Source: Streptomyces afghaniensis 772 (GTDB lineage: Bacteria > Actinomycetota > Actinomycetes > Streptomycetales > Streptomycetaceae). From it: a stretch of DNA of 42,046 bases. The notes beneath the pieces were generated by a model. The model saw only the letters and a program-made list of their open reading frames with translations. It ran no database searches and was not told where the DNA came from. The stretch covers positions 1 to 42,046 of the forward strand of contig KE354450.1 of NCBI GenBank assembly GCA_000415505.1, read 5' to 3'. The position numbers and the translations under genes were made by a program. Position 1 is the stretch's first letter; every line of letters begins with the position of its first letter. This document shows positions 1 through 42,046 of the stretch, one piece after another.

Positions 1-197
1 CGGACGCCGTCCCACAGCGCGCAGTGGTCGGGACGCAGCCCCCGGACCAGTAACTCCCGGCTGATCACATAGCCCCGCTCGGCGGCCCAGCGGGCGCACA
101 TCGCGTGCTGGCTGCGGGAGTCGACCAGGAACGGATCGTCGTCGAGCTCCTCCAGCGGCGTCAGACTCGCGATCGCCGTGACCCTGACCGGCACCAT
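1..197 (-). CDS. Hypothetical protein, N-terminal part only (runs off left edge)
   Basis: Reading the minus strand from an ATG at 197 gives about 65 residues (MVPVRVTAIASLTPLEEL...) that stay open to the window edge. A G-rich stretch just upstream of the ATG can serve as ribosome binding site. The segment SRSQHAMCARWAAERGY resembles in spacing the Q...C...A...GY part of serine-recombinase N-termini, but no catalytic serine motif is visible, so I do not assign that function. It is divergent from the MBL gene at 281, with 83 bp between them for both promoters. The 3' end lies outside the window. Confidence 0.6.
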   Translation of the reverse strand, partial: MVPVRVTAIASLTPLEELDDDPFLVDSRSQHAMCARWAAERGYVISRELLVRGLRPDHCALWDGV

Positions 198-280
198 GGC
201 GTCCCCCCTCACCTCCGGTTTCGCCGCCGACCCTACTCCTGCACGTAGGCTTCGGGGAGTCGCGCGAAGGGGGCAAAGAA

Positions 281-1054
281 GTGCCGGTGGAGATCACCTG
301 GTGGGGTCACGCCACTTGCACGGTCGAGGACTCGAACGTACGCGTGCTCACCGATCCGTTGTTCGCACGCCGGCTCGCGCACCTGCGCCGCCGGCGCGGG
401 GACCTGCCGCCTCCCGGCGCCCACCGGGCGGACGTCGCCCTGGTCTCGCATCTGCACGCCGACCACCTGCATGTGCCGTCGCTGATGCAGCTGGCTCCGG
501 GCACGCGCCTGCTCGTGCCCCGGGGCGCGCGCCGGGCGGTGCCGGGACTGCGCCGGCTCGCGCACCTGCGGGTCAGCGAGGTGGCGCCGGGGGACGAGAC
601 CCCGGTCGGCGACATCGTCGTACGGGCCGTGCCCGCGCGGCACGACGGACGCCGGCTGCCGCTCGGACCGCACCGCTCCCCCGCGCTCGGCTACGTCATA
701 GCCGGCGAGGCCCGGACGTACTTCGCCGGGGACACCGGGCTGTTCGACGACATGGCCGAGGAGGTCGGGCCGGTCGAGGTGGCGCTGCTGCCGGTGGGCG
801 GCTGGGGGCCGTACCTGGGCGAGGGCCATCTGGACGCGGGCCGGGCGGCTCAGGCCCTGGCGCAGTTGGCGCCGCGCAGTGCGGTGCCGGTGCACTACGG
901 CACGTACTGGCCGATCGGGATGGACGCCGTGCGCCCCCACGAGTTCCACGCGCCGGGCGACGAGTTCGTGCGGCTCGCGGCGCGGCACGCGCCCGGCGTG
1001 GCGGTGCACCGGCTCGGGCACGGGGAGAGCGTGCGCCTCGAGGTCGCGCGGTGA
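281..1054 (+). CDS. MBL-fold metal-dependent hydrolase (UlaG/YtnP-like)
   Basis: 257 aa, GTG start at 281 preceded by an AAGGGGGC ribosome binding site. The metallo-beta-lactamase signature HLHADH (H57, H59, D61, H62) is present, as are a later GDTG (metal-bridging Asp) and the C-terminal PVHYGTYWP His. The opening TWWGHAT is typical of the beta-lactamase superfamily 2 (UlaG-like) group, which hydrolyses lactone or phosphodiester-type bonds with two metal ions. There is no signal peptide, so it is cytoplasmic. The stop overlaps the next start (GTGA at 1051-1054), so it is translationally coupled to the DedA gene. The substrate cannot be read from sequence. Confidence 0.88.
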   Translation: MPVEITWWGHATCTVEDSNVRVLTDPLFARRLAHLRRRRGDLPPPGAHRADVALVSHLHADHLHVPSLMQLAPGTRLLVPRGARRAVPGLRRLAHLRVSEVAPGDETPVGDIVVRAVPARHDGRRLPLGPHRSPALGYVIAGEARTYFAGDTGLFDDMAEEVGPVEVALLPVGGWGPYLGEGHLDAGRAAQALAQLAPRSAVPVHYGTYWPIGMDAVRPHEFHAPGDEFVRLAARHAPGVAVHRLGHGESVRLEVAR

Positions 1055-1704
1055 TCTGGACCTCGCCGGTGGCGCAGGCCGCCGTACCTCTGCTCGCGGT
1101 GTCGGCCGTCACGCCGGCGTCCGTCGTGCCGGAGTCCACGCAGCAGGCGATCGGCTACCCCACGCTTTTCCTGCTGGTGCTGATCGGGGCGCTGGTGCCG
1201 GTGATCCCGACGGGCGCGCTGGTGAGTTCGGCGGCTGTGGTCGCCGTCCACCAGACGGCGCCGTTCTCGCTGGCGATGGTGTTCGTGACGGCGTCGCTGG
1301 CGGCGTTCCTCGGCGACGCCGCGCTGTACTGGCTGGGGCGGCGCGGGATGAAGTCGAAGAACGGCTCACGCTGGCTGGAGGCGATCCGGGCGCGGGCACC
1401 GGAGGATCGGCTGGAGCAGGCGCAGACGAAACTCGCCGAGCATGGTGTGGCGGTGCTGGTCTTGTCGCGGCTGGTGCCGGCGGGGCGGATTCCGGTGATG
1501 CTGGCGTGTCTTCTGGCGAAGTGGCCGCTGCGGAGGTTTTCCCGGGGGAATCTGCCGGCCTGTCTGGCCTGGGCTGTGACGTATCAGTTGATCGGGATTC
1601 TCGGGGGGTCGTTGTTCGATGAGCCGTGGGAGGGTGTGGTCGCGGCGATTGCGCTGACCTTGCTGATCAGTGTGGTGCCGAGTGTGGTGCGGCGGGTTCG
1701 GTAG
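1051..1704 (+). CDS. DedA family (SNARE-associated) membrane protein
   Basis: 217 aa with several hydrophobic segments. The start is the GTG at 1051, which overlaps the stop of the upstream hydrolase; in-frame codons further upstream lie inside that gene and are ignored. DedA hallmarks are visible: an early GALVPVIPTGALVSS membrane re-entrant segment, GDAALYWLGRRG, and the RLVPAGRIPVMLACL segment with conserved Arg and Pro (F/L-x-R-x-x-P-x-x-R). DedA proteins are polytopic inner-membrane proteins tied to lipid-carrier flipping and envelope homeostasis. Length fits the family. The specific lipid substrate is unknown. Confidence 0.88.
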   Translation: MIWTSPVAQAAVPLLAVSAVTPASVVPESTQQAIGYPTLFLLVLIGALVPVIPTGALVSSAAVVAVHQTAPFSLAMVFVTASLAAFLGDAALYWLGRRGMKSKNGSRWLEAIRARAPEDRLEQAQTKLAEHGVAVLVLSRLVPAGRIPVMLACLLAKWPLRRFSRGNLPACLAWAVTYQLIGILGGSLFDEPWEGVVAAIALTLLISVVPSVVRRVR

Positions 1705-1747
1705 CGCCGCTGGAGGTTCCGTTTGTTTTCGGGGTGCGGGTTCGTCG

Positions 1748-1777
1748 TGGTTGTTCGCGCAGTTCCCCGCGCCCCTT
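1748..1777. repeat. Streptomyces-type GC-rich intergenic repeat, copy 1
   Basis: The stretch reads TTCGCGCAGTTCCCCGCG within a slightly longer unit. Its reverse complement recurs at 4230-4256. I recognise this as a repeat very common after genes in Streptomyces chromosomes. It lies between the 3' ends of the convergent DedA and MBL genes, so a transcription-end or REP-like role is plausible. Confidence 0.7.
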
Positions 1778-1783
1778 GCCTGC

Positions 1784-2837
1784 CTAAAGCACCTTTGAAG
1801 CGCCCACCGGCATGTCCCACAGGTTCTCCCGGGGCAGGCCCGTCTTTTCCCATGCCGCCCGTACCCGCGTGAGGGGTTCCAGGACCGGTTCCGCCGACAG
1901 GACGAAGGTGGCCCAGTGCATGGGGGCCATCCTGGTCGCTCCCAGGTCCTGGGCCGCGCGGACCGCTTCCTCCGGGTCGCAGTGGACGTCGCTGAGCCAC
2001 CAGCGGGGGTCGTAGGCGCCGATGGGGAGGAGGGCGAGGTCGATGCCGGGGTAGCGGCGGCCGATGCGGGAGAACCAGTGGCCGTAGCCCGTGTCGCCCG
2101 CGAAGTAGACGCGCCGGCCCTCCTGGTCGGTCAGGACCCAGCCGCCCCACAGGCTGCGGCAGGTGTCGGTGAGGGTGCGCTTGGACCAGTGGTGGGACGG
2201 GACGAAGTCGAAGCGGACGCCGTCGAGTTCGGCCGCCTCCCACCAGTCGAGCTCCGTGACGCGGGTGAAGCGGCGGCGGTGGAACCAGCGGGCCAGGCCG
2301 GCCGGGACGAACACGGGGGTGTCGCGCGGGAGCCTGCGCAGCGTGGGGGCGTCCAGGTGGTCGTAGTGGTTGTGGCTGATGACGACGGCGTCGACGCGCG
2401 GCAGTGCCTCCCAGGGGACGCCCACGGGGGTGATGCGGGCCGGGGTGCCGAGGATCCGGCGGGACCAGACCGGGTCGGTGAGGACCGTGAGCCCACCGAT
2501 GCGCAGGATCCAGCTGGCGTGTCCCGCCCACGTGACGGCGACCGTGCGGGCGTCCACACGGGGCAGCGGGCCGGGGGCGTAGGGGAGCCGGGGGATGTCG
2601 GCGAGGCCTTCCGGGCCCGGTCTCACGGCGCCCTCGCGGGCGAAGCGGGCCATGGCCCTCAGTCCGGGGAGCGGGGCGGTCAGCCGGTCGTGGAACGTGC
2701 GCGGCCACACCCGCCGTTCGGCCAGTGGTCTCGGCTCGGCCAGCGGCGGGTAGGGGGGCGGCGACGGGGGACGGGAGGGCCGCGTCGCCGGCTTCCCGAG
2801 TGGTCGTGCTCGTGGTCGACTCGGACTGCTGCGTCAT
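1784..2837 (-). CDS. MBL-fold hydrolase (NAPE-PLD/UlaG-like), apparent frameshift near the 5' end
   Basis: The main frame (1784-2710) encodes 308 aa with WAGHASWILRIGG, SHNHYDH (HxHxDH), FAGDTGYGHW and PMHWATF, a complete metal-binding set of the beta-lactamase-like NAPE-PLD/UlaG group. The natural start seems to be the ATG at 2837, which overlaps the upstream gene's stop (ATGA). From it the sequence reads MTQQSESTTSTTTREAG... in another frame and joins the main frame as ...PPYPPLAEPRPLAERRVW if one base of the G6 run at 2753-2758 is removed. Without that correction only the GTG at 2710 remains as start. Seen: intact active site. Inferred: an indel, either real or a sequence error. Confidence 0.8.
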
Positions 2838-3219
2838 CGAGGAGGCTCCCATCGCTGAGCGTCGTCGCGGAGATCGTCGAAGGCCGACTTCAGTTGGATC
2901 AACGCCCGCTGCACGTGTGGCAGTTCCAACGGCGTGGGTGAGGTGAGGCATTCCGCGCGTTCCGTGTCGGAGCCGGCCAGCAGTGCGCCGGTCGAGAGCC
3001 GCACGCGCGGGGCTTCGAGCTCGTCGCCGAAGCGGTGGCCGCCGGGTGCGGGCATTCCGAGGCGGGCGGTGAGGAAGTCCTCCAGTTCCTGGGCGTCGCC
3101 GACGTCGTGCGCGCTCAGCGCGGGGCCCAGCGGAGCGAGGTCGACGTAGGCAGTCCGTCCTCGGGGAGCGGGGGCCCGAACCGGACGGGGCCGTGACCTT
3201 CCGGGTCGGTCCGCCGCAT
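2834..3219 (-). CDS. Hypothetical protein, apparent frameshift
   Basis: Unrecognised protein of about 128 aa. The start chosen is the ATG at 3219, with GGAGG five bases before it; the N-terminus reads MRRTDPEGHGPVRFGPPLPEDGLP. The reading frame must change near 3146-3152 to continue as YVDLAPLGPALSAHDVGDAQ... to the stop at 2834, which suggests one missing base. The C-terminal half is acidic and helical looking (HVQRALIQLKSAFDDLRDDAQRW). The gene is coupled by ATGA overlap to the MBL gene downstream. No membrane segments or known motifs were seen. Confidence 0.55.
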
Positions 3220-3408
3220 CCGTACCTCCGCAGTGCCTGGTGCCGTGTCCTGTCGCCCTCGTCCGAGCCGTATCGCGCGTGTCCTCGGCCACTGAGTACC
3301 CATGGCGCCGCCGCTCCATGGGCGCCCGGCCGGGTTGTGACGGTCACAGCTTGAGCGGGCCGGGCCGGGGAAAGCGGGGGCTAGCGGGGCGGTGGTGCGC
3401 GCCTGGGC

Positions 3409-4100
3409 TCAGCGGTAGGGGTCGCTCTCCCGGTTGCGCAGGCGGTGCACGGCGGCACCGAACGCGCCCGCGATCAGCACGCCGCCCGCGACCAGGGCGG
3501 GCACGGAGTCGGAGAAGGCACCGCCGTCACCGGCGCGCACCCCGCGCTGGACGACCGCTCCCCCGCACTCGGCGGAGTGGTGCCACGGTTCGTCGCGCGG
3601 TTCGTCGGGACAGGGCTTGTGGGCGGGCTCGTGCGTCGGCTGGTTGGACGGCTCGTGGTGGCCACCGCCCTGAGCCACGGTGAACGTCGCGCTCCACGGC
3701 GTGCCCTCCCCGCCGGGAGCGGCCGGGCAGGTGCCGTCGACGGTCCACTCCGAGTCCTCGCCGAGGGCGTCGGGATCACCCTCGAAGTTCTCCGCGGGAG
3801 CGATACGGGCCGTGCCCCGGTAGGCCGGGCCGGACACCTCGTCGTCGTTGCCGGTCACCTTGTTCAACGGGACCGTGCCCTCGTCGAAGGCCTGTGAGGT
3901 CGCGTCGATGCTGTCGGGCGGCGGCCCCCGGTCGGATCACAGCTGACCGAGACGGTGACCGTGCCGCCGGGCTCCACGGTGGCCGGACTGACCTCGGCGG
4001 CGGGTTCGGCGGCGGGTTCGGCGGCCACGACCGGAGCGAACCCGACCAGGGCCGAGCCGGCCAGGACGGCGACGGAGAGTGCGTGACGGGTGCGGCGCAT
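3409..4100 (-). CDS. Secreted, C-terminally membrane-anchored hypothetical protein; apparent frameshift
   Basis: The ATG at 4100 has AAGGAG upstream. The N-terminus is a clear signal peptide (MRRTRHALSVAVLAGSAL... ending VVAAEP). A small beta-type domain follows (EVSPATVEPGGTVTVSVSCDP), then, after a frame change near 3915-3929 in a G/C-rich run, PDSIDATSQAFDEGTVPLNKVTGND... with TARIAPAENF and DGTCPAAPGGEG. A His/Pro-rich stretch comes before a C-terminal hydrophobic helix and an RLRNRESDPYR tail, so the protein is probably exported and held in the membrane. Similar Streptomyces proteins of unknown role exist, as I recall. The two frames join naturally if one base is added, so this is most likely one gene. 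Confidence 0.65.
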
Positions 4101-4229
4101 GGAGCGAACTCCTTCGGGCGACGGCAGAAAGGCCCTTCTGCCATCACAGCCAGCCCGCTACAACGCCGCGCGCGGCCATGCCCCATTGGCGGGACAGCAC
4201 CACTCGACCGGGTGAAGTCGGACGTCCTT

Positions 4230-4256
4230 CAGGGGCGCGGGGAACTGCGCGACCAG
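4230..4256. repeat. Streptomyces-type GC-rich intergenic repeat, copy 2
   Basis: AGGGGCGCGGGGAACTGCGC followed by GACCA is the reverse complement of the copy at 1748-1777. It sits just downstream of the sigma-factor stop and upstream of the secreted-protein gene, consistent with a 3'-end or REP-like position. Confidence 0.7.
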
Positions 4257-4302
4257 TCACACACGGCCCGCACACGCCCGAACCACCACGACCCTCACGG
4301 CG

Positions 4303-5097
4303 CTACGCCACATCCCGCATGACCTGCTCCCGAACCCGACCACAGCACCGGCTGATCAGCCGGGACACGTGCATCTGCGAGATCCCCAGCTCCTCGGCGA
4401 TCCGGCTCTGCGTCATGTCCCCGAAGAACCGCATGTACAGAATCGCCCGCTCCCGCTCCGGCAGCGCCGCCAGCCGCGACTTCACGGCCTCACGGTCGAC
4501 GACCGTGTCCAGCGCCGGATCCGGCGACCCGAGCGCGTCACTCAGGGAGTACCCGTCCTCGCTGCCGGGCAGCTCCGCGTCCAGGGACAGGGCGGTGAAG
4601 CTCTCCAGGGCCTCCAGGCCGGTCTTGACGTCCTCCTCGCTCAGCTTCGCGTGCTCGGCGATCTCCGCCACGGTGGGCCGCCGGCCGGAGATGGTCTGTG
4701 ACAGGTCCTGGGAGGCGAACCGGACGCGATTGCGCAGGTCCTGGACACGGCGAGGTACGTGCAGGGTCCACATGTGGTCCCGGAAGTGCCGCTTGATCTC
4801 GCCGGTGATGGTGGGCACGGCGTAGCTCTCGAAGGCGTTGCCGAGCTCGGGGTCGTACCGGTCGACGGCCTTGACCAGGCCGAGGGCCGCGACCTGGCGC
4901 AGGTCCTCGAAGCTCTCGCCGCGGCTGCGGAAACGCCCGGCGAGCCGGTCGGCCATGGGCAGCCAGGCCTCGACGATCTCGTCGCGGAGTGCGTCGCGCT
5001 CGGGTCCGTCGGGCAGTGTGGCGAGCCTGCGGAAGGCGTCTGCGGTGTCGGGGGCGTCGTCGTGGGGGTGCTGCTTCGTGCTGGTGTGGATCGGCAT
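4303..5097 (-). CDS. RNA polymerase sigma factor, SigB/SigF/SigG family
   Basis: 264 aa from the ATG at 5097. Region 2 is visible as GESFEDLRQVAALGLVKAVD followed by FESYAVPTITGEIKRHFRD and HVPRRVQDLRNR. Region 3 follows (SGRRPTVAEIAEHAKLSEEDV), and region 4 carries the helix-turn-helix MTQSRIAEELGISQMHVSRL. This is the layout of the stress/sporulation SigB/SigF/SigG group (sigma-70 group 3), of which Streptomyces has many paralogues. These are usually controlled by anti-sigma kinases, none of which is adjacent. Which paralogue it is cannot be decided here. It is divergent from the ThDP-enzyme gene. Confidence 0.93.
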   Translation of the reverse strand: MPIHTSTKQHPHDDAPDTADAFRRLATLPDGPERDALRDEIVEAWLPMADRLAGRFRSRGESFEDLRQVAALGLVKAVDRYDPELGNAFESYAVPTITGEIKRHFRDHMWTLHVPRRVQDLRNRVRFASQDLSQTISGRRPTVAEIAEHAKLSEEDVKTGLEALESFTALSLDAELPGSEDGYSLSDALGSPDPALDTVVDREAVKSRLAALPERERAILYMRFFGDMTQSRIAEELGISQMHVSRLISRCCGRVREQVMRDVA

Positions 5098-5340
5098 GAT
5101 GCGTCGCAATTCCCTTGCTGGTGCTCTGGGTTGGACGGTCACCGTGGGAGCGCGTCGACTGGGTGCGGACCAGGAGCACCGGTGGCGGCGCGATTCGCCG
5201 CTCCCACGGACGTGCCTCCTGTCCGAAGCACTGAGGTGCGCCTGCCCCCGGCCCCGCCCGCAAACCCGGAGAGGTTTTCCGCCGTCGCGCAGGGTGACTC
5301 GTACAGCTGGCTCTGTCCCCATACGTCCGGGAGGTCGTAC
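5098..5340. promoter_or_regulatory. Divergent intergenic region between sigma factor and ThDP enzyme
   Basis: 243 bp that must hold the promoters of both neighbours. A GGGAGG ribosome binding site precedes the ATG at 5341. I could not identify a -35/-10 pair with confidence, so no sigma class is assigned. Confidence 0.4.
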
Positions 5341-7134
5341 ATGAGCACCAAGGTCTCCGACCACGTCCTTGAGCGGTTGCGCGAGTGGGGGGTCGAGCAG
5401 GTCTTCGGTTATCCGGGCGACGGCATCAACGGCCTGCTCGCCGCGTGGGGCCGGGCCGAGAACGAGCCCCGTTTCGTGCAGTCGCGGCACGAGGAGATGT
5501 CCGCGTTCCAAGCGGTCGGATACGCCAAGTTCAGCGGCCGTCTCGGGGTGTGCACGGCCACGTCCGGGCCGGGCGCGATCCATCTCCTGAACGGCCTGTA
5601 CGACGCCAAGCTGGACCATGTCCCGGTGCTGGCGATCGTCGGCCAGACGCACCGCACCGCGATGGGCGGCTCCTACCAGCAGGAAGTGGATCTGCACACG
5701 CTGTACAAGGACGTCGCCTCCGACTTCGTGGAGACGGTGACCGTGCCGGAGCAGCTGCCGAACGTGCTGGACCGGGCGATCCGCACGGCGTACGCGCGCC
5801 GCTGTCCGACCGCGATCATCATCCCCGGCGATGTGCAGGAGCTCGACTACTCGCCGCCGACGCACGAGTTCAAGATGGTGCCCTCCAGCCTGGACCGCAG
5901 CTCGTGGACGGCCGTGCCGTCCGACGACTCGGTGCGGCGGGCCGCCGAGATCCTCAACTCCGGTGACAAGGTGGCGATCCTGGTCGGCCAGGGCGCGGCC
6001 GGCGCGCGGGCCGAGGTGGAGTCGATCGCCGAGCTGCTCGGCGCCGGTGTCGCCAAGGCGCTGCTCGGCAAGGACGTCCTCAGCGACGAACTGCCCTACG
6101 TCACCGGCTCGATCGGCCTGCTGGGCACGCGTCCGTCGTACGAGCTGATGCGGGACTGCGACACGCTGCTGACCATCGGGTCGTCCTTCCCCTACACCCA
6201 GTTCATGCCGGAGTTCGGCAAGGCGCGGGGTGTGCAGATCGACATCGATCCGCACATGGTCGGGATGCGCTACCCGTACGAGGTGAACCTGGTCGGCGAC
6301 GCGAAGGCCACGCTGGAGCGGCTGATCCCGCTGATCGAGGAGGGCCGCGGGCGCGAGTGGTACGACACGGTGTGCGCCAACGTGACGCGCTGGCGTGAGG
6401 TCATGGAGCGCCGCGCGGAACTCGACGCCGACCCGATCAACCCGGAGTACGTGGCCCGGGCCCTGGACCCGCTGCTGCCGGACAACGCGATCGTCGCCTC
6501 CGACTCGGGGTCGACGGCCAACTGGTACGCGCGGCACCTGACCATGCGGCCGGGCATGCGGGGCTCGCTCTCCGGCACGCTGGCGACGATGGGCTGCGGC
6601 GTGCCGTACGTGATCGGCGCGAAGTTCGCGCACCCGGACCGGCCCGCGATCGCGCTGGTGGGCGACGGGGCGATGCAGATGAACGGGATGGCGGAGCTGA
6701 TCACGGCGGCGAAGTACCGCCACCAGTGGGAGGACCCGCGGCTGGTGATCGCCGTGTGGAACAACCAGGATCTGAATCAGGTCACGTGGGAGATGCGGGC
6801 CATGGAGGGCTCGCCGCAGTTCCTGCCCTCACAGCAGCTCCCGGACGTGCAGTACGCCGCGTTCGCGCGTTCCCTGGGGCTGACCGGCATCCGGGTGGAG
6901 AAGCCGGAGGACGTCGAGGCGGGCTGGCGTGCCGCGCTGGAGGCGGACGGTCCCGCGGTGGTCGAGTTCCTGACCGATCCGGCCGTCCCACCGATCCCGC
7001 CGCACGCCACCTGGGAGCAGATGGAGGCGACCGCCGCGTCGATCCTGAAGGGTGACTCGGACCGGGGATCGGTGGTCAAGCAGGGCTTCAAGGCGAAGAT
7101 GCAGGAGTTCCTGCCGGGGCGCGAGAAGAAGTAG
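5341..7134 (+). CDS. Thiamine-diphosphate enzyme, pyruvate oxidase/acetolactate synthase-like
   Basis: 597 aa, ATG start with GGGAGG upstream; further in-frame codons upstream belong to the sigma-factor region. Three ThDP-enzyme domains are readable. The N-terminal Pyr domain has GYPGDGINGLL and the activating Glu in SRHEEMSAF. The middle domain has LVGQGAAGAR and DTLLTIGSSFPY. The C-terminal PP domain has GDGAMQMNGM...WNNQDLNQVTWEM, the GDG-x-NN metal/ThDP motif. The order resembles PoxB-type pyruvate oxidases, which decarboxylate pyruvate to acetate, and similar Streptomyces ThDP-requiring proteins. No amphipathic lipid-binding C-terminus like that of E. coli PoxB is evident. Only 9 bp separate the stop from the putative left end of the accessory element. 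Confidence 0.88.
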   Translation: MSTKVSDHVLERLREWGVEQVFGYPGDGINGLLAAWGRAENEPRFVQSRHEEMSAFQAVGYAKFSGRLGVCTATSGPGAIHLLNGLYDAKLDHVPVLAIVGQTHRTAMGGSYQQEVDLHTLYKDVASDFVETVTVPEQLPNVLDRAIRTAYARRCPTAIIIPGDVQELDYSPPTHEFKMVPSSLDRSSWTAVPSDDSVRRAAEILNSGDKVAILVGQGAAGARAEVESIAELLGAGVAKALLGKDVLSDELPYVTGSIGLLGTRPSYELMRDCDTLLTIGSSFPYTQFMPEFGKARGVQIDIDPHMVGMRYPYEVNLVGDAKATLERLIPLIEEGRGREWYDTVCANVTRWREVMERRAELDADPINPEYVARALDPLLPDNAIVASDSGSTANWYARHLTMRPGMRGSLSGTLATMGCGVPYVIGAKFAHPDRPAIALVGDGAMQMNGMAELITAAKYRHQWEDPRLVIAVWNNQDLNQVTWEMRAMEGSPQFLPSQQLPDVQYAAFARSLGLTGIRVEKPEDVEAGWRAALEADGPAVVEFLTDPAVPPIPPHATWEQMEATAASILKGDSDRGSVVKQGFKAKMQEFLPGREKK

Positions 7135-7143
7135 CGGTCGCCG

Positions 7144-7224
7144 TGTTGAACGGCACTGAAGAGTTCAGTTGCGCACGAAACAGTTCAGCGGTCAGTTCAG
7201 TAGCGCGGTGAACTGTTCAGTGCC
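7144..7224. mobile_element. Putative left terminal inverted repeat and transposase-binding repeats
   Basis: The end begins TGTTGAACGG at 7144. It matches, without gaps, 18 of 26 bases of the inward-reading right end that starts at 37549. The motif AGTTCAGT (or one mismatch) recurs at 7162, 7182, 7194 and 7214. In addition GGCACTGAAgAGTTC (7152-7166) forms a one-mismatch inverted repeat with 7210-7224. TGT termini plus subterminal repeats are typical of Tn7/Tn5053/Mu-type elements, and broken tniQ/tniB genes lie at the other end. The four bases outside (GCCG, 7140-7143) also occur immediately outside the right end. Confidence 0.6.
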
Positions 7225-7417
7225 ATACCTGGCATCGTGGTGTGGCTGAAGGTCCCAACGTCCCGCCACGTGTCCGAGTCAGCTGTCCCCGGCCAGCAGC
7301 GCTGCAGCGCACCCCAGATCCGGCATGCGGCCCGAGGAGCAGTGGCGAATGGCCTCACACCACGCACATCCTGTTTCTCCCTGCGGTGCACCGCGCCGAC
7401 CACAGTCCCCAGCGGTG

Positions 7418-7767
7418 TGCAGCAGTGGCTGCTCGGCGAGGTGCTGGGCATCGAGCCTCTTCCGGAGCGACCGCCCGTCCCCGCGGTCTCTCCGCGGCGC
7501 AGCCGGGCGCAGAAATGGGAGGCGAACTTGGCGGCGTCCCGCCAGTACCGCACCCGGGAGGGGCATCTGAACGTACCTCGATCGCACATCGAAACTGTTG
7601 ACGGGGCGGAGCTGGCCCTCGGTGTGTTCATCGCCAACGCCCGTACTCGCAAAGCGAGTCTTGCTCCCGAACGAGTGGAGGAGCTGTCCGCTGTTGGTAT
7701 GCGCTGGCAGCGAGTCGGGGAAAGGGGTCAGCTGGGCCGTGGTGGGCGTCGGCCTCGCACACGGTGA
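7418..7767 (+). pseudogene. Fragment of a helicase-associated (HA) domain protein
   Basis: The frame reads QQWLLGEVLGIEPLPERP, then one complete helicase-associated repeat from WEANLAASRQYRTREGHLNVP through VDGAELALGVFIANARTRKASL to LSAVGMRW. This repeat (Pfam HA) is found in tandem in large Streptomyces helicases of chromosome arms and mobile regions. Here only one unit remains, with no helicase motifs up- or downstream, and unrelated residues lie on both sides. I therefore call it a remnant; a short expressed protein is not excluded, since the frame is open from 7237 to 7767. Confidence 0.6.
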
Positions 7768-8160
7768 ACGGACGGGCCTGAGTCAGCGGGGAGTCAGCCC
7801 GGGCCGTGGCAGTGCACGCGCGGCGGGTGCACATGGGCCGCTTGGGGAACTGTGGCCGCTGTCAAGCGAGTTCACGCGTCTACGGCCGTAGCCGCCTGCA
7901 TGCGGGCCGGCCCAGTTCCGCCGTGCCGCCCCGCGACGACGCGTTCACCTCGGGGCACTGGCCCCTCCAGCCCGCTGCCCTCCACCCAGCCTGGTGTCGA
8001 TCCAAGCGGTTCTCCTGACTGCGCCGGATACCCCTGAGCGGGCAGACCAGGCCGGTTCGACATCCGTTAATCCGGCTTGAGAGCTCCACTCCGACAACTG
8101 CCGGGCTGGAGTCGGGGAACGGGCCGCGGACAGCCGCCGAGCCTCCTATCAGCTGCCGAC
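7768..8160. other. Gene-free stretch
   Basis: About 390 bp in which no frame gives a protein I recognise. The short open frames on both strands are rich in Arg/Pro/Ala, as expected from non-coding GC-rich DNA. It is probably the decayed continuation of the helicase-associated remnant plus the upstream leader of the MFS gene. Confidence 0.5.
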
Positions 8161-8191
8161 GCCACGTGCCATATGTCACTTGGAATTAACT

Positions 8192-8225
8192 TGGCACTTG
8201 ACTGCCACATGGCACTTGATGCCAT
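8192..8225. promoter_or_regulatory. Tandem palindromic operator upstream of MFS exporter
   Basis: Two related palindromes lie side by side. TGGCA-cttgac-TGCCA is at 8192-8207 and ATGGCA-cttga-TGCCAT at 8209-8225. A further half-like CACGTGCCATATG lies just upstream at 8163. They end 47 bp before the GTG of the exporter, the usual place for a repressor site. The TetR encoded directly after the exporter (10060-10695) is the likely ligand-controlled binder; this is inference. Confidence 0.6.
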
Positions 8226-8272
8226 AACGTGGGTTCATCCGATCGAACCGTGAGTTCAGGAGAACCCTCACC

Positions 8273-9871
8273 GTGAGCAAGTCCACCGTTGCCGAAGCTC
8301 CCGCCCAGAAGCCGGTCCCAGCAGCCCTGGGCATCCGCCGACTGCGTGGCCATCCGTGGCTGTCGTTGCTGGCCGTCGCGCTCGGCGTGATGCTCGTCGC
8401 GCTGGACGGGACGATCGTCGCCATCGCCAGCCCGGCCATCCAGAAGGACCTGGACGCCTCACTCTCCGACATCCAGTGGGTGACCAACGCCTACCTGCTG
8501 GCCCTCGCGGTCAGCCTGATCACCGTCGGCAAGCTCGGCGACCGCTTCGGGCACACGAAGATCTTCCTGATAGGTGCGGTCGGCTTCGTCGCCTCCTCCG
8601 CCGGCATCGGCCTGACCGACGACATCAAGGTCATGATCGGCCTGCGCGTGGTGCAGGGCTTGTTCGGCGCGATGCTCCAGCCGACCGCGCTCGGCATCAT
8701 CCGCTCCACGTTCCCGGCCGAGAAGCTGAACTCCGCGATCGGCATCTGGGGCGCGGTGGTCGCCGCGTCCACCGCGGCCGGCCCGATCGTCGGCGGTCTG
8801 CTGGTCGAGCACGTGAACTGGGAGTCCTGCTTCTACATCAACGTGCCCGTCGGCATCGTCGCCGTCGTCATGGGTCTGCTGTTCCTGAAGGACACCGAGC
8901 GCGACCAGAACTCCAACCCCTTCGACGTCCCCGGGATCGTACTGCTGTCCGGCACCCTGTTCCTGCTGGTGTGGGCCCTGATCAAGGCCCCCGACTACGG
9001 CTGGGGCGACACCAGGACCCTTGGCTTCCTCGGCGCCACCCTGGTCGTGGGCCTGCTGTTCGTGCTGCGTGAGCGCCGCACGAAGGAGCCGCTTCTGCCG
9101 CTGCGACTGTTCCGCTCCCTGCCCCTGTCGGCGGGCGTTGTACTGATGCTGATGCTGTCGTTCTGTCTGTTCGGGGCCATGTTCTACATGACCTTCTACC
9201 TGCAGAACGTGCACGGCATGAGCGCCGTCGACGCCGCCGTGCGGATGCTTCCCCTCACGGGCCTGATGGTTGTCGGCGCACCGCTGGCCGGCGCGCTCAT
9301 CAATCGGTTCGGTCCGCGGCCGCCGATGGTCGCCGGCATGCTCCTGACGGCCGGAGCCCTGTTCGGTCTCGCCGGCCTCGACACCGGTTCGGGCGCCAAC
9401 GACACCCTGGTGTGGTTCGGCATGCTGGGCCTCGGCCTGGCCCCGATCATGGTCGGCGCCACCGAGGTCATCGTCGGCAACGCCGAGGTCGAGCTGGCCG
9501 GTGTGGCCGGCGGTCTGCAGTCCACCGCCATGCAGGTCGGCGGTACCCTCGGCACCGCGGTCCTGGGCGCGGTGATGACGGCCAAGCTCAACGACGTCTT
9601 CGCCGAACGCTGGTCGGCCGCCCACCTGCCGCCCCTCAGCGGCGAGCAGCTCGCCCAGGCCAAGGAGGCGGTCTCCGTCGGCGTCGCCCCGGTCGCCGCC
9701 AAGACCCCGGCGCCCGTCGCCGAGGTCATCACGAACATCACGCACAGCGCCTTCATGGACGGCATGCATCTCGCGTTCGTCGTCGCCGGCGTCGTCGCCC
9801 TCGTGGGCGCCGCGATCGGTCTGCTGACCAAGCAGGGCCGCAAGGTCGAAGGCGCCGCCGTGCACATCTGA
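8273..9871 (+). CDS. MFS drug/metabolite exporter, DHA2 (EmrB/QacA) 14-TM type
   Basis: 532 aa, GTG start at 8273 with CAGGAGAAC upstream. TM1 carries the DHA2 signature LDGTIVAIASPAI. Next come WVTNAYLLALAVSL and motif A GKLGDRFGHTK, and then many hydrophobic segments, giving a length and pattern that fit 14 helices. Such proteins use the proton gradient to expel hydrophobic drugs or metabolites across the membrane. It is followed by a TetR gene in the same direction and preceded by palindromic operators, a classic self-regulated efflux unit. Within this element it may export a toxic substrate or product of the neighbouring P450 pathway. Confidence 0.92.
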   Translation: MSKSTVAEAPAQKPVPAALGIRRLRGHPWLSLLAVALGVMLVALDGTIVAIASPAIQKDLDASLSDIQWVTNAYLLALAVSLITVGKLGDRFGHTKIFLIGAVGFVASSAGIGLTDDIKVMIGLRVVQGLFGAMLQPTALGIIRSTFPAEKLNSAIGIWGAVVAASTAAGPIVGGLLVEHVNWESCFYINVPVGIVAVVMGLLFLKDTERDQNSNPFDVPGIVLLSGTLFLLVWALIKAPDYGWGDTRTLGFLGATLVVGLLFVLRERRTKEPLLPLRLFRSLPLSAGVVLMLMLSFCLFGAMFYMTFYLQNVHGMSAVDAAVRMLPLTGLMVVGAPLAGALINRFGPRPPMVAGMLLTAGALFGLAGLDTGSGANDTLVWFGMLGLGLAPIMVGATEVIVGNAEVELAGVAGGLQSTAMQVGGTLGTAVLGAVMTAKLNDVFAERWSAAHLPPLSGEQLAQAKEAVSVGVAPVAAKTPAPVAEVITNITHSAFMDGMHLAFVVAGVVALVGAAIGLLTKQGRKVEGAAVHI

Positions 9872-10059
9872 CGTCCTGCCAGGCGGGCCGGCGGTCCGCC
9901 CGCAGGCGCGGGGAGCGCGCCGCCCGGCTTTGAGCGGTGCCGGACGGAGGGCCACGAAACACTCCCCGCTCGGCCGGGGCTCTCGTGGGGACGGCGGGCC
10001 CCGGCCTCTCCTTCTGCCCTGTGGCAGACTTCCAGCGGAAAGAGCGGAGGCAGGACGAC

Positions 10060-10695
10060 ATGACGGCTGAGGCGAAGCCCGGTCTGCGGGAGCGCAAGAA
10101 GATGCGCACCCGGTATGCGATCATCTCGACCGCCGTAACCCTGTTCGTGGAACGCGGTTACGACGAGACCACCGTCGCCGAGATCGCCGAAGCCGCCGAG
10201 GTTGCTCCCCGCACCTTCTTCCGCTACTTCGCGACCAAGGACGAGGTCGCCCTGGCCCTGATCACCGAGGCCGACGAGGCCATCTTTCCCGCCCTGGAGG
10301 CACGCCCGGCCGAGGAGCCGCCGGTTACCGCGTTCGCCAACGCGGCCCGTACCGTCGTGGAGCAGCTGATGGAGGCCGACGACGGCACCGGCGAACTGTG
10401 GACGCGCATCGTGTGGCTGCTGGAGAACTCCCCGCCGCTGCTGGCCGCCTATTTCCAGCGCCTCCTGTCGATCGAGGACCGTCTCGCGCGCAAGCTCGCC
10501 GAGCGCGAGGGTGTGGACCCGGACACCGACCTGCGCCCCTTTCTCGCCGTCGGCGCGGTCGGCACGGCCCTGCGCGCCGCCCATCACCGCTGGGCGGCTC
10601 TTCCCCAGGGCACGGCGGAGGATCTGGCCCGGCTGCGTGAGCAGGCCCTGCAGATCCTGAACGAGCCCCTCGACCGTCACTGGCGGGAGGGCTGA
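10060..10695 (+). CDS. TetR family repressor, probably of the upstream MFS exporter
   Basis: 211 aa from the ATG at 10060, preceded by GCGGAGGCAGG. The N-terminal helix-turn-helix is clear: RYAIISTAVTLFVERGY then TTVAEIAEAAEVAPRTFFRYF and ATKDE. The C-terminal ligand domain is unremarkable. The gene lies 188 bp after the exporter, same strand, and its 3' end is 16 bp from the convergent TetR gene. Likely binds the palindromes at 8192-8225; ligand unknown. Confidence 0.9.
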   Translation: MTAEAKPGLRERKKMRTRYAIISTAVTLFVERGYDETTVAEIAEAAEVAPRTFFRYFATKDEVALALITEADEAIFPALEARPAEEPPVTAFANAARTVVEQLMEADDGTGELWTRIVWLLENSPPLLAAYFQRLLSIEDRLARKLAEREGVDPDTDLRPFLAVGAVGTALRAAHHRWAALPQGTAEDLARLREQALQILNEPLDRHWREG

Positions 10696-10711
10696 GCTCG
10701 GAGTCGAGGCG

Positions 10712-11413
10712 TCAGGCGATGTCGCTGGGGCGACGGGAGCCGGCTGTGATCCGATGCGACGAGCTCCTTGACGTCAGGGCGGCGAGCCGGTCGAAGACGT
10801 CCTGGGCGGCCTCCGCGTAACTGAGGCCGTGGGCGACGGCGTTGCGTTGGAAGAGGCGGAGCAGGGCCATCGTCGTGGAACTCCACACCTTGGCGTCCAT
10901 CTCGTCGAGTTCCGGGTACCGCACACGCAGCGCGTCCGCGAGATGGTCCTCCCAGACGACAGTGCGGAGGTTGACAGCCGCCATGAGGGTCTCGGACTGC
11001 TCGGTCATCGGAGCCAGGGCGCGGAAGAGGTCCCCGTATTCGCGACACCAGGCCACGACGGCTTCGGTGAGCGTCGGCAGCACCTCGGCCTCGGGTTGCC
11101 CCACCGTCTCGATCAGCTCCATGAGACGTGCGTTCGTCTGGTCCCAGATGTCGAGGATCACGGTTTCCTTCGACGGGAAGTACCGGAAGAACGTCCGTGA
11201 CGTGACCCCCGCGTGCGCGGCGATCTCGCTGACCTTCACGTCGTCGAAGCCCCGTTGGGCGAAGAGCGCGACTGCGCTCGTGCCGAGCCTGCGCGCGATG
11301 CTCCTGGTGTCGCGCAGGGTCGTTCCGCGCCGCTCCTCGGTGACCGCCGCGACTCCTTGTACGGCGGCGAGCAGCGCGGCGCTCGCTCCGGTGGCCCAGC
11401 TCTCGTCCCTCAC
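10712..11413 (-). CDS. TetR family regulator, divergent from the P450 operon
   Basis: 233 aa using the GTG at 11413; a shorter start is possible because the first about 35 residues are not part of the conserved fold. The helix-turn-helix reads SAVALFAQRGFDDVKVSEIA then AHAGVTSRTFFRYFPSKE. It is transcribed away from the hydrolase-P450 operon, with 212 bp between the genes that contain two palindromes (11512-11550). It is therefore the best candidate for the substrate-responsive regulator of that operon. Confidence 0.87.
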   Translation of the reverse strand: MRDESWATGASAALLAAVQGVAAVTEERRGTTLRDTRSIARRLGTSAVALFAQRGFDDVKVSEIAAHAGVTSRTFFRYFPSKETVILDIWDQTNARLMELIETVGQPEAEVLPTLTEAVVAWCREYGDLFRALAPMTEQSETLMAAVNLRTVVWEDHLADALRVRYPELDEMDAKVWSSTTMALLRLFQRNAVAHGLSYAEAAQDVFDRLAALTSRSSSHRITAGSRRPSDIA

Positions 11414-11511
11414 CGGGCCAGGCTAGCGAATCCGGCGACAGGCGACTGTTCAGGCGTTCGACCGCGATTGATTTCCATCACGTTTCCCCACCTCTTGCCA
11501 CACCCAGGTTC

Positions 11512-11550
11512 GTGTCATACGGTGACACCGATTTCGAGTCACAGTGTGAC
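11512..11550. promoter_or_regulatory. Palindromic operators in the TetR/P450-operon divergent promoter
   Basis: GTGTCA-tacgg-TGACAC at 11512-11528 is a perfect 6-bp-arm palindrome. A second, overlapping in sequence style, is GTCAC-agt-GTGAC at 11538-11550, again followed by ACACG. The shared half-site GTGTCA/TGACAC and the position between divergent TetR and operon fit a TetR operator. Start of the operon's first gene is 76 bp downstream. Confidence 0.65.
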
Positions 11551-11625
11551 ACGAAATGGACGGCCGTACGGCATGGCCCGTCGGCCGCTTCTCTCCCCTC
11601 CCGGCACGCAAGGAAGCGGGCTCCC

Positions 11626-12921
11626 ATGACTGCTCTCGTCGATCGACAGAAGATCCTCGCGGCGGCCGGTTCCGACAAGGAACTGGCCTACAAGCTGCGC
11701 ACCTACTCCGGCCGCGTCCGGTTCGATCTGCCCGAGGGGGCGTTCGACCTGGTGGTCGAGGACGGTGTCCCCGCCGGGGCCGAGGAGGTGCACGCGGACC
11801 TCGCCGCCGATGTGACCTTCTCCGCGCCGGCCGAGTTCTGGTCGACCGCGTTCTCCGCTGCTGTCCCCCCGGCCGGCTACGAGAGCTGCGTCGTCGGCAT
11901 GACCCGCGGTCTGAGGATCGTCGGCGACTTCGGCGGCACCGTCGCCCCCTGGCAGAGCGGCTGGGCCCGCCTGTACCAGGTGGTGCGCGAGACGGTGGCC
12001 GGCGCGCCGGTCCGCAAGCCCTTCCAGGACCCCTTCCGCGAGACGGACAACGCCGTCGGACGGTACGTCTACGTCTCCGCGAACGGCCAGGAGGCACGGA
12101 TTTACTACGAGACCTCCGGCCACGGCCCGATCCCGCTGCTGCTGCAGGCGACCGCAGGCGCCGACGGCCGCCAATACCGCCACCTGCTGGCCGACCCGCG
12201 GATGCAGGAACGCTTCACGATGTACGCCTACGACCTGCCCTACCACGGCAAGTCGCTGCCTCCGATCGGGGTGCGCTGGTGGGAGGAGACCTACCGCCCC
12301 GGCCGCGACGGCCTGATCAACTGGGTGGTCGCGATCGCCGACACCCTGGGCCTGGACAACCCGTACTTCATGGGCTGCTCGGTCGGCGGCCAGCTCGCCC
12401 TCGACCTCGCGGCCGAACGCGGCGACCGCTTCGGCGCGTTCATCTCCCTCAACGGCTGGTACGGCAACCCGCCGCTGTTCGACGGCTTCTCCAACGACAT
12501 GTTCCGTACCCCGTCGATCGCCGACAGCTACGCCCCCGCGCTCAACTTCGGTGCGACCGCGCCCCAGGCACCCGAGCCGAACGCGCACGAGACGTACTGG
12601 ATCTACCGCTCGGCGTTCCCCGGCATCTACGCGGGCGACAACGACTACTTCGCCTACGAGCACGACCTCAAGGAGAACGGGCACAAGATCGACGCTCACG
12701 CGAAGCCCGTCTACGTCGTCACCGGCGAGTACGACCCGGCCAGCGACGACGACGTCAACGGCGGCCCGGCCGTGGAGAAGTTCATCCCCGGCGCCAAGTT
12801 CATCAAGGTCGCCGGGCTCGGGCACTTCGCCCCCTGCGACGACCCCATCGGGTTCGGCGACGCCATCGTCCCGATCCTCGACGAGGTCATCGCCAAAGCT
12901 GCCTCCGCCGGCCAGTCCTGA
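11626..12921 (+). CDS. Alpha/beta hydrolase with N-terminal SCP2-like domain
   Basis: 431 aa, ATG at 11626 with AAGGAAGCGG upstream. Residues about 1-125 (ELAYKLRTYSGRVRFDLPEG...VVGMTRGLRIVGDFG) look like an SCP2 sterol-carrier-type lipid-binding domain. Residues about 145-430 form an alpha/beta hydrolase with the nucleophile elbow GCSVGG (S252), an acid candidate in VVTGEYDPAS and a catalytic His in GLGHFAP. The arrangement suggests a hydrolase that binds a hydrophobic ester, lactone or ring-cleavage product. It is the first gene of the P450 operon, 31 bp before the P450. The SCP2 call is from overall pattern only. Confidence 0.82.
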   Translation: MTALVDRQKILAAAGSDKELAYKLRTYSGRVRFDLPEGAFDLVVEDGVPAGAEEVHADLAADVTFSAPAEFWSTAFSAAVPPAGYESCVVGMTRGLRIVGDFGGTVAPWQSGWARLYQVVRETVAGAPVRKPFQDPFRETDNAVGRYVYVSANGQEARIYYETSGHGPIPLLLQATAGADGRQYRHLLADPRMQERFTMYAYDLPYHGKSLPPIGVRWWEETYRPGRDGLINWVVAIADTLGLDNPYFMGCSVGGQLALDLAAERGDRFGAFISLNGWYGNPPLFDGFSNDMFRTPSIADSYAPALNFGATAPQAPEPNAHETYWIYRSAFPGIYAGDNDYFAYEHDLKENGHKIDAHAKPVYVVTGEYDPASDDDVNGGPAVEKFIPGAKFIKVAGLGHFAPCDDPIGFGDAIVPILDEVIAKAASAGQS

Positions 12922-12952
12922 TGCCGCTCCCGCGAAGAAAGGCCCGTACGAC

Positions 12953-14215
12953 ATGAGTGTCACCCACGACCTCGTCCGGCGGTCGGCCACCGGCAGGCCG
13001 GTCATCGACTTCGACCACCACTCGCCCGCCTACCGCGACACCTGGAAGCAACTCGCCGCCCGGTTCCACGCCACCGGCAGCCCCGTCGCCTGGACCGAAC
13101 ACCACGGCGGCTACTGGGTGGTGGCCTCCTGGGAGGAGGTGCAGCGCATCGGCTCCGACTGGGAGACCTTCACCTCCGTCAACGACCTGACCGGCACCGA
13201 GAACGGCGGCAAGGGCCAGCTCATCCCCCAGATGCCCTACCGGCTGCACCTCGGGGAGTCCGACCCGCCGCTGCACACCGAACGCCGCCGCATCGAAGCG
13301 CCGTTCTTCACCCCGAAAGCCCTGCGCCAGTGGGATCCCGTCGCCCGGCAGTACCTCGACGAGGCCCTCGACAAGGTGGCGGGGCGGGGGCAAGCCGAGC
13401 TGATCGACGACGTGATCATCCCGACCACGGCACGCACCACGCTCTACGTCCTCGGATACGACGCCGACGACTGGCACGACGCCGCCTACGCCGCGCACGA
13501 GGGTGTGTACCTGCTGCCGGACGATCCCCGCTACCCGCACGAGGCACAGGCACGGCTCCGGGTCCGCTTCCGCGACATGCTGGCCGCACGCGGCCAGACC
13601 CCGGCCGGTGACGTCCTCTCGGCCCTGGCCACCGGTACGGTGCAGGGCGAACCGCTCGGTCTCGAGGTGGCCGAGAGCATGGTGAACGCGCTGGTCTTCG
13701 GTGGCTTCGACACCACTACCGCCGCGACCGCGAGTGCGCTGATCCATCTCACTCAGCACCCGGACCAGGCGGAGCGGGTGCGCACGGACGCCGCGTACCG
13801 GAAGAACGCCATCGAGGAATTCCTGCGGTTCTGGCCACCGGGGACCGGCATCGCCCGTACCGCCGTACGGGACACCGAGATCCTCGGGCAGCCGATCGCC
13901 CGTGGGGAGAGCGTCTACATGTGGCTGGCCGGCGCCAACCGCGACCCGCTGAAGTTCCCCGACCCGGACCGGCTCGACCTGGAGCGGGACAACGCGCGCG
14001 ACCACGTCTCCTTCAGCACCGGACACCACCGCTGCCTCGGCTCGCCCCTGGCCAAGGCCGAACTCGACGCCATGCTGGAGACGATCCTCACCCGGCTGCC
14101 CGGCCTGCGCATCGACCCGGACGCCGTGGTCGGCTACCCGAGCATCGGGGGCGCGCACGGCTACATCTCGGTCCCCGCGACCTTCACCCCCACTTCGACC
14201 CCGACGGAGGTGTGA
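12953..14215 (+). CDS. Cytochrome P450 (bacterial class I)
   Basis: 420 aa from the ATG at 12953. All P450 landmarks are present: I-helix oxygen-binding segment GGFDTTTA (G250-T255), the ExxR pair E289/R292 in EEFLRFW, and the haem-binding loop FSTGHHRCLG with C361 as axial thiolate. There is no membrane anchor, as in bacterial soluble P450s. The two redox partners follow at once (ferredoxin at 14221, reductase at 14551), so the full three-component monooxygenase is encoded here. Its place after a lipid-binding hydrolase and before alcohol dehydrogenases suggests hydroxylation of a hydrophobic, perhaps terpenoid, substrate. The CYP family cannot be named by eye. Confidence 0.95.
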   Translation: MSVTHDLVRRSATGRPVIDFDHHSPAYRDTWKQLAARFHATGSPVAWTEHHGGYWVVASWEEVQRIGSDWETFTSVNDLTGTENGGKGQLIPQMPYRLHLGESDPPLHTERRRIEAPFFTPKALRQWDPVARQYLDEALDKVAGRGQAELIDDVIIPTTARTTLYVLGYDADDWHDAAYAAHEGVYLLPDDPRYPHEAQARLRVRFRDMLAARGQTPAGDVLSALATGTVQGEPLGLEVAESMVNALVFGGFDTTTAATASALIHLTQHPDQAERVRTDAAYRKNAIEEFLRFWPPGTGIARTAVRDTEILGQPIARGESVYMWLAGANRDPLKFPDPDRLDLERDNARDHVSFSTGHHRCLGSPLAKAELDAMLETILTRLPGLRIDPDAVVGYPSIGGAHGYISVPATFTPTSTPTEV

Positions 14216-14220
14216 CGAAC

Positions 14221-14544
14221 ATGCCCAAGGTCACTTATGTGTCCGACGCCGGTGAGGTCCGCGTCGTCGACGGCCTGGTCGGCGACTCGGTGATGCAGAC
14301 TGCAGTCCGCAACGGCGTCCCCGGCATCACCGGCGAATGCGGCGGCGTCCTGTCCTGCGCCACCTGTCACGTCTTCGTGGACGAAGCCGACCTGGATCGG
14401 CTGGAACCGGTCAGTGGCCTGGAGGACGAGATGCTCGACGGCACGGTCGTCGACCGCTGCCCCAACTCCCGGCTGTCCTGCCAGATCAAGCTCTCCGAAG
14501 AGCTCGGCGATCTGCGCGTGACCACCCCGGAAGCCCAGGAGTAG
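14221..14544 (+). CDS. [2Fe-2S] ferredoxin, putidaredoxin/adrenodoxin type
   Basis: 107 aa. The cluster ligands are C40, C46, C49 and C87 (GECGGVLSCATC and RLSCQI), the C-x5-C-x2-C...C pattern of P450-dedicated vertebrate-type ferredoxins. C80 is an additional cysteine. The ATG follows the P450 stop by only 5 bases, and the ribosome binding site GGAGGTG lies in the end of the P450 gene. Function: shuttles electrons from the reductase at 14551 to the P450. Confidence 0.95.
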   Translation: MPKVTYVSDAGEVRVVDGLVGDSVMQTAVRNGVPGITGECGGVLSCATCHVFVDEADLDRLEPVSGLEDEMLDGTVVDRCPNSRLSCQIKLSEELGDLRVTTPEAQE

Positions 14545-14550
14545 CACGTC

Positions 14551-15843
14551 GTGAACAGCACCGCCGTCGCCCCGCGCGACACCGGCGTGCTCGTGGTGGG
14601 CGCCTGTCAGGCCGGCATCCAGCTGGCCTGTTCCCTCCGCGAGTACGGCTACACGGCCCCGATCACCGTGGTCGGCGCCGAACGGCACGCGCCCTACCAG
14701 CGTCCACCGCTCTCCAAGACCCTCCTGCACGCGGAGACGTCGCCCGACGCGATCGCACTGCGATCGGAGGCGTTCTACGCCGACCACGGCATCCGGCTGG
14801 TGCTCGGGGAACGCATCATCCGGGTCGACCGGGGCGACGGCGGTGCGGGGGTCGCGTACGCGCACTCCGGCCGTAGCTTCGCGTTCGACCGGCTCGCGCT
14901 CACCGTGGGCGCCCGCCCGCGCCGCCTGCCCGTCCCCGGCGCCGATCTGGCCGGCGTCCACTACCTCCGGGACGCCGACGACGCGCTCGCCCTGCGTGCG
15001 GCCCTGGCAGAGGCGGTCGACGTCCTGGTCATCGGCGGTGGCTTCATCGGACTCGAAGTCGCGGCCAGTGCCCGGGGGCTCGGCTGCGAGGTCACCGTCG
15101 CCCTCGCCGACAACCGACTGCTCGAACGTGCCGTAGGGGTCCCGACCAGCGAGTTCTTCCTCGACGCCCACATCCGGCGCGGGGTGCGGGTGCACCTCGG
15201 AGCGCCGCCCGTACGCCTCCTGGACGACGGTCACGGGCGCGTCCGTGGCGCCGAACTCCCCGACGGCAGCGTGCTGACGGCCGATCTGGTGGTCGTCGGG
15301 ATCGGCGCCGTGCCCCGCACCGAACTCGCCGAGCAGCTCGGACTGACCGTCGACAACGGCATCGTCGTCAACGAGTACGGCCTCGCCTCCGACGGCACCA
15401 CGGTCGCCGCGGGCGACTGCGTCGCCTGCCCCCCGCCGGTGGACCTCCCCGACGGCCCGGCCCGGATCCGCTTCGAGTCGGTGAACACCGCCGTCGAACA
15501 GGCGAAGACCGCCGCCGCCCTGCTCGCCGACAGGCCGGTCCCCTACTGGGCCGTGCCCTGGTTCTGGTCCGACCAGTACGACCTCAAACTCCAGGTCGCC
15601 GGCCTGTCGACCGGCCATGACCGGTACGTCGTACGCGGTGAGCCGGACACGGAGAAGTTCGCCGTCCTCTACTACCGCGGCGGACGTCTGGTCGCCGGTG
15701 ACTTCGTCAACCGGCCGGCCGACTTCCTCGCCGTACGCTCCGCCTTGGCCGTGGGCCGGACCATCCCGCCCGAAGCGGCCACTGACACCACGGTGCCGTT
15801 GAAGAAGCTCATCGCCGACGATCCCCGGCAGGCAGTGGCATGA
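14551..15843 (+). CDS. FAD-dependent NAD(P)H:ferredoxin reductase (putidaredoxin reductase-like)
   Basis: 430 aa, GTG start 6 bases after the ferredoxin stop. The FAD-binding motif reads VVGACQAGIQLA, with Cys where GxGxxG usually has its middle Gly. The NAD(P) motif VIGGGFIGLEVAASA is intact, and TVAAGDC near the C-terminal part binds the FAD. PYQRPPLSK is typical of the rhodocoxin/putidaredoxin reductase group. It supplies electrons to the ferredoxin. The stop overlaps the next start (ATGA at 15840-15843). Confidence 0.94.
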   Translation: MNSTAVAPRDTGVLVVGACQAGIQLACSLREYGYTAPITVVGAERHAPYQRPPLSKTLLHAETSPDAIALRSEAFYADHGIRLVLGERIIRVDRGDGGAGVAYAHSGRSFAFDRLALTVGARPRRLPVPGADLAGVHYLRDADDALALRAALAEAVDVLVIGGGFIGLEVAASARGLGCEVTVALADNRLLERAVGVPTSEFFLDAHIRRGVRVHLGAPPVRLLDDGHGRVRGAELPDGSVLTADLVVVGIGAVPRTELAEQLGLTVDNGIVVNEYGLASDGTTVAAGDCVACPPPVDLPDGPARIRFESVNTAVEQAKTAAALLADRPVPYWAVPWFWSDQYDLKLQVAGLSTGHDRYVVRGEPDTEKFAVLYYRGGRLVAGDFVNRPADFLAVRSALAVGRTIPPEAATDTTVPLKKLIADDPRQAVA

Positions 15844-16361
15844 CCGCCGGCCCGACCGCCCTGCCCGGACTGCGGTGGAGCGTCAAAGTCCCGTTCCTGC
15901 GCTATATCGCCCGCTCTCCAGAGGGCCGCTGCTCGGTCACCGACGGCGCCTCGGTCGTCGACGAGCACATGTTCCTCTTCAGCCCGGACGATGCGTCGGC
16001 ATTCGACGCCGGTACGGTCACCGGCCTGCTGAAGTTCCGGGGAGACGTACGCTTCGCCGCCCACTACGGGCTGCTCTTCCTCCGCATCGCCGACCCCTGG
16101 CTGTCCGTCACCGGCGGCGCGGGAACCCTGACCATCGCGGCACCGCCCGGCCAGTCACCCGAGCGCATCCCCCTGACCACCCTCCACCTGCGGACCGCCG
16201 ATCCGCCGGACCACGCCGACTTTTGCCTCGGCACGCACGTCCGGCTGACTGCTGAGGGATCCGAACTCTTCAACGGGGTCTACCCCGTGGACGAACCGTT
16301 CGACGACCTGACCCTCCTCCTCACTCCGTCCTCCACAACCGCCCTGGAGAAGACACCATGA
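15840..16361 (+). CDS. HtaA-type haem-binding domain protein, cytoplasmic
   Basis: 173 aa, essentially one HtaA domain. Readable features are LRWSVKVPFLRYI at the start, FRGDVRFAAHYG in the middle, and LTAEGSELFNGVYP near the end. Y22, H75 and Y148 fall at the positions and spacing of the Tyr-His-Tyr residues known to matter for haem binding in corynebacterial HtaA. Those relatives are secreted or membrane-anchored, but here no signal peptide or membrane helix is present. It overlaps the reductase (ATGA) and the toroid gene (ATGA at 16358-16361), so it is tightly coupled to the P450 system. A haem-supply role for the P450, or binding of another planar ligand, is inference. Confidence 0.72.
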   Translation: MTAGPTALPGLRWSVKVPFLRYIARSPEGRCSVTDGASVVDEHMFLFSPDDASAFDAGTVTGLLKFRGDVRFAAHYGLLFLRIADPWLSVTGGAGTLTIAAPPGQSPERIPLTTLHLRTADPPDHADFCLGTHVRLTAEGSELFNGVYPVDEPFDDLTLLLTPSSTTALEKTP

Positions 16362-17434
16362 CGACCCTCGCGTCGGACACGGAAACGGCCCCCTGGCCGA
16401 CCGAACCCACCCCCGACCTGCTGACCCGGGTCAGCCAGGCACGGGCCAAAGGGGTGGCTTGGCTGCGCGACCGCATTGCCGACGACGGCCGCCCCGAAGG
16501 CGCCGAGACCGCCAACTCGTGGTGGCGCGCCCCTTGGGCCCTGTGCGTCGGCGGAGCCCCGGACGCCGCCGCCGCGATGATGGGCTGGGCCGAACGCGAG
16601 GCCCTCACCGACGAAGGCGACCTCCGCTCCGGCCCCTACGACGCCCCCGGCGGCACCAGCCCCGTCTACCACCTCTCCCCCCTCGCGATCGCCTCCTGGC
16701 TGCTCGGCCGCTACGACACCGCGACCGCGATCAACACCACGCTCGCACGCTTCCAGAACCCCCGCACCGGCGGAGCCTACGACCTCCGCGACTTCGCGCA
16801 GGACCCCCTGGAGGACAACCTCAAGACCGCCCAACTGGGCTTCTCCGCGCTGGTCACCGGTGACCGTCACACCGCCGACGGCGTCCACCGGTGGCTGAAT
16901 CGCAACCTCGCCGACCAGCCCGACCTGCCCCACCGGCTGTTCACCAGCCGCCGCGGCGACACCCTGGTCACCGACTTCCCGGACGAGACGGCCTTCCTCC
17001 GCGTGGTCGACTTCCGGGCGCCCCGGCAGGCGTACTTCCACCCCGGCATCGCCGCCGCCTTCCTCGCCGGATACGCACGGCAGACCAGCGACGCCTCCGC
17101 GCTCCGGCTGGGCCGTGAGTACCTGGCCCTCACCACAGGCGGCACCGAGGAGCAGTACGACGACCCGACGTCGGTGCAGATCTGCAAGTTCGGCTGGGGC
17201 GCCGCCGCCATGCTCACGGCCGACCCGGACGGCGGCCACCTCCCCTGGACGGTCCGGATGGGCGAGTGGTTCGTACAGCGCCAGCGCCACGACGGCGCCT
17301 GGGCACCGTCGTCGTTCGCGACCCCGAGGCCCGGAATGCTCGACCTGTACTGGAAGACGGCCGAGCACGTGATGGAACTGTCCTACATCGAGCACGCCCT
17401 GCGCTCCACGAGCGCCGGCACCACCCCCGCCTGA
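16358..17434 (+). CDS. Alpha/alpha-toroid protein, terpene-cyclase/prenyltransferase-like fold
   Basis: 358 aa, not assigned to a known family with confidence. It is rich in short helices with QW-like repeats: GVAWLRDRIADDGRPEG (about 32-48), TTLARFQNPRTGGAYD (127-142) and EWFVQRQRHDGAW (303-315). The last closely follows the Q-x2-5-G-x-W motif of squalene/terpenoid cyclases. No DXDD or DDXXD acid motif is obvious, so it may be a dehydratase/isomerase or hydratase of the linalool-dehydratase kind rather than a cyclase. No signal peptide. Coupled by ATGA to the HtaA-domain gene and followed by the dehydrogenases. Confidence 0.65.
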   Translation: MTTLASDTETAPWPTEPTPDLLTRVSQARAKGVAWLRDRIADDGRPEGAETANSWWRAPWALCVGGAPDAAAAMMGWAEREALTDEGDLRSGPYDAPGGTSPVYHLSPLAIASWLLGRYDTATAINTTLARFQNPRTGGAYDLRDFAQDPLEDNLKTAQLGFSALVTGDRHTADGVHRWLNRNLADQPDLPHRLFTSRRGDTLVTDFPDETAFLRVVDFRAPRQAYFHPGIAAAFLAGYARQTSDASALRLGREYLALTTGGTEEQYDDPTSVQICKFGWGAAAMLTADPDGGHLPWTVRMGEWFVQRQRHDGAWAPSSFATPRPGMLDLYWKTAEHVMELSYIEHALRSTSAGTTPA

Positions 17435-17486
17435 CGCATTGATGCGCACGGCCGAAGACGGACGTGCGTCGGCAAAGGAACCAGGA

Positions 17487-18506
17487 ATGCTCGCTGTCGT
17501 TACCCAGGGCAATGGCACCGTCGAAGTGACGGATGCTCCCAAGCCCACTGTCGTGGAACCCGATGACGTGATCGTCAAGGTGAGCGCGGCCGCCGTGTGC
17601 GGGACGGATCTGCACTTCGTCCGGCACCCGTTCCTGCCGCCCACCCTCACGCTGGGGCACGAGTTCATCGGCACCCTCGTCGAGACGGGCACCCAGGTAC
17701 ACCATGTGTCCGAGGGGCAGCGGGTGCTGTCGAAGATGTTCGTCGCCTGCGGACGGTGCAAACCCTGCCGCACCGCGAACCAGCCCCGGTGCGCCGAATA
17801 CCGGCTCTTCGGCGGAGGCATCCTCGACGGAGGCCAGGCCGAATACGTCCGCGTCCCGCGCGCCGACTTCACACTCAGCGAACTCGACGCCTCCGTGTCC
17901 GACCAGGACGCGCTCGTCCTCACCGACATCCTCCCCACCGCCTGGGAGGCGCTCGTCAAGACCGGCTTCCAGAGCGGTGCGACGGTGGGCGTCGTCGGCT
18001 CCGGCCCGGTCGGCCTCCTCATCGCGCAACTGGCCCTGGCCCGCGGCGCGGCCGCCGTCTACCTCGTGGACCTGGACCAGCGTCGCCTGAAGCAGGCGGA
18101 GAAGCTCGGCGCGGTGCCGGTGCCCGGCGGTGAGGGTGCCGCCGAGCGCGTTCTCGAACTGACCGGTGGGAACGGCGTCGACGTGGCCATCGACGCCGTC
18201 GGCGCCATCCCGGCGATCAGCACCGCCCTGGCGTGTGTGGCTCTCGGCGGCACCGTCGGTCTCGTCGGTGTCCTGCTCGACGGCGACCTGCCGGTCACCG
18301 CGCAGAACCTGTTCGGACGCCAGGTGAGCATCGTGCCGGTCACCGGCAACCCGTACACGGCCGACGACAGCCTCACCACCATGATCACCGCGGGGAGGAT
18401 CGAGCCGGGCATCGTCATCGACCACGAAGCCCCCCTGTCTGCCGCCGCCGAGACCTACCAGTCGTTCATGGCACGCGACTTCGTCAAGACCATGCTGCGG
18501 CCCTGA
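17487..18506 (+). CDS. Zinc-dependent alcohol dehydrogenase (MDR family)
   Basis: 339 aa from the ATG at 17487, which has AAAGGAACCAGG upstream; a longer in-frame start at 17439 has no such site. Catalytic zinc ligands appear in AAVCGTDLH and TLGHEFIG. Structural zinc ligands are complete (CGRCKPCRTANQPRC), and the Rossmann motif is GVVGSGPVG followed by an acidic residue (VDLD), which favours NAD. Expected role: oxidation of the alcohol formed by the P450, or of a downstream alcohol. It is 52 bp after the toroid gene and 87 bp before a second dehydrogenase, with a strong hairpin in between. Confidence 0.92.
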   Translation: MLAVVTQGNGTVEVTDAPKPTVVEPDDVIVKVSAAAVCGTDLHFVRHPFLPPTLTLGHEFIGTLVETGTQVHHVSEGQRVLSKMFVACGRCKPCRTANQPRCAEYRLFGGGILDGGQAEYVRVPRADFTLSELDASVSDQDALVLTDILPTAWEALVKTGFQSGATVGVVGSGPVGLLIAQLALARGAAAVYLVDLDQRRLKQAEKLGAVPVPGGEGAAERVLELTGGNGVDVAIDAVGAIPAISTALACVALGGTVGLVGVLLDGDLPVTAQNLFGRQVSIVPVTGNPYTADDSLTTMITAGRIEPGIVIDHEAPLSAAAETYQSFMARDFVKTMLRP

Positions 18507-18515
18507 ACCCTCCCG

Positions 18516-18543
18516 CCGCGCTCCCGCGCTGCCGGGAGCGCGG
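18516..18543 (+). terminator. Strong hairpin between the two alcohol dehydrogenase genes
   Basis: CCGCGCTCCCG (18516-18526) and CGGGAGCGCGG (18533-18543) pair perfectly over 11 bp with a 6-base loop. There is no T-run, as is usual in high-GC genomes. It may end or attenuate the upstream operon transcript, or stabilise its 3' end. Confidence 0.65.
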
Positions 18544-18593
18544 CCCAGCCGACGAGATCACCAGCAACATCAGCAACACGAAAGGAAGCAGAC

Positions 18594-19700
18594 ATGACCA
18601 GGGCAGCCGTGCAGTTGAAGCCCGACGGTCCCATCGAGTTCATCGAGGTCGACGTCCGGCCGCCAGGCCCTGGAGAAGTCCGTGTCCGGATGGCCGCCGC
18701 CGGCCTGTGCCACACGGACGTGCAGGCCCTCTACGGCGGCGTCGCCAGCATGACCATGCCGCCACCGGCGGTCGCCGGACACGAGGGCGCCGGCGTGGTG
18801 ACCGAGGTCGGCCCGGGCGTCTTGGGCCCCGCCGTCGGCGACCACGTGATCCTCTCCGCCTTGGGGCACGATGGCACGTGCGAGTTCTGTACGGACGATC
18901 ATCCCTCGTTGTGCCTGCGGAGCCTTCAGCTGGCGGACCCGCGCACGGGGAACGGCCCCGCCCTGTCGGTCGACGGCACCCCGGTGACCCCCTTCGGCCC
19001 CCTCGGCACGTTCACCGAGGAGACGATCGTGCCCGCGGAATGCGCCGTCGCCATCGACAAGGCCATGCCGCTGGACCTCGCGTGCCTCATCGGCTGCGCG
19101 GTCTCCACGGGAGTGGGTGCCGTCCGCAACCGGGTCACGGTACGGCCCGGCGACCACGTCGCGGTCCTCGGCTGCGGCGGAGTGGGCCTGAACATCGTCC
19201 AGGCGGCACGACGGGCGGGCGCCGGCAGCGTGATCGCGGTCGACGTCCGTGAGGAGAAGCTGGCGGCCGCGACCGCGTTCGGCGCGACCCACGTCATCGA
19301 CGCCCGCCACGTGCAGGTACCCGACGCCGTCCGCGCCGTCACCGGCCCCTTCGGCGCCCACTTCACGTTCGAGAGCACCGGTCTGACGGACTGCATGGTG
19401 CAGGCCGTCTCCGCAATCCGCCCGGGCGGAACCGCGGTCCTCCTGGGCATGGCGCCCAGCTCCTCCGCACTCGCCCTTGACAACATCGCCGACATCATCC
19501 TCCAGGAGAAGGTGATCACCGGCTCGCTGATGGGCAGCGGCTACTCGGCCCGCGACTTCCCCGTTCTGGTGCGCGAGTACCTCGAAGGGACCCTCAAGCT
19601 CGACGAGCTCATCACCCGGCGTCGTCCCCTGGCCGAGATCAACGAGGCCATCGCCGACCTGAAGTCGGGCACCGGCCTGCGAACCGTCTTCACCTTCTGA
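18594..19700 (+). CDS. Zinc-dependent alcohol dehydrogenase, class III/aryl-alcohol-like
   Basis: 368 aa from the ATG at 18594 with AAAGGAAG upstream. Catalytic zinc residues are seen in AGLCHTDV and AGHEGAG; the nucleotide motif is VLGCGGVGLN. The structural zinc loop reads GHDGTCEFCTDDHPSLC, so three Cys remain and the first is replaced by Asp. The overall form resembles geraniol/benzyl-alcohol and class III-type dehydrogenases. It likely oxidises a primary or allylic alcohol in the same pathway. It stands after a terminator-like hairpin, so may be transcribed separately. Confidence 0.9.
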   Translation: MTRAAVQLKPDGPIEFIEVDVRPPGPGEVRVRMAAAGLCHTDVQALYGGVASMTMPPPAVAGHEGAGVVTEVGPGVLGPAVGDHVILSALGHDGTCEFCTDDHPSLCLRSLQLADPRTGNGPALSVDGTPVTPFGPLGTFTEETIVPAECAVAIDKAMPLDLACLIGCAVSTGVGAVRNRVTVRPGDHVAVLGCGGVGLNIVQAARRAGAGSVIAVDVREEKLAAATAFGATHVIDARHVQVPDAVRAVTGPFGAHFTFESTGLTDCMVQAVSAIRPGGTAVLLGMAPSSSALALDNIADIILQEKVITGSLMGSGYSARDFPVLVREYLEGTLKLDELITRRRPLAEINEAIADLKSGTGLRTVFTF

Positions 19701-19892
19701 GCCCTCTCATCCGGCTCCACCCCTCGTTCGCGGGCACGGAGGTCCCGCAGCACTGCACCCGACAAAACCGTGACGACATCACCGCGGGGACGATCTGCGA
19801 ACCGATGAGGCCGTCCAAGCCCGTGCCGTCGCCGCTGCACCGCCGACTGCCGGCGCCCACGGTGCACGCCACACAACGCCGAGGAGGACCTT

Positions 19893-20720
19893 GTGGTCGT
19901 TACCAGCATCGATCCCGTACTCGATGCTCAGCATCCCGTACCGCCGGGCGAATTCTTCGACCCTCCGCCCGGCGCGGGCCAAGATTGGCAGACCGCGCCG
20001 CCGTGGTTCGACGGGGCGGGCTGGATCATGCCGATGGGCGGTTTCCTGCTGCGATCGGGAGACCGGACGATCCTGGTCGACGCGGGACTGGGACCGAACA
20101 TCGATATCGTCGAAACGCGCGGAAAGTTGTTCGACTCGCTCGCCGATCTTGGCGTCACACCTGAGCAGATCACCGATGTCGTGCTCACCCACCTGCACTT
20201 GGACCACGTCGGCTGGGTCGCTCCTGCGGGTGAACCGATCTTCACTCACGCCCGGCACCACTGCCACCGCGCTGATTACGACTGGATGCGTGCTGATCCC
20301 GGCAGCAACCCTGCCACGGCCCGGGTGACCGATACCATCCATGCCGTTTCCGACCTTCTCCGCCTGGCCGAGGGGGAGCGAACGGAGATCGCGGATTCGG
20401 TCGCGCTGCGGCTGTTCGCCGGTCACACGCCCGGCAACTGCGTCGGCGAGATCGAGACCGGCGAAGCACGAGTATTGCTGCTGGGGGACACCGCGCATCA
20501 CCCCGTACTCCTGGTCGAGGATGGGTGGACCGACCGCCTGGACGAAGATCGCGCCGCGGCGGCCAGGGCCCGCGACCGGCTCGCGCAAGAGATGGAACGT
20601 ACCGGAGCTATCGGTCTCGGCGCACACTTCCCGGGGACCCAGGGCGGCCGCATCATCCGTGACAAGCAGGGCTCACGGCAGTGGCAGCCGATCCCGAGCA
20701 ACCGAATCCACACGAACTGA
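19893..20720 (+). CDS. MBL-fold hydrolase, lactonase-like
   Basis: 275 aa, GTG start at 19893 after a GAGGAGG site. The metal motif HLHLDHVGW (HxHxDH), the later FAGHTPGN His and GDTAHH Asp are all present, as in AHL-lactonase/quorum-quenching and related MBL hydrolases. No signal peptide. In this setting it could open a lactone produced by oxidation of a cyclic substrate. Base usage is a little less GC-rich than in the P450 genes, like the two genes that follow. Confidence 0.86.
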   Translation: MVVTSIDPVLDAQHPVPPGEFFDPPPGAGQDWQTAPPWFDGAGWIMPMGGFLLRSGDRTILVDAGLGPNIDIVETRGKLFDSLADLGVTPEQITDVVLTHLHLDHVGWVAPAGEPIFTHARHHCHRADYDWMRADPGSNPATARVTDTIHAVSDLLRLAEGERTEIADSVALRLFAGHTPGNCVGEIETGEARVLLLGDTAHHPVLLVEDGWTDRLDEDRAAAARARDRLAQEMERTGAIGLGAHFPGTQGGRIIRDKQGSRQWQPIPSNRIHTN

Positions 20721-20742
20721 ACGCACATGAAAGGAATCACAG

Positions 20743-21723
20743 GTGAAAACTGTCCGACTGGGCAAGAGCGGCCTGGAGATGAGCGGCGTCATCCTGGGCA
20801 TGATGACCTACGGTGACCCCGAGCAGGGCTACCCGTCGTGGACCATCGGCCTCGATGAGGCCCGTCCGTTCGTCCGCCGCGCCTACGAGGCGGGTATCAC
20901 GACCTTCGACACCTCCAACGTATATTCCAGCGGCACAAGTGAGGAAATCCTGGGCACGCTGACCAGAGAGTTGGGTCCCCGCGAAGAGTTCCAGATCGCG
21001 ACGAAGGTGTACGGGCATCAGCGCCCGTCTCGCAACGGCTCCGGCCTGAGCCGGGTCGCCATCATGCACGAGATCGACGCCTCGCTGCGCCGCCTTGGTA
21101 CCGACTACGTCGACCTTTATCAAATCCATGCTTTCGATCCGAATACACCGATCGAAGAGACGATGGAAGCACTGCACGACGTGGTCAAGGCTGGCAAAGC
21201 CCGCTATATAGGCGCATGCAATCTCCTGATGTGGCAGCTCGCGCTCATGCAGAACGCGGCAGACCGACACGGGTGGACCAAGTTCGTGTCGAATCAGCTG
21301 CACTACAACTTGCTGGCGCGGGAGCTGGAACGCGAGGTCGCGCCCTATGCCGAAGCCACAGGCATGGGAATTCTGCCCTGGAGCCCGCTCGCACGCGGAC
21401 GGCTCACCCGGCCGTGGGGCTCGGAAGGGTCCGGGCGTGAAGCCAACGACACACTGTCTCCACAGCTGTATACCCGCGACGAGGAATCGCACAAGCGGGT
21501 CGTGACCGCTGTGCAGGAAGTCGCCGAGGCTCGCGGGGTGCCGATGGCGCAGGTCGCGGTGTCCTGGGTGGCGAATAAATCCCCGGTGGCCGCGCCGATT
21601 GTGGGTGCCACGAAGGAACGCCATATCGACGACGCCGTCGCCGGTCTCGAACTCGAACTCACCACCGAGGAGATCACCAAACTCGAAGCGGCGAACACCT
21701 TGGTCCGCAACGGAATCATCTGA
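20743..21723 (+). CDS. Aldo/keto reductase
   Basis: 326 aa, GTG start at 20743 with AAAGGAATCACAG before it. The family tetrad is visible: Asp in TFDTSNVYS with the catalytic Tyr, Lys in IATKVYG and His in YQIHAFD. C-terminal PIVGATKERHIDDA is the NADPH-binding end. It reduces or oxidises carbonyl/alcohol groups with NADP(H). Rare codons for Streptomyces (TAT, ATA, AAT) occur repeatedly, for example around 20921-20930 and 21203-21213. This hints that the gene came from a less GC-rich actinomycete. Confidence 0.92.
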   Translation: MKTVRLGKSGLEMSGVILGMMTYGDPEQGYPSWTIGLDEARPFVRRAYEAGITTFDTSNVYSSGTSEEILGTLTRELGPREEFQIATKVYGHQRPSRNGSGLSRVAIMHEIDASLRRLGTDYVDLYQIHAFDPNTPIEETMEALHDVVKAGKARYIGACNLLMWQLALMQNAADRHGWTKFVSNQLHYNLLARELEREVAPYAEATGMGILPWSPLARGRLTRPWGSEGSGREANDTLSPQLYTRDEESHKRVVTAVQEVAEARGVPMAQVAVSWVANKSPVAAPIVGATKERHIDDAVAGLELELTTEEITKLEAANTLVRNGII

Positions 21724-21800
21724 GTCCTCCGCCGCTGCCCCGCCGGGCCGCGCACCACAACACCATCCATTCGGTGATCATCCGACCAGGAGAAGAAGAT

Positions 21801-21995
21801 ATGCCCGACAGGGACACAGTCATCGCATCTGTTCCGACCGGGCTGTGGTGGTGAACAGGTGCCGGCCATCGACGGACGCACGTTTCCGATGTTCGATCCG
21901 GCCGGTGGCCAGGTGCTGACCGAGGTGGCCGTGGCCGACTCCGCCGATGGCACCCGCGCGCTGGGGTTGCTCGACGGCACTGTCATCGCGGGTGA
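21801..21995 (+). pseudogene. N-terminal remnant of an aldehyde dehydrogenase
   Basis: The ATG at 21801 has a good site (CCAGGAGAAGAAGAT) and reads MPDRDTVIASVPTGLWW, then a stop. After a small frame change the sequence continues as VPAIDGRTFPMFDPAGGQVLTEVAVADSADGTRAL, which is the typical start of NAD-dependent aldehyde dehydrogenases (INGEW-x-A-xGRTF-x-V-x-DPATGEVL). The rest of the enzyme, including the catalytic Cys, is missing, and the YbhB gene follows at once. An internal deletion is the simplest explanation. Confidence 0.6.
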
Positions 21996-22025
21996 TGCTG
22001 CCTCGACCGACAACGACGGAGTGCG

Positions 22026-22592
22026 ATGTCTCTGATCGGCAAACTGCTTGTCAATCGGCGCGCCGGTGAACAGACCCTGGCCTGGCACCGATCGAATCTG
22101 GCCGCTGCGGCCACCTTCGACATCACCAGTCCCCATTTCGACCACGAAACCACGCTTCCTGTTCGGCATGTGGTGAAGAGACTCGGCGGGCAGAATCTTT
22201 CGCCGGCGCTGGCCTGGGCGCTGCCACCGGCCGAGACCGCGCAGTTGCTGCTCGTGGTCGAAGATCCCGACGTACCGCTGCGAAGCCCGCTGGTGCACGC
22301 GGCGGCACTGCTGGACCCCGCAGTGACCGAGCTACCGTGCAACGCACTTGATTCGAGCGCGCTCGACGCGGGCGTGCAGATCTTGCGGTCGAGCCAAGGG
22401 CGCGGCTATCAGGGCCCGGCACCGATCAAAGGTCATGGCCCGCACCGCTATGCGTTCCAGCTGTTCGCACTCGCCGAACCAATCTCCACAGTGGCGGGCA
22501 AACCGGTGGCCTCGGCGAAGCCGAAGGCTGTCCTGGAGGCTGGTCAGGCATTGGCCCGCGCACGGATTGACGGCTTCTACGATCGACCCTGA
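22026..22592 (+). CDS. YbhB/YbcL family Raf-kinase-inhibitor-like (PEBP) protein
   Basis: 188 aa from the ATG at 22026. Landmarks of the PEBP fold are present: FDITSPHFDHETTLP, GGQNLSPALAWALPP, VVEDPDVP with the pocket Asp-Pro, and GYQGPAPIKGHGPHRYAFQLFAL near the end. Bacterial members are small cytosolic or periplasmic ligand-binding proteins of unclear role. No signal peptide here. It follows the aldehyde-dehydrogenase remnant and shares the less GC-biased codon use of the preceding genes. Confidence 0.86.
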   Translation: MSLIGKLLVNRRAGEQTLAWHRSNLAAAATFDITSPHFDHETTLPVRHVVKRLGGQNLSPALAWALPPAETAQLLLVVEDPDVPLRSPLVHAAALLDPAVTELPCNALDSSALDAGVQILRSSQGRGYQGPAPIKGHGPHRYAFQLFALAEPISTVAGKPVASAKPKAVLEAGQALARARIDGFYDRP

Positions 22593-23292
22593 GATGCCGA
22601 AACAGGCGAATATCAAGCCTTTTCGAGCGTTCGCCACCGCTGATGATCGGCTGGCCCCGGCGGCGAAGCGATGCCTTCGTCGTTGTGGGCCGACTTCTTG
22701 GATTTTTTTGGTCTCCTCTTAACGAGACATCCACTAATCGCGCATTTTCCCCCACCCCGGCCAGATACATCCCGAATTCAGGAGTCTGGCTAGCGTTGGA
22801 AGTCGATTCGGTCAATTCCATAACCTGAGTCCGGGCCCCTGGGTGCACTGACGGGGAGGCTCGAGAGAAGGCGAAGTTATGGCTGGGCATGCCTATCGAC
22901 AACAATGACGGCCACGCAACTCCGGGAAACGTATGACCGATATCGTGCTGGAACAGTGCGTCGGCCGAACCCAGGATTGTTCGGCAATCCCGTGGCATAC
23001 CCTGCCGAGTTCCGCCGCCGGCAATGAGGCCATTTTGATCGATCTGGAGGAGTCCTTGCTGCAACGCGCCTGCTCCCGGTACCGGAGGTTCCGAGCCCTG
23101 CTGAGTGACAGGCCAGGTCGGCACCCCTGCTCCCGGAAGGTGGACGAGGTCGCCCGATCATGCGCCGCTCGATAAGTCATCGGTGCACCTCACGCGGCAT
23201 GCCTGATCTCGTTGATGACTCCGCCGCCATCTCGTCGCTCGCGATCTGATGGGCCGCATGAGCGAGCCGGTCGAGGTCCCGCGACGGCCCGT
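22593..23292. other. Gene-free stretch
   Basis: About 700 bp in which I find no convincing gene on either strand. An open frame at 22933-23175 (MTDIVLEQCVGRTQDCSAIP...) resembles nothing I know and has no clear ribosome binding site. Base composition is visibly less GC-rich than the surroundings (for example 22695-22760), consistent with foreign or decayed DNA after the YbhB gene. Confidence 0.5.
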
Positions 23293-24294
23293 TCAGACTC
23301 TGGCGACTGCTGCGGTCCGGAGGGCGTCGGGAGTGGTTCCGGTCCAGGTGCGGAAGGCGCGGTAGAAGGAGTTGGTGTCGTCGTAGCCGAGTAGGTAGGC
23401 GATTTCGGCGATGCGCATGGTGCTGTTGCCGAGGTAGTGGCGGGCCAGGTTTTCGCGGGTCGTGGCGAGGATTTCCTGGAAGCTTGTTCCTTCGAGCTTC
23501 AGTTGTCGTTGCAGGGTGCGGTTGCTGACGGCGAGGTGACGGGTGACCGCGGTCATGGAGCTTCCGCCGGCGGGAAGGGTTTCGTGCAGCGCGGCCCGCA
23601 CCCGATCGGCGACGCTGGCCGTCGCCTGCAGGTCGGACAGGCGTCGGCGGAGTTCCGGGGCGAAGAACCGCCAGAGTTGCTCGTTCTCGGTGAGGAACGG
23701 GCGGTTCGCGTCGGCGGGCGCGAAGGTGATCGCGTGCGTCTGTCCCTTGTGGACTTCTACGCCGAGGTAGTCGTCCAGGCCGGCGTGCTCGGCAGGCAGC
23801 CAGGGATCGACGGCCCGGACCGGCCGGACGTCGTGGCGGGTCGCGATCCGGGCCAGAGCGACCCAGAACACCATCTCGGCGGCGGCCAGCTGGGGCGGGG
23901 GCGGGGGCGTGTCCGGCGGCCACCGGAAGCTGATCGTCAAGCCTTCGTCGCCGTTGTCGAGCCGCAGGTGCAGGGGTCCGATGAGGGGCTTGTAGAGGGC
24001 GATGCGCTCAGCTGCGGTCCGCAGATCGGGGCTGCACAGGGCGGCGAAGATCGGCGGGTTGAACATCTCGACCGAAATCGACCGGCCGATCGCGACAGCC
24101 AGGTCCGGATCGCCGCTCTCGGCCTCGAGCGCCTCCCACAGCCGGAAGTACTCCTCGAGGGGGAGGGCGACCGGGCCGCGGCCGAACAGGTCGGCAGGCA
24201 GCTGAGCGCGCCGGAGCACCCGGGTGGATGACACGCCGAGGTCCTTCAGCAGGGCTTTGATGCTGGGATCCAGGGTGAATCGTCCGGTGCTCAC
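23293..24294 (-). CDS. AraC family transcriptional regulator (OruR-like sensor domain)
   Basis: 333 aa using the GTG at 24294 (VSTGRFTLDPSIKALL); a longer start at 24366 would place the promoter palindromes inside the gene. The N-terminal about 200 residues match the Arabinose_bd/OruR-type sensor (LGVSSTRVLRRAQLP, EYFRLWEALE, AAERIALYKPL). The C-terminus has the double helix-turn-helix (SNRTLQRQLKLEGTSFQEIL and RIAEIAYLLGYDDTNSFYRAF). It is divergent from the SDR at 24481, which it probably activates. Confidence 0.9.
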   Translation of the reverse strand: MSTGRFTLDPSIKALLKDLGVSSTRVLRRAQLPADLFGRGPVALPLEEYFRLWEALEAESGDPDLAVAIGRSISVEMFNPPIFAALCSPDLRTAAERIALYKPLIGPLHLRLDNGDEGLTISFRWPPDTPPPPPQLAAAEMVFWVALARIATRHDVRPVRAVDPWLPAEHAGLDDYLGVEVHKGQTHAITFAPADANRPFLTENEQLWRFFAPELRRRLSDLQATASVADRVRAALHETLPAGGSSMTAVTRHLAVSNRTLQRQLKLEGTSFQEILATTRENLARHYLGNSTMRIAEIAYLLGYDDTNSFYRAFRTWTGTTPDALRTAAVARV

Positions 24295-24335
24295 GACGGG
24301 AGCGTAACGGCCGCCGGCATGCCTGACACCAGCAG

Positions 24336-24404
24336 ATGGCGCCATTCCTCTCGCCAAGCGCGCCATCGAAAGCTGGCGTCATACGCAAGTGAGTTGGCGC
24401 GCCA
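24336..24404. promoter_or_regulatory. Repeated TGGCG/CGCCA palindromes in AraC/SDR divergent promoter
   Basis: Perfect 10-bp palindromes ATGGCGCCAT (24336-24345) and TGGCGCGCCA (24395-24404) are separated by further half-sites CGCCAT (24361) and CTGGCG (24373). They lie upstream of both divergent genes, where an AraC-type activator would bind its repeated sites. Confidence 0.5.
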
Positions 24405-24480
24405 CGCTAGTGCCAGGCCGCAGATCCACTTCTAGCGTTCACAGCGGAACGTCACCACGTCCACCGAAAGGATCACCACC

Positions 24481-25332
24481 ATGACCACCAAGGTCGCACT
24501 CGTCACCGGAGCTTCGTCCGGGATCGGCGAGGCCACCGCGCTCAAGCTGCGCGAGGCCGGCTACACCGTCTACGGCGCGGCGCGGCGTGTGCAGCGCATG
24601 CAACACCTGACCGAGCTGGGGATCCGGCTGCTGGCCATGGACGTCACCGACGACACTTCCATGCGGGAAGGCGTCGAGAAGCTCATCGCCGACACCGGCC
24701 GGCTCGACGTCCTCGTCAACAACGCCGGCTACGGTTCCTACGGCGCCGTCGAGGACGTCCCCCTGCAGGAGGCCAGGGAACAGTTCGAGGTCAACGTGTT
24801 CGGCGCAGCGCGCCTGACCCAGCTGGTCCTGCCGCACATGCGGGCGCAGCGCTCGGGAACCATCGTCAACATCACCTCGGTCGGTGGCCGCATGTGCACC
24901 TCACTGGGAGCCTGGTACCACGCCACGAAGTTCGCGCTGGAAGCGCTCAGCGACTGCCTGCGCATGGAGCTCAAGCCCTTCGGGATCGACGTCGTGGTGA
25001 TCGAACCGGGCGGGGTCAAGTCCGAGTGGGGCGGCATCGCCGCGCAGAAGGCTCGCGCCGTCTCCGGCACCGGCCCGTACGCCCCGCAGGCCAACGCTGT
25101 GGCCGACTCGCTCAGTTCGGAGGCCAACGAACGCCGCATGTCGTCGCCGGACTTGATCGCCAAGACCATCGTCAAGTCCGTCCGGGCACGCCGGCCCAAG
25201 ACGCGTTACGCCGTCGGCTTCGGCGCCAAGCCCATGATCTTCCTGCACAACACGCTGCCCAATCGCACCTTTGACGCCTTCATGCGCCGCGCCACCGGCG
25301 TGCCCGGGAAGTACGTGCCCGTGAACAACTGA
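24481..25332 (+). CDS. Short-chain dehydrogenase/reductase (classical SDR)
   Basis: 283 aa. TGASSGIGEA nucleotide motif, NNAGYGSYG, and catalytic Ser-Tyr-Lys in ITSVGG and YHATKFA are all present. An Arg pair after the second strand (AARRVQRM) suggests NADP(H). ATG at 24481 with AAAGGATCACC upstream. Divergent from an AraC regulator, a common pairing for inducible dehydrogenases. The substrate cannot be told. Confidence 0.92.
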   Translation: MTTKVALVTGASSGIGEATALKLREAGYTVYGAARRVQRMQHLTELGIRLLAMDVTDDTSMREGVEKLIADTGRLDVLVNNAGYGSYGAVEDVPLQEAREQFEVNVFGAARLTQLVLPHMRAQRSGTIVNITSVGGRMCTSLGAWYHATKFALEALSDCLRMELKPFGIDVVVIEPGGVKSEWGGIAAQKARAVSGTGPYAPQANAVADSLSSEANERRMSSPDLIAKTIVKSVRARRPKTRYAVGFGAKPMIFLHNTLPNRTFDAFMRRATGVPGKYVPVNN

Positions 25333-25410
25333 CGTGTGCCACACCCGATCGATCCGGCACGGCACGCGCGGACCGCACCCGGCACTTGATCCCTTTCCCC
25401 TAGCCTTGCC

Positions 25411-25554
25411 GAGCACGTGTACCTGTGCGGGCACAACTCGCCGCGCATCGCAGGCGCGAACTTTTACCTACTGCGCCAGCCGGCCGGAAACCTGATGATG
25501 ATCGACACGCCGCGCTTGAGTACAGCCCTGGCGCGTGAGGTTGCATGGGAGTAA
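25411..25554 (+). pseudogene. Fragment of an MBL-fold protein
   Basis: 47 residues, EHVYLCGHNSPRIAGANFYL and then LRQPAGNLMMIDTPRLSTAL, before a TAA. This matches the beginning of MBL-fold proteins that open with a GYNSPR-S-x-GANAYF-like segment followed by GNLMIDGPR. The metal-binding motif and everything after it is missing. It lies in a cluster of truncated genes. Confidence 0.5.
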
Positions 25555-25649
25555 CAGCTGCCGGGTCCGCCTCCAGACCGTACGAGTAAGCGCTTCCCGA
25601 CACTGACAGGGACAGGAAGCGCCGACCATGCCTGCTCATACTGAACCCC

Positions 25650-25905
25650 ATGGTCCAAGAGCCCGATCCCGCTGTGGACGCCGGCGTGGTCCAGGAGCGC
25701 GGTGCCGAGCTGAGCGAATTCCTTCGCGGCCGCCGCGCCCGACTCAAACCCAGTGACGTGGGGCTTGTCGACCACGGCCGCTACCGGCGGGTGCCCGGCC
25801 TGCGCCGTGAGGAGCTGGCCCAGCTGGCTGGCGTGTCCATGGCCTACTACACGCGCCTGGAACAGGGACACGTGCACAATGCGTCTCCGGAGATCCTCGA
25901 TGCCT
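25650..25905 (+). pseudogene. Fragment of an XRE-type (MmyB-like) regulator
   Basis: Reads LSEFLRGRRARLKPSDVGL, then RRVPGLRREELAQLAGVSMA and YYTRLEQGHVHNASPEILDA. This is the N-terminal helix-turn-helix of the MmyB-like family in full. The C-terminal MmyB ligand domain is missing: after about 25905 the strand carries the antisense of a tautomerase remnant, and the frame ends by chance at 26015. A DNA-binding stub could be made, but loss of function is likelier. Confidence 0.62.
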
Positions 25906-26157
25906 GGGCGCCGCTCGTCATCGAGGATCCCGAACGGCACGGTGACGTCGACCCGGAAGCGCGGGCGTCGTCGGCTGCGGTGACCAGCGCCCCGGCAGGC
26001 AGCACATGCAGGTAGGACCACAGCAGGGAACGGAATATCTCCCAGTCGGGTGCGCCCTCCCCACGTGAGCAGGGCACGCGCCAGGTCCCGTTGGATGCTC
26101 GCCGCGCCTTCCTCGGTCAGCGCACCCACGGGCACAGTGAGATCGATCTGGGACATA
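25905..26157 (-). pseudogene. Broken tautomerase-family gene
   Basis: From the ATG at 26157 the minus strand reads MSQIDLTVPVGALTEEGA... (a tautomerase-type start). The frame then changes to GAPDWEIFRSLLWSYLHVLP and returns to PRFRVDVTVPFGILDDE, the second beta strand-helix unit. The end runs into the antisense of the XRE fragment. Two frame changes and a missing end mark it as a pseudogene. Confidence 0.5.
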
Positions 26158-26267
26158 GCCCTTCCCCTCTCTTCCGCCAGGTCCTCGGCGAGACGAGCCT
26201 GGTCACCTGTCGACGCCGCACCCCGGCTCGAGGACACCTCCAAGCGGATGTGTTGGCCCGCCCGGTG

Positions 26268-26975
26268 CTACGGCGTAGTGGGCCGGTGTGGGGAGCGGAG
26301 CACGAGCAGGGTGATCTCGCTGGGGGCGAAGACGCGGAACGGCGGGCCCCAGAAACTGGTGCCGCAGCTGGCGTAGAGGAGGGTGCGGGTGCCGTGCCGG
26401 CTGAGGCCGGCGACGGCGGGCTGGTCGAGGCGGACCAGGTGGTGGAAGGGCCAGATCTGGCCGCCGTGGGTATGGCCGGAGAGTTGAAGGTCGATGCCGG
26501 CGGCTGCCGCCCGGTCGACGAACTTGGGCTGGTGCGCCAAGAGCAGGACGGGCAGGTCGGGGTCGGCGCCGTTCAGGGCTCCGGCAAGGTGGGCGCCATG
26601 GCCTGCCAGGCCGGAGGCCTCGACGGTGACGTCACCCACGCCGGCGACCACGAGGGTGTCGCCGCCGCGTTCCAGCAGCAGATGACGGTTACGCAGCGGC
26701 TCCCAGCCCAGCTCGTCCATCAGATCGACCCAGCCCTGGGCCTCGCTGTAGTACTCGTGGTTGCCGGTGACGTACACACGGGCCCGGGTGGCCCGCACGG
26801 TACCGAGGGGGACGGCCTGGGCGCGGCGGCGTTCGGCCGTGCCGTCCGCGATGTCGCCGGTGTGGCAGACCAGGTCGGCTTTCAGGGTGCTCACCGTCTC
26901 GCATACGCGTGCCGACCAGCGAGCGCGATCGAGTGGGCCGTAGTGGGTGTCGGTGATGAGGTGCCCAGGAGCGCG
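26268..26975 (-). pseudogene. 5'-truncated calcineurin-like metallophosphoesterase
   Basis: The catalytic part is intact: DTHYGP, HTGDIADG, GNHEYY, AHQPKF and SGHTHGGQ supply all metal ligands of the family. Relatives usually have an N-terminal membrane region and begin the domain as ...LSDIHLGP. Here the sequence before ITDTHYGP (upstream of about 26975) is unrelated and no start codon with a ribosome binding site is near. I infer that the 5' end was lost when it was joined to the PucR fragment at 27076. Confidence 0.6.
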
Positions 26976-27075
26976 CCTGCCGGCCTGGGATTCGCCGAAC
27001 CAGCTTCCTGGGCCAACCGGACAGCGAGGCGAACTCGCGCCCTGACCTGCCCCTGCGGGCATGTGACTTGCTGAT

Positions 27076-27357
27076 CGGTGGGCCGACCGGGAAACGACAT
27101 CGACGGCTTCCGCCGCAGCCACCTGGGCCTCACCCAGCGCATGCTCACTCCTGCACGCCGATGCCGAGACCCGCCAGACCCTGGACACCTACCTCCGTGA
27201 GCAATGCAGCACCACGCGCACCGCCGAGCGGCTCTTCACTCACCGCAACACCGTGCTGCGCCGCCTGACCCCCGCCGACGACCTGCTGCCCCGCCCCCTT
27301 GCCGACAACGTCACCGCCGTCGCCGCCGCCCCCGAAGTGATCCGCTGGCGCGGTTGA
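27076..27357 (+). pseudogene. C-terminal remnant of a PucR/CdaR-family regulator
   Basis: GRPGNDIDGFRRSH belongs to the region before the output domain. Then, after a frame change, comes TRQTLDTYLREQCSTTRTAE and RLFTHRNTVLRRL, which is the PucR C-terminal helix-turn-helix (THRNTVxYRL). It ends at the TGA at 27355. No N-terminal part is present here; an N-terminal fragment of the same family lies at 35500-35996 on the other strand. Confidence 0.6.
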
Positions 27358-27399
27358 CCGGGTGCGTCGTCGGCGAGGGTCGGGAAAGCATCGGCGTGC

Positions 27400-27912
27400 T
27401 CAGAGATAGAGACGTTCGTTGCTCTTCAGACCGTTCTCCCGGCAGTAGTTCTCGTAGTGATCGATGAACCAGAACACGTCCACCGTCTCCATCACGCGGT
27501 CCTCCTCGTCGAGGAACTCCAGCGGACCGTTGAGCCAGAACATCGTCTTCATCCCGTGCTCGGAGTAGAGGGTATGGCTGCGCCCCGGGCTCTCCCGGAC
27601 GAAGTCCCCGGGCTTCCCGACCCAGTCGTACTCCAGGTAGCGCCAGCTGCCTTCGAGGACGTAGCCGGAGACCGGGCCACGATGCCGGTGGCGGCCCAGC
27701 GTGCCGCCCTCCTGCACCCACAGCACGTTGGCGGCGCTGCTGCCGCGGACATCAAAGGTGAGGTGCTTGATGAACACGTTGGGCACGAACGGCACCCACG
27801 GGCTGCTGTCCTCGCTGATGTACCCCTCCTCCAAGGCGTACTTGTCCCGCATGCGGTCCACGCGCGCCTCGGTCGCGACGTACTGCGCCATGATCTCTTC
27901 GGACGTAGTCAT
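27400..27912 (-). CDS. Cupin protein, 2,4'-dihydroxyacetophenone dioxygenase-like
   Basis: 170 aa, ATG at 27912 with AAGGTGAC just before. A cupin core is visible: GGTLGRHRHRGPVSGYVLEG (first motif with its His residues), then DFVRESPGRSHTL (second motif). The N-terminal WVPFVPNVFIKHLTFDVRGS and C-terminal DHYENYCRENGL match the family annotated as 2,4'-dihydroxyacetophenone dioxygenase-like, non-haem Fe enzymes that cleave a C-C bond. Most homologues are untested. Divergent from the AraC gene at 28062. Confidence 0.78.
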   Translation of the reverse strand: MTTSEEIMAQYVATEARVDRMRDKYALEEGYISEDSSPWVPFVPNVFIKHLTFDVRGSSAANVLWVQEGGTLGRHRHRGPVSGYVLEGSWRYLEYDWVGKPGDFVRESPGRSHTLYSEHGMKTMFWLNGPLEFLDEEDRVMETVDVFWFIDHYENYCRENGLKSNERLYL

Positions 27913-28061
27913 GTCACCTTGCCTCATTGCCTGGGTGGGTCTGTGGGTGCGAACGTACGGTCCGACCTGCGGCGGGGGCTTGACTGAGGCCGCACGGTTA
28001 CTTGAACCTGAGCGCACCCACGACCGGGTCCCCGGAAGGTGCGCAGTGAGGTGGCACCGGT

Positions 28062-29018
28062 ATGACGCTCGACTTCTCCACGGCGCCACTCGAAGGCCGA
28101 GCTCGGCTCGACTACTGGCGTGAGGTGGTCTGCACGACGTTCGTCCAGTACGAGATGGACGTGCCGCAGCCCACGTCCGCCGGGTTCCGGGGCAGGGTCA
28201 CGGCCCAGACGCTCGGAGACCTGGGCGTCGCGAGGGTGGTCTCCGACCCCCACACGGTGTTCCGGTCCCCGACGCTGATCCGGAGATCGGGCGAGGACGA
28301 CCTCCTGGTCAACCTGGCCGTCCAGGGCTGTGTGACGGTCTCCCAGCAGGAGCGGGACGCGGTCTTGCGCCCAGGCGACTTCACCGTCTACGACAGTGCC
28401 CGGCCCTGCCGTATCGTCTGCGCCGACCCGTTCGAACTGCTGGTGCTGAAGGTGCCCAGGCCGCTGTTCGACGCGCACTGCCCGCTGGCGCGGGACGCGA
28501 TGGCGACCACGGTGCCGGGCGACCACGGGGTGGGCGCGCTCTTCGCGCCCTTCTTCCACTCTCTGACCGCCCACTCCGCCGGTCTGTCTCCCGACGCGAG
28601 GGCACGGATCGGCGCCACGCTGCTGGAGCTGCTGGCCACAGCTCTGTCCGAGCGAACCGATTCAGGCGCCCGGCTCGGCGTCCCCAGAGCAGCCCATATG
28701 GACCGCGCCCGCCGGTACATCATCGACCACATCGCCGACCCCGACCTGTCGCCCGCCATGGTCGCCCGGGCGCTGGGAATCTCCGTCCGCTACCTGCACG
28801 CGATCTTCAGAGCCGAGGACACCTCACCGTCTCGCTGGATCCTGCAACAGCGGATCGACAGGGCCGCCGGGCTGCTCGCCGACCCGGGCCGGGCGGGCCG
28901 CAGTGTCACGGACATCGCCTACGCCGTCGGCTTCAAGGACGCCTCGCACTTCACCCGCGCCTTCAAGGACCGCCACGGGTTCAACCCGCGCGAGTACCGC
29001 AGAAGGCTCGCGGGCTGA
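28062..29018 (+). CDS. AraC family transcriptional regulator (AraC_binding_2 type)
   Basis: 318 aa. The N-terminal cupin-like sensor is of the AraC-binding-like group (LDYWREVVCTTFVQYEM, LRPGDFTVYDSARPCRI). The C-terminal double helix-turn-helix is SPAMVARALGISVRYLHAIF and SVTDIAYAVGFKDASHFTRAF, ending in FNPREYRRR. ATG at 28062. The 149 bp shared with the cupin gene probably hold its binding sites, though I see no clear repeat there. Confidence 0.9.
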   Translation: MTLDFSTAPLEGRARLDYWREVVCTTFVQYEMDVPQPTSAGFRGRVTAQTLGDLGVARVVSDPHTVFRSPTLIRRSGEDDLLVNLAVQGCVTVSQQERDAVLRPGDFTVYDSARPCRIVCADPFELLVLKVPRPLFDAHCPLARDAMATTVPGDHGVGALFAPFFHSLTAHSAGLSPDARARIGATLLELLATALSERTDSGARLGVPRAAHMDRARRYIIDHIADPDLSPAMVARALGISVRYLHAIFRAEDTSPSRWILQQRIDRAAGLLADPGRAGRSVTDIAYAVGFKDASHFTRAFKDRHGFNPREYRRRLAG

Positions 29019-29210
29019 GCCAGGTGGGAACGATCGCCGGCCGGCGCTTGCACGGTCGGATGACAGGGTCTACCCGGGTCGCCGTCCTCTTGCGCGGCCC
29101 TCGCATTCCGTAGCGGCGCGTGGAAGGACGAGTTCGCCCCTGCTGAGTCGTCGACCTTCCTCGCGAAGGGCCGCAAACCGGGTGGATGGACGAGTCACGG
29201 CATCCCGGTG

Positions 29211-29728
29211 TCACAGACCCGGTCGGGTCCGAATTTCAACGGCGACCCCGGTGATGGCCTGGTCGATCCCGGCTGTAAGTTCCGGAGCCAGCAGCGCGGA
29301 GCCGACCATCCCGTCGGTGAACCCCTGGGGCCGGTCTGGGCGGCCACGGTGCGCCGGTGGGTGAACTCGTCGAAGCCGGCCTTGCCGCCGTAGGCGCCTG
29401 TGCCGGAGCCTCCCACTCCGCCGAACGGGGCGTTGCTGAGGGAGGCGTGCAGGAGGCCGTCGTTGCGGGTGACACCGCCGGAGGTGGTGTGCTGCAGGAA
29501 GCGGCGGAAGTCGTCGCCGTCCTCGCCGTACCAATACGCCGCCAGAGCGGCCGGACGGTCGTTGATGAACGCGATCGCCTCGGCCAGATCGTCGTAGGGG
29601 TGGATGGTCAGCACCGGTCCGAAGATCTCCTCGCGGGTGATCTCCGCGTCGTCGGGGACGTCGATCAGCAGCGTCGGCGGGATCAGGCGCGCCTCGCGGG
29701 CTGCGTCCCACAAATCCTCGTCCGCCCC
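29211..29728 (-). pseudogene. C-terminal remnant of a coniferyl-aldehyde dehydrogenase-like enzyme
   Basis: Minus-strand frame reads RLIPPTLLIDVPDDAEITRE and then EIFGPVLTIHPYDDLAEAIA and SGGVTRNDGLLHASLSNAPF GGVGGSG, the C-terminal third of class 3/coniferyl-type aldehyde dehydrogenases. After a frame change near 29310 it ends as GSALLAPELTAGIDQAITG to 29211. The NAD-binding part and the catalytic Cys are absent. The upstream border near 29728 is abrupt. Confidence 0.62.
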
Positions 29729-29932
29729 CAATAGGGGGCAAGCTTGCGCCGCCCCCTCGGCACGTCAAAGGGCACAGCTCGGCCTGGCCCCGAGCGATCA
29801 CCTGTCGGACACACCCCGCGCACTCGAACCGTCGGCCGTTCTTCGCCCGGTGCGGCGCTGAAGTAGGGCGTGGCTCAGAACCCAGCGGAGACGTGACGGG
29901 TTCGTTGCCGTCGGTTTGCTTTACAGCCCCGC

Positions 29933-29970
29933 AATGTTGGATTAACTTCCAACATTGGAAGCAGTTCCAA
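29933..29970. promoter_or_regulatory. Operator array of four TTGGAA/TTCCAA half-sites
   Basis: AATGTTGGA-ttaact-TCCAACATT (29933-29956) is a perfect 9-bp-arm palindrome. It is followed by TTGGAA-gcag-TTCCAA (29955-29970), which shares its last half-site. It ends 43 bp before the ATG at 30014. The TetR gene that closes this cassette (32790) is the likely binder. The AT-rich core stands out from its GC-rich surroundings. Confidence 0.68.
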
Positions 29971-30013
29971 GTATCCGCGAGCCCAACGACGCGAGCGGTG
30001 TTACGGAGGTCCG

Positions 30014-30937
30014 ATGACCGACCGATTGAATGTGACGTTTCCTTCGGGGCCGGACGAGTGTCACGCCTGGCTGTACCTGCCCGAGGGCGGGGGTCGGCGC
30101 CCCGTGGTGGTCATGGCACACGGTCTCGGTGGGGTCCGCGAGATGCGGCTGGACGCCTACGCCGAGCGTTTCGCCGCCGCCGGCTACGCGTGCCTGGTGT
30201 TCGACTACCGGCACTTCGGGGCCAGCGGCGGTCAGCCGCGACAGCTCCTGAGCATCAGACGACAGCTCCAGGACTGGCGGGCCGCCGTGGCGTACGCGCG
30301 CTCCCGGCCGGAGACCGATCCCCGGCGCGTGGTGCTGTGGGGCACCTCTTTCGGCGGCGGCCATGTCCTGGCGACAGCCGCCCAGGACTCGGCCGCCGCC
30401 GTCATCGCCCAGGGCCTGTTCACCGATGGTGTCGCCTCTGCCCTGGCGATGCGCCCGGACACCTCGGTGAAGGTGATGGCCCGCGCGGTCCGTGACGTGG
30501 TCGGCGCCCGCCTTGGGCGCCCTCCCGTCATGGTCGCGACGGCGGGGCCGCCCGGATCCGCCGCGTTGATGACCGCTGCGGACGCCGAGCCCGGCTACCT
30601 GGCCCTCGTGCCCAACGACGCGCTCTTCTCCAACCAGGTTGCGGCGCGGTTCGCCCTGGACATCCTCCGCTACCGGCCGGGCCGCCGGACCGCGAAGATC
30701 GCATGCCCGGTGCTGTTCTGCGTATGCGAGCACGACAGCGTGGCCCCCGCGCGGCCGACCCTGCGCCATGCCCGCAGGGCCCCGCGCGGCGAGATCCGCC
30801 TCTACCCCGACGGCCACTTCGACATCTACCTCGGCGAGCCCTTCGAACGCGTTGTCACGGACCAGCTCGCCTTCCTGGCGCGGCACGTCCCCATCGGCTC
30901 CGCACCCGGTGAAGCCCCGGGACCCACGACACCCTGA
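30014..30937 (+). CDS. Alpha/beta hydrolase
   Basis: 307 aa. VVVMAHGLGGVREMRLDAYA carries the oxyanion HGLGG, WGTSFGGGH the nucleophile elbow, CEHDSVAP the acid and PDGHFDIY the His. The general form (uncharacterised hydrolase with DYRHFGASGG) resembles peptidase-S15/dienelactone hydrolase relatives acting on small esters. First gene of a four-gene cassette with two SDRs and a TetR, 12 bp before the first SDR. Confidence 0.88.
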   Translation: MTDRLNVTFPSGPDECHAWLYLPEGGGRRPVVVMAHGLGGVREMRLDAYAERFAAAGYACLVFDYRHFGASGGQPRQLLSIRRQLQDWRAAVAYARSRPETDPRRVVLWGTSFGGGHVLATAAQDSAAAVIAQGLFTDGVASALAMRPDTSVKVMARAVRDVVGARLGRPPVMVATAGPPGSAALMTAADAEPGYLALVPNDALFSNQVAARFALDILRYRPGRRTAKIACPVLFCVCEHDSVAPARPTLRHARRAPRGEIRLYPDGHFDIYLGEPFERVVTDQLAFLARHVPIGSAPGEAPGPTTP

Positions 30938-30949
30938 AAGAGGTACGAG

Positions 30950-31834
30950 ATGCTCACCTACCCGATTGCGGGGAAGACCGTCTTCATCACCGGCGCAACC
31001 GGAGGCATCGGTGCGGCCACCGCCCGCACGCTGCACTCGCGCGGAGCCAACGTGGTCCTCGCCGACCGGGGCATCGACGCCACATCGGCCCTCGCCCGCG
31101 ACCTCGGCGGCGACAGGACACTGGCGCTGTCGGTGGATGTCACCGACAGCGCCGCACTGGCCGACGCGGTGGACCGTACGGTCGACCGGTTCGGCGGCCT
31201 GGATGTCGTCTTCGCCAACGCGGGGATCGCGGCCGATCCGCCGGCGACGATCGCCACCATCGACCCGGCCATGTTCGAGCGCGTCGTCGAAGTGGACCTG
31301 CTGGGCGTCTGGCGCACCGTTCGCGCCGCACTGCCGCACGTCATCGCGGCGCGCGGGCACGTCCTGGTCACCGCTTCGGTGTACGCCTACTTCAACGGTA
31401 TGACCAACGCCCCCTACGCCATGTCGAAGGCCGGCGTCGAGCAGTTCGGCCGCGCCCTGCGCGCCGAACTCGGCATCCACGGCGCCAGCGCCGGGGTCCT
31501 CTACCCCGGCTGGGTCCACACGCCCATCGCTGGAGCAGCCTTCGGAAGCAACGACATCACCACCCGCATGCGCGAGATCGCCTTCCCGTCCCTGCTCGGC
31601 AAGGCCATCGCCCCCACGCCCGTCGCGGACGCCGTCGTCCGCGGCATCGAGAACCGCTCGGCCCGTGTCATGGTCCCCCGCAGGTGGGTACCGTTTTCGG
31701 CCCTGCGCGGCGTCCTTAACCCCGTCACCGATCTCATCGCCGAACGCCACCCCGAACTGCGACGACTCCTGCGCCGACTCGAAGAATCCGTCGGCCCCAC
31801 AGGCAAGTCCCCGCAGACCGACTCACCGAGGTAG
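30950..31834 (+). CDS. SDR family oxidoreductase
   Basis: 294 aa, ATG at 30950 after GAAAGAGG. TGATGGIGAA, the NAG segment FANAGIA, and catalytic YAMSK (Tyr/Lys) with the preceding Ser in TASVYAY. The acidic end of strand two (LADRGID) suggests NAD(H). A C-terminal extension of about 40 residues (FSALRGVLNPVTDLIAERHP) is shared in style with the next gene, so the two are probably tandem paralogues. Confidence 0.9.
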   Translation: MLTYPIAGKTVFITGATGGIGAATARTLHSRGANVVLADRGIDATSALARDLGGDRTLALSVDVTDSAALADAVDRTVDRFGGLDVVFANAGIAADPPATIATIDPAMFERVVEVDLLGVWRTVRAALPHVIAARGHVLVTASVYAYFNGMTNAPYAMSKAGVEQFGRALRAELGIHGASAGVLYPGWVHTPIAGAAFGSNDITTRMREIAFPSLLGKAIAPTPVADAVVRGIENRSARVMVPRRWVPFSALRGVLNPVTDLIAERHPELRRLLRRLEESVGPTGKSPQTDSPR

Positions 31835-31840
31835 GCCGTC

Positions 31841-32776
31841 ATGACCCGTTACGACCTGGCCGGGCGCACCGTCGTCCTCACTGGCTCCACCGGCGGCCTG
31901 GGCGCCGCCCTCGCCCGGGCCCTGCGCGGGCGCGGCGCCAACCTCGCGCTGCTCGACCTCAGCCTCGCGGCCACCACGGCCCAAGCCCAGGACCTGGGAG
32001 ACGAAACGGTCGCCCGTGGCTGGCACGCCGACGTACGCGACCTCGCCGGCCTGCAGCAAGCCATGGACGAGGCCGCCTCGCACTTCGGGCGCCTCGACAT
32101 CGTCATCGCAGGCGCCGGGATCGACACCATGGCCCCGATGGCGACCATCGACCCGTCGGCCTACGAACGTGTCATCGACGTCAACCTCAACGGGGTCTGG
32201 CGCACCTTCCGTGCGGCTCTGCCCCACGTCGAGGCCCAACGCGGCTATCTCCTCGCGATCTCCTCCATGGCCGCCTTCGTGCACTCGCCGCTCCAGATCT
32301 CCTACACCGCGAGCAAGGCCGGCGTGTGGGCGATGTGCGACAGCCTTCGCCTGGAGGTTCGCCACCTGGGTGTCGGTGTCGGCAGCGCCCACCCCACGTT
32401 CTTCCGCACTCCGATGATGGACGACGTGACCGCGGACCCGGCCGGGCACGCCCTCTGGGGCGGCAACTCCAAGGGGTTGTGGAAGATGGTGCCGCTGGAG
32501 AAGGTCATCGCCGGTATCGTCCGCGGCATCGAGCGCCGTGCGGACCGCGTCGTCGTCCCCAGGTCCCTCACCCTGACCGCGAACGCTCCCGGTCTGTTCC
32601 GGCCGATACTCGAACGTGTCGGTTTCCGCCCTCAGACGGTCCAGCGCGCCCACGGCCTCGCCTCGGCGTCGGGCTGGCACGACCCGGCGGTGCATGAGCG
32701 CCACCAGGCGGTTCCCGCTGAAATTCCGGGCGGAAGGAAGCGGCCCAGGGGGTCCGGCCGTTCGAGCACCTCGTAG
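31841..32776 (+). CDS. SDR family oxidoreductase
   Basis: 311 aa, starting 6 bp after the previous stop. TGSTGGLGAA, AGAGIDTMAP, and catalytic Ser and YTASK are present. LLDLSLA after strand two again points to NAD. It resembles the upstream SDR in order and C-terminal extension (ANAPGLFRPILERVGF). The last 20 residues are basic and low in complexity. TetR gene follows 13 bp later. Confidence 0.9.
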   Translation: MTRYDLAGRTVVLTGSTGGLGAALARALRGRGANLALLDLSLAATTAQAQDLGDETVARGWHADVRDLAGLQQAMDEAASHFGRLDIVIAGAGIDTMAPMATIDPSAYERVIDVNLNGVWRTFRAALPHVEAQRGYLLAISSMAAFVHSPLQISYTASKAGVWAMCDSLRLEVRHLGVGVGSAHPTFFRTPMMDDVTADPAGHALWGGNSKGLWKMVPLEKVIAGIVRGIERRADRVVVPRSLTLTANAPGLFRPILERVGFRPQTVQRAHGLASASGWHDPAVHERHQAVPAEIPGGRKRPRGSGRSSTS

Positions 32777-32789
32777 AGTAGCGGGGACC

Positions 32790-33404
32790 ATGACGATGAA
32801 GGTCACACGCACGACACGTCGGGCCGCCGCAACCCGTGCGGCCATCGTCGACGCCGCCGAGAAGCTGCTGGCCTCCGGAGGCCCCGACGCGGTCACCTTG
32901 GAAGGCATCGCCGAACGCGCGGATGTCGCCGTGCAGACGGTGTACAACCGCGTGGGCGGCCGCGCGGCCGTTCTCATCGCGGTTGCCGAGCGGGCACTCG
33001 AGGACAACCGGACCTACATGGACGACGCCTACGCTGCCCCGGGCACCCCCGTGGAACGCATCAGGGCCGCCTCGGCCGCGTACGTCCGCTTCGCCGCCGA
33101 GCGCCCACACCAGTTCCGCCTGCTGGCCGAGCCGCCGGACGAACCCGCGGCCCTGGAACGGGTCGCCGCGCTCGTCGACGAGCAGAACGCCAAACTCGCC
33201 GCCGCCCTGGCCGACGGGGTGGCCGACGGCTCGCTCGCCGCCGACCTCGATCCCGTCACCACCGCCACCGCGTTGTGGGCTGCCATGAACGGCGTTCTCG
33301 GCCTCTCCTGGCGCGCGGACCGACTCCGCGCTGACGCCTCCCACTTGACGGAACTCGTCGCAGCTGTGGAAAGGGTGGTTCTCCGCGGGCTGCTCGCCCG
33401 CTGA
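32790..33404 (+). CDS. TetR family regulator of the hydrolase-SDR cassette
   Basis: 204 aa, ATG at 32790. Helix-turn-helix region: AAIVDAAEKLLASGGPDAVT then LEGIAERADVAVQTVYNRVG. C-terminal domain resembles TetR_C_33-type ligand pockets (AAYVRFAAERPHQFRLLAEP). Last gene of the cassette and probably autoregulatory through the half-site array at 29933-29970. Confidence 0.9.
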   Translation: MTMKVTRTTRRAAATRAAIVDAAEKLLASGGPDAVTLEGIAERADVAVQTVYNRVGGRAAVLIAVAERALEDNRTYMDDAYAAPGTPVERIRAASAAYVRFAAERPHQFRLLAEPPDEPAALERVAALVDEQNAKLAAALADGVADGSLAADLDPVTTATALWAAMNGVLGLSWRADRLRADASHLTELVAAVERVVLRGLLAR

Positions 33405-33420
33405 AGTCCGCCCGGGGCCG

Positions 33421-33952
33421 TGCCACCTTACGGTGGCCGGCCTGGCTCCCGCCGCGCCGGGATACCGCCGCCTGCGGATCGCTCCCCTTCCGGGTGGCGG
33501 TATCACCCAGGCTGGAGCACGTCTGCACACGCCGTACGGCACCGCCGAGGTGTCCTGGGCGCTCTCCGGGCGTGAACTCACCGTGGAGGCCACGTCGTCC
33601 CTCCGAACACCACGGCCGACGTTGTCCTGCCGGACGGCAGGGGCGTCATCGAGGTGGGCTCCGGGAGGCACACGTGGACAGTGGCGTTGGGGGCACACAC
33701 GGTTGAGCAGGCACCGTTGTCCCTGGACATGACGATGGGGGAACTCATGGACCGCGAAGATGCGGTCCGTGTCTTCAAGGACTTGCTCGTCTCGTACTTC
33801 CCGGAGGCCGCAGAGTTCGTCGAGAGCGGCTCCGGAGCTCCGGCCGGACCACCGTACAGGCGATCGCCGGAATGCTGCCCGACGGCGAGAATTTCCTGGC
33901 CAACCTGGAAGGGCGGTTCACCACGCTGACCGCCGGTACTGAAGTCTCTTGA
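33421..33952 (+). pseudogene. C-terminal remnant of an alpha-L-rhamnosidase (GH78)
   Basis: Reads LAPAAPGYRRLRIAPLPGGG, then TPYGTAEVSWALSGRELTVE, changing frame near 33597 to VPPNTTADVVLPDGRGV and SGRHTW: the C-terminal beta domain of bacterial alpha-L-rhamnosidases. It continues with a helical tail (MTMGELMDREDAVRVFKDLL), and after another frame change near 33850 TTVQAIAGMLPDGENFLANL. Catalytic domain absent, so a remnant. Confidence 0.6.
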
Positions 33953-34077
33953 GCTCGAGTGACCGGCTATCCCGTCTGTGCGGAGTCTGACGTCTTTCCC
34001 ATCGGCTCGCCGGTACGTCCGGCCGCCGTGGCCGATTCCATTGAAAGCCCCCTCGGGGGACAGTGAGGAGCACGACC

Positions 34078-34507
34078 ATGCCCAGCGCCACGTTCGCCCT
34101 GATGGATGGGTGGCATCAGGAGTCGGCCCGGACCAACGGCCCCGTGAGCCTCGCGTCGGAACGCGAGGGGTGGACGCGTTCGCCGGCATGTACCAGCCAT
34201 TGGCGGGAGTCGCCCACCCATGAGGAGGTCGCGGAACTCAGGCCCGGATCGTGGCTCCTGACACCGCAGGCGCCCCCGAAGACCTTGTCATCCTCGACCT
34301 GCACGGGGGCGGCTTCCGGGTCGGATCCGCTGCCGGGGCGCGCTCCCTGGGCGCTCAAGTGGCGCTGGCCGCAGGCGCGCGCGTGCTGCTTCCCGCGCAT
34401 ACCGTCTCGCGCCCGAGAACCCCTTCCCCGCCGGCCTGGATGACTGCCTGGCGGCCTACGACCTGGCCGCCGAGACGGCTCCGAGGATCGTGGTGGCCGG
34501 GGAGTGT
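34078..34507 (+). pseudogene. Truncated HSL-type alpha/beta hydrolase (esterase)
   Basis: EDLVILDLHGGGFRVGSAAG holds the HGGG oxyanion motif of hormone-sensitive-lipase-like esterases. After a frame change near 34398 it gives YRLAPENPFPAGLDDCLAAY and DLAAETAPRIVVAGE, also family hallmarks. The sequence stops matching just before the GDSAGG nucleophile, at the junction with the tniQ fragment on the opposite strand. The N-terminal part is also frame-shifted. Confidence 0.65.
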
Positions 34508-34510
34508 GTG

Positions 34511-35263
34511 CGTCCGCGGTTCGGTGGCGGTCGGCTCGCCGGCGTGGTCCGCTTGATCCCCCGGCTTCGGCAGATGCGGGAAGCCCGTGGTGAACGCCGC
34601 ATGGTCCGCCCGGCAGCGGTTTCCGCATTCCTGCGTGTCCCGTGCGTAATGGGTCCCTGTAGGGAGACCTGTAGGCTTCTTGTTCTCGCCTCCGCGCCGC
34701 AATCTGACGCCGCAGGCAGGGCATATGTCGACGAGAAGGCACCGATGGACGGGACATACGGCTGCGATGCCCAGGCGCCACCACACCGGCCATACCCCAC
34801 TCCCTGAAAGGCAATGTGGGCAGGCACGACTTTGGTAGGCCAGGAACCACTGGTGGCGAGTCAGACGAGGCAGGGTTGTTACGTCGTTTACGTCAAGACG
34901 CGAAAAATTGAGGGCAGTTCCGTCATATCGAGCAAGCTGCATCTGTCGCAGTGTTTTGGTGGTCAGCCCAGTCGTCAGCTGCAGGCCAGCCAGGCTGGCC
35001 GGTGCAAGGGTGACGCCGAAGAACAGCGGTCGCCTCATTTTCCCTGCCGAGCTGAATTCAAGTCCCAGTGCCCGGGCTGCGATACCCGGCGGCACGTCCA
35101 ATTTGATCGCAGCGCGATCCACCCAGGAGTGGAACGCCTCGCCTTCCACAGGGGCGGGCACAACGGGAAGGCGGCGGAGCCGCGTCGCGTGAGCTGACAG
35201 CTGGGGGTGGTCGGCGCCCCGCCGTCGGGCAGCGGTGGGTCCCGCCAAGTGCGCGTTGCTCAT
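34511..35263 (-). pseudogene. tniQ: tniQ, N-terminal piece
   Basis: From the ATG at 35263 the minus strand reads RLRRLPVVPAPVEGEAFHSW, then LDVPPGIAARALGLE, LPRLTRHQWFLAYQSRACPH and the zinc-binding CPHC...CPVH...CPACGVRLRRG. This is the TniQ/TnsD N-terminal domain, which directs target choice in Tn7/Tn5053-type transposition. After CGNRCRA (about 34630) the frame runs into unrelated DNA and then the antisense of the esterase remnant. The missing second half is found on the plus strand at about 36232-37451. It is fused in frame to the tniB-like tail upstream. Confidence 0.75.
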
Positions 35264-35272
35264 GTTTAACTT

Positions 35273-35500
35273 GCCGCCACCTTCGATCCTACTGCGGCTT
35301 TCTGGCGGCGCTGCTGTACGACTCTCCGGGTACGTGGCCTGGGCGTATTCGCTAATCTCGATGCGGTCCATGAGCTTGCGTGTGACCGCTTCCTCCCCGC
35401 TCATGACGGCTTCGATTGCGGATTCACGGAACAGATCGGTGAGGGCACAGATGCTGCCATCGGTGCGGTCGTAGAAGTAGGAACACAGCTCGGCCTCGTT
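35273..35500 (-). pseudogene. C-terminal tail of a TniB-like AAA ATPase
   Basis: AELCSYFYDRTDGSICALTD followed by LFRESAIEAVMSGEEAVTRK resembles the lid region at the end of TniB/TnsC-type ATPases (LYDRTGG-x-IG-x-L-x-x-LIR-x-AAI). Walker motifs are absent: the sequence begins abruptly after a PucR fragment at about 35500. Its position directly before tniQ is the normal tniB-tniQ order. Confidence 0.6.
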
Positions 35501-35996
35501 CACCAGGGACAGCCGCCACTGCAGTCGCCGGTCCCGCTCCTCCTGGTACGCCGTGACGCCCTGCTCAGATGTGTGGTCGACGTATCCGCTTGTCGCCAGC
35601 AGCCAGCGCGACGCCGCACTGATCAGCTCCGCATTCTTCGTCAGTCGCGGCATTTCCGCGAGCAGTCTGTCGAGGACGATGCGCTGACCGAGCCCGGTAG
35701 GCCCGCAGCATCACACTGACGGGCGTACCGCGCCGGGCCAGCCGGCGTGCGCGTTCCATCTCCGCGGCCGGCGGTTCGATCTCGCTCGGCTCGATGCCGT
35801 ATTGCAGGCCCCGCAGCACGCCGACGACGTTTTCGGTGACGCCCTCGGAGGTCTTACGGGCGAGATCCGGGTCGTTCCACAGTTCGGGAACCTCATGCCG
35901 AAGGCACCGCACCACGTCGGCGATCAGCTCGTCCGCCTTCGGTCCGAGCTCGCCGGCGACCCGGGACACAAAGCTGGCGGCGGTGTACTCCACCAC
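35500..35996 (-). pseudogene. N-terminal remnant of a PucR-family regulator (RsbRD-like domain)
   Basis: From the GTG at 35996: VVEYTAASFVSRVAGELGPK, ADELIADVVRCLRHEVPELW, and LARRGTPVSVMLRAYR. After a frame change near 35692-35699 it reads LGQRIVLDRLLAEMPRLTKN and YVDHTSEQGVTAYQEERDRR. This is the N-terminal sensor region of PucR/CdaR-type regulators. It breaks off at about 35500 into the tniB-like tail, so the output domain is missing. Confidence 0.58.
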
Positions 35997-36231
35997 ACTG
36001 TCGACTCTACGCCGAGCGGGCGACCCGTGAGCGGTCCGGCGTGACGAGCTCCCGCGCGAGACGGCGCACGCCCCGGCCGTCAGCCGGACCGCGGCGTACG
36101 CCACCGCCGTCAAGGCCGGCACGGCGGCGGGCTGGGCCCGCACGGGCGAGCCGCTGTTACTCAGGTGGGCCACAGCGGCCGCGAAGCCGAACGCTTGCCA
36201 AGTCACCACAGAGCCGAACCCGGTGGCAGCG
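35997..36231. other. Short unassigned stretch at the proposed inversion junction
   Basis: About 235 bp between the PucR start and the first tniQ-like residues on the plus strand. The minus strand has a moderately hydrophobic open frame (TGFGSVVTWQAFGFAAAVAH) that I cannot assign. Confidence 0.35.
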
Positions 36232-37451
36232 AGCCAGCCGGAAGCATGCCGCCAGCGGATCGCAGACATCCCCACTCTCTCGGTCCCACATGCGTTGGTT
36301 GATCTGCAAGTGCGCGCGCTCGCCATTGCCGACGGCGGTGCGGCCCGGCTGGCCGGCGAGCCTGTCTCCGGCGCCGAATGGTTCGATGCTCTGCGCTACC
36401 TGACGGCAGCTGCGCGACTGGTCGTCCACGATGACGAACTCGCGGAACTTCCCGGGTTCGCCGCGGACACATTCGCCGCCGTCCGCACACAGCGCGCACT
36501 CAGCCCTCGCGCAGTACCCGGTGGGGCCAGCGCGATGCCGGGCACCGCGTCCGAAGCTGCCGCCGCTCTCGCACTCGCGGAACCCATCCTGAACGCCTCC
36601 GACTGGGGTGCTGGCGCACGCCATCTTGCTCCTTGGGCGCGCAGGTTGGCCGCAGAACGGCAAACCAGGCACAGTGGCCGCAACCCGCTGCGCGGCATCC
36701 AGCACCCGGCGGGACTACATCGCATGATGACGGCGATCGTTCCCCACCAGAGACGAATCGCCGGCGCCGTTCCCACTGGATCATCCGTATCCTGGAGTTC
36801 CGGCATATTCCGAATCTGATAGACGCTGATGACTACCGCAACGTCATGGCCGTTCACCTTCCCGGAACCACACCTGTCATCGGCAGGCACTTCTGCTCCC
36901 TCGCTTTCGCTCGCCTGGCCGGGGCAGAGACTTGGGCCCAAGCCGAATACTCGCTAGACGCCCCACAGCGCCGCAAAGGAAATTGGGGAAAAACTACCCA
37001 GCGAATCCCTGGCTCTCAGGCTTTTTGGAGCGGAATTCGCACTTTGGCCGATCTATTGCGGAAACGAGGAGCCATTGACTACGCCGCTCGCCGGAGAGCG
37101 CTATCCGAACTTCTCGAGGTCCCTTATGACAGCCTGTTCTCGATCTTCCGTCCAGTACGGATGGGCGTTACTCGCCAGCGGCAACGCCACGCCGCAGCGT
37201 GGATCTGGCAAGCCCTCACCGGCAGCCCAGCCCACGACTCCCCTGTCTACGCCGGAGGCTGGGAGGGACAGAGCGCGGCCTCGGTGACCGAAGCCCGGCG
37301 GAAGTTCCACGATCGCGTTCCGGAATCTGCCGCCAGGGCGTTGACGCTGTGGGGGCTGGAATGGCTGGACGAGAAGGGCACTGGACCTCAGTCTGACTCG
37401 AGAGCCGCCGGTGCCGTGGGCGGCCCGGTGCGATCGTGGTCTGCGCACTGA
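36232..37451 (+). pseudogene. tniQ: tniQ, C-terminal piece, with one frameshift
   Basis: Reads CRQRIADIPTLSVPHALVDL, AGEPVSGAEWFDALRYLTAA and NPLRGIQHPAGLHRMMTAIV. After a frame change near 36770 it continues as EFRHIPNLIDADDYRNVMAV, HLPGTTPVIGRHFCSLAFAR, FSIFRPVRMGVTRQRQRHAA and ESAARALTLWGLEWLDEKG. These are, in order, the blocks of the long C-terminal half of actinobacterial TniQ proteins. The stop at 37451 lies inside the right terminal repeat. The N-terminal zinc-finger half is on the other strand at 34511-35263. Confidence 0.68.
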
Positions 37452-37549
37452 ACTGTTCCGCGCGAGGATTGCTACTTCCTTCTATGCAGAGAAGAGTTCA
37501 GTGCCCAGGTCAGGGCCACGGGGACTGAACTTTTTCCTTTCGTCCGACA
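37445..37549. mobile_element. Putative right terminal inverted repeat and transposase-binding repeats
   Basis: Read inward from 37549 the end starts TGTCGGACG, has AGTTCAGT at the same distance as the left end, and matches it at 18 of 26 positions without gaps. Further copies of the motif are ACTGAACT at 37447-37454 and AGTTCAGT at 37495-37502. GCACTGAACT (37445-37454) and AGTTCAGTGC (37495-37504) form a perfect inverted repeat. GCCG directly outside (37550-37553) equals the four bases outside the left end. The end lies inside the 3' part of the small membrane protein gene. Confidence 0.6.
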
Positions 37550-37683
37550 GCCGCCGCCGGGGGCACGCCGACCGGTTCGCGCCGGTCGGCGCCGTCCTGC
37601 GGCAGCAGCAGCTCCTCGTAGCGGCCCAGCAGCAGCACCACTCCGAGCATGAGCACCGGAAGCAGCACAGCGAGCATCGCCAT
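37510..37683 (-). CDS. Small single-span membrane protein, C-terminus probably altered by the element
   Basis: 57 aa from the ATG at 37683 with AAGGA upstream: MAMLAVLLPVLMLGVVLLLG is one membrane helix, followed by a short polar tail. The last 12 residues (VGRKEKVQSPWP) and the stop come from the putative transposon end, whose first base is 37549; the native gene presumably ended differently after GVPPAAA. Function unknown; similar tiny membrane proteins are common in Streptomyces. Confidence 0.6.
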   Translation of the reverse strand: MAMLAVLLPVLMLGVVLLLGRYEELLLPQDGADRREPVGVPPAAAVGRKEKVQSPWP

Positions 37684-37842
37684 GGCGTGTCCTTCCCCAG
37701 AGATGAGTGGGGGGTGTGATCCGGGTCTCCCGCAGGCCGTGGCGCAAACCAGTGCGGAGGGCACCGATCCGGGGTGGCGAACCCGTGTCGGCTCGCGGTG
37801 TTCGGGTACGCGGTGCGGACCCCCGACCGTCTGGAGGGAGAC

Positions 37843-38244
37843 ATGCAGCGAGGCAGCGACCGGCTGAGCGTCCACCGTGACGACGAGATGAAGCACGAAC
37901 TCCAGGGGCTGCTCAGGTCCGGGCACCCCACCGCAGTGAGGAGTGGCACGACCCGGAGCCGGCCGCCGAGGACGACCCCGAGGTCGCGCACGGGCCGGTG
38001 ACGCCGAGCCGTGCCGCCCACGTCCCTGGAGTCGGTGCGCCTGGAGCTGGCCCGGATCCTGGGCCGCAGGGCGTTCCCCGCGAGCGCGCGCGACCTGGCC
38101 CGCGAGCTGCGCGGCCACCAGGCGCCCGACGCCCTCGTCGAGGCCCTGGAGCGGCTGCCGCGCCAGGAGCGCTACGGCAATGTCCAGGAGCTGGCCCAGG
38201 CCCTGATCCGGGCCCGGGAGACCGGACCGGAGGAGTACGCGTAG
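37843..38244 (+). CDS. DUF2795 domain protein, two apparent frameshifts
   Basis: From the ATG at 37843 (GGAGGGA upstream): MQRGSDRLSVHRDDEMKHEL, frame change near 37924-37932 to SEEWHDPEPAAEDDPEVAHG, then another near 38011-38020 to TSLESVRLELARILGRRAFP and LVEALERLPRQERYGNVQEL up to the stop at 38244. The last block is a DUF2795 domain (small helical, function unknown). Joining the frames needs one added base at each of two G/C-rich spots, so this is probably one intact gene with sequence errors, or a recent pseudogene. Confidence 0.62.
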
Positions 38245-38325
38245 GGACCGTGACGGGGGTGCCGCGGGCGGCTCGACCGCCCACGGTGCCCCCGTCGGCC
38301 GGGGAACGGAGGGAGGGCCTCAGTG

Positions 38326-38757
38326 ATGGCCGAGTTGGTGAAGGACGTGATGACCCCGGGTGTGGTCGCCGTACGCCCGGACGCCTCGCTCGTCGAGGCG
38401 GCGCAGTTGATGCGCACCCAGAACATCGGCGACGTGGTGGTGGCCGAGGGGCAGGACGTGATCGGCGTGCTCACCGACCGTGACATCACGGTGCGGGCGG
38501 TGGCGGACGGTGCCGACCCGATGACGGTGAGCGTGCAGTCGGTGTGCACACCGGATCCGGTGACGGTGACGCCGGACGAGCGGGTGACGACCGCGGCCGC
38601 GCTGATGCGCGAGCACGCGGTGCGCCGCCTGCCGGTGGTGGAGAACGGGCTGCCGGTCGGGATGGTGAGCCTCGGCGACCTGGCCGAGGCCGAGGACCCC
38701 GCGTCGGCGCTCGCCGACATCAGCCGCGCCGAGCCGGACGCCCGAGGTGGTGTGTGA
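38326..38757 (+). CDS. CBS-domain pair protein
   Basis: 143 aa; ATG at 38326 lies 8 bases after AGGGAGGG (a GTG three bases earlier is the alternative). Two CBS motifs: VKDVMTPGVVAVRPDASLVE...GVLTDRDITVRAVADG and PDPVTVTPDERVTTAAALM...RRLPVVENGLPVGMVSLGDL. Such stand-alone pairs bind adenine nucleotides and sense energy state. Coupled by GTGA to the membrane protein downstream. Confidence 0.93.
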   Translation: MAELVKDVMTPGVVAVRPDASLVEAAQLMRTQNIGDVVVAEGQDVIGVLTDRDITVRAVADGADPMTVSVQSVCTPDPVTVTPDERVTTAAALMREHAVRRLPVVENGLPVGMVSLGDLAEAEDPASALADISRAEPDARGGV

Positions 38758-39428
38758 GCACCGACCAGGCGAAGGAGATCAGGGCCAGTGGCGTCACCGT
38801 GGACGTCGGTGACGCCACGACCCGCTACCTGCTGTACGGGCTGCTGCCCAGCTGGTTCGTGCCCGGGGTGGCCGACTGGGTGATGCACCGGCGGACCCGT
38901 ATCGAGGAGACCGCGGGCACCAAGGAGTCGTTGATCCACTCGCTGATGATGGCCGAGGTCGGCATCCCGATCGCGCTGACGCTGCGCTACGAGGTGAACC
39001 CGCTGCTGCTGAGCGTGCAGCTGGGCGGGGCCGCGGTGCACGAGGCGACGGCGCTGTGGGACGTCCGTACGGCCGTCGACAGCGAGCGTGAGGTCAAGCC
39101 CATAGAGCAGCACATCCACAGCTTTCTGGAGTCGCTGCCGTTCGGGGCGCTGGCCTCCTTGATGTGCCTGCACGCCGACCAGGTGAAGTCGCTGCTGCGC
39201 GGCGGCCGCGGGGACCCCGACGCGTGGCGGCTGGTGCCGCGCCGGCGGCCGCTGTCGCGCGGCTATCTGGCCGGCATCGCCGCGGCGATCGGCACCTGCG
39301 TGCTGCTGCCGTACGGCGAGGAGTTGCTGCGGTGCGTGCGGGCGGGCCGCAGGAACCGCAAGAACGACAAGAAAGCGAGGAGCGACGCGGCGCGCTGGAG
39401 CGCCGCGCGCTCCGGGAAAGGACGTTGA
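38754..39428 (+). CDS. Uncharacterised membrane-associated protein
   Basis: 224 aa from the GTG at 38754, which overlaps the CBS gene's stop. I do not recognise the family. Visible features: hydrophobic stretches (YLLYGLLPSWFVPGVADWVM, GYLAGIAAAIGTCVLLPYG), His/Glu-rich clusters that could bind metal (DWVMHRRTRIEE, HEATALWD, EQHIHSFLE), and a very basic C-terminal tail. It likely sits in the membrane and works with the CBS protein. The 3' end is 5 bases from the next gene. Confidence 0.8.
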   Translation: MSTDQAKEIRASGVTVDVGDATTRYLLYGLLPSWFVPGVADWVMHRRTRIEETAGTKESLIHSLMMAEVGIPIALTLRYEVNPLLLSVQLGGAAVHEATALWDVRTAVDSEREVKPIEQHIHSFLESLPFGALASLMCLHADQVKSLLRGGRGDPDAWRLVPRRRPLSRGYLAGIAAAIGTCVLLPYGEELLRCVRAGRRNRKNDKKARSDAARWSAARSGKGR

Positions 39429-39433
39429 GCATC

Positions 39434-39976
39434 ATGCGTATCGCATTTCTGGTGGCACCCGAGGGCGTCGAGCAGGTCGAGCTGACCGATCCGTGGCAGG
39501 CCGCGAAGGACGGCGGTCACGAGCCCGTGCTGGTGTCGACCAAGCAGGGGGAGATCCAGGCGTTCAACCACCTCGACAAGGCGGACACCTTCCCCGTGGA
39601 CGAGGTGGTGGGCGAGGCCGCTCCGGGCTCGTTCGGTGCGCTGGTGCTGCCGGGCGGTGTGGCCAACCCGGACTTCCTGCGGATGGACGACAAGGCCGTC
39701 GCGTTCGTCCGGGACTTCTTCGAGCAGGGCCGGCCCGTGGCCGCGATCTGCCACGCGCCGTGGACGCTGGTCGAGGCGGACGTCGTACGCGGCCGGACGC
39801 TGACCTCGTGGCCGAGCCTGCGGACCGACATCCGCAACGCGGGCGGCACCTGGGTCGACGAGCAGGTGCAGGTCTGTGACCACGGTGCCAACAAGTTGGT
39901 CACCAGCCGTAAGCCGGACGACCTGAAGGCGTTCTGCGAAACCTTCCTCGACGTCTTCGCCGAGGAGGCCGCCTGA
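39434..39976 (+). CDS. PfpI/DJ-1 family protein (type 1 glutamine amidotransferase-like)
   Basis: 180 aa, ATG at 39434. The nucleophile elbow AAICHAPW (Cys-His), the [16 protein letters not shown] segment with the Glu/Asp-side residues, and the start [20 protein letters not shown] identify the PfpI/YhbO-like branch. These act as stress-protective deglycase or hydrolase-like proteins. The stop overlaps the catalase start (ATG at 39976). Confidence 0.92.
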
Positions 39977-42046
39977 TGGTGTCTCCCGCCGACCGGAAAC
40001 AGGAACAGCGCGAGGCCTTCAAGGCGGACGATCCGGCCGGCGGGCCGCTCACCACCGACCAGGGAGTCGAGGTCGACCACACCGACGACTCCCTGGCGGC
40101 GGGCGAGCGCGGGCCGACGCTGATGGAGGACTTCCACTTCCGGGAGAAGCTCACCCGCTTCGACCACGAGCGGATCCCGGAACGGGTGGTGCACGCGCGG
40201 GGCGCGGGCGCGTACGGCTATTTCGAACCGTACGAGTCCTGCGCGGAGTTCACCCGTGCGGCGTTCCTCCAGGACCCGGCCGTGCGCACGCCCGTGTTCG
40301 TACGGTTCTCGACCGTGCAGGGCCCCAAGGGTTCGGCCGACACCGTGCGGGACGTGCGCGGCTTCGCGACCAAGTTCTACACCTCCGAGGGCAACTACGA
40401 CCTGGTCGGGAACAACTTCCCGGTCTTCTTCATCCAGGACGGCGTCAAGTTCCCCGACTTCGTGCACGCGGTGAAGCCCGAGCCGCACAACGACATCCCG
40501 ACGGGCGCGTCCGCGCACGACACCCTGTGGGACTTCGTGTCGCTCCAGCCCGAGACGCTGCACGCGATCATGTGGCTGATGTCGGACCGGGCGATCCCGC
40601 GCAGCTACCGCATGATGCAGGGCTTCGGCGTGCACACTTTCCGGTTCGTGAACGCGGACGGCAAGGGCACGTTCGTGAAGTTCCACTGGAAGCCACGGCT
40701 CGGCGTGCACTCGCTGGTGTGGGACGAGGCGCAGGAGTGCCAGGGCCGCGACCCGGACTTCAACCGGCGTGACCTGTGGGACGCGATCGAGGCGGGCGAA
40801 TACCCCGAGTGGGAGCTGGGCGTGCAACTCGTGCCGGAGGAGGACGAGTTCGCGTTCGACTTCGATCTGCTCGACCCGACGAAGATCATCCCGGAGGAGC
40901 AGGTGCCGGTGCGGCCGATCGGCCGGATGGTGCTGGACCGCAACCCGGAGAACTTCTTCGCGGAGACCGAGCAGGTCGCCTTCCACACGGCGAACGTCGT
41001 CCCCGGCATCGACTTCACCAACGACCCGCTGCTCCAGGCGCGGAACTTCTCCTACCTGGACACCCAGCTGATCCGGCTCGGCGGGCCGAACTTCTCGCAG
41101 CTGCCGGTGAACCGGCCGGTCGCGCCGGTGCGCAACAACCAGCGCGACGGCTACCACCAGAGCGCGATCCACTCCGGCACGAACTACTTCCCGAACTCGC
41201 TCGGCGGGGGCTGCCCGGCCCACGCGGGCGCCGGGGGAAGTGCGTACACGCATTACGCCGAACGGGTGGACGGCCACAAGATCCGGCGCCGCAGTCCCAG
41301 TTTCCAGGACCACTACAGCCAGCCGGCGATGTTCTGGAACAGCATGGCGGACTGGGAGAAGCAGCACATCGTCGAGGCGTTCCGGTTCGAGCTCGGCAAG
41401 GTGGGCGCGATGACCGTGCGGGCACGTACGGTCGAGCACCTGGCCAAGGTCGACGGGGAGCTGGCGGTGCAGGTGGCGCGGGGCGTCGGGGTGCCGGAGC
41501 CGTCCGCCGCCGAGGCCGCGTCCAAGTCGGCCTCCCCCGCGCTCAGCCTGGAGTCGCTGCGCGGGGACGGTTCGATCCGGACACGGCAGATCGCGGTGCT
41601 GGTCACCGACGGCGTGGACGCCGAGCAGGTCACCTCCGTGCGGGAGCGGCTGGCCGCCGAGGGGGCATCGTCGAGGCGCTGGCCCCGACGGACGGGACGA
41701 TCAAGGGGTCCGACGGTGAGACGTACGCGGTCGACCGTGCCCTGCCGACCGTGGCGTCCGTGCTGTACGACGCCGTGCTGCTGCCCGGCGGGCCCGTCGG
41801 CACCCCGCGACGGTCGCCGACCCGGACGCGGTGCGGTTCGTGCGGGATGCCTACCGGCACGGCAAGCCGGTGGGCGCGCTCGGCTCGGGCGTGGGCGTCC
41901 TGTCGGCGCTGGAGCCCGAGGGGCTGAGGCTGTCGACGGAGTTCCAGCGCGTGGTCGCGGACCAGGGCGTGGTGACGGACACGTCGCCGGGGCCGGCGAG
42001 CGAGGAGTTCCTGAACACGTTCTGCGCCGCCATCGCGGCGCACCGG
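39976..42046 (+). CDS. katE: Large-subunit catalase (HPII/KatE type) with C-terminal DJ-1-like domain; two apparent frameshifts, runs to window edge
   Basis: ATG at 39976, overlapping the upstream stop. Haem-site features: distal His in [25 protein letters not shown], Asn in [10 protein letters not shown], and the proximal Tyr in [10 protein letters not shown]. Catalyses disproportionation of hydrogen peroxide. After the catalase core comes the flavodoxin/DJ-1-like domain typical of large catalases ([16 protein letters not shown]). Two single-base losses seem present, in the G5 run at 41661-41665 and the C4 run at 41803-41806. Across them the sequence continues as [20 protein letters not shown] and [20 protein letters not shown]. 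The end (AAIAAHR) is at the window border, so the stop is not seen. Confidence 0.88.

Follow-up and report, generated by a model that had tools for sequence, protein, structure and literature searches.

The window, the whole 42,046-nucleotide stretch of Streptomyces afghaniensis 772 DNA that was analyzed, contains a 30,406-bp TniQ-associated transposon with a cytochrome P450 operon (7144-37549), flanked on its left by the gene of a thiamine-pyrophosphate (TPP)-requiring enzyme (Table 1). The open frame of this gene begins at 4759, and its PRK08273 family match starts only at residue 195.

Table 1. Features of the transposon, with its cargo at 8273..33404, its remnants and its target gene (window coordinates)
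Feature	Position	Strand	Basis or detail
Target gene, thiamine-pyrophosphate-requiring protein (NCBIfam PRK08273)	5341..7134	+	NF006129, 995.7 bits; TPP_enzyme domains
Coding anchor GAGTTCCTGCC	7105..7115	+	insertion point 28 bp away
Left (target-gene-proximal) transposon end	7144..7221	+	TGT tip; four AGTTCAGT-type repeats at 7162, 7182, 7194, 7214
ORF with helicase-associated (HA) domain, just inside left end	7237..7767	+	PF03457 2.7e-13
MFS efflux transporter	8273..9871	+	nearest NCBIfam model TcmA-type, below the model's cut-off
Two TetR-type regulators	9937..11413	+ (9937-10695); - (10712-11413)	domain matches
Alpha/beta hydrolase	11512..12921	+	PF00561 3.7e-13; PDB search
Cytochrome P450, ATG at 12953	12953..14215	+	PF00067 3.9e-23; PDB search
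[2Fe-2S] ferredoxin	14221..14544	+	motif C-x5-C-x2-C...C, assigned by eye
Ferredoxin reductase, putidaredoxin-reductase type	14551..15843	+	family matches
HtaA-domain protein, AprG-like protein, two zinc alcohol dehydrogenases, metallo-hydrolase, aldo/keto reductase	15840..21723	+	
PEBP-like protein, two AraC-type regulators, three SDR dehydrogenases, phosphoesterase, cupin	within 22026..33404		
Hydrolase, truncated aldehyde dehydrogenase, TetR regulator	also within 22026..33404		
Inverted remnant of tnsC (3' end) and tniQ2 (5' part; tniQ from 35263 leftwards)	34611..35490	-	PF06527 7.2e-19; reverse-order match to G283, MA5143a
Cargo-side sequence within the same inversion	35491..36216	-	comparison with MA5143a
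tniQ2 remnant (middle and 3' part), two frames	36213..37451	+	comparison with relatives
Right (target-distal) transposon end	37447..37549	-	TGT tip; repeats 37524-37531, 37495-37502 (reverse), 37447-37454

The first-pass annotation had described inward-reading ends that start with TGT and share a block of sequence, and our recount of the 26-mers beginning at 7144 and 37549 agreed with it (18/26 identical, with AGTTCAGT at offset 19 in each). The borders that it had proposed for a P450-carrying, TniQ-associated transposon were upheld by empty sites. Relatives lacking the element were predicted to join about 7143 to about 37550, and two genomes, 97% and 94% identical to the window, do so: window position 7141 is joined straight to 37549 in G009 (L002), and 7135 straight to 37556 in G026 (L003). 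Of 29 relative loci, seven (L002-L008) have the two flanks at most about 100 bp apart. The borders and the empty site are thus demonstrated by comparison with relatives, and the left border is placed at 7144 because the empty sites fix the junction.

The proposed search for the end consensus in Streptomyces genomes was run with a degenerate pattern built from both window 26-mers, tolerating one mismatch and using the reversed pattern as a control. This pattern matched 14 of 392 genomes against a single one for the reversed control, so that the similarity of the two window ends exceeds chance. An end pattern carrying two copies of AGTTCAGT at the wrong spacing matched nothing, the window itself included. 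Left-type and right-type tips were both present in 8 of the 14 matching genomes (window included), forming inward-facing pairs 17-44 kb apart in six of them; the tips were split across the chromosome in G389, where pieces of the element are megabases apart, and stood back to back in G073. The search brought to light a family of elements of 10-65 kb, with repeats at fixed places. Most of nine elements have AGTTCAGT (at most one mismatch) at offsets 19, 39, 51 and 71 of the left end and at offsets 19, 48 (reverse) and 96 of the right end, the exceptions being L71 in G216 and G406, R48 in G406 and R96 in G433. Within the element interiors, the same repeat occurs at only 0.03-0.08 per 150 bp, and the copies at the ends are putative TnsB binding sites. 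An exact 5-bp target duplication flanked 5 of 10 paired elements, compared with 1 of 90 mismatched control pairs. The window belongs to the other five: its duplication is 4 bp long (GCCG) and lies inside a GCC-rich run, with no clean 5 bp.

Comparison among these elements further demonstrated a shared attachment site. Twelve of the 15 distinct left ends map to the 3' end of a single gene, that of the TPP enzyme. It is always this element end that faces the gene, and in all 12 elements (14 rows) it lies 26-29 bp after the coding anchor GAGTTCCTGCC. The second flank, too, is orthologous in every one of the other paired elements (9 of 9). In 25 element-free relatives, the native stop codon lies 13-64 nt past the anchor, and in 3 of the 12 elements the stop is supplied by the element tip. 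The remaining three left ends (G073, the second S. stelliscabiei copy and NRRL S-646) are located elsewhere. Conservation of the presumed recognition segment is unexceptional at third positions (identity 0.726 versus 0.690, with 151 of 532 windows scoring higher). Cargo varies among elements at the TPP site, and fixed-site insertion with differing passengers makes the element look like a targeted gene carrier. One such element, in G236, has a different TniQ of 393 aa and damaged tniQ1 and tnsA genes; its long cargo ORFs had been considered an NRPS/PKS cluster, a reading that was rejected since the ORFs scanned (8/17) show a pPIWI_RE defence set and a helicase.

Better-preserved relatives encode, in order, TniQ-TnsA-TnsB-TnsC-TniQ, both TniQ proteins being long, and comparison among them demonstrated these tns genes. 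Their TnsB matched Mu-transpos_C above the Pfam cut-off (3.5e-5) and rve below it (1.1e-3), has residues D297, D401 and E437 invariant in nine rows, and matched TnsB in the PDB (1.8e-7). The gene between tniQ1 and tnsB gave a PF08722 match just below the curated cut-off (1.1e-4), with PD...DVK conserved, and a fold search returned Tn7 TnsA as its three best PDB matches (E 6.2e-5 to 7.3e-4), from a weak model with a pLDDT of 64 and a TM of about 0.27 to Tn7 TnsA. TnsC matched TniB (2e-13), AAA_22 (4.2e-9) and VchTnsC (2.2e-4), and the TniQ domain PF06527 is present twice in G283. The low-confidence predicted structure of TniQ2 (pLDDT 55) was left out of the conclusions. A search of the rest of the window's genome recovered no close tnsB (best identity 37%, with weaker profile matches on three contigs). 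On plasmids, TnsB matches came to 672 records, every one below 60% identity. No match to any cas gene was detected among the Pfam-scanned window proteins and selected ORFs of four relatives.

The window copy itself is decayed. Relative to Streptomyces sp. MA5143a, 8,370 bp holding tniQ1, tnsA, tnsB and most of tnsC are absent between 35490 and 35491, and tniQ2 is split by an inversion; both rearrangements are demonstrated by this comparison. The broken tniQ and tniB-like genes reported near the right end were recovered as pieces of tniQ2 and a tnsC/TniB remnant. This remnant is confined to about 220 bp up to 35490, and the minus-strand ORF at 35.5-36.1 kb was rejected as a tniB-like gene. At first pass, neither the status of the window copy as a deletion/inversion derivative nor the existence of a common attachment site and of better-preserved relatives had been foreseen.

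The transposon had been assigned to a Tn5053/Tn7-like family, and because its relatives encode TnsA we retain the Tn7-like half of this assignment and drop the Tn5053-like half. TnsA, TnsB and TnsC were found in relatives, with only a 3' remnant of tnsC in the window, and TniQ in the window and G283; the family also has the Tn7-like tips, repeats and 5-bp duplications, the last of these lacking in the window itself. A Tn5053/Tn402-type (TniABQ) transposon would share the TniQ and TniB family matches and the TGT tips with subterminal repeats, and Tn5053 likewise makes 5-bp duplications. Yet such elements work without TnsA, hunt res sites and carry a tniR resolvase, whereas a TnsA-type endonuclease gene lies between tniQ1 and tnsB in the relatives, which sit at a single chromosomal gene end with both flanks orthologous, and we consider this type improbable. 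Integrases commonly use gene 3' ends as well, but a genomic island placed by a tyrosine or serine integrase would not account for the TGT tips and the ordered repeats behind them, for the 5-bp duplications or for the tnsABC genes of relatives, and no integrase was detected among the Pfam-scanned window ORFs, which include part of the small ones. Such an island is extremely unlikely.

The history of the shared site could also be explained without repeated targeting. All copies at the TPP gene have one orientation at orthologous loci, as a single ancient insertion inherited vertically would leave them, and the site would then be uninformative on targeting. This account was already disfavored and appears very unlikely: close relatives have the empty site, spacing differs by 1-3 bp, duplications differ in sequence and cargo varies. 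Moreover, the G143 element is 99.2% identical to that of the window over 14.8 kb (about 99% for the P450 cargo), compared with only 84-91% for the flanking gene, and identity at its left tip breaks abruptly, from 99.2% over the 120 bp just inside to 82.5% over the 120 bp just outside. Since the cargo is so much closer than the flank, this comparison demonstrates that the P450 cargo moved between species. Streptomyces recombine readily and both flanks are conserved, so that elements might have spread chiefly by homologous recombination between flanks after a few transpositions; the break at the G143 tip, without a long shared flank tract, and the differing insertion points make this unlikely.

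Taken together, these results indicate that the window copy very probably belongs, as a decayed and non-autonomous element, to a Streptomyces Tn7-like transposon family, a judgment that applies to the explanation as a whole. Family elements would move by cut-and-paste, using in better-preserved members a TnsA endonuclease, a TnsB DDE transposase, a TnsC AAA+ ATPase and two long TniQ proteins, and some may still be active today. Homing to the TPP gene would be performed by TniQ, one of these proteins recognizing the last coding segment of the gene and the element being placed 26-29 bp downstream, in a constant orientation to the gene and with a 5-bp target duplication. The host frame still ends properly, either at its own stop before the insertion or at a TGA from the element's first bases. 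The window copy brought in a class I P450 oxidation operon and, relative to MA5143a, has lost 8.4 kb and the integrity of tniQ2. We lean cautiously towards a broader reading, that of a Streptomyces Tn7-like superfamily in which a long TniQ homes to coding landmarks (the 3' end of the TPP enzyme gene here, a cpaF/tadA-type gene in a sister lineage) and measures from codons rather than from the stop, the tip stop rescues the gene, and the superfamily is a general vehicle by which whole oxidation pathways and defence islands pass from one species to another, and joins in large chromosome rearrangements.

To our knowledge, few defined vehicles are known for the exchange of metabolic gene clusters among Streptomyces. 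This family provides such a vehicle: its borders are exact, an empty site and better-preserved members are at hand, and its preferred site spares the target gene, so that the horizontal movement of a P450 pathway becomes traceable to the base. The TPP site and the TnsABC-TniQ sets are also candidate building blocks for the insertion of large DNA in Streptomyces.

In E. coli, TnsD of Tn7 homes to glmS, and the tns genes occupy the end nearer that gene. The Streptomyces family resembles Tn7 in its TnsA, TnsB, TnsC and TniQ/TnsD-type proteins, its constant orientation and spacing relative to a gene end, its 5-bp duplication and its tip repeats, but differs in its home in the TPP enzyme gene, its two long TniQ proteins, its tns genes at the target-distal end and the host stop codon provided by the tip in 3 of 12 elements. 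Among open-licence PMC papers, searched without their supplements, we found no report that places a Tn7-like element of Streptomyces at a thiamine-pyrophosphate gene and none pairing 'Tn7-like' with 'thiamine pyrophosphate'. Dual TniQ-TnsD Tn7-like transposons, described at 1,048 tandem loci by Faure et al. 2023 (PMC10293859), likewise combine two TniQ/TnsD genes with TnsABC, and the larger TniQ/TnsD kind is thought to pick the site; the available text of that paper names glmS, comM and tRNA sites rather than the TPP gene, and has 'Streptomyces' solely in a reagent name. Tn7706 of Rhodococcus erythropolis NI86/21 (PMC12915292) is also an actinobacterial Tn7-like element with tnsA, tnsB, tniQ and tniB, but, as described in the text available, this 19.4-kb element is multicopy, occurring on plasmids and several contigs and not at a single chromosomal gene end. 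The comparison also revealed a sister Streptomyces lineage (G105, G420, G208 and G315), with TnsB 66-69% identical and the same long TniQ-TnsA-TnsB-TnsC layout. Sister-type tips were looked for and not found in G208, G362 and G013; G105, G420 and G315 have related tips with TTTCAGT repeats, and G105 shows a 5-bp duplication (GGTGC). These three elements differ from the TPP-gene family in being inserted inside a cpaF/tadA-type ATPase gene, named from its flanks by eye, and with two sister lineages occupying different homes, the choice of target by TniQ becomes testable.

The 30,406 bp between positions 7144 and 37549 proved to be an insertion, because related chromosomes join the two flanks directly: window position 7141 continues into 37549 in one genome (G009, 97% identical) and 7135 into 37556 in another (G026, 94% identical), while at seven (L002-L008) of the 29 relative loci both flanks lie no more than about 100 bp apart. 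When the left flank was used as a query against 61 genomes, an orthologue of its gene was present in many relatives. The borders proposed in the first-pass annotation, which expected relatives to join about 7143 to about 37550, are thus upheld, and reading both ends confirmed that its tips agree at 18 of 26 positions. The window itself is one whole contig (G000:C745).

To place this element in a family, a degenerate end pattern allowing one mismatch was run on 392 Streptomyces genomes and matched 14 of them, versus 1 of 392 for the reversed pattern used as a control. Two kinds of tips were found as inward-facing pairs, a left tip (TGTTGAAC) and a right tip (TGTCGGACG). A common gene, encoding a thiamine-pyrophosphate-requiring protein (TPP gene; PRK08273, 995.7 bits), has its 3′ end directly outside the left tip. 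With every element counted a single time, 12 of the 15 left ends adjoin this gene, namely, 8 of 9 from the end-pattern search (G106 by sequence only) and 4 of 6 from a scan of named genomes; the latter gave 8 left ends in 7 records, 6 of them at the TPP gene, including those of G406 and G216 already counted. The end pattern yielded the pairs of the window, G283, G216, G236, G406, and G143, and those of S. massasporeus, S. stelliscabiei, and MA5143a were added following the named-genome scan. The far flank was orthologous to that of the window in all nine other paired elements, G389 included, with other DNA between it and the right tip in G143 (about 5.5 kb) and G406 (1.9 kb). A second right-like tip about 5 kb outside the right end in G143 (L126, contig position 9022744) suggests that a further element has left traces there.

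Tips of the window element, its target gene, and lengths of the paired elements
Feature	Genome	Sequence	Position	Strand	Length
Left tip	window	TGTTGAACGGCACTGAAGAGTTCAGT	7144	+	
Right tip	window	TGTCGGACGAAAGGAAAAAGTTCAGT	37549	-	
TPP gene	window		5341..7134	+	
Paired element	window				30.4 kb
Paired element	G283				35.7 kb
Paired element	G216				44.1 kb
Paired element	G236				37.1 kb
Paired element	G406				17.3 kb
Paired element	G143				17.2 kb
Paired element	S. massasporeus				42.7 kb
Paired element	S. stelliscabiei				10.5 kb
Paired element	Streptomyces sp. MA5143a				64.7 kb

The three left ends found elsewhere belong to NRRL S-646, G073, and a second S. stelliscabiei copy. In G073 (L128/L215), a left and a right tip are set back to back at contig position 7595649-7595656, separated by 6 bp and with no TPP gene beside them, suggesting either tandem elements or a rearranged junction. 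The S. stelliscabiei locus (L188, 297 kb) carries the P450 cargo a second time, matching window 7143-19767 at 98.7-99.0%, and its left tip lies within an apparent MFS gene.

The insertion distance tracks the coding sequence and not the stop codon, since a coding anchor (GAGTTCCTGCC, matched with up to 2 mismatches) lies 26-29 bp from the element in all 14 rows, corresponding to 12 distinct elements at the TPP gene, whereas in 25 relatives free of the element the native stop falls 13-64 nt after the anchor. In 9 of the 12 elements, the host frame closes at its own stop ahead of the tip; in the other 3 (G143, S. stelliscabiei, and G106), it ends at a TGA within the tip. Tn7 at glmS is the model for a TnsD-like protein binding inside a gene end, and by analogy such binding would yield a fixed spacing; we infer that the end of the TPP gene is targeted. 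However, the presumed recognition segment showed no unusual DNA conservation (third-position identity of 0.726 versus 0.690, with 151 of 532 windows higher), which counts against a simple targeting picture. Five of the 10 paired elements lie between exact 5-bp target repeats (G216, G143, G431, the outer pair of MA5143a, whose inner pair was excluded from the count, and G389, although its halves now lie apart), and control pairings of flanks from mismatched elements gave a 5-bp match in 1 of 90. The repeat is 4 bp (GCCG) in the window and 7 bp in G236, both in low-complexity runs, and 4 bp in G433; the same flank comparison found no target duplication for G283 and G406.

Near the right tip of G283, the transposition genes encode, in order, TniQ1 (635 aa), TnsA (255 aa), TnsB (724 aa), TnsC, and TniQ2. 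Pfam matches were TniQ (6.8e-21 and 8.1e-20), TniB in TnsC (2e-13), and Mu-transpos_C in TnsB (3.5e-5), with rve in TnsB (1.1e-3) and TnsA-like N (1.1e-4) below the cut-off. TnsB residues D297, D401, and E437 are invariant across 9 rows and, by our own assignment, would form the DDE triad. The nearest PDB sequences were TnsB of 7svw (1.8e-7) for TnsB and V. cholerae Tn6677 TnsC (2.2e-4) for TnsC, and the three best PDB matches of a TnsA model (10-row alignment, pLDDT 64) were Tn7 TnsA, at E 6.2e-5 to 7.3e-4 and a TM of about 0.27. All five frames are open in S. massasporeus and MA5143a; tniQ2 is divided between two frames in G283, parts of tniQ1 and tnsA are missing from G236, which carries a different TniQ, and tnsB is interrupted by a stop in G389.

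The window copy is more decayed. MA5143a shares its cargo (98.8% over 10299-25904 and 98.7-99.4% over 27167-34614) and has a tns module 95.6% identical to that of G283. Relative to MA5143a, a stretch of 8,370 bp, comprising tniQ1, tnsA, tnsB, and most of tnsC, is missing from the window at the 35490/35491 junction, and window block 34611-36216 is inverted, leaving tniQ2 in two opposite pieces; these lesions correspond to the broken tniB-like and tniQ genes noticed earlier near the right end. Because no closely related tnsB was found elsewhere in this genome (best 37%), the copy is probably stranded unless aided in trans. Within the inverted block, a fragment at 35565-36060 (-) resembles by eye the N-terminal region of PucR-type regulators, and Pfam gave no match for this ORF. 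The MA5143a element is itself composite, two elements fused at the site, since it lacks window 7144-10298 and has an extra right tip inside, 7.4 kb from the left tip (L192, contig position 382128). The version in G143 is shorter: it runs collinear with the window up to 22790, except for about 110 additional bp near 8008, and resumes at 36213.

Over 14.8 kb, the element of the window matches that of G143 at 99.2% identity, versus 84-91% for the adjoining target gene, and the left tip marks a sharp break, with 99.2% identity across the 120 bp just within the element but 82.5% across the 120 bp just beyond it. When 391 other Streptomyces genomes were searched with a P450-reductase probe, two of them (G143 and G389) proved to have close copies (98-99%), all other matches being at or below 70% (E up to 1e-80); the cargo is also present in MA5143a and S. 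stelliscabiei. Taken together, these genome comparisons demonstrate the structure of the element and its spread between species. In G389, the left tip lies at 0.68 Mb (L130, 684 kb), the P450 cargo at 6.88 Mb (L213-L214), and the right tip at 7.45 Mb (L131). Several copies or an assembly error may account for such scattered pieces; with orthologous flanks kept at each tip and matching 5-bp repeats, they are most simply explained by involvement of the element in large chromosome rearrangements.

The window cargo encodes an alpha/beta hydrolase, a P450, a ferredoxin, a putidaredoxin-reductase-like reductase, and two alcohol dehydrogenases, besides other oxidoreductases, regulators, and an efflux pump. 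It includes every component of a class I P450 electron chain, whose role is probably the oxidation of an organic compound. The P450 operon also encodes a 358-aa protein (16358-17434, +) weakly like AprG of 9lfi/9c95 (E 2.7e-8) and without a Pfam match, and an aldehyde dehydrogenase at 29195-29731 (-) is reduced to a C-terminal remnant covering positions 346-461 of the 461-position profile. Other elements carry a pPIWI_RE three-gene defence set (G236, 8 of 17 predicted ORFs scanned), a molybdenum hydroxylase, aldehyde dehydrogenases, and a luciferase-like monooxygenase (G216, 10 of 38), an FAA hydrolase, a cyclase, and an ornithine cyclodeaminase-like protein (G283, 8 of 36), or an aldehyde dehydrogenase (G406, 2 of 14). 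G236 (L122-L121) also encodes a PD-(D/E)XK nuclease, a T5orf172/DUF4041 protein, and a long helicase.

A sister lineage was recognized in four genomes (G105, G420, G208, and G315) whose TnsB is 66-69% identical to that of G283. G105 (L196-L197) holds an element of 27.3 kb whose tips are related and bear TTTCAGT repeats, with a 5-bp duplication (GGTGC), and single sister-type tips were found in G420 (L194) and G315 (L200), with none found in G208. The tips in G105, G420, and G315 sit within a gene reading ALNTGHEGG...TVHAN, which we take to be a cpaF/tadA-type ATPase, and not at the TPP gene, so target choice differs between the lineages, as would be expected if TniQ sets the target.

The anatomy of these elements fits Tn7-like transposons, and of the Tn5053/Tn7-like assignment in the first-pass annotation, it is the Tn7-like part that holds, on the tns genes of G283 and its relatives. 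Both the TPP-gene home and the Streptomyces host appear new for a Tn7-like element; no report on this attachment site was found in the openly licensed papers searched. Within that literature, the nearest described systems are the dual TniQ-TnsD elements (PMC10293859) and Rhodococcus Tn7706 (PMC12915292).
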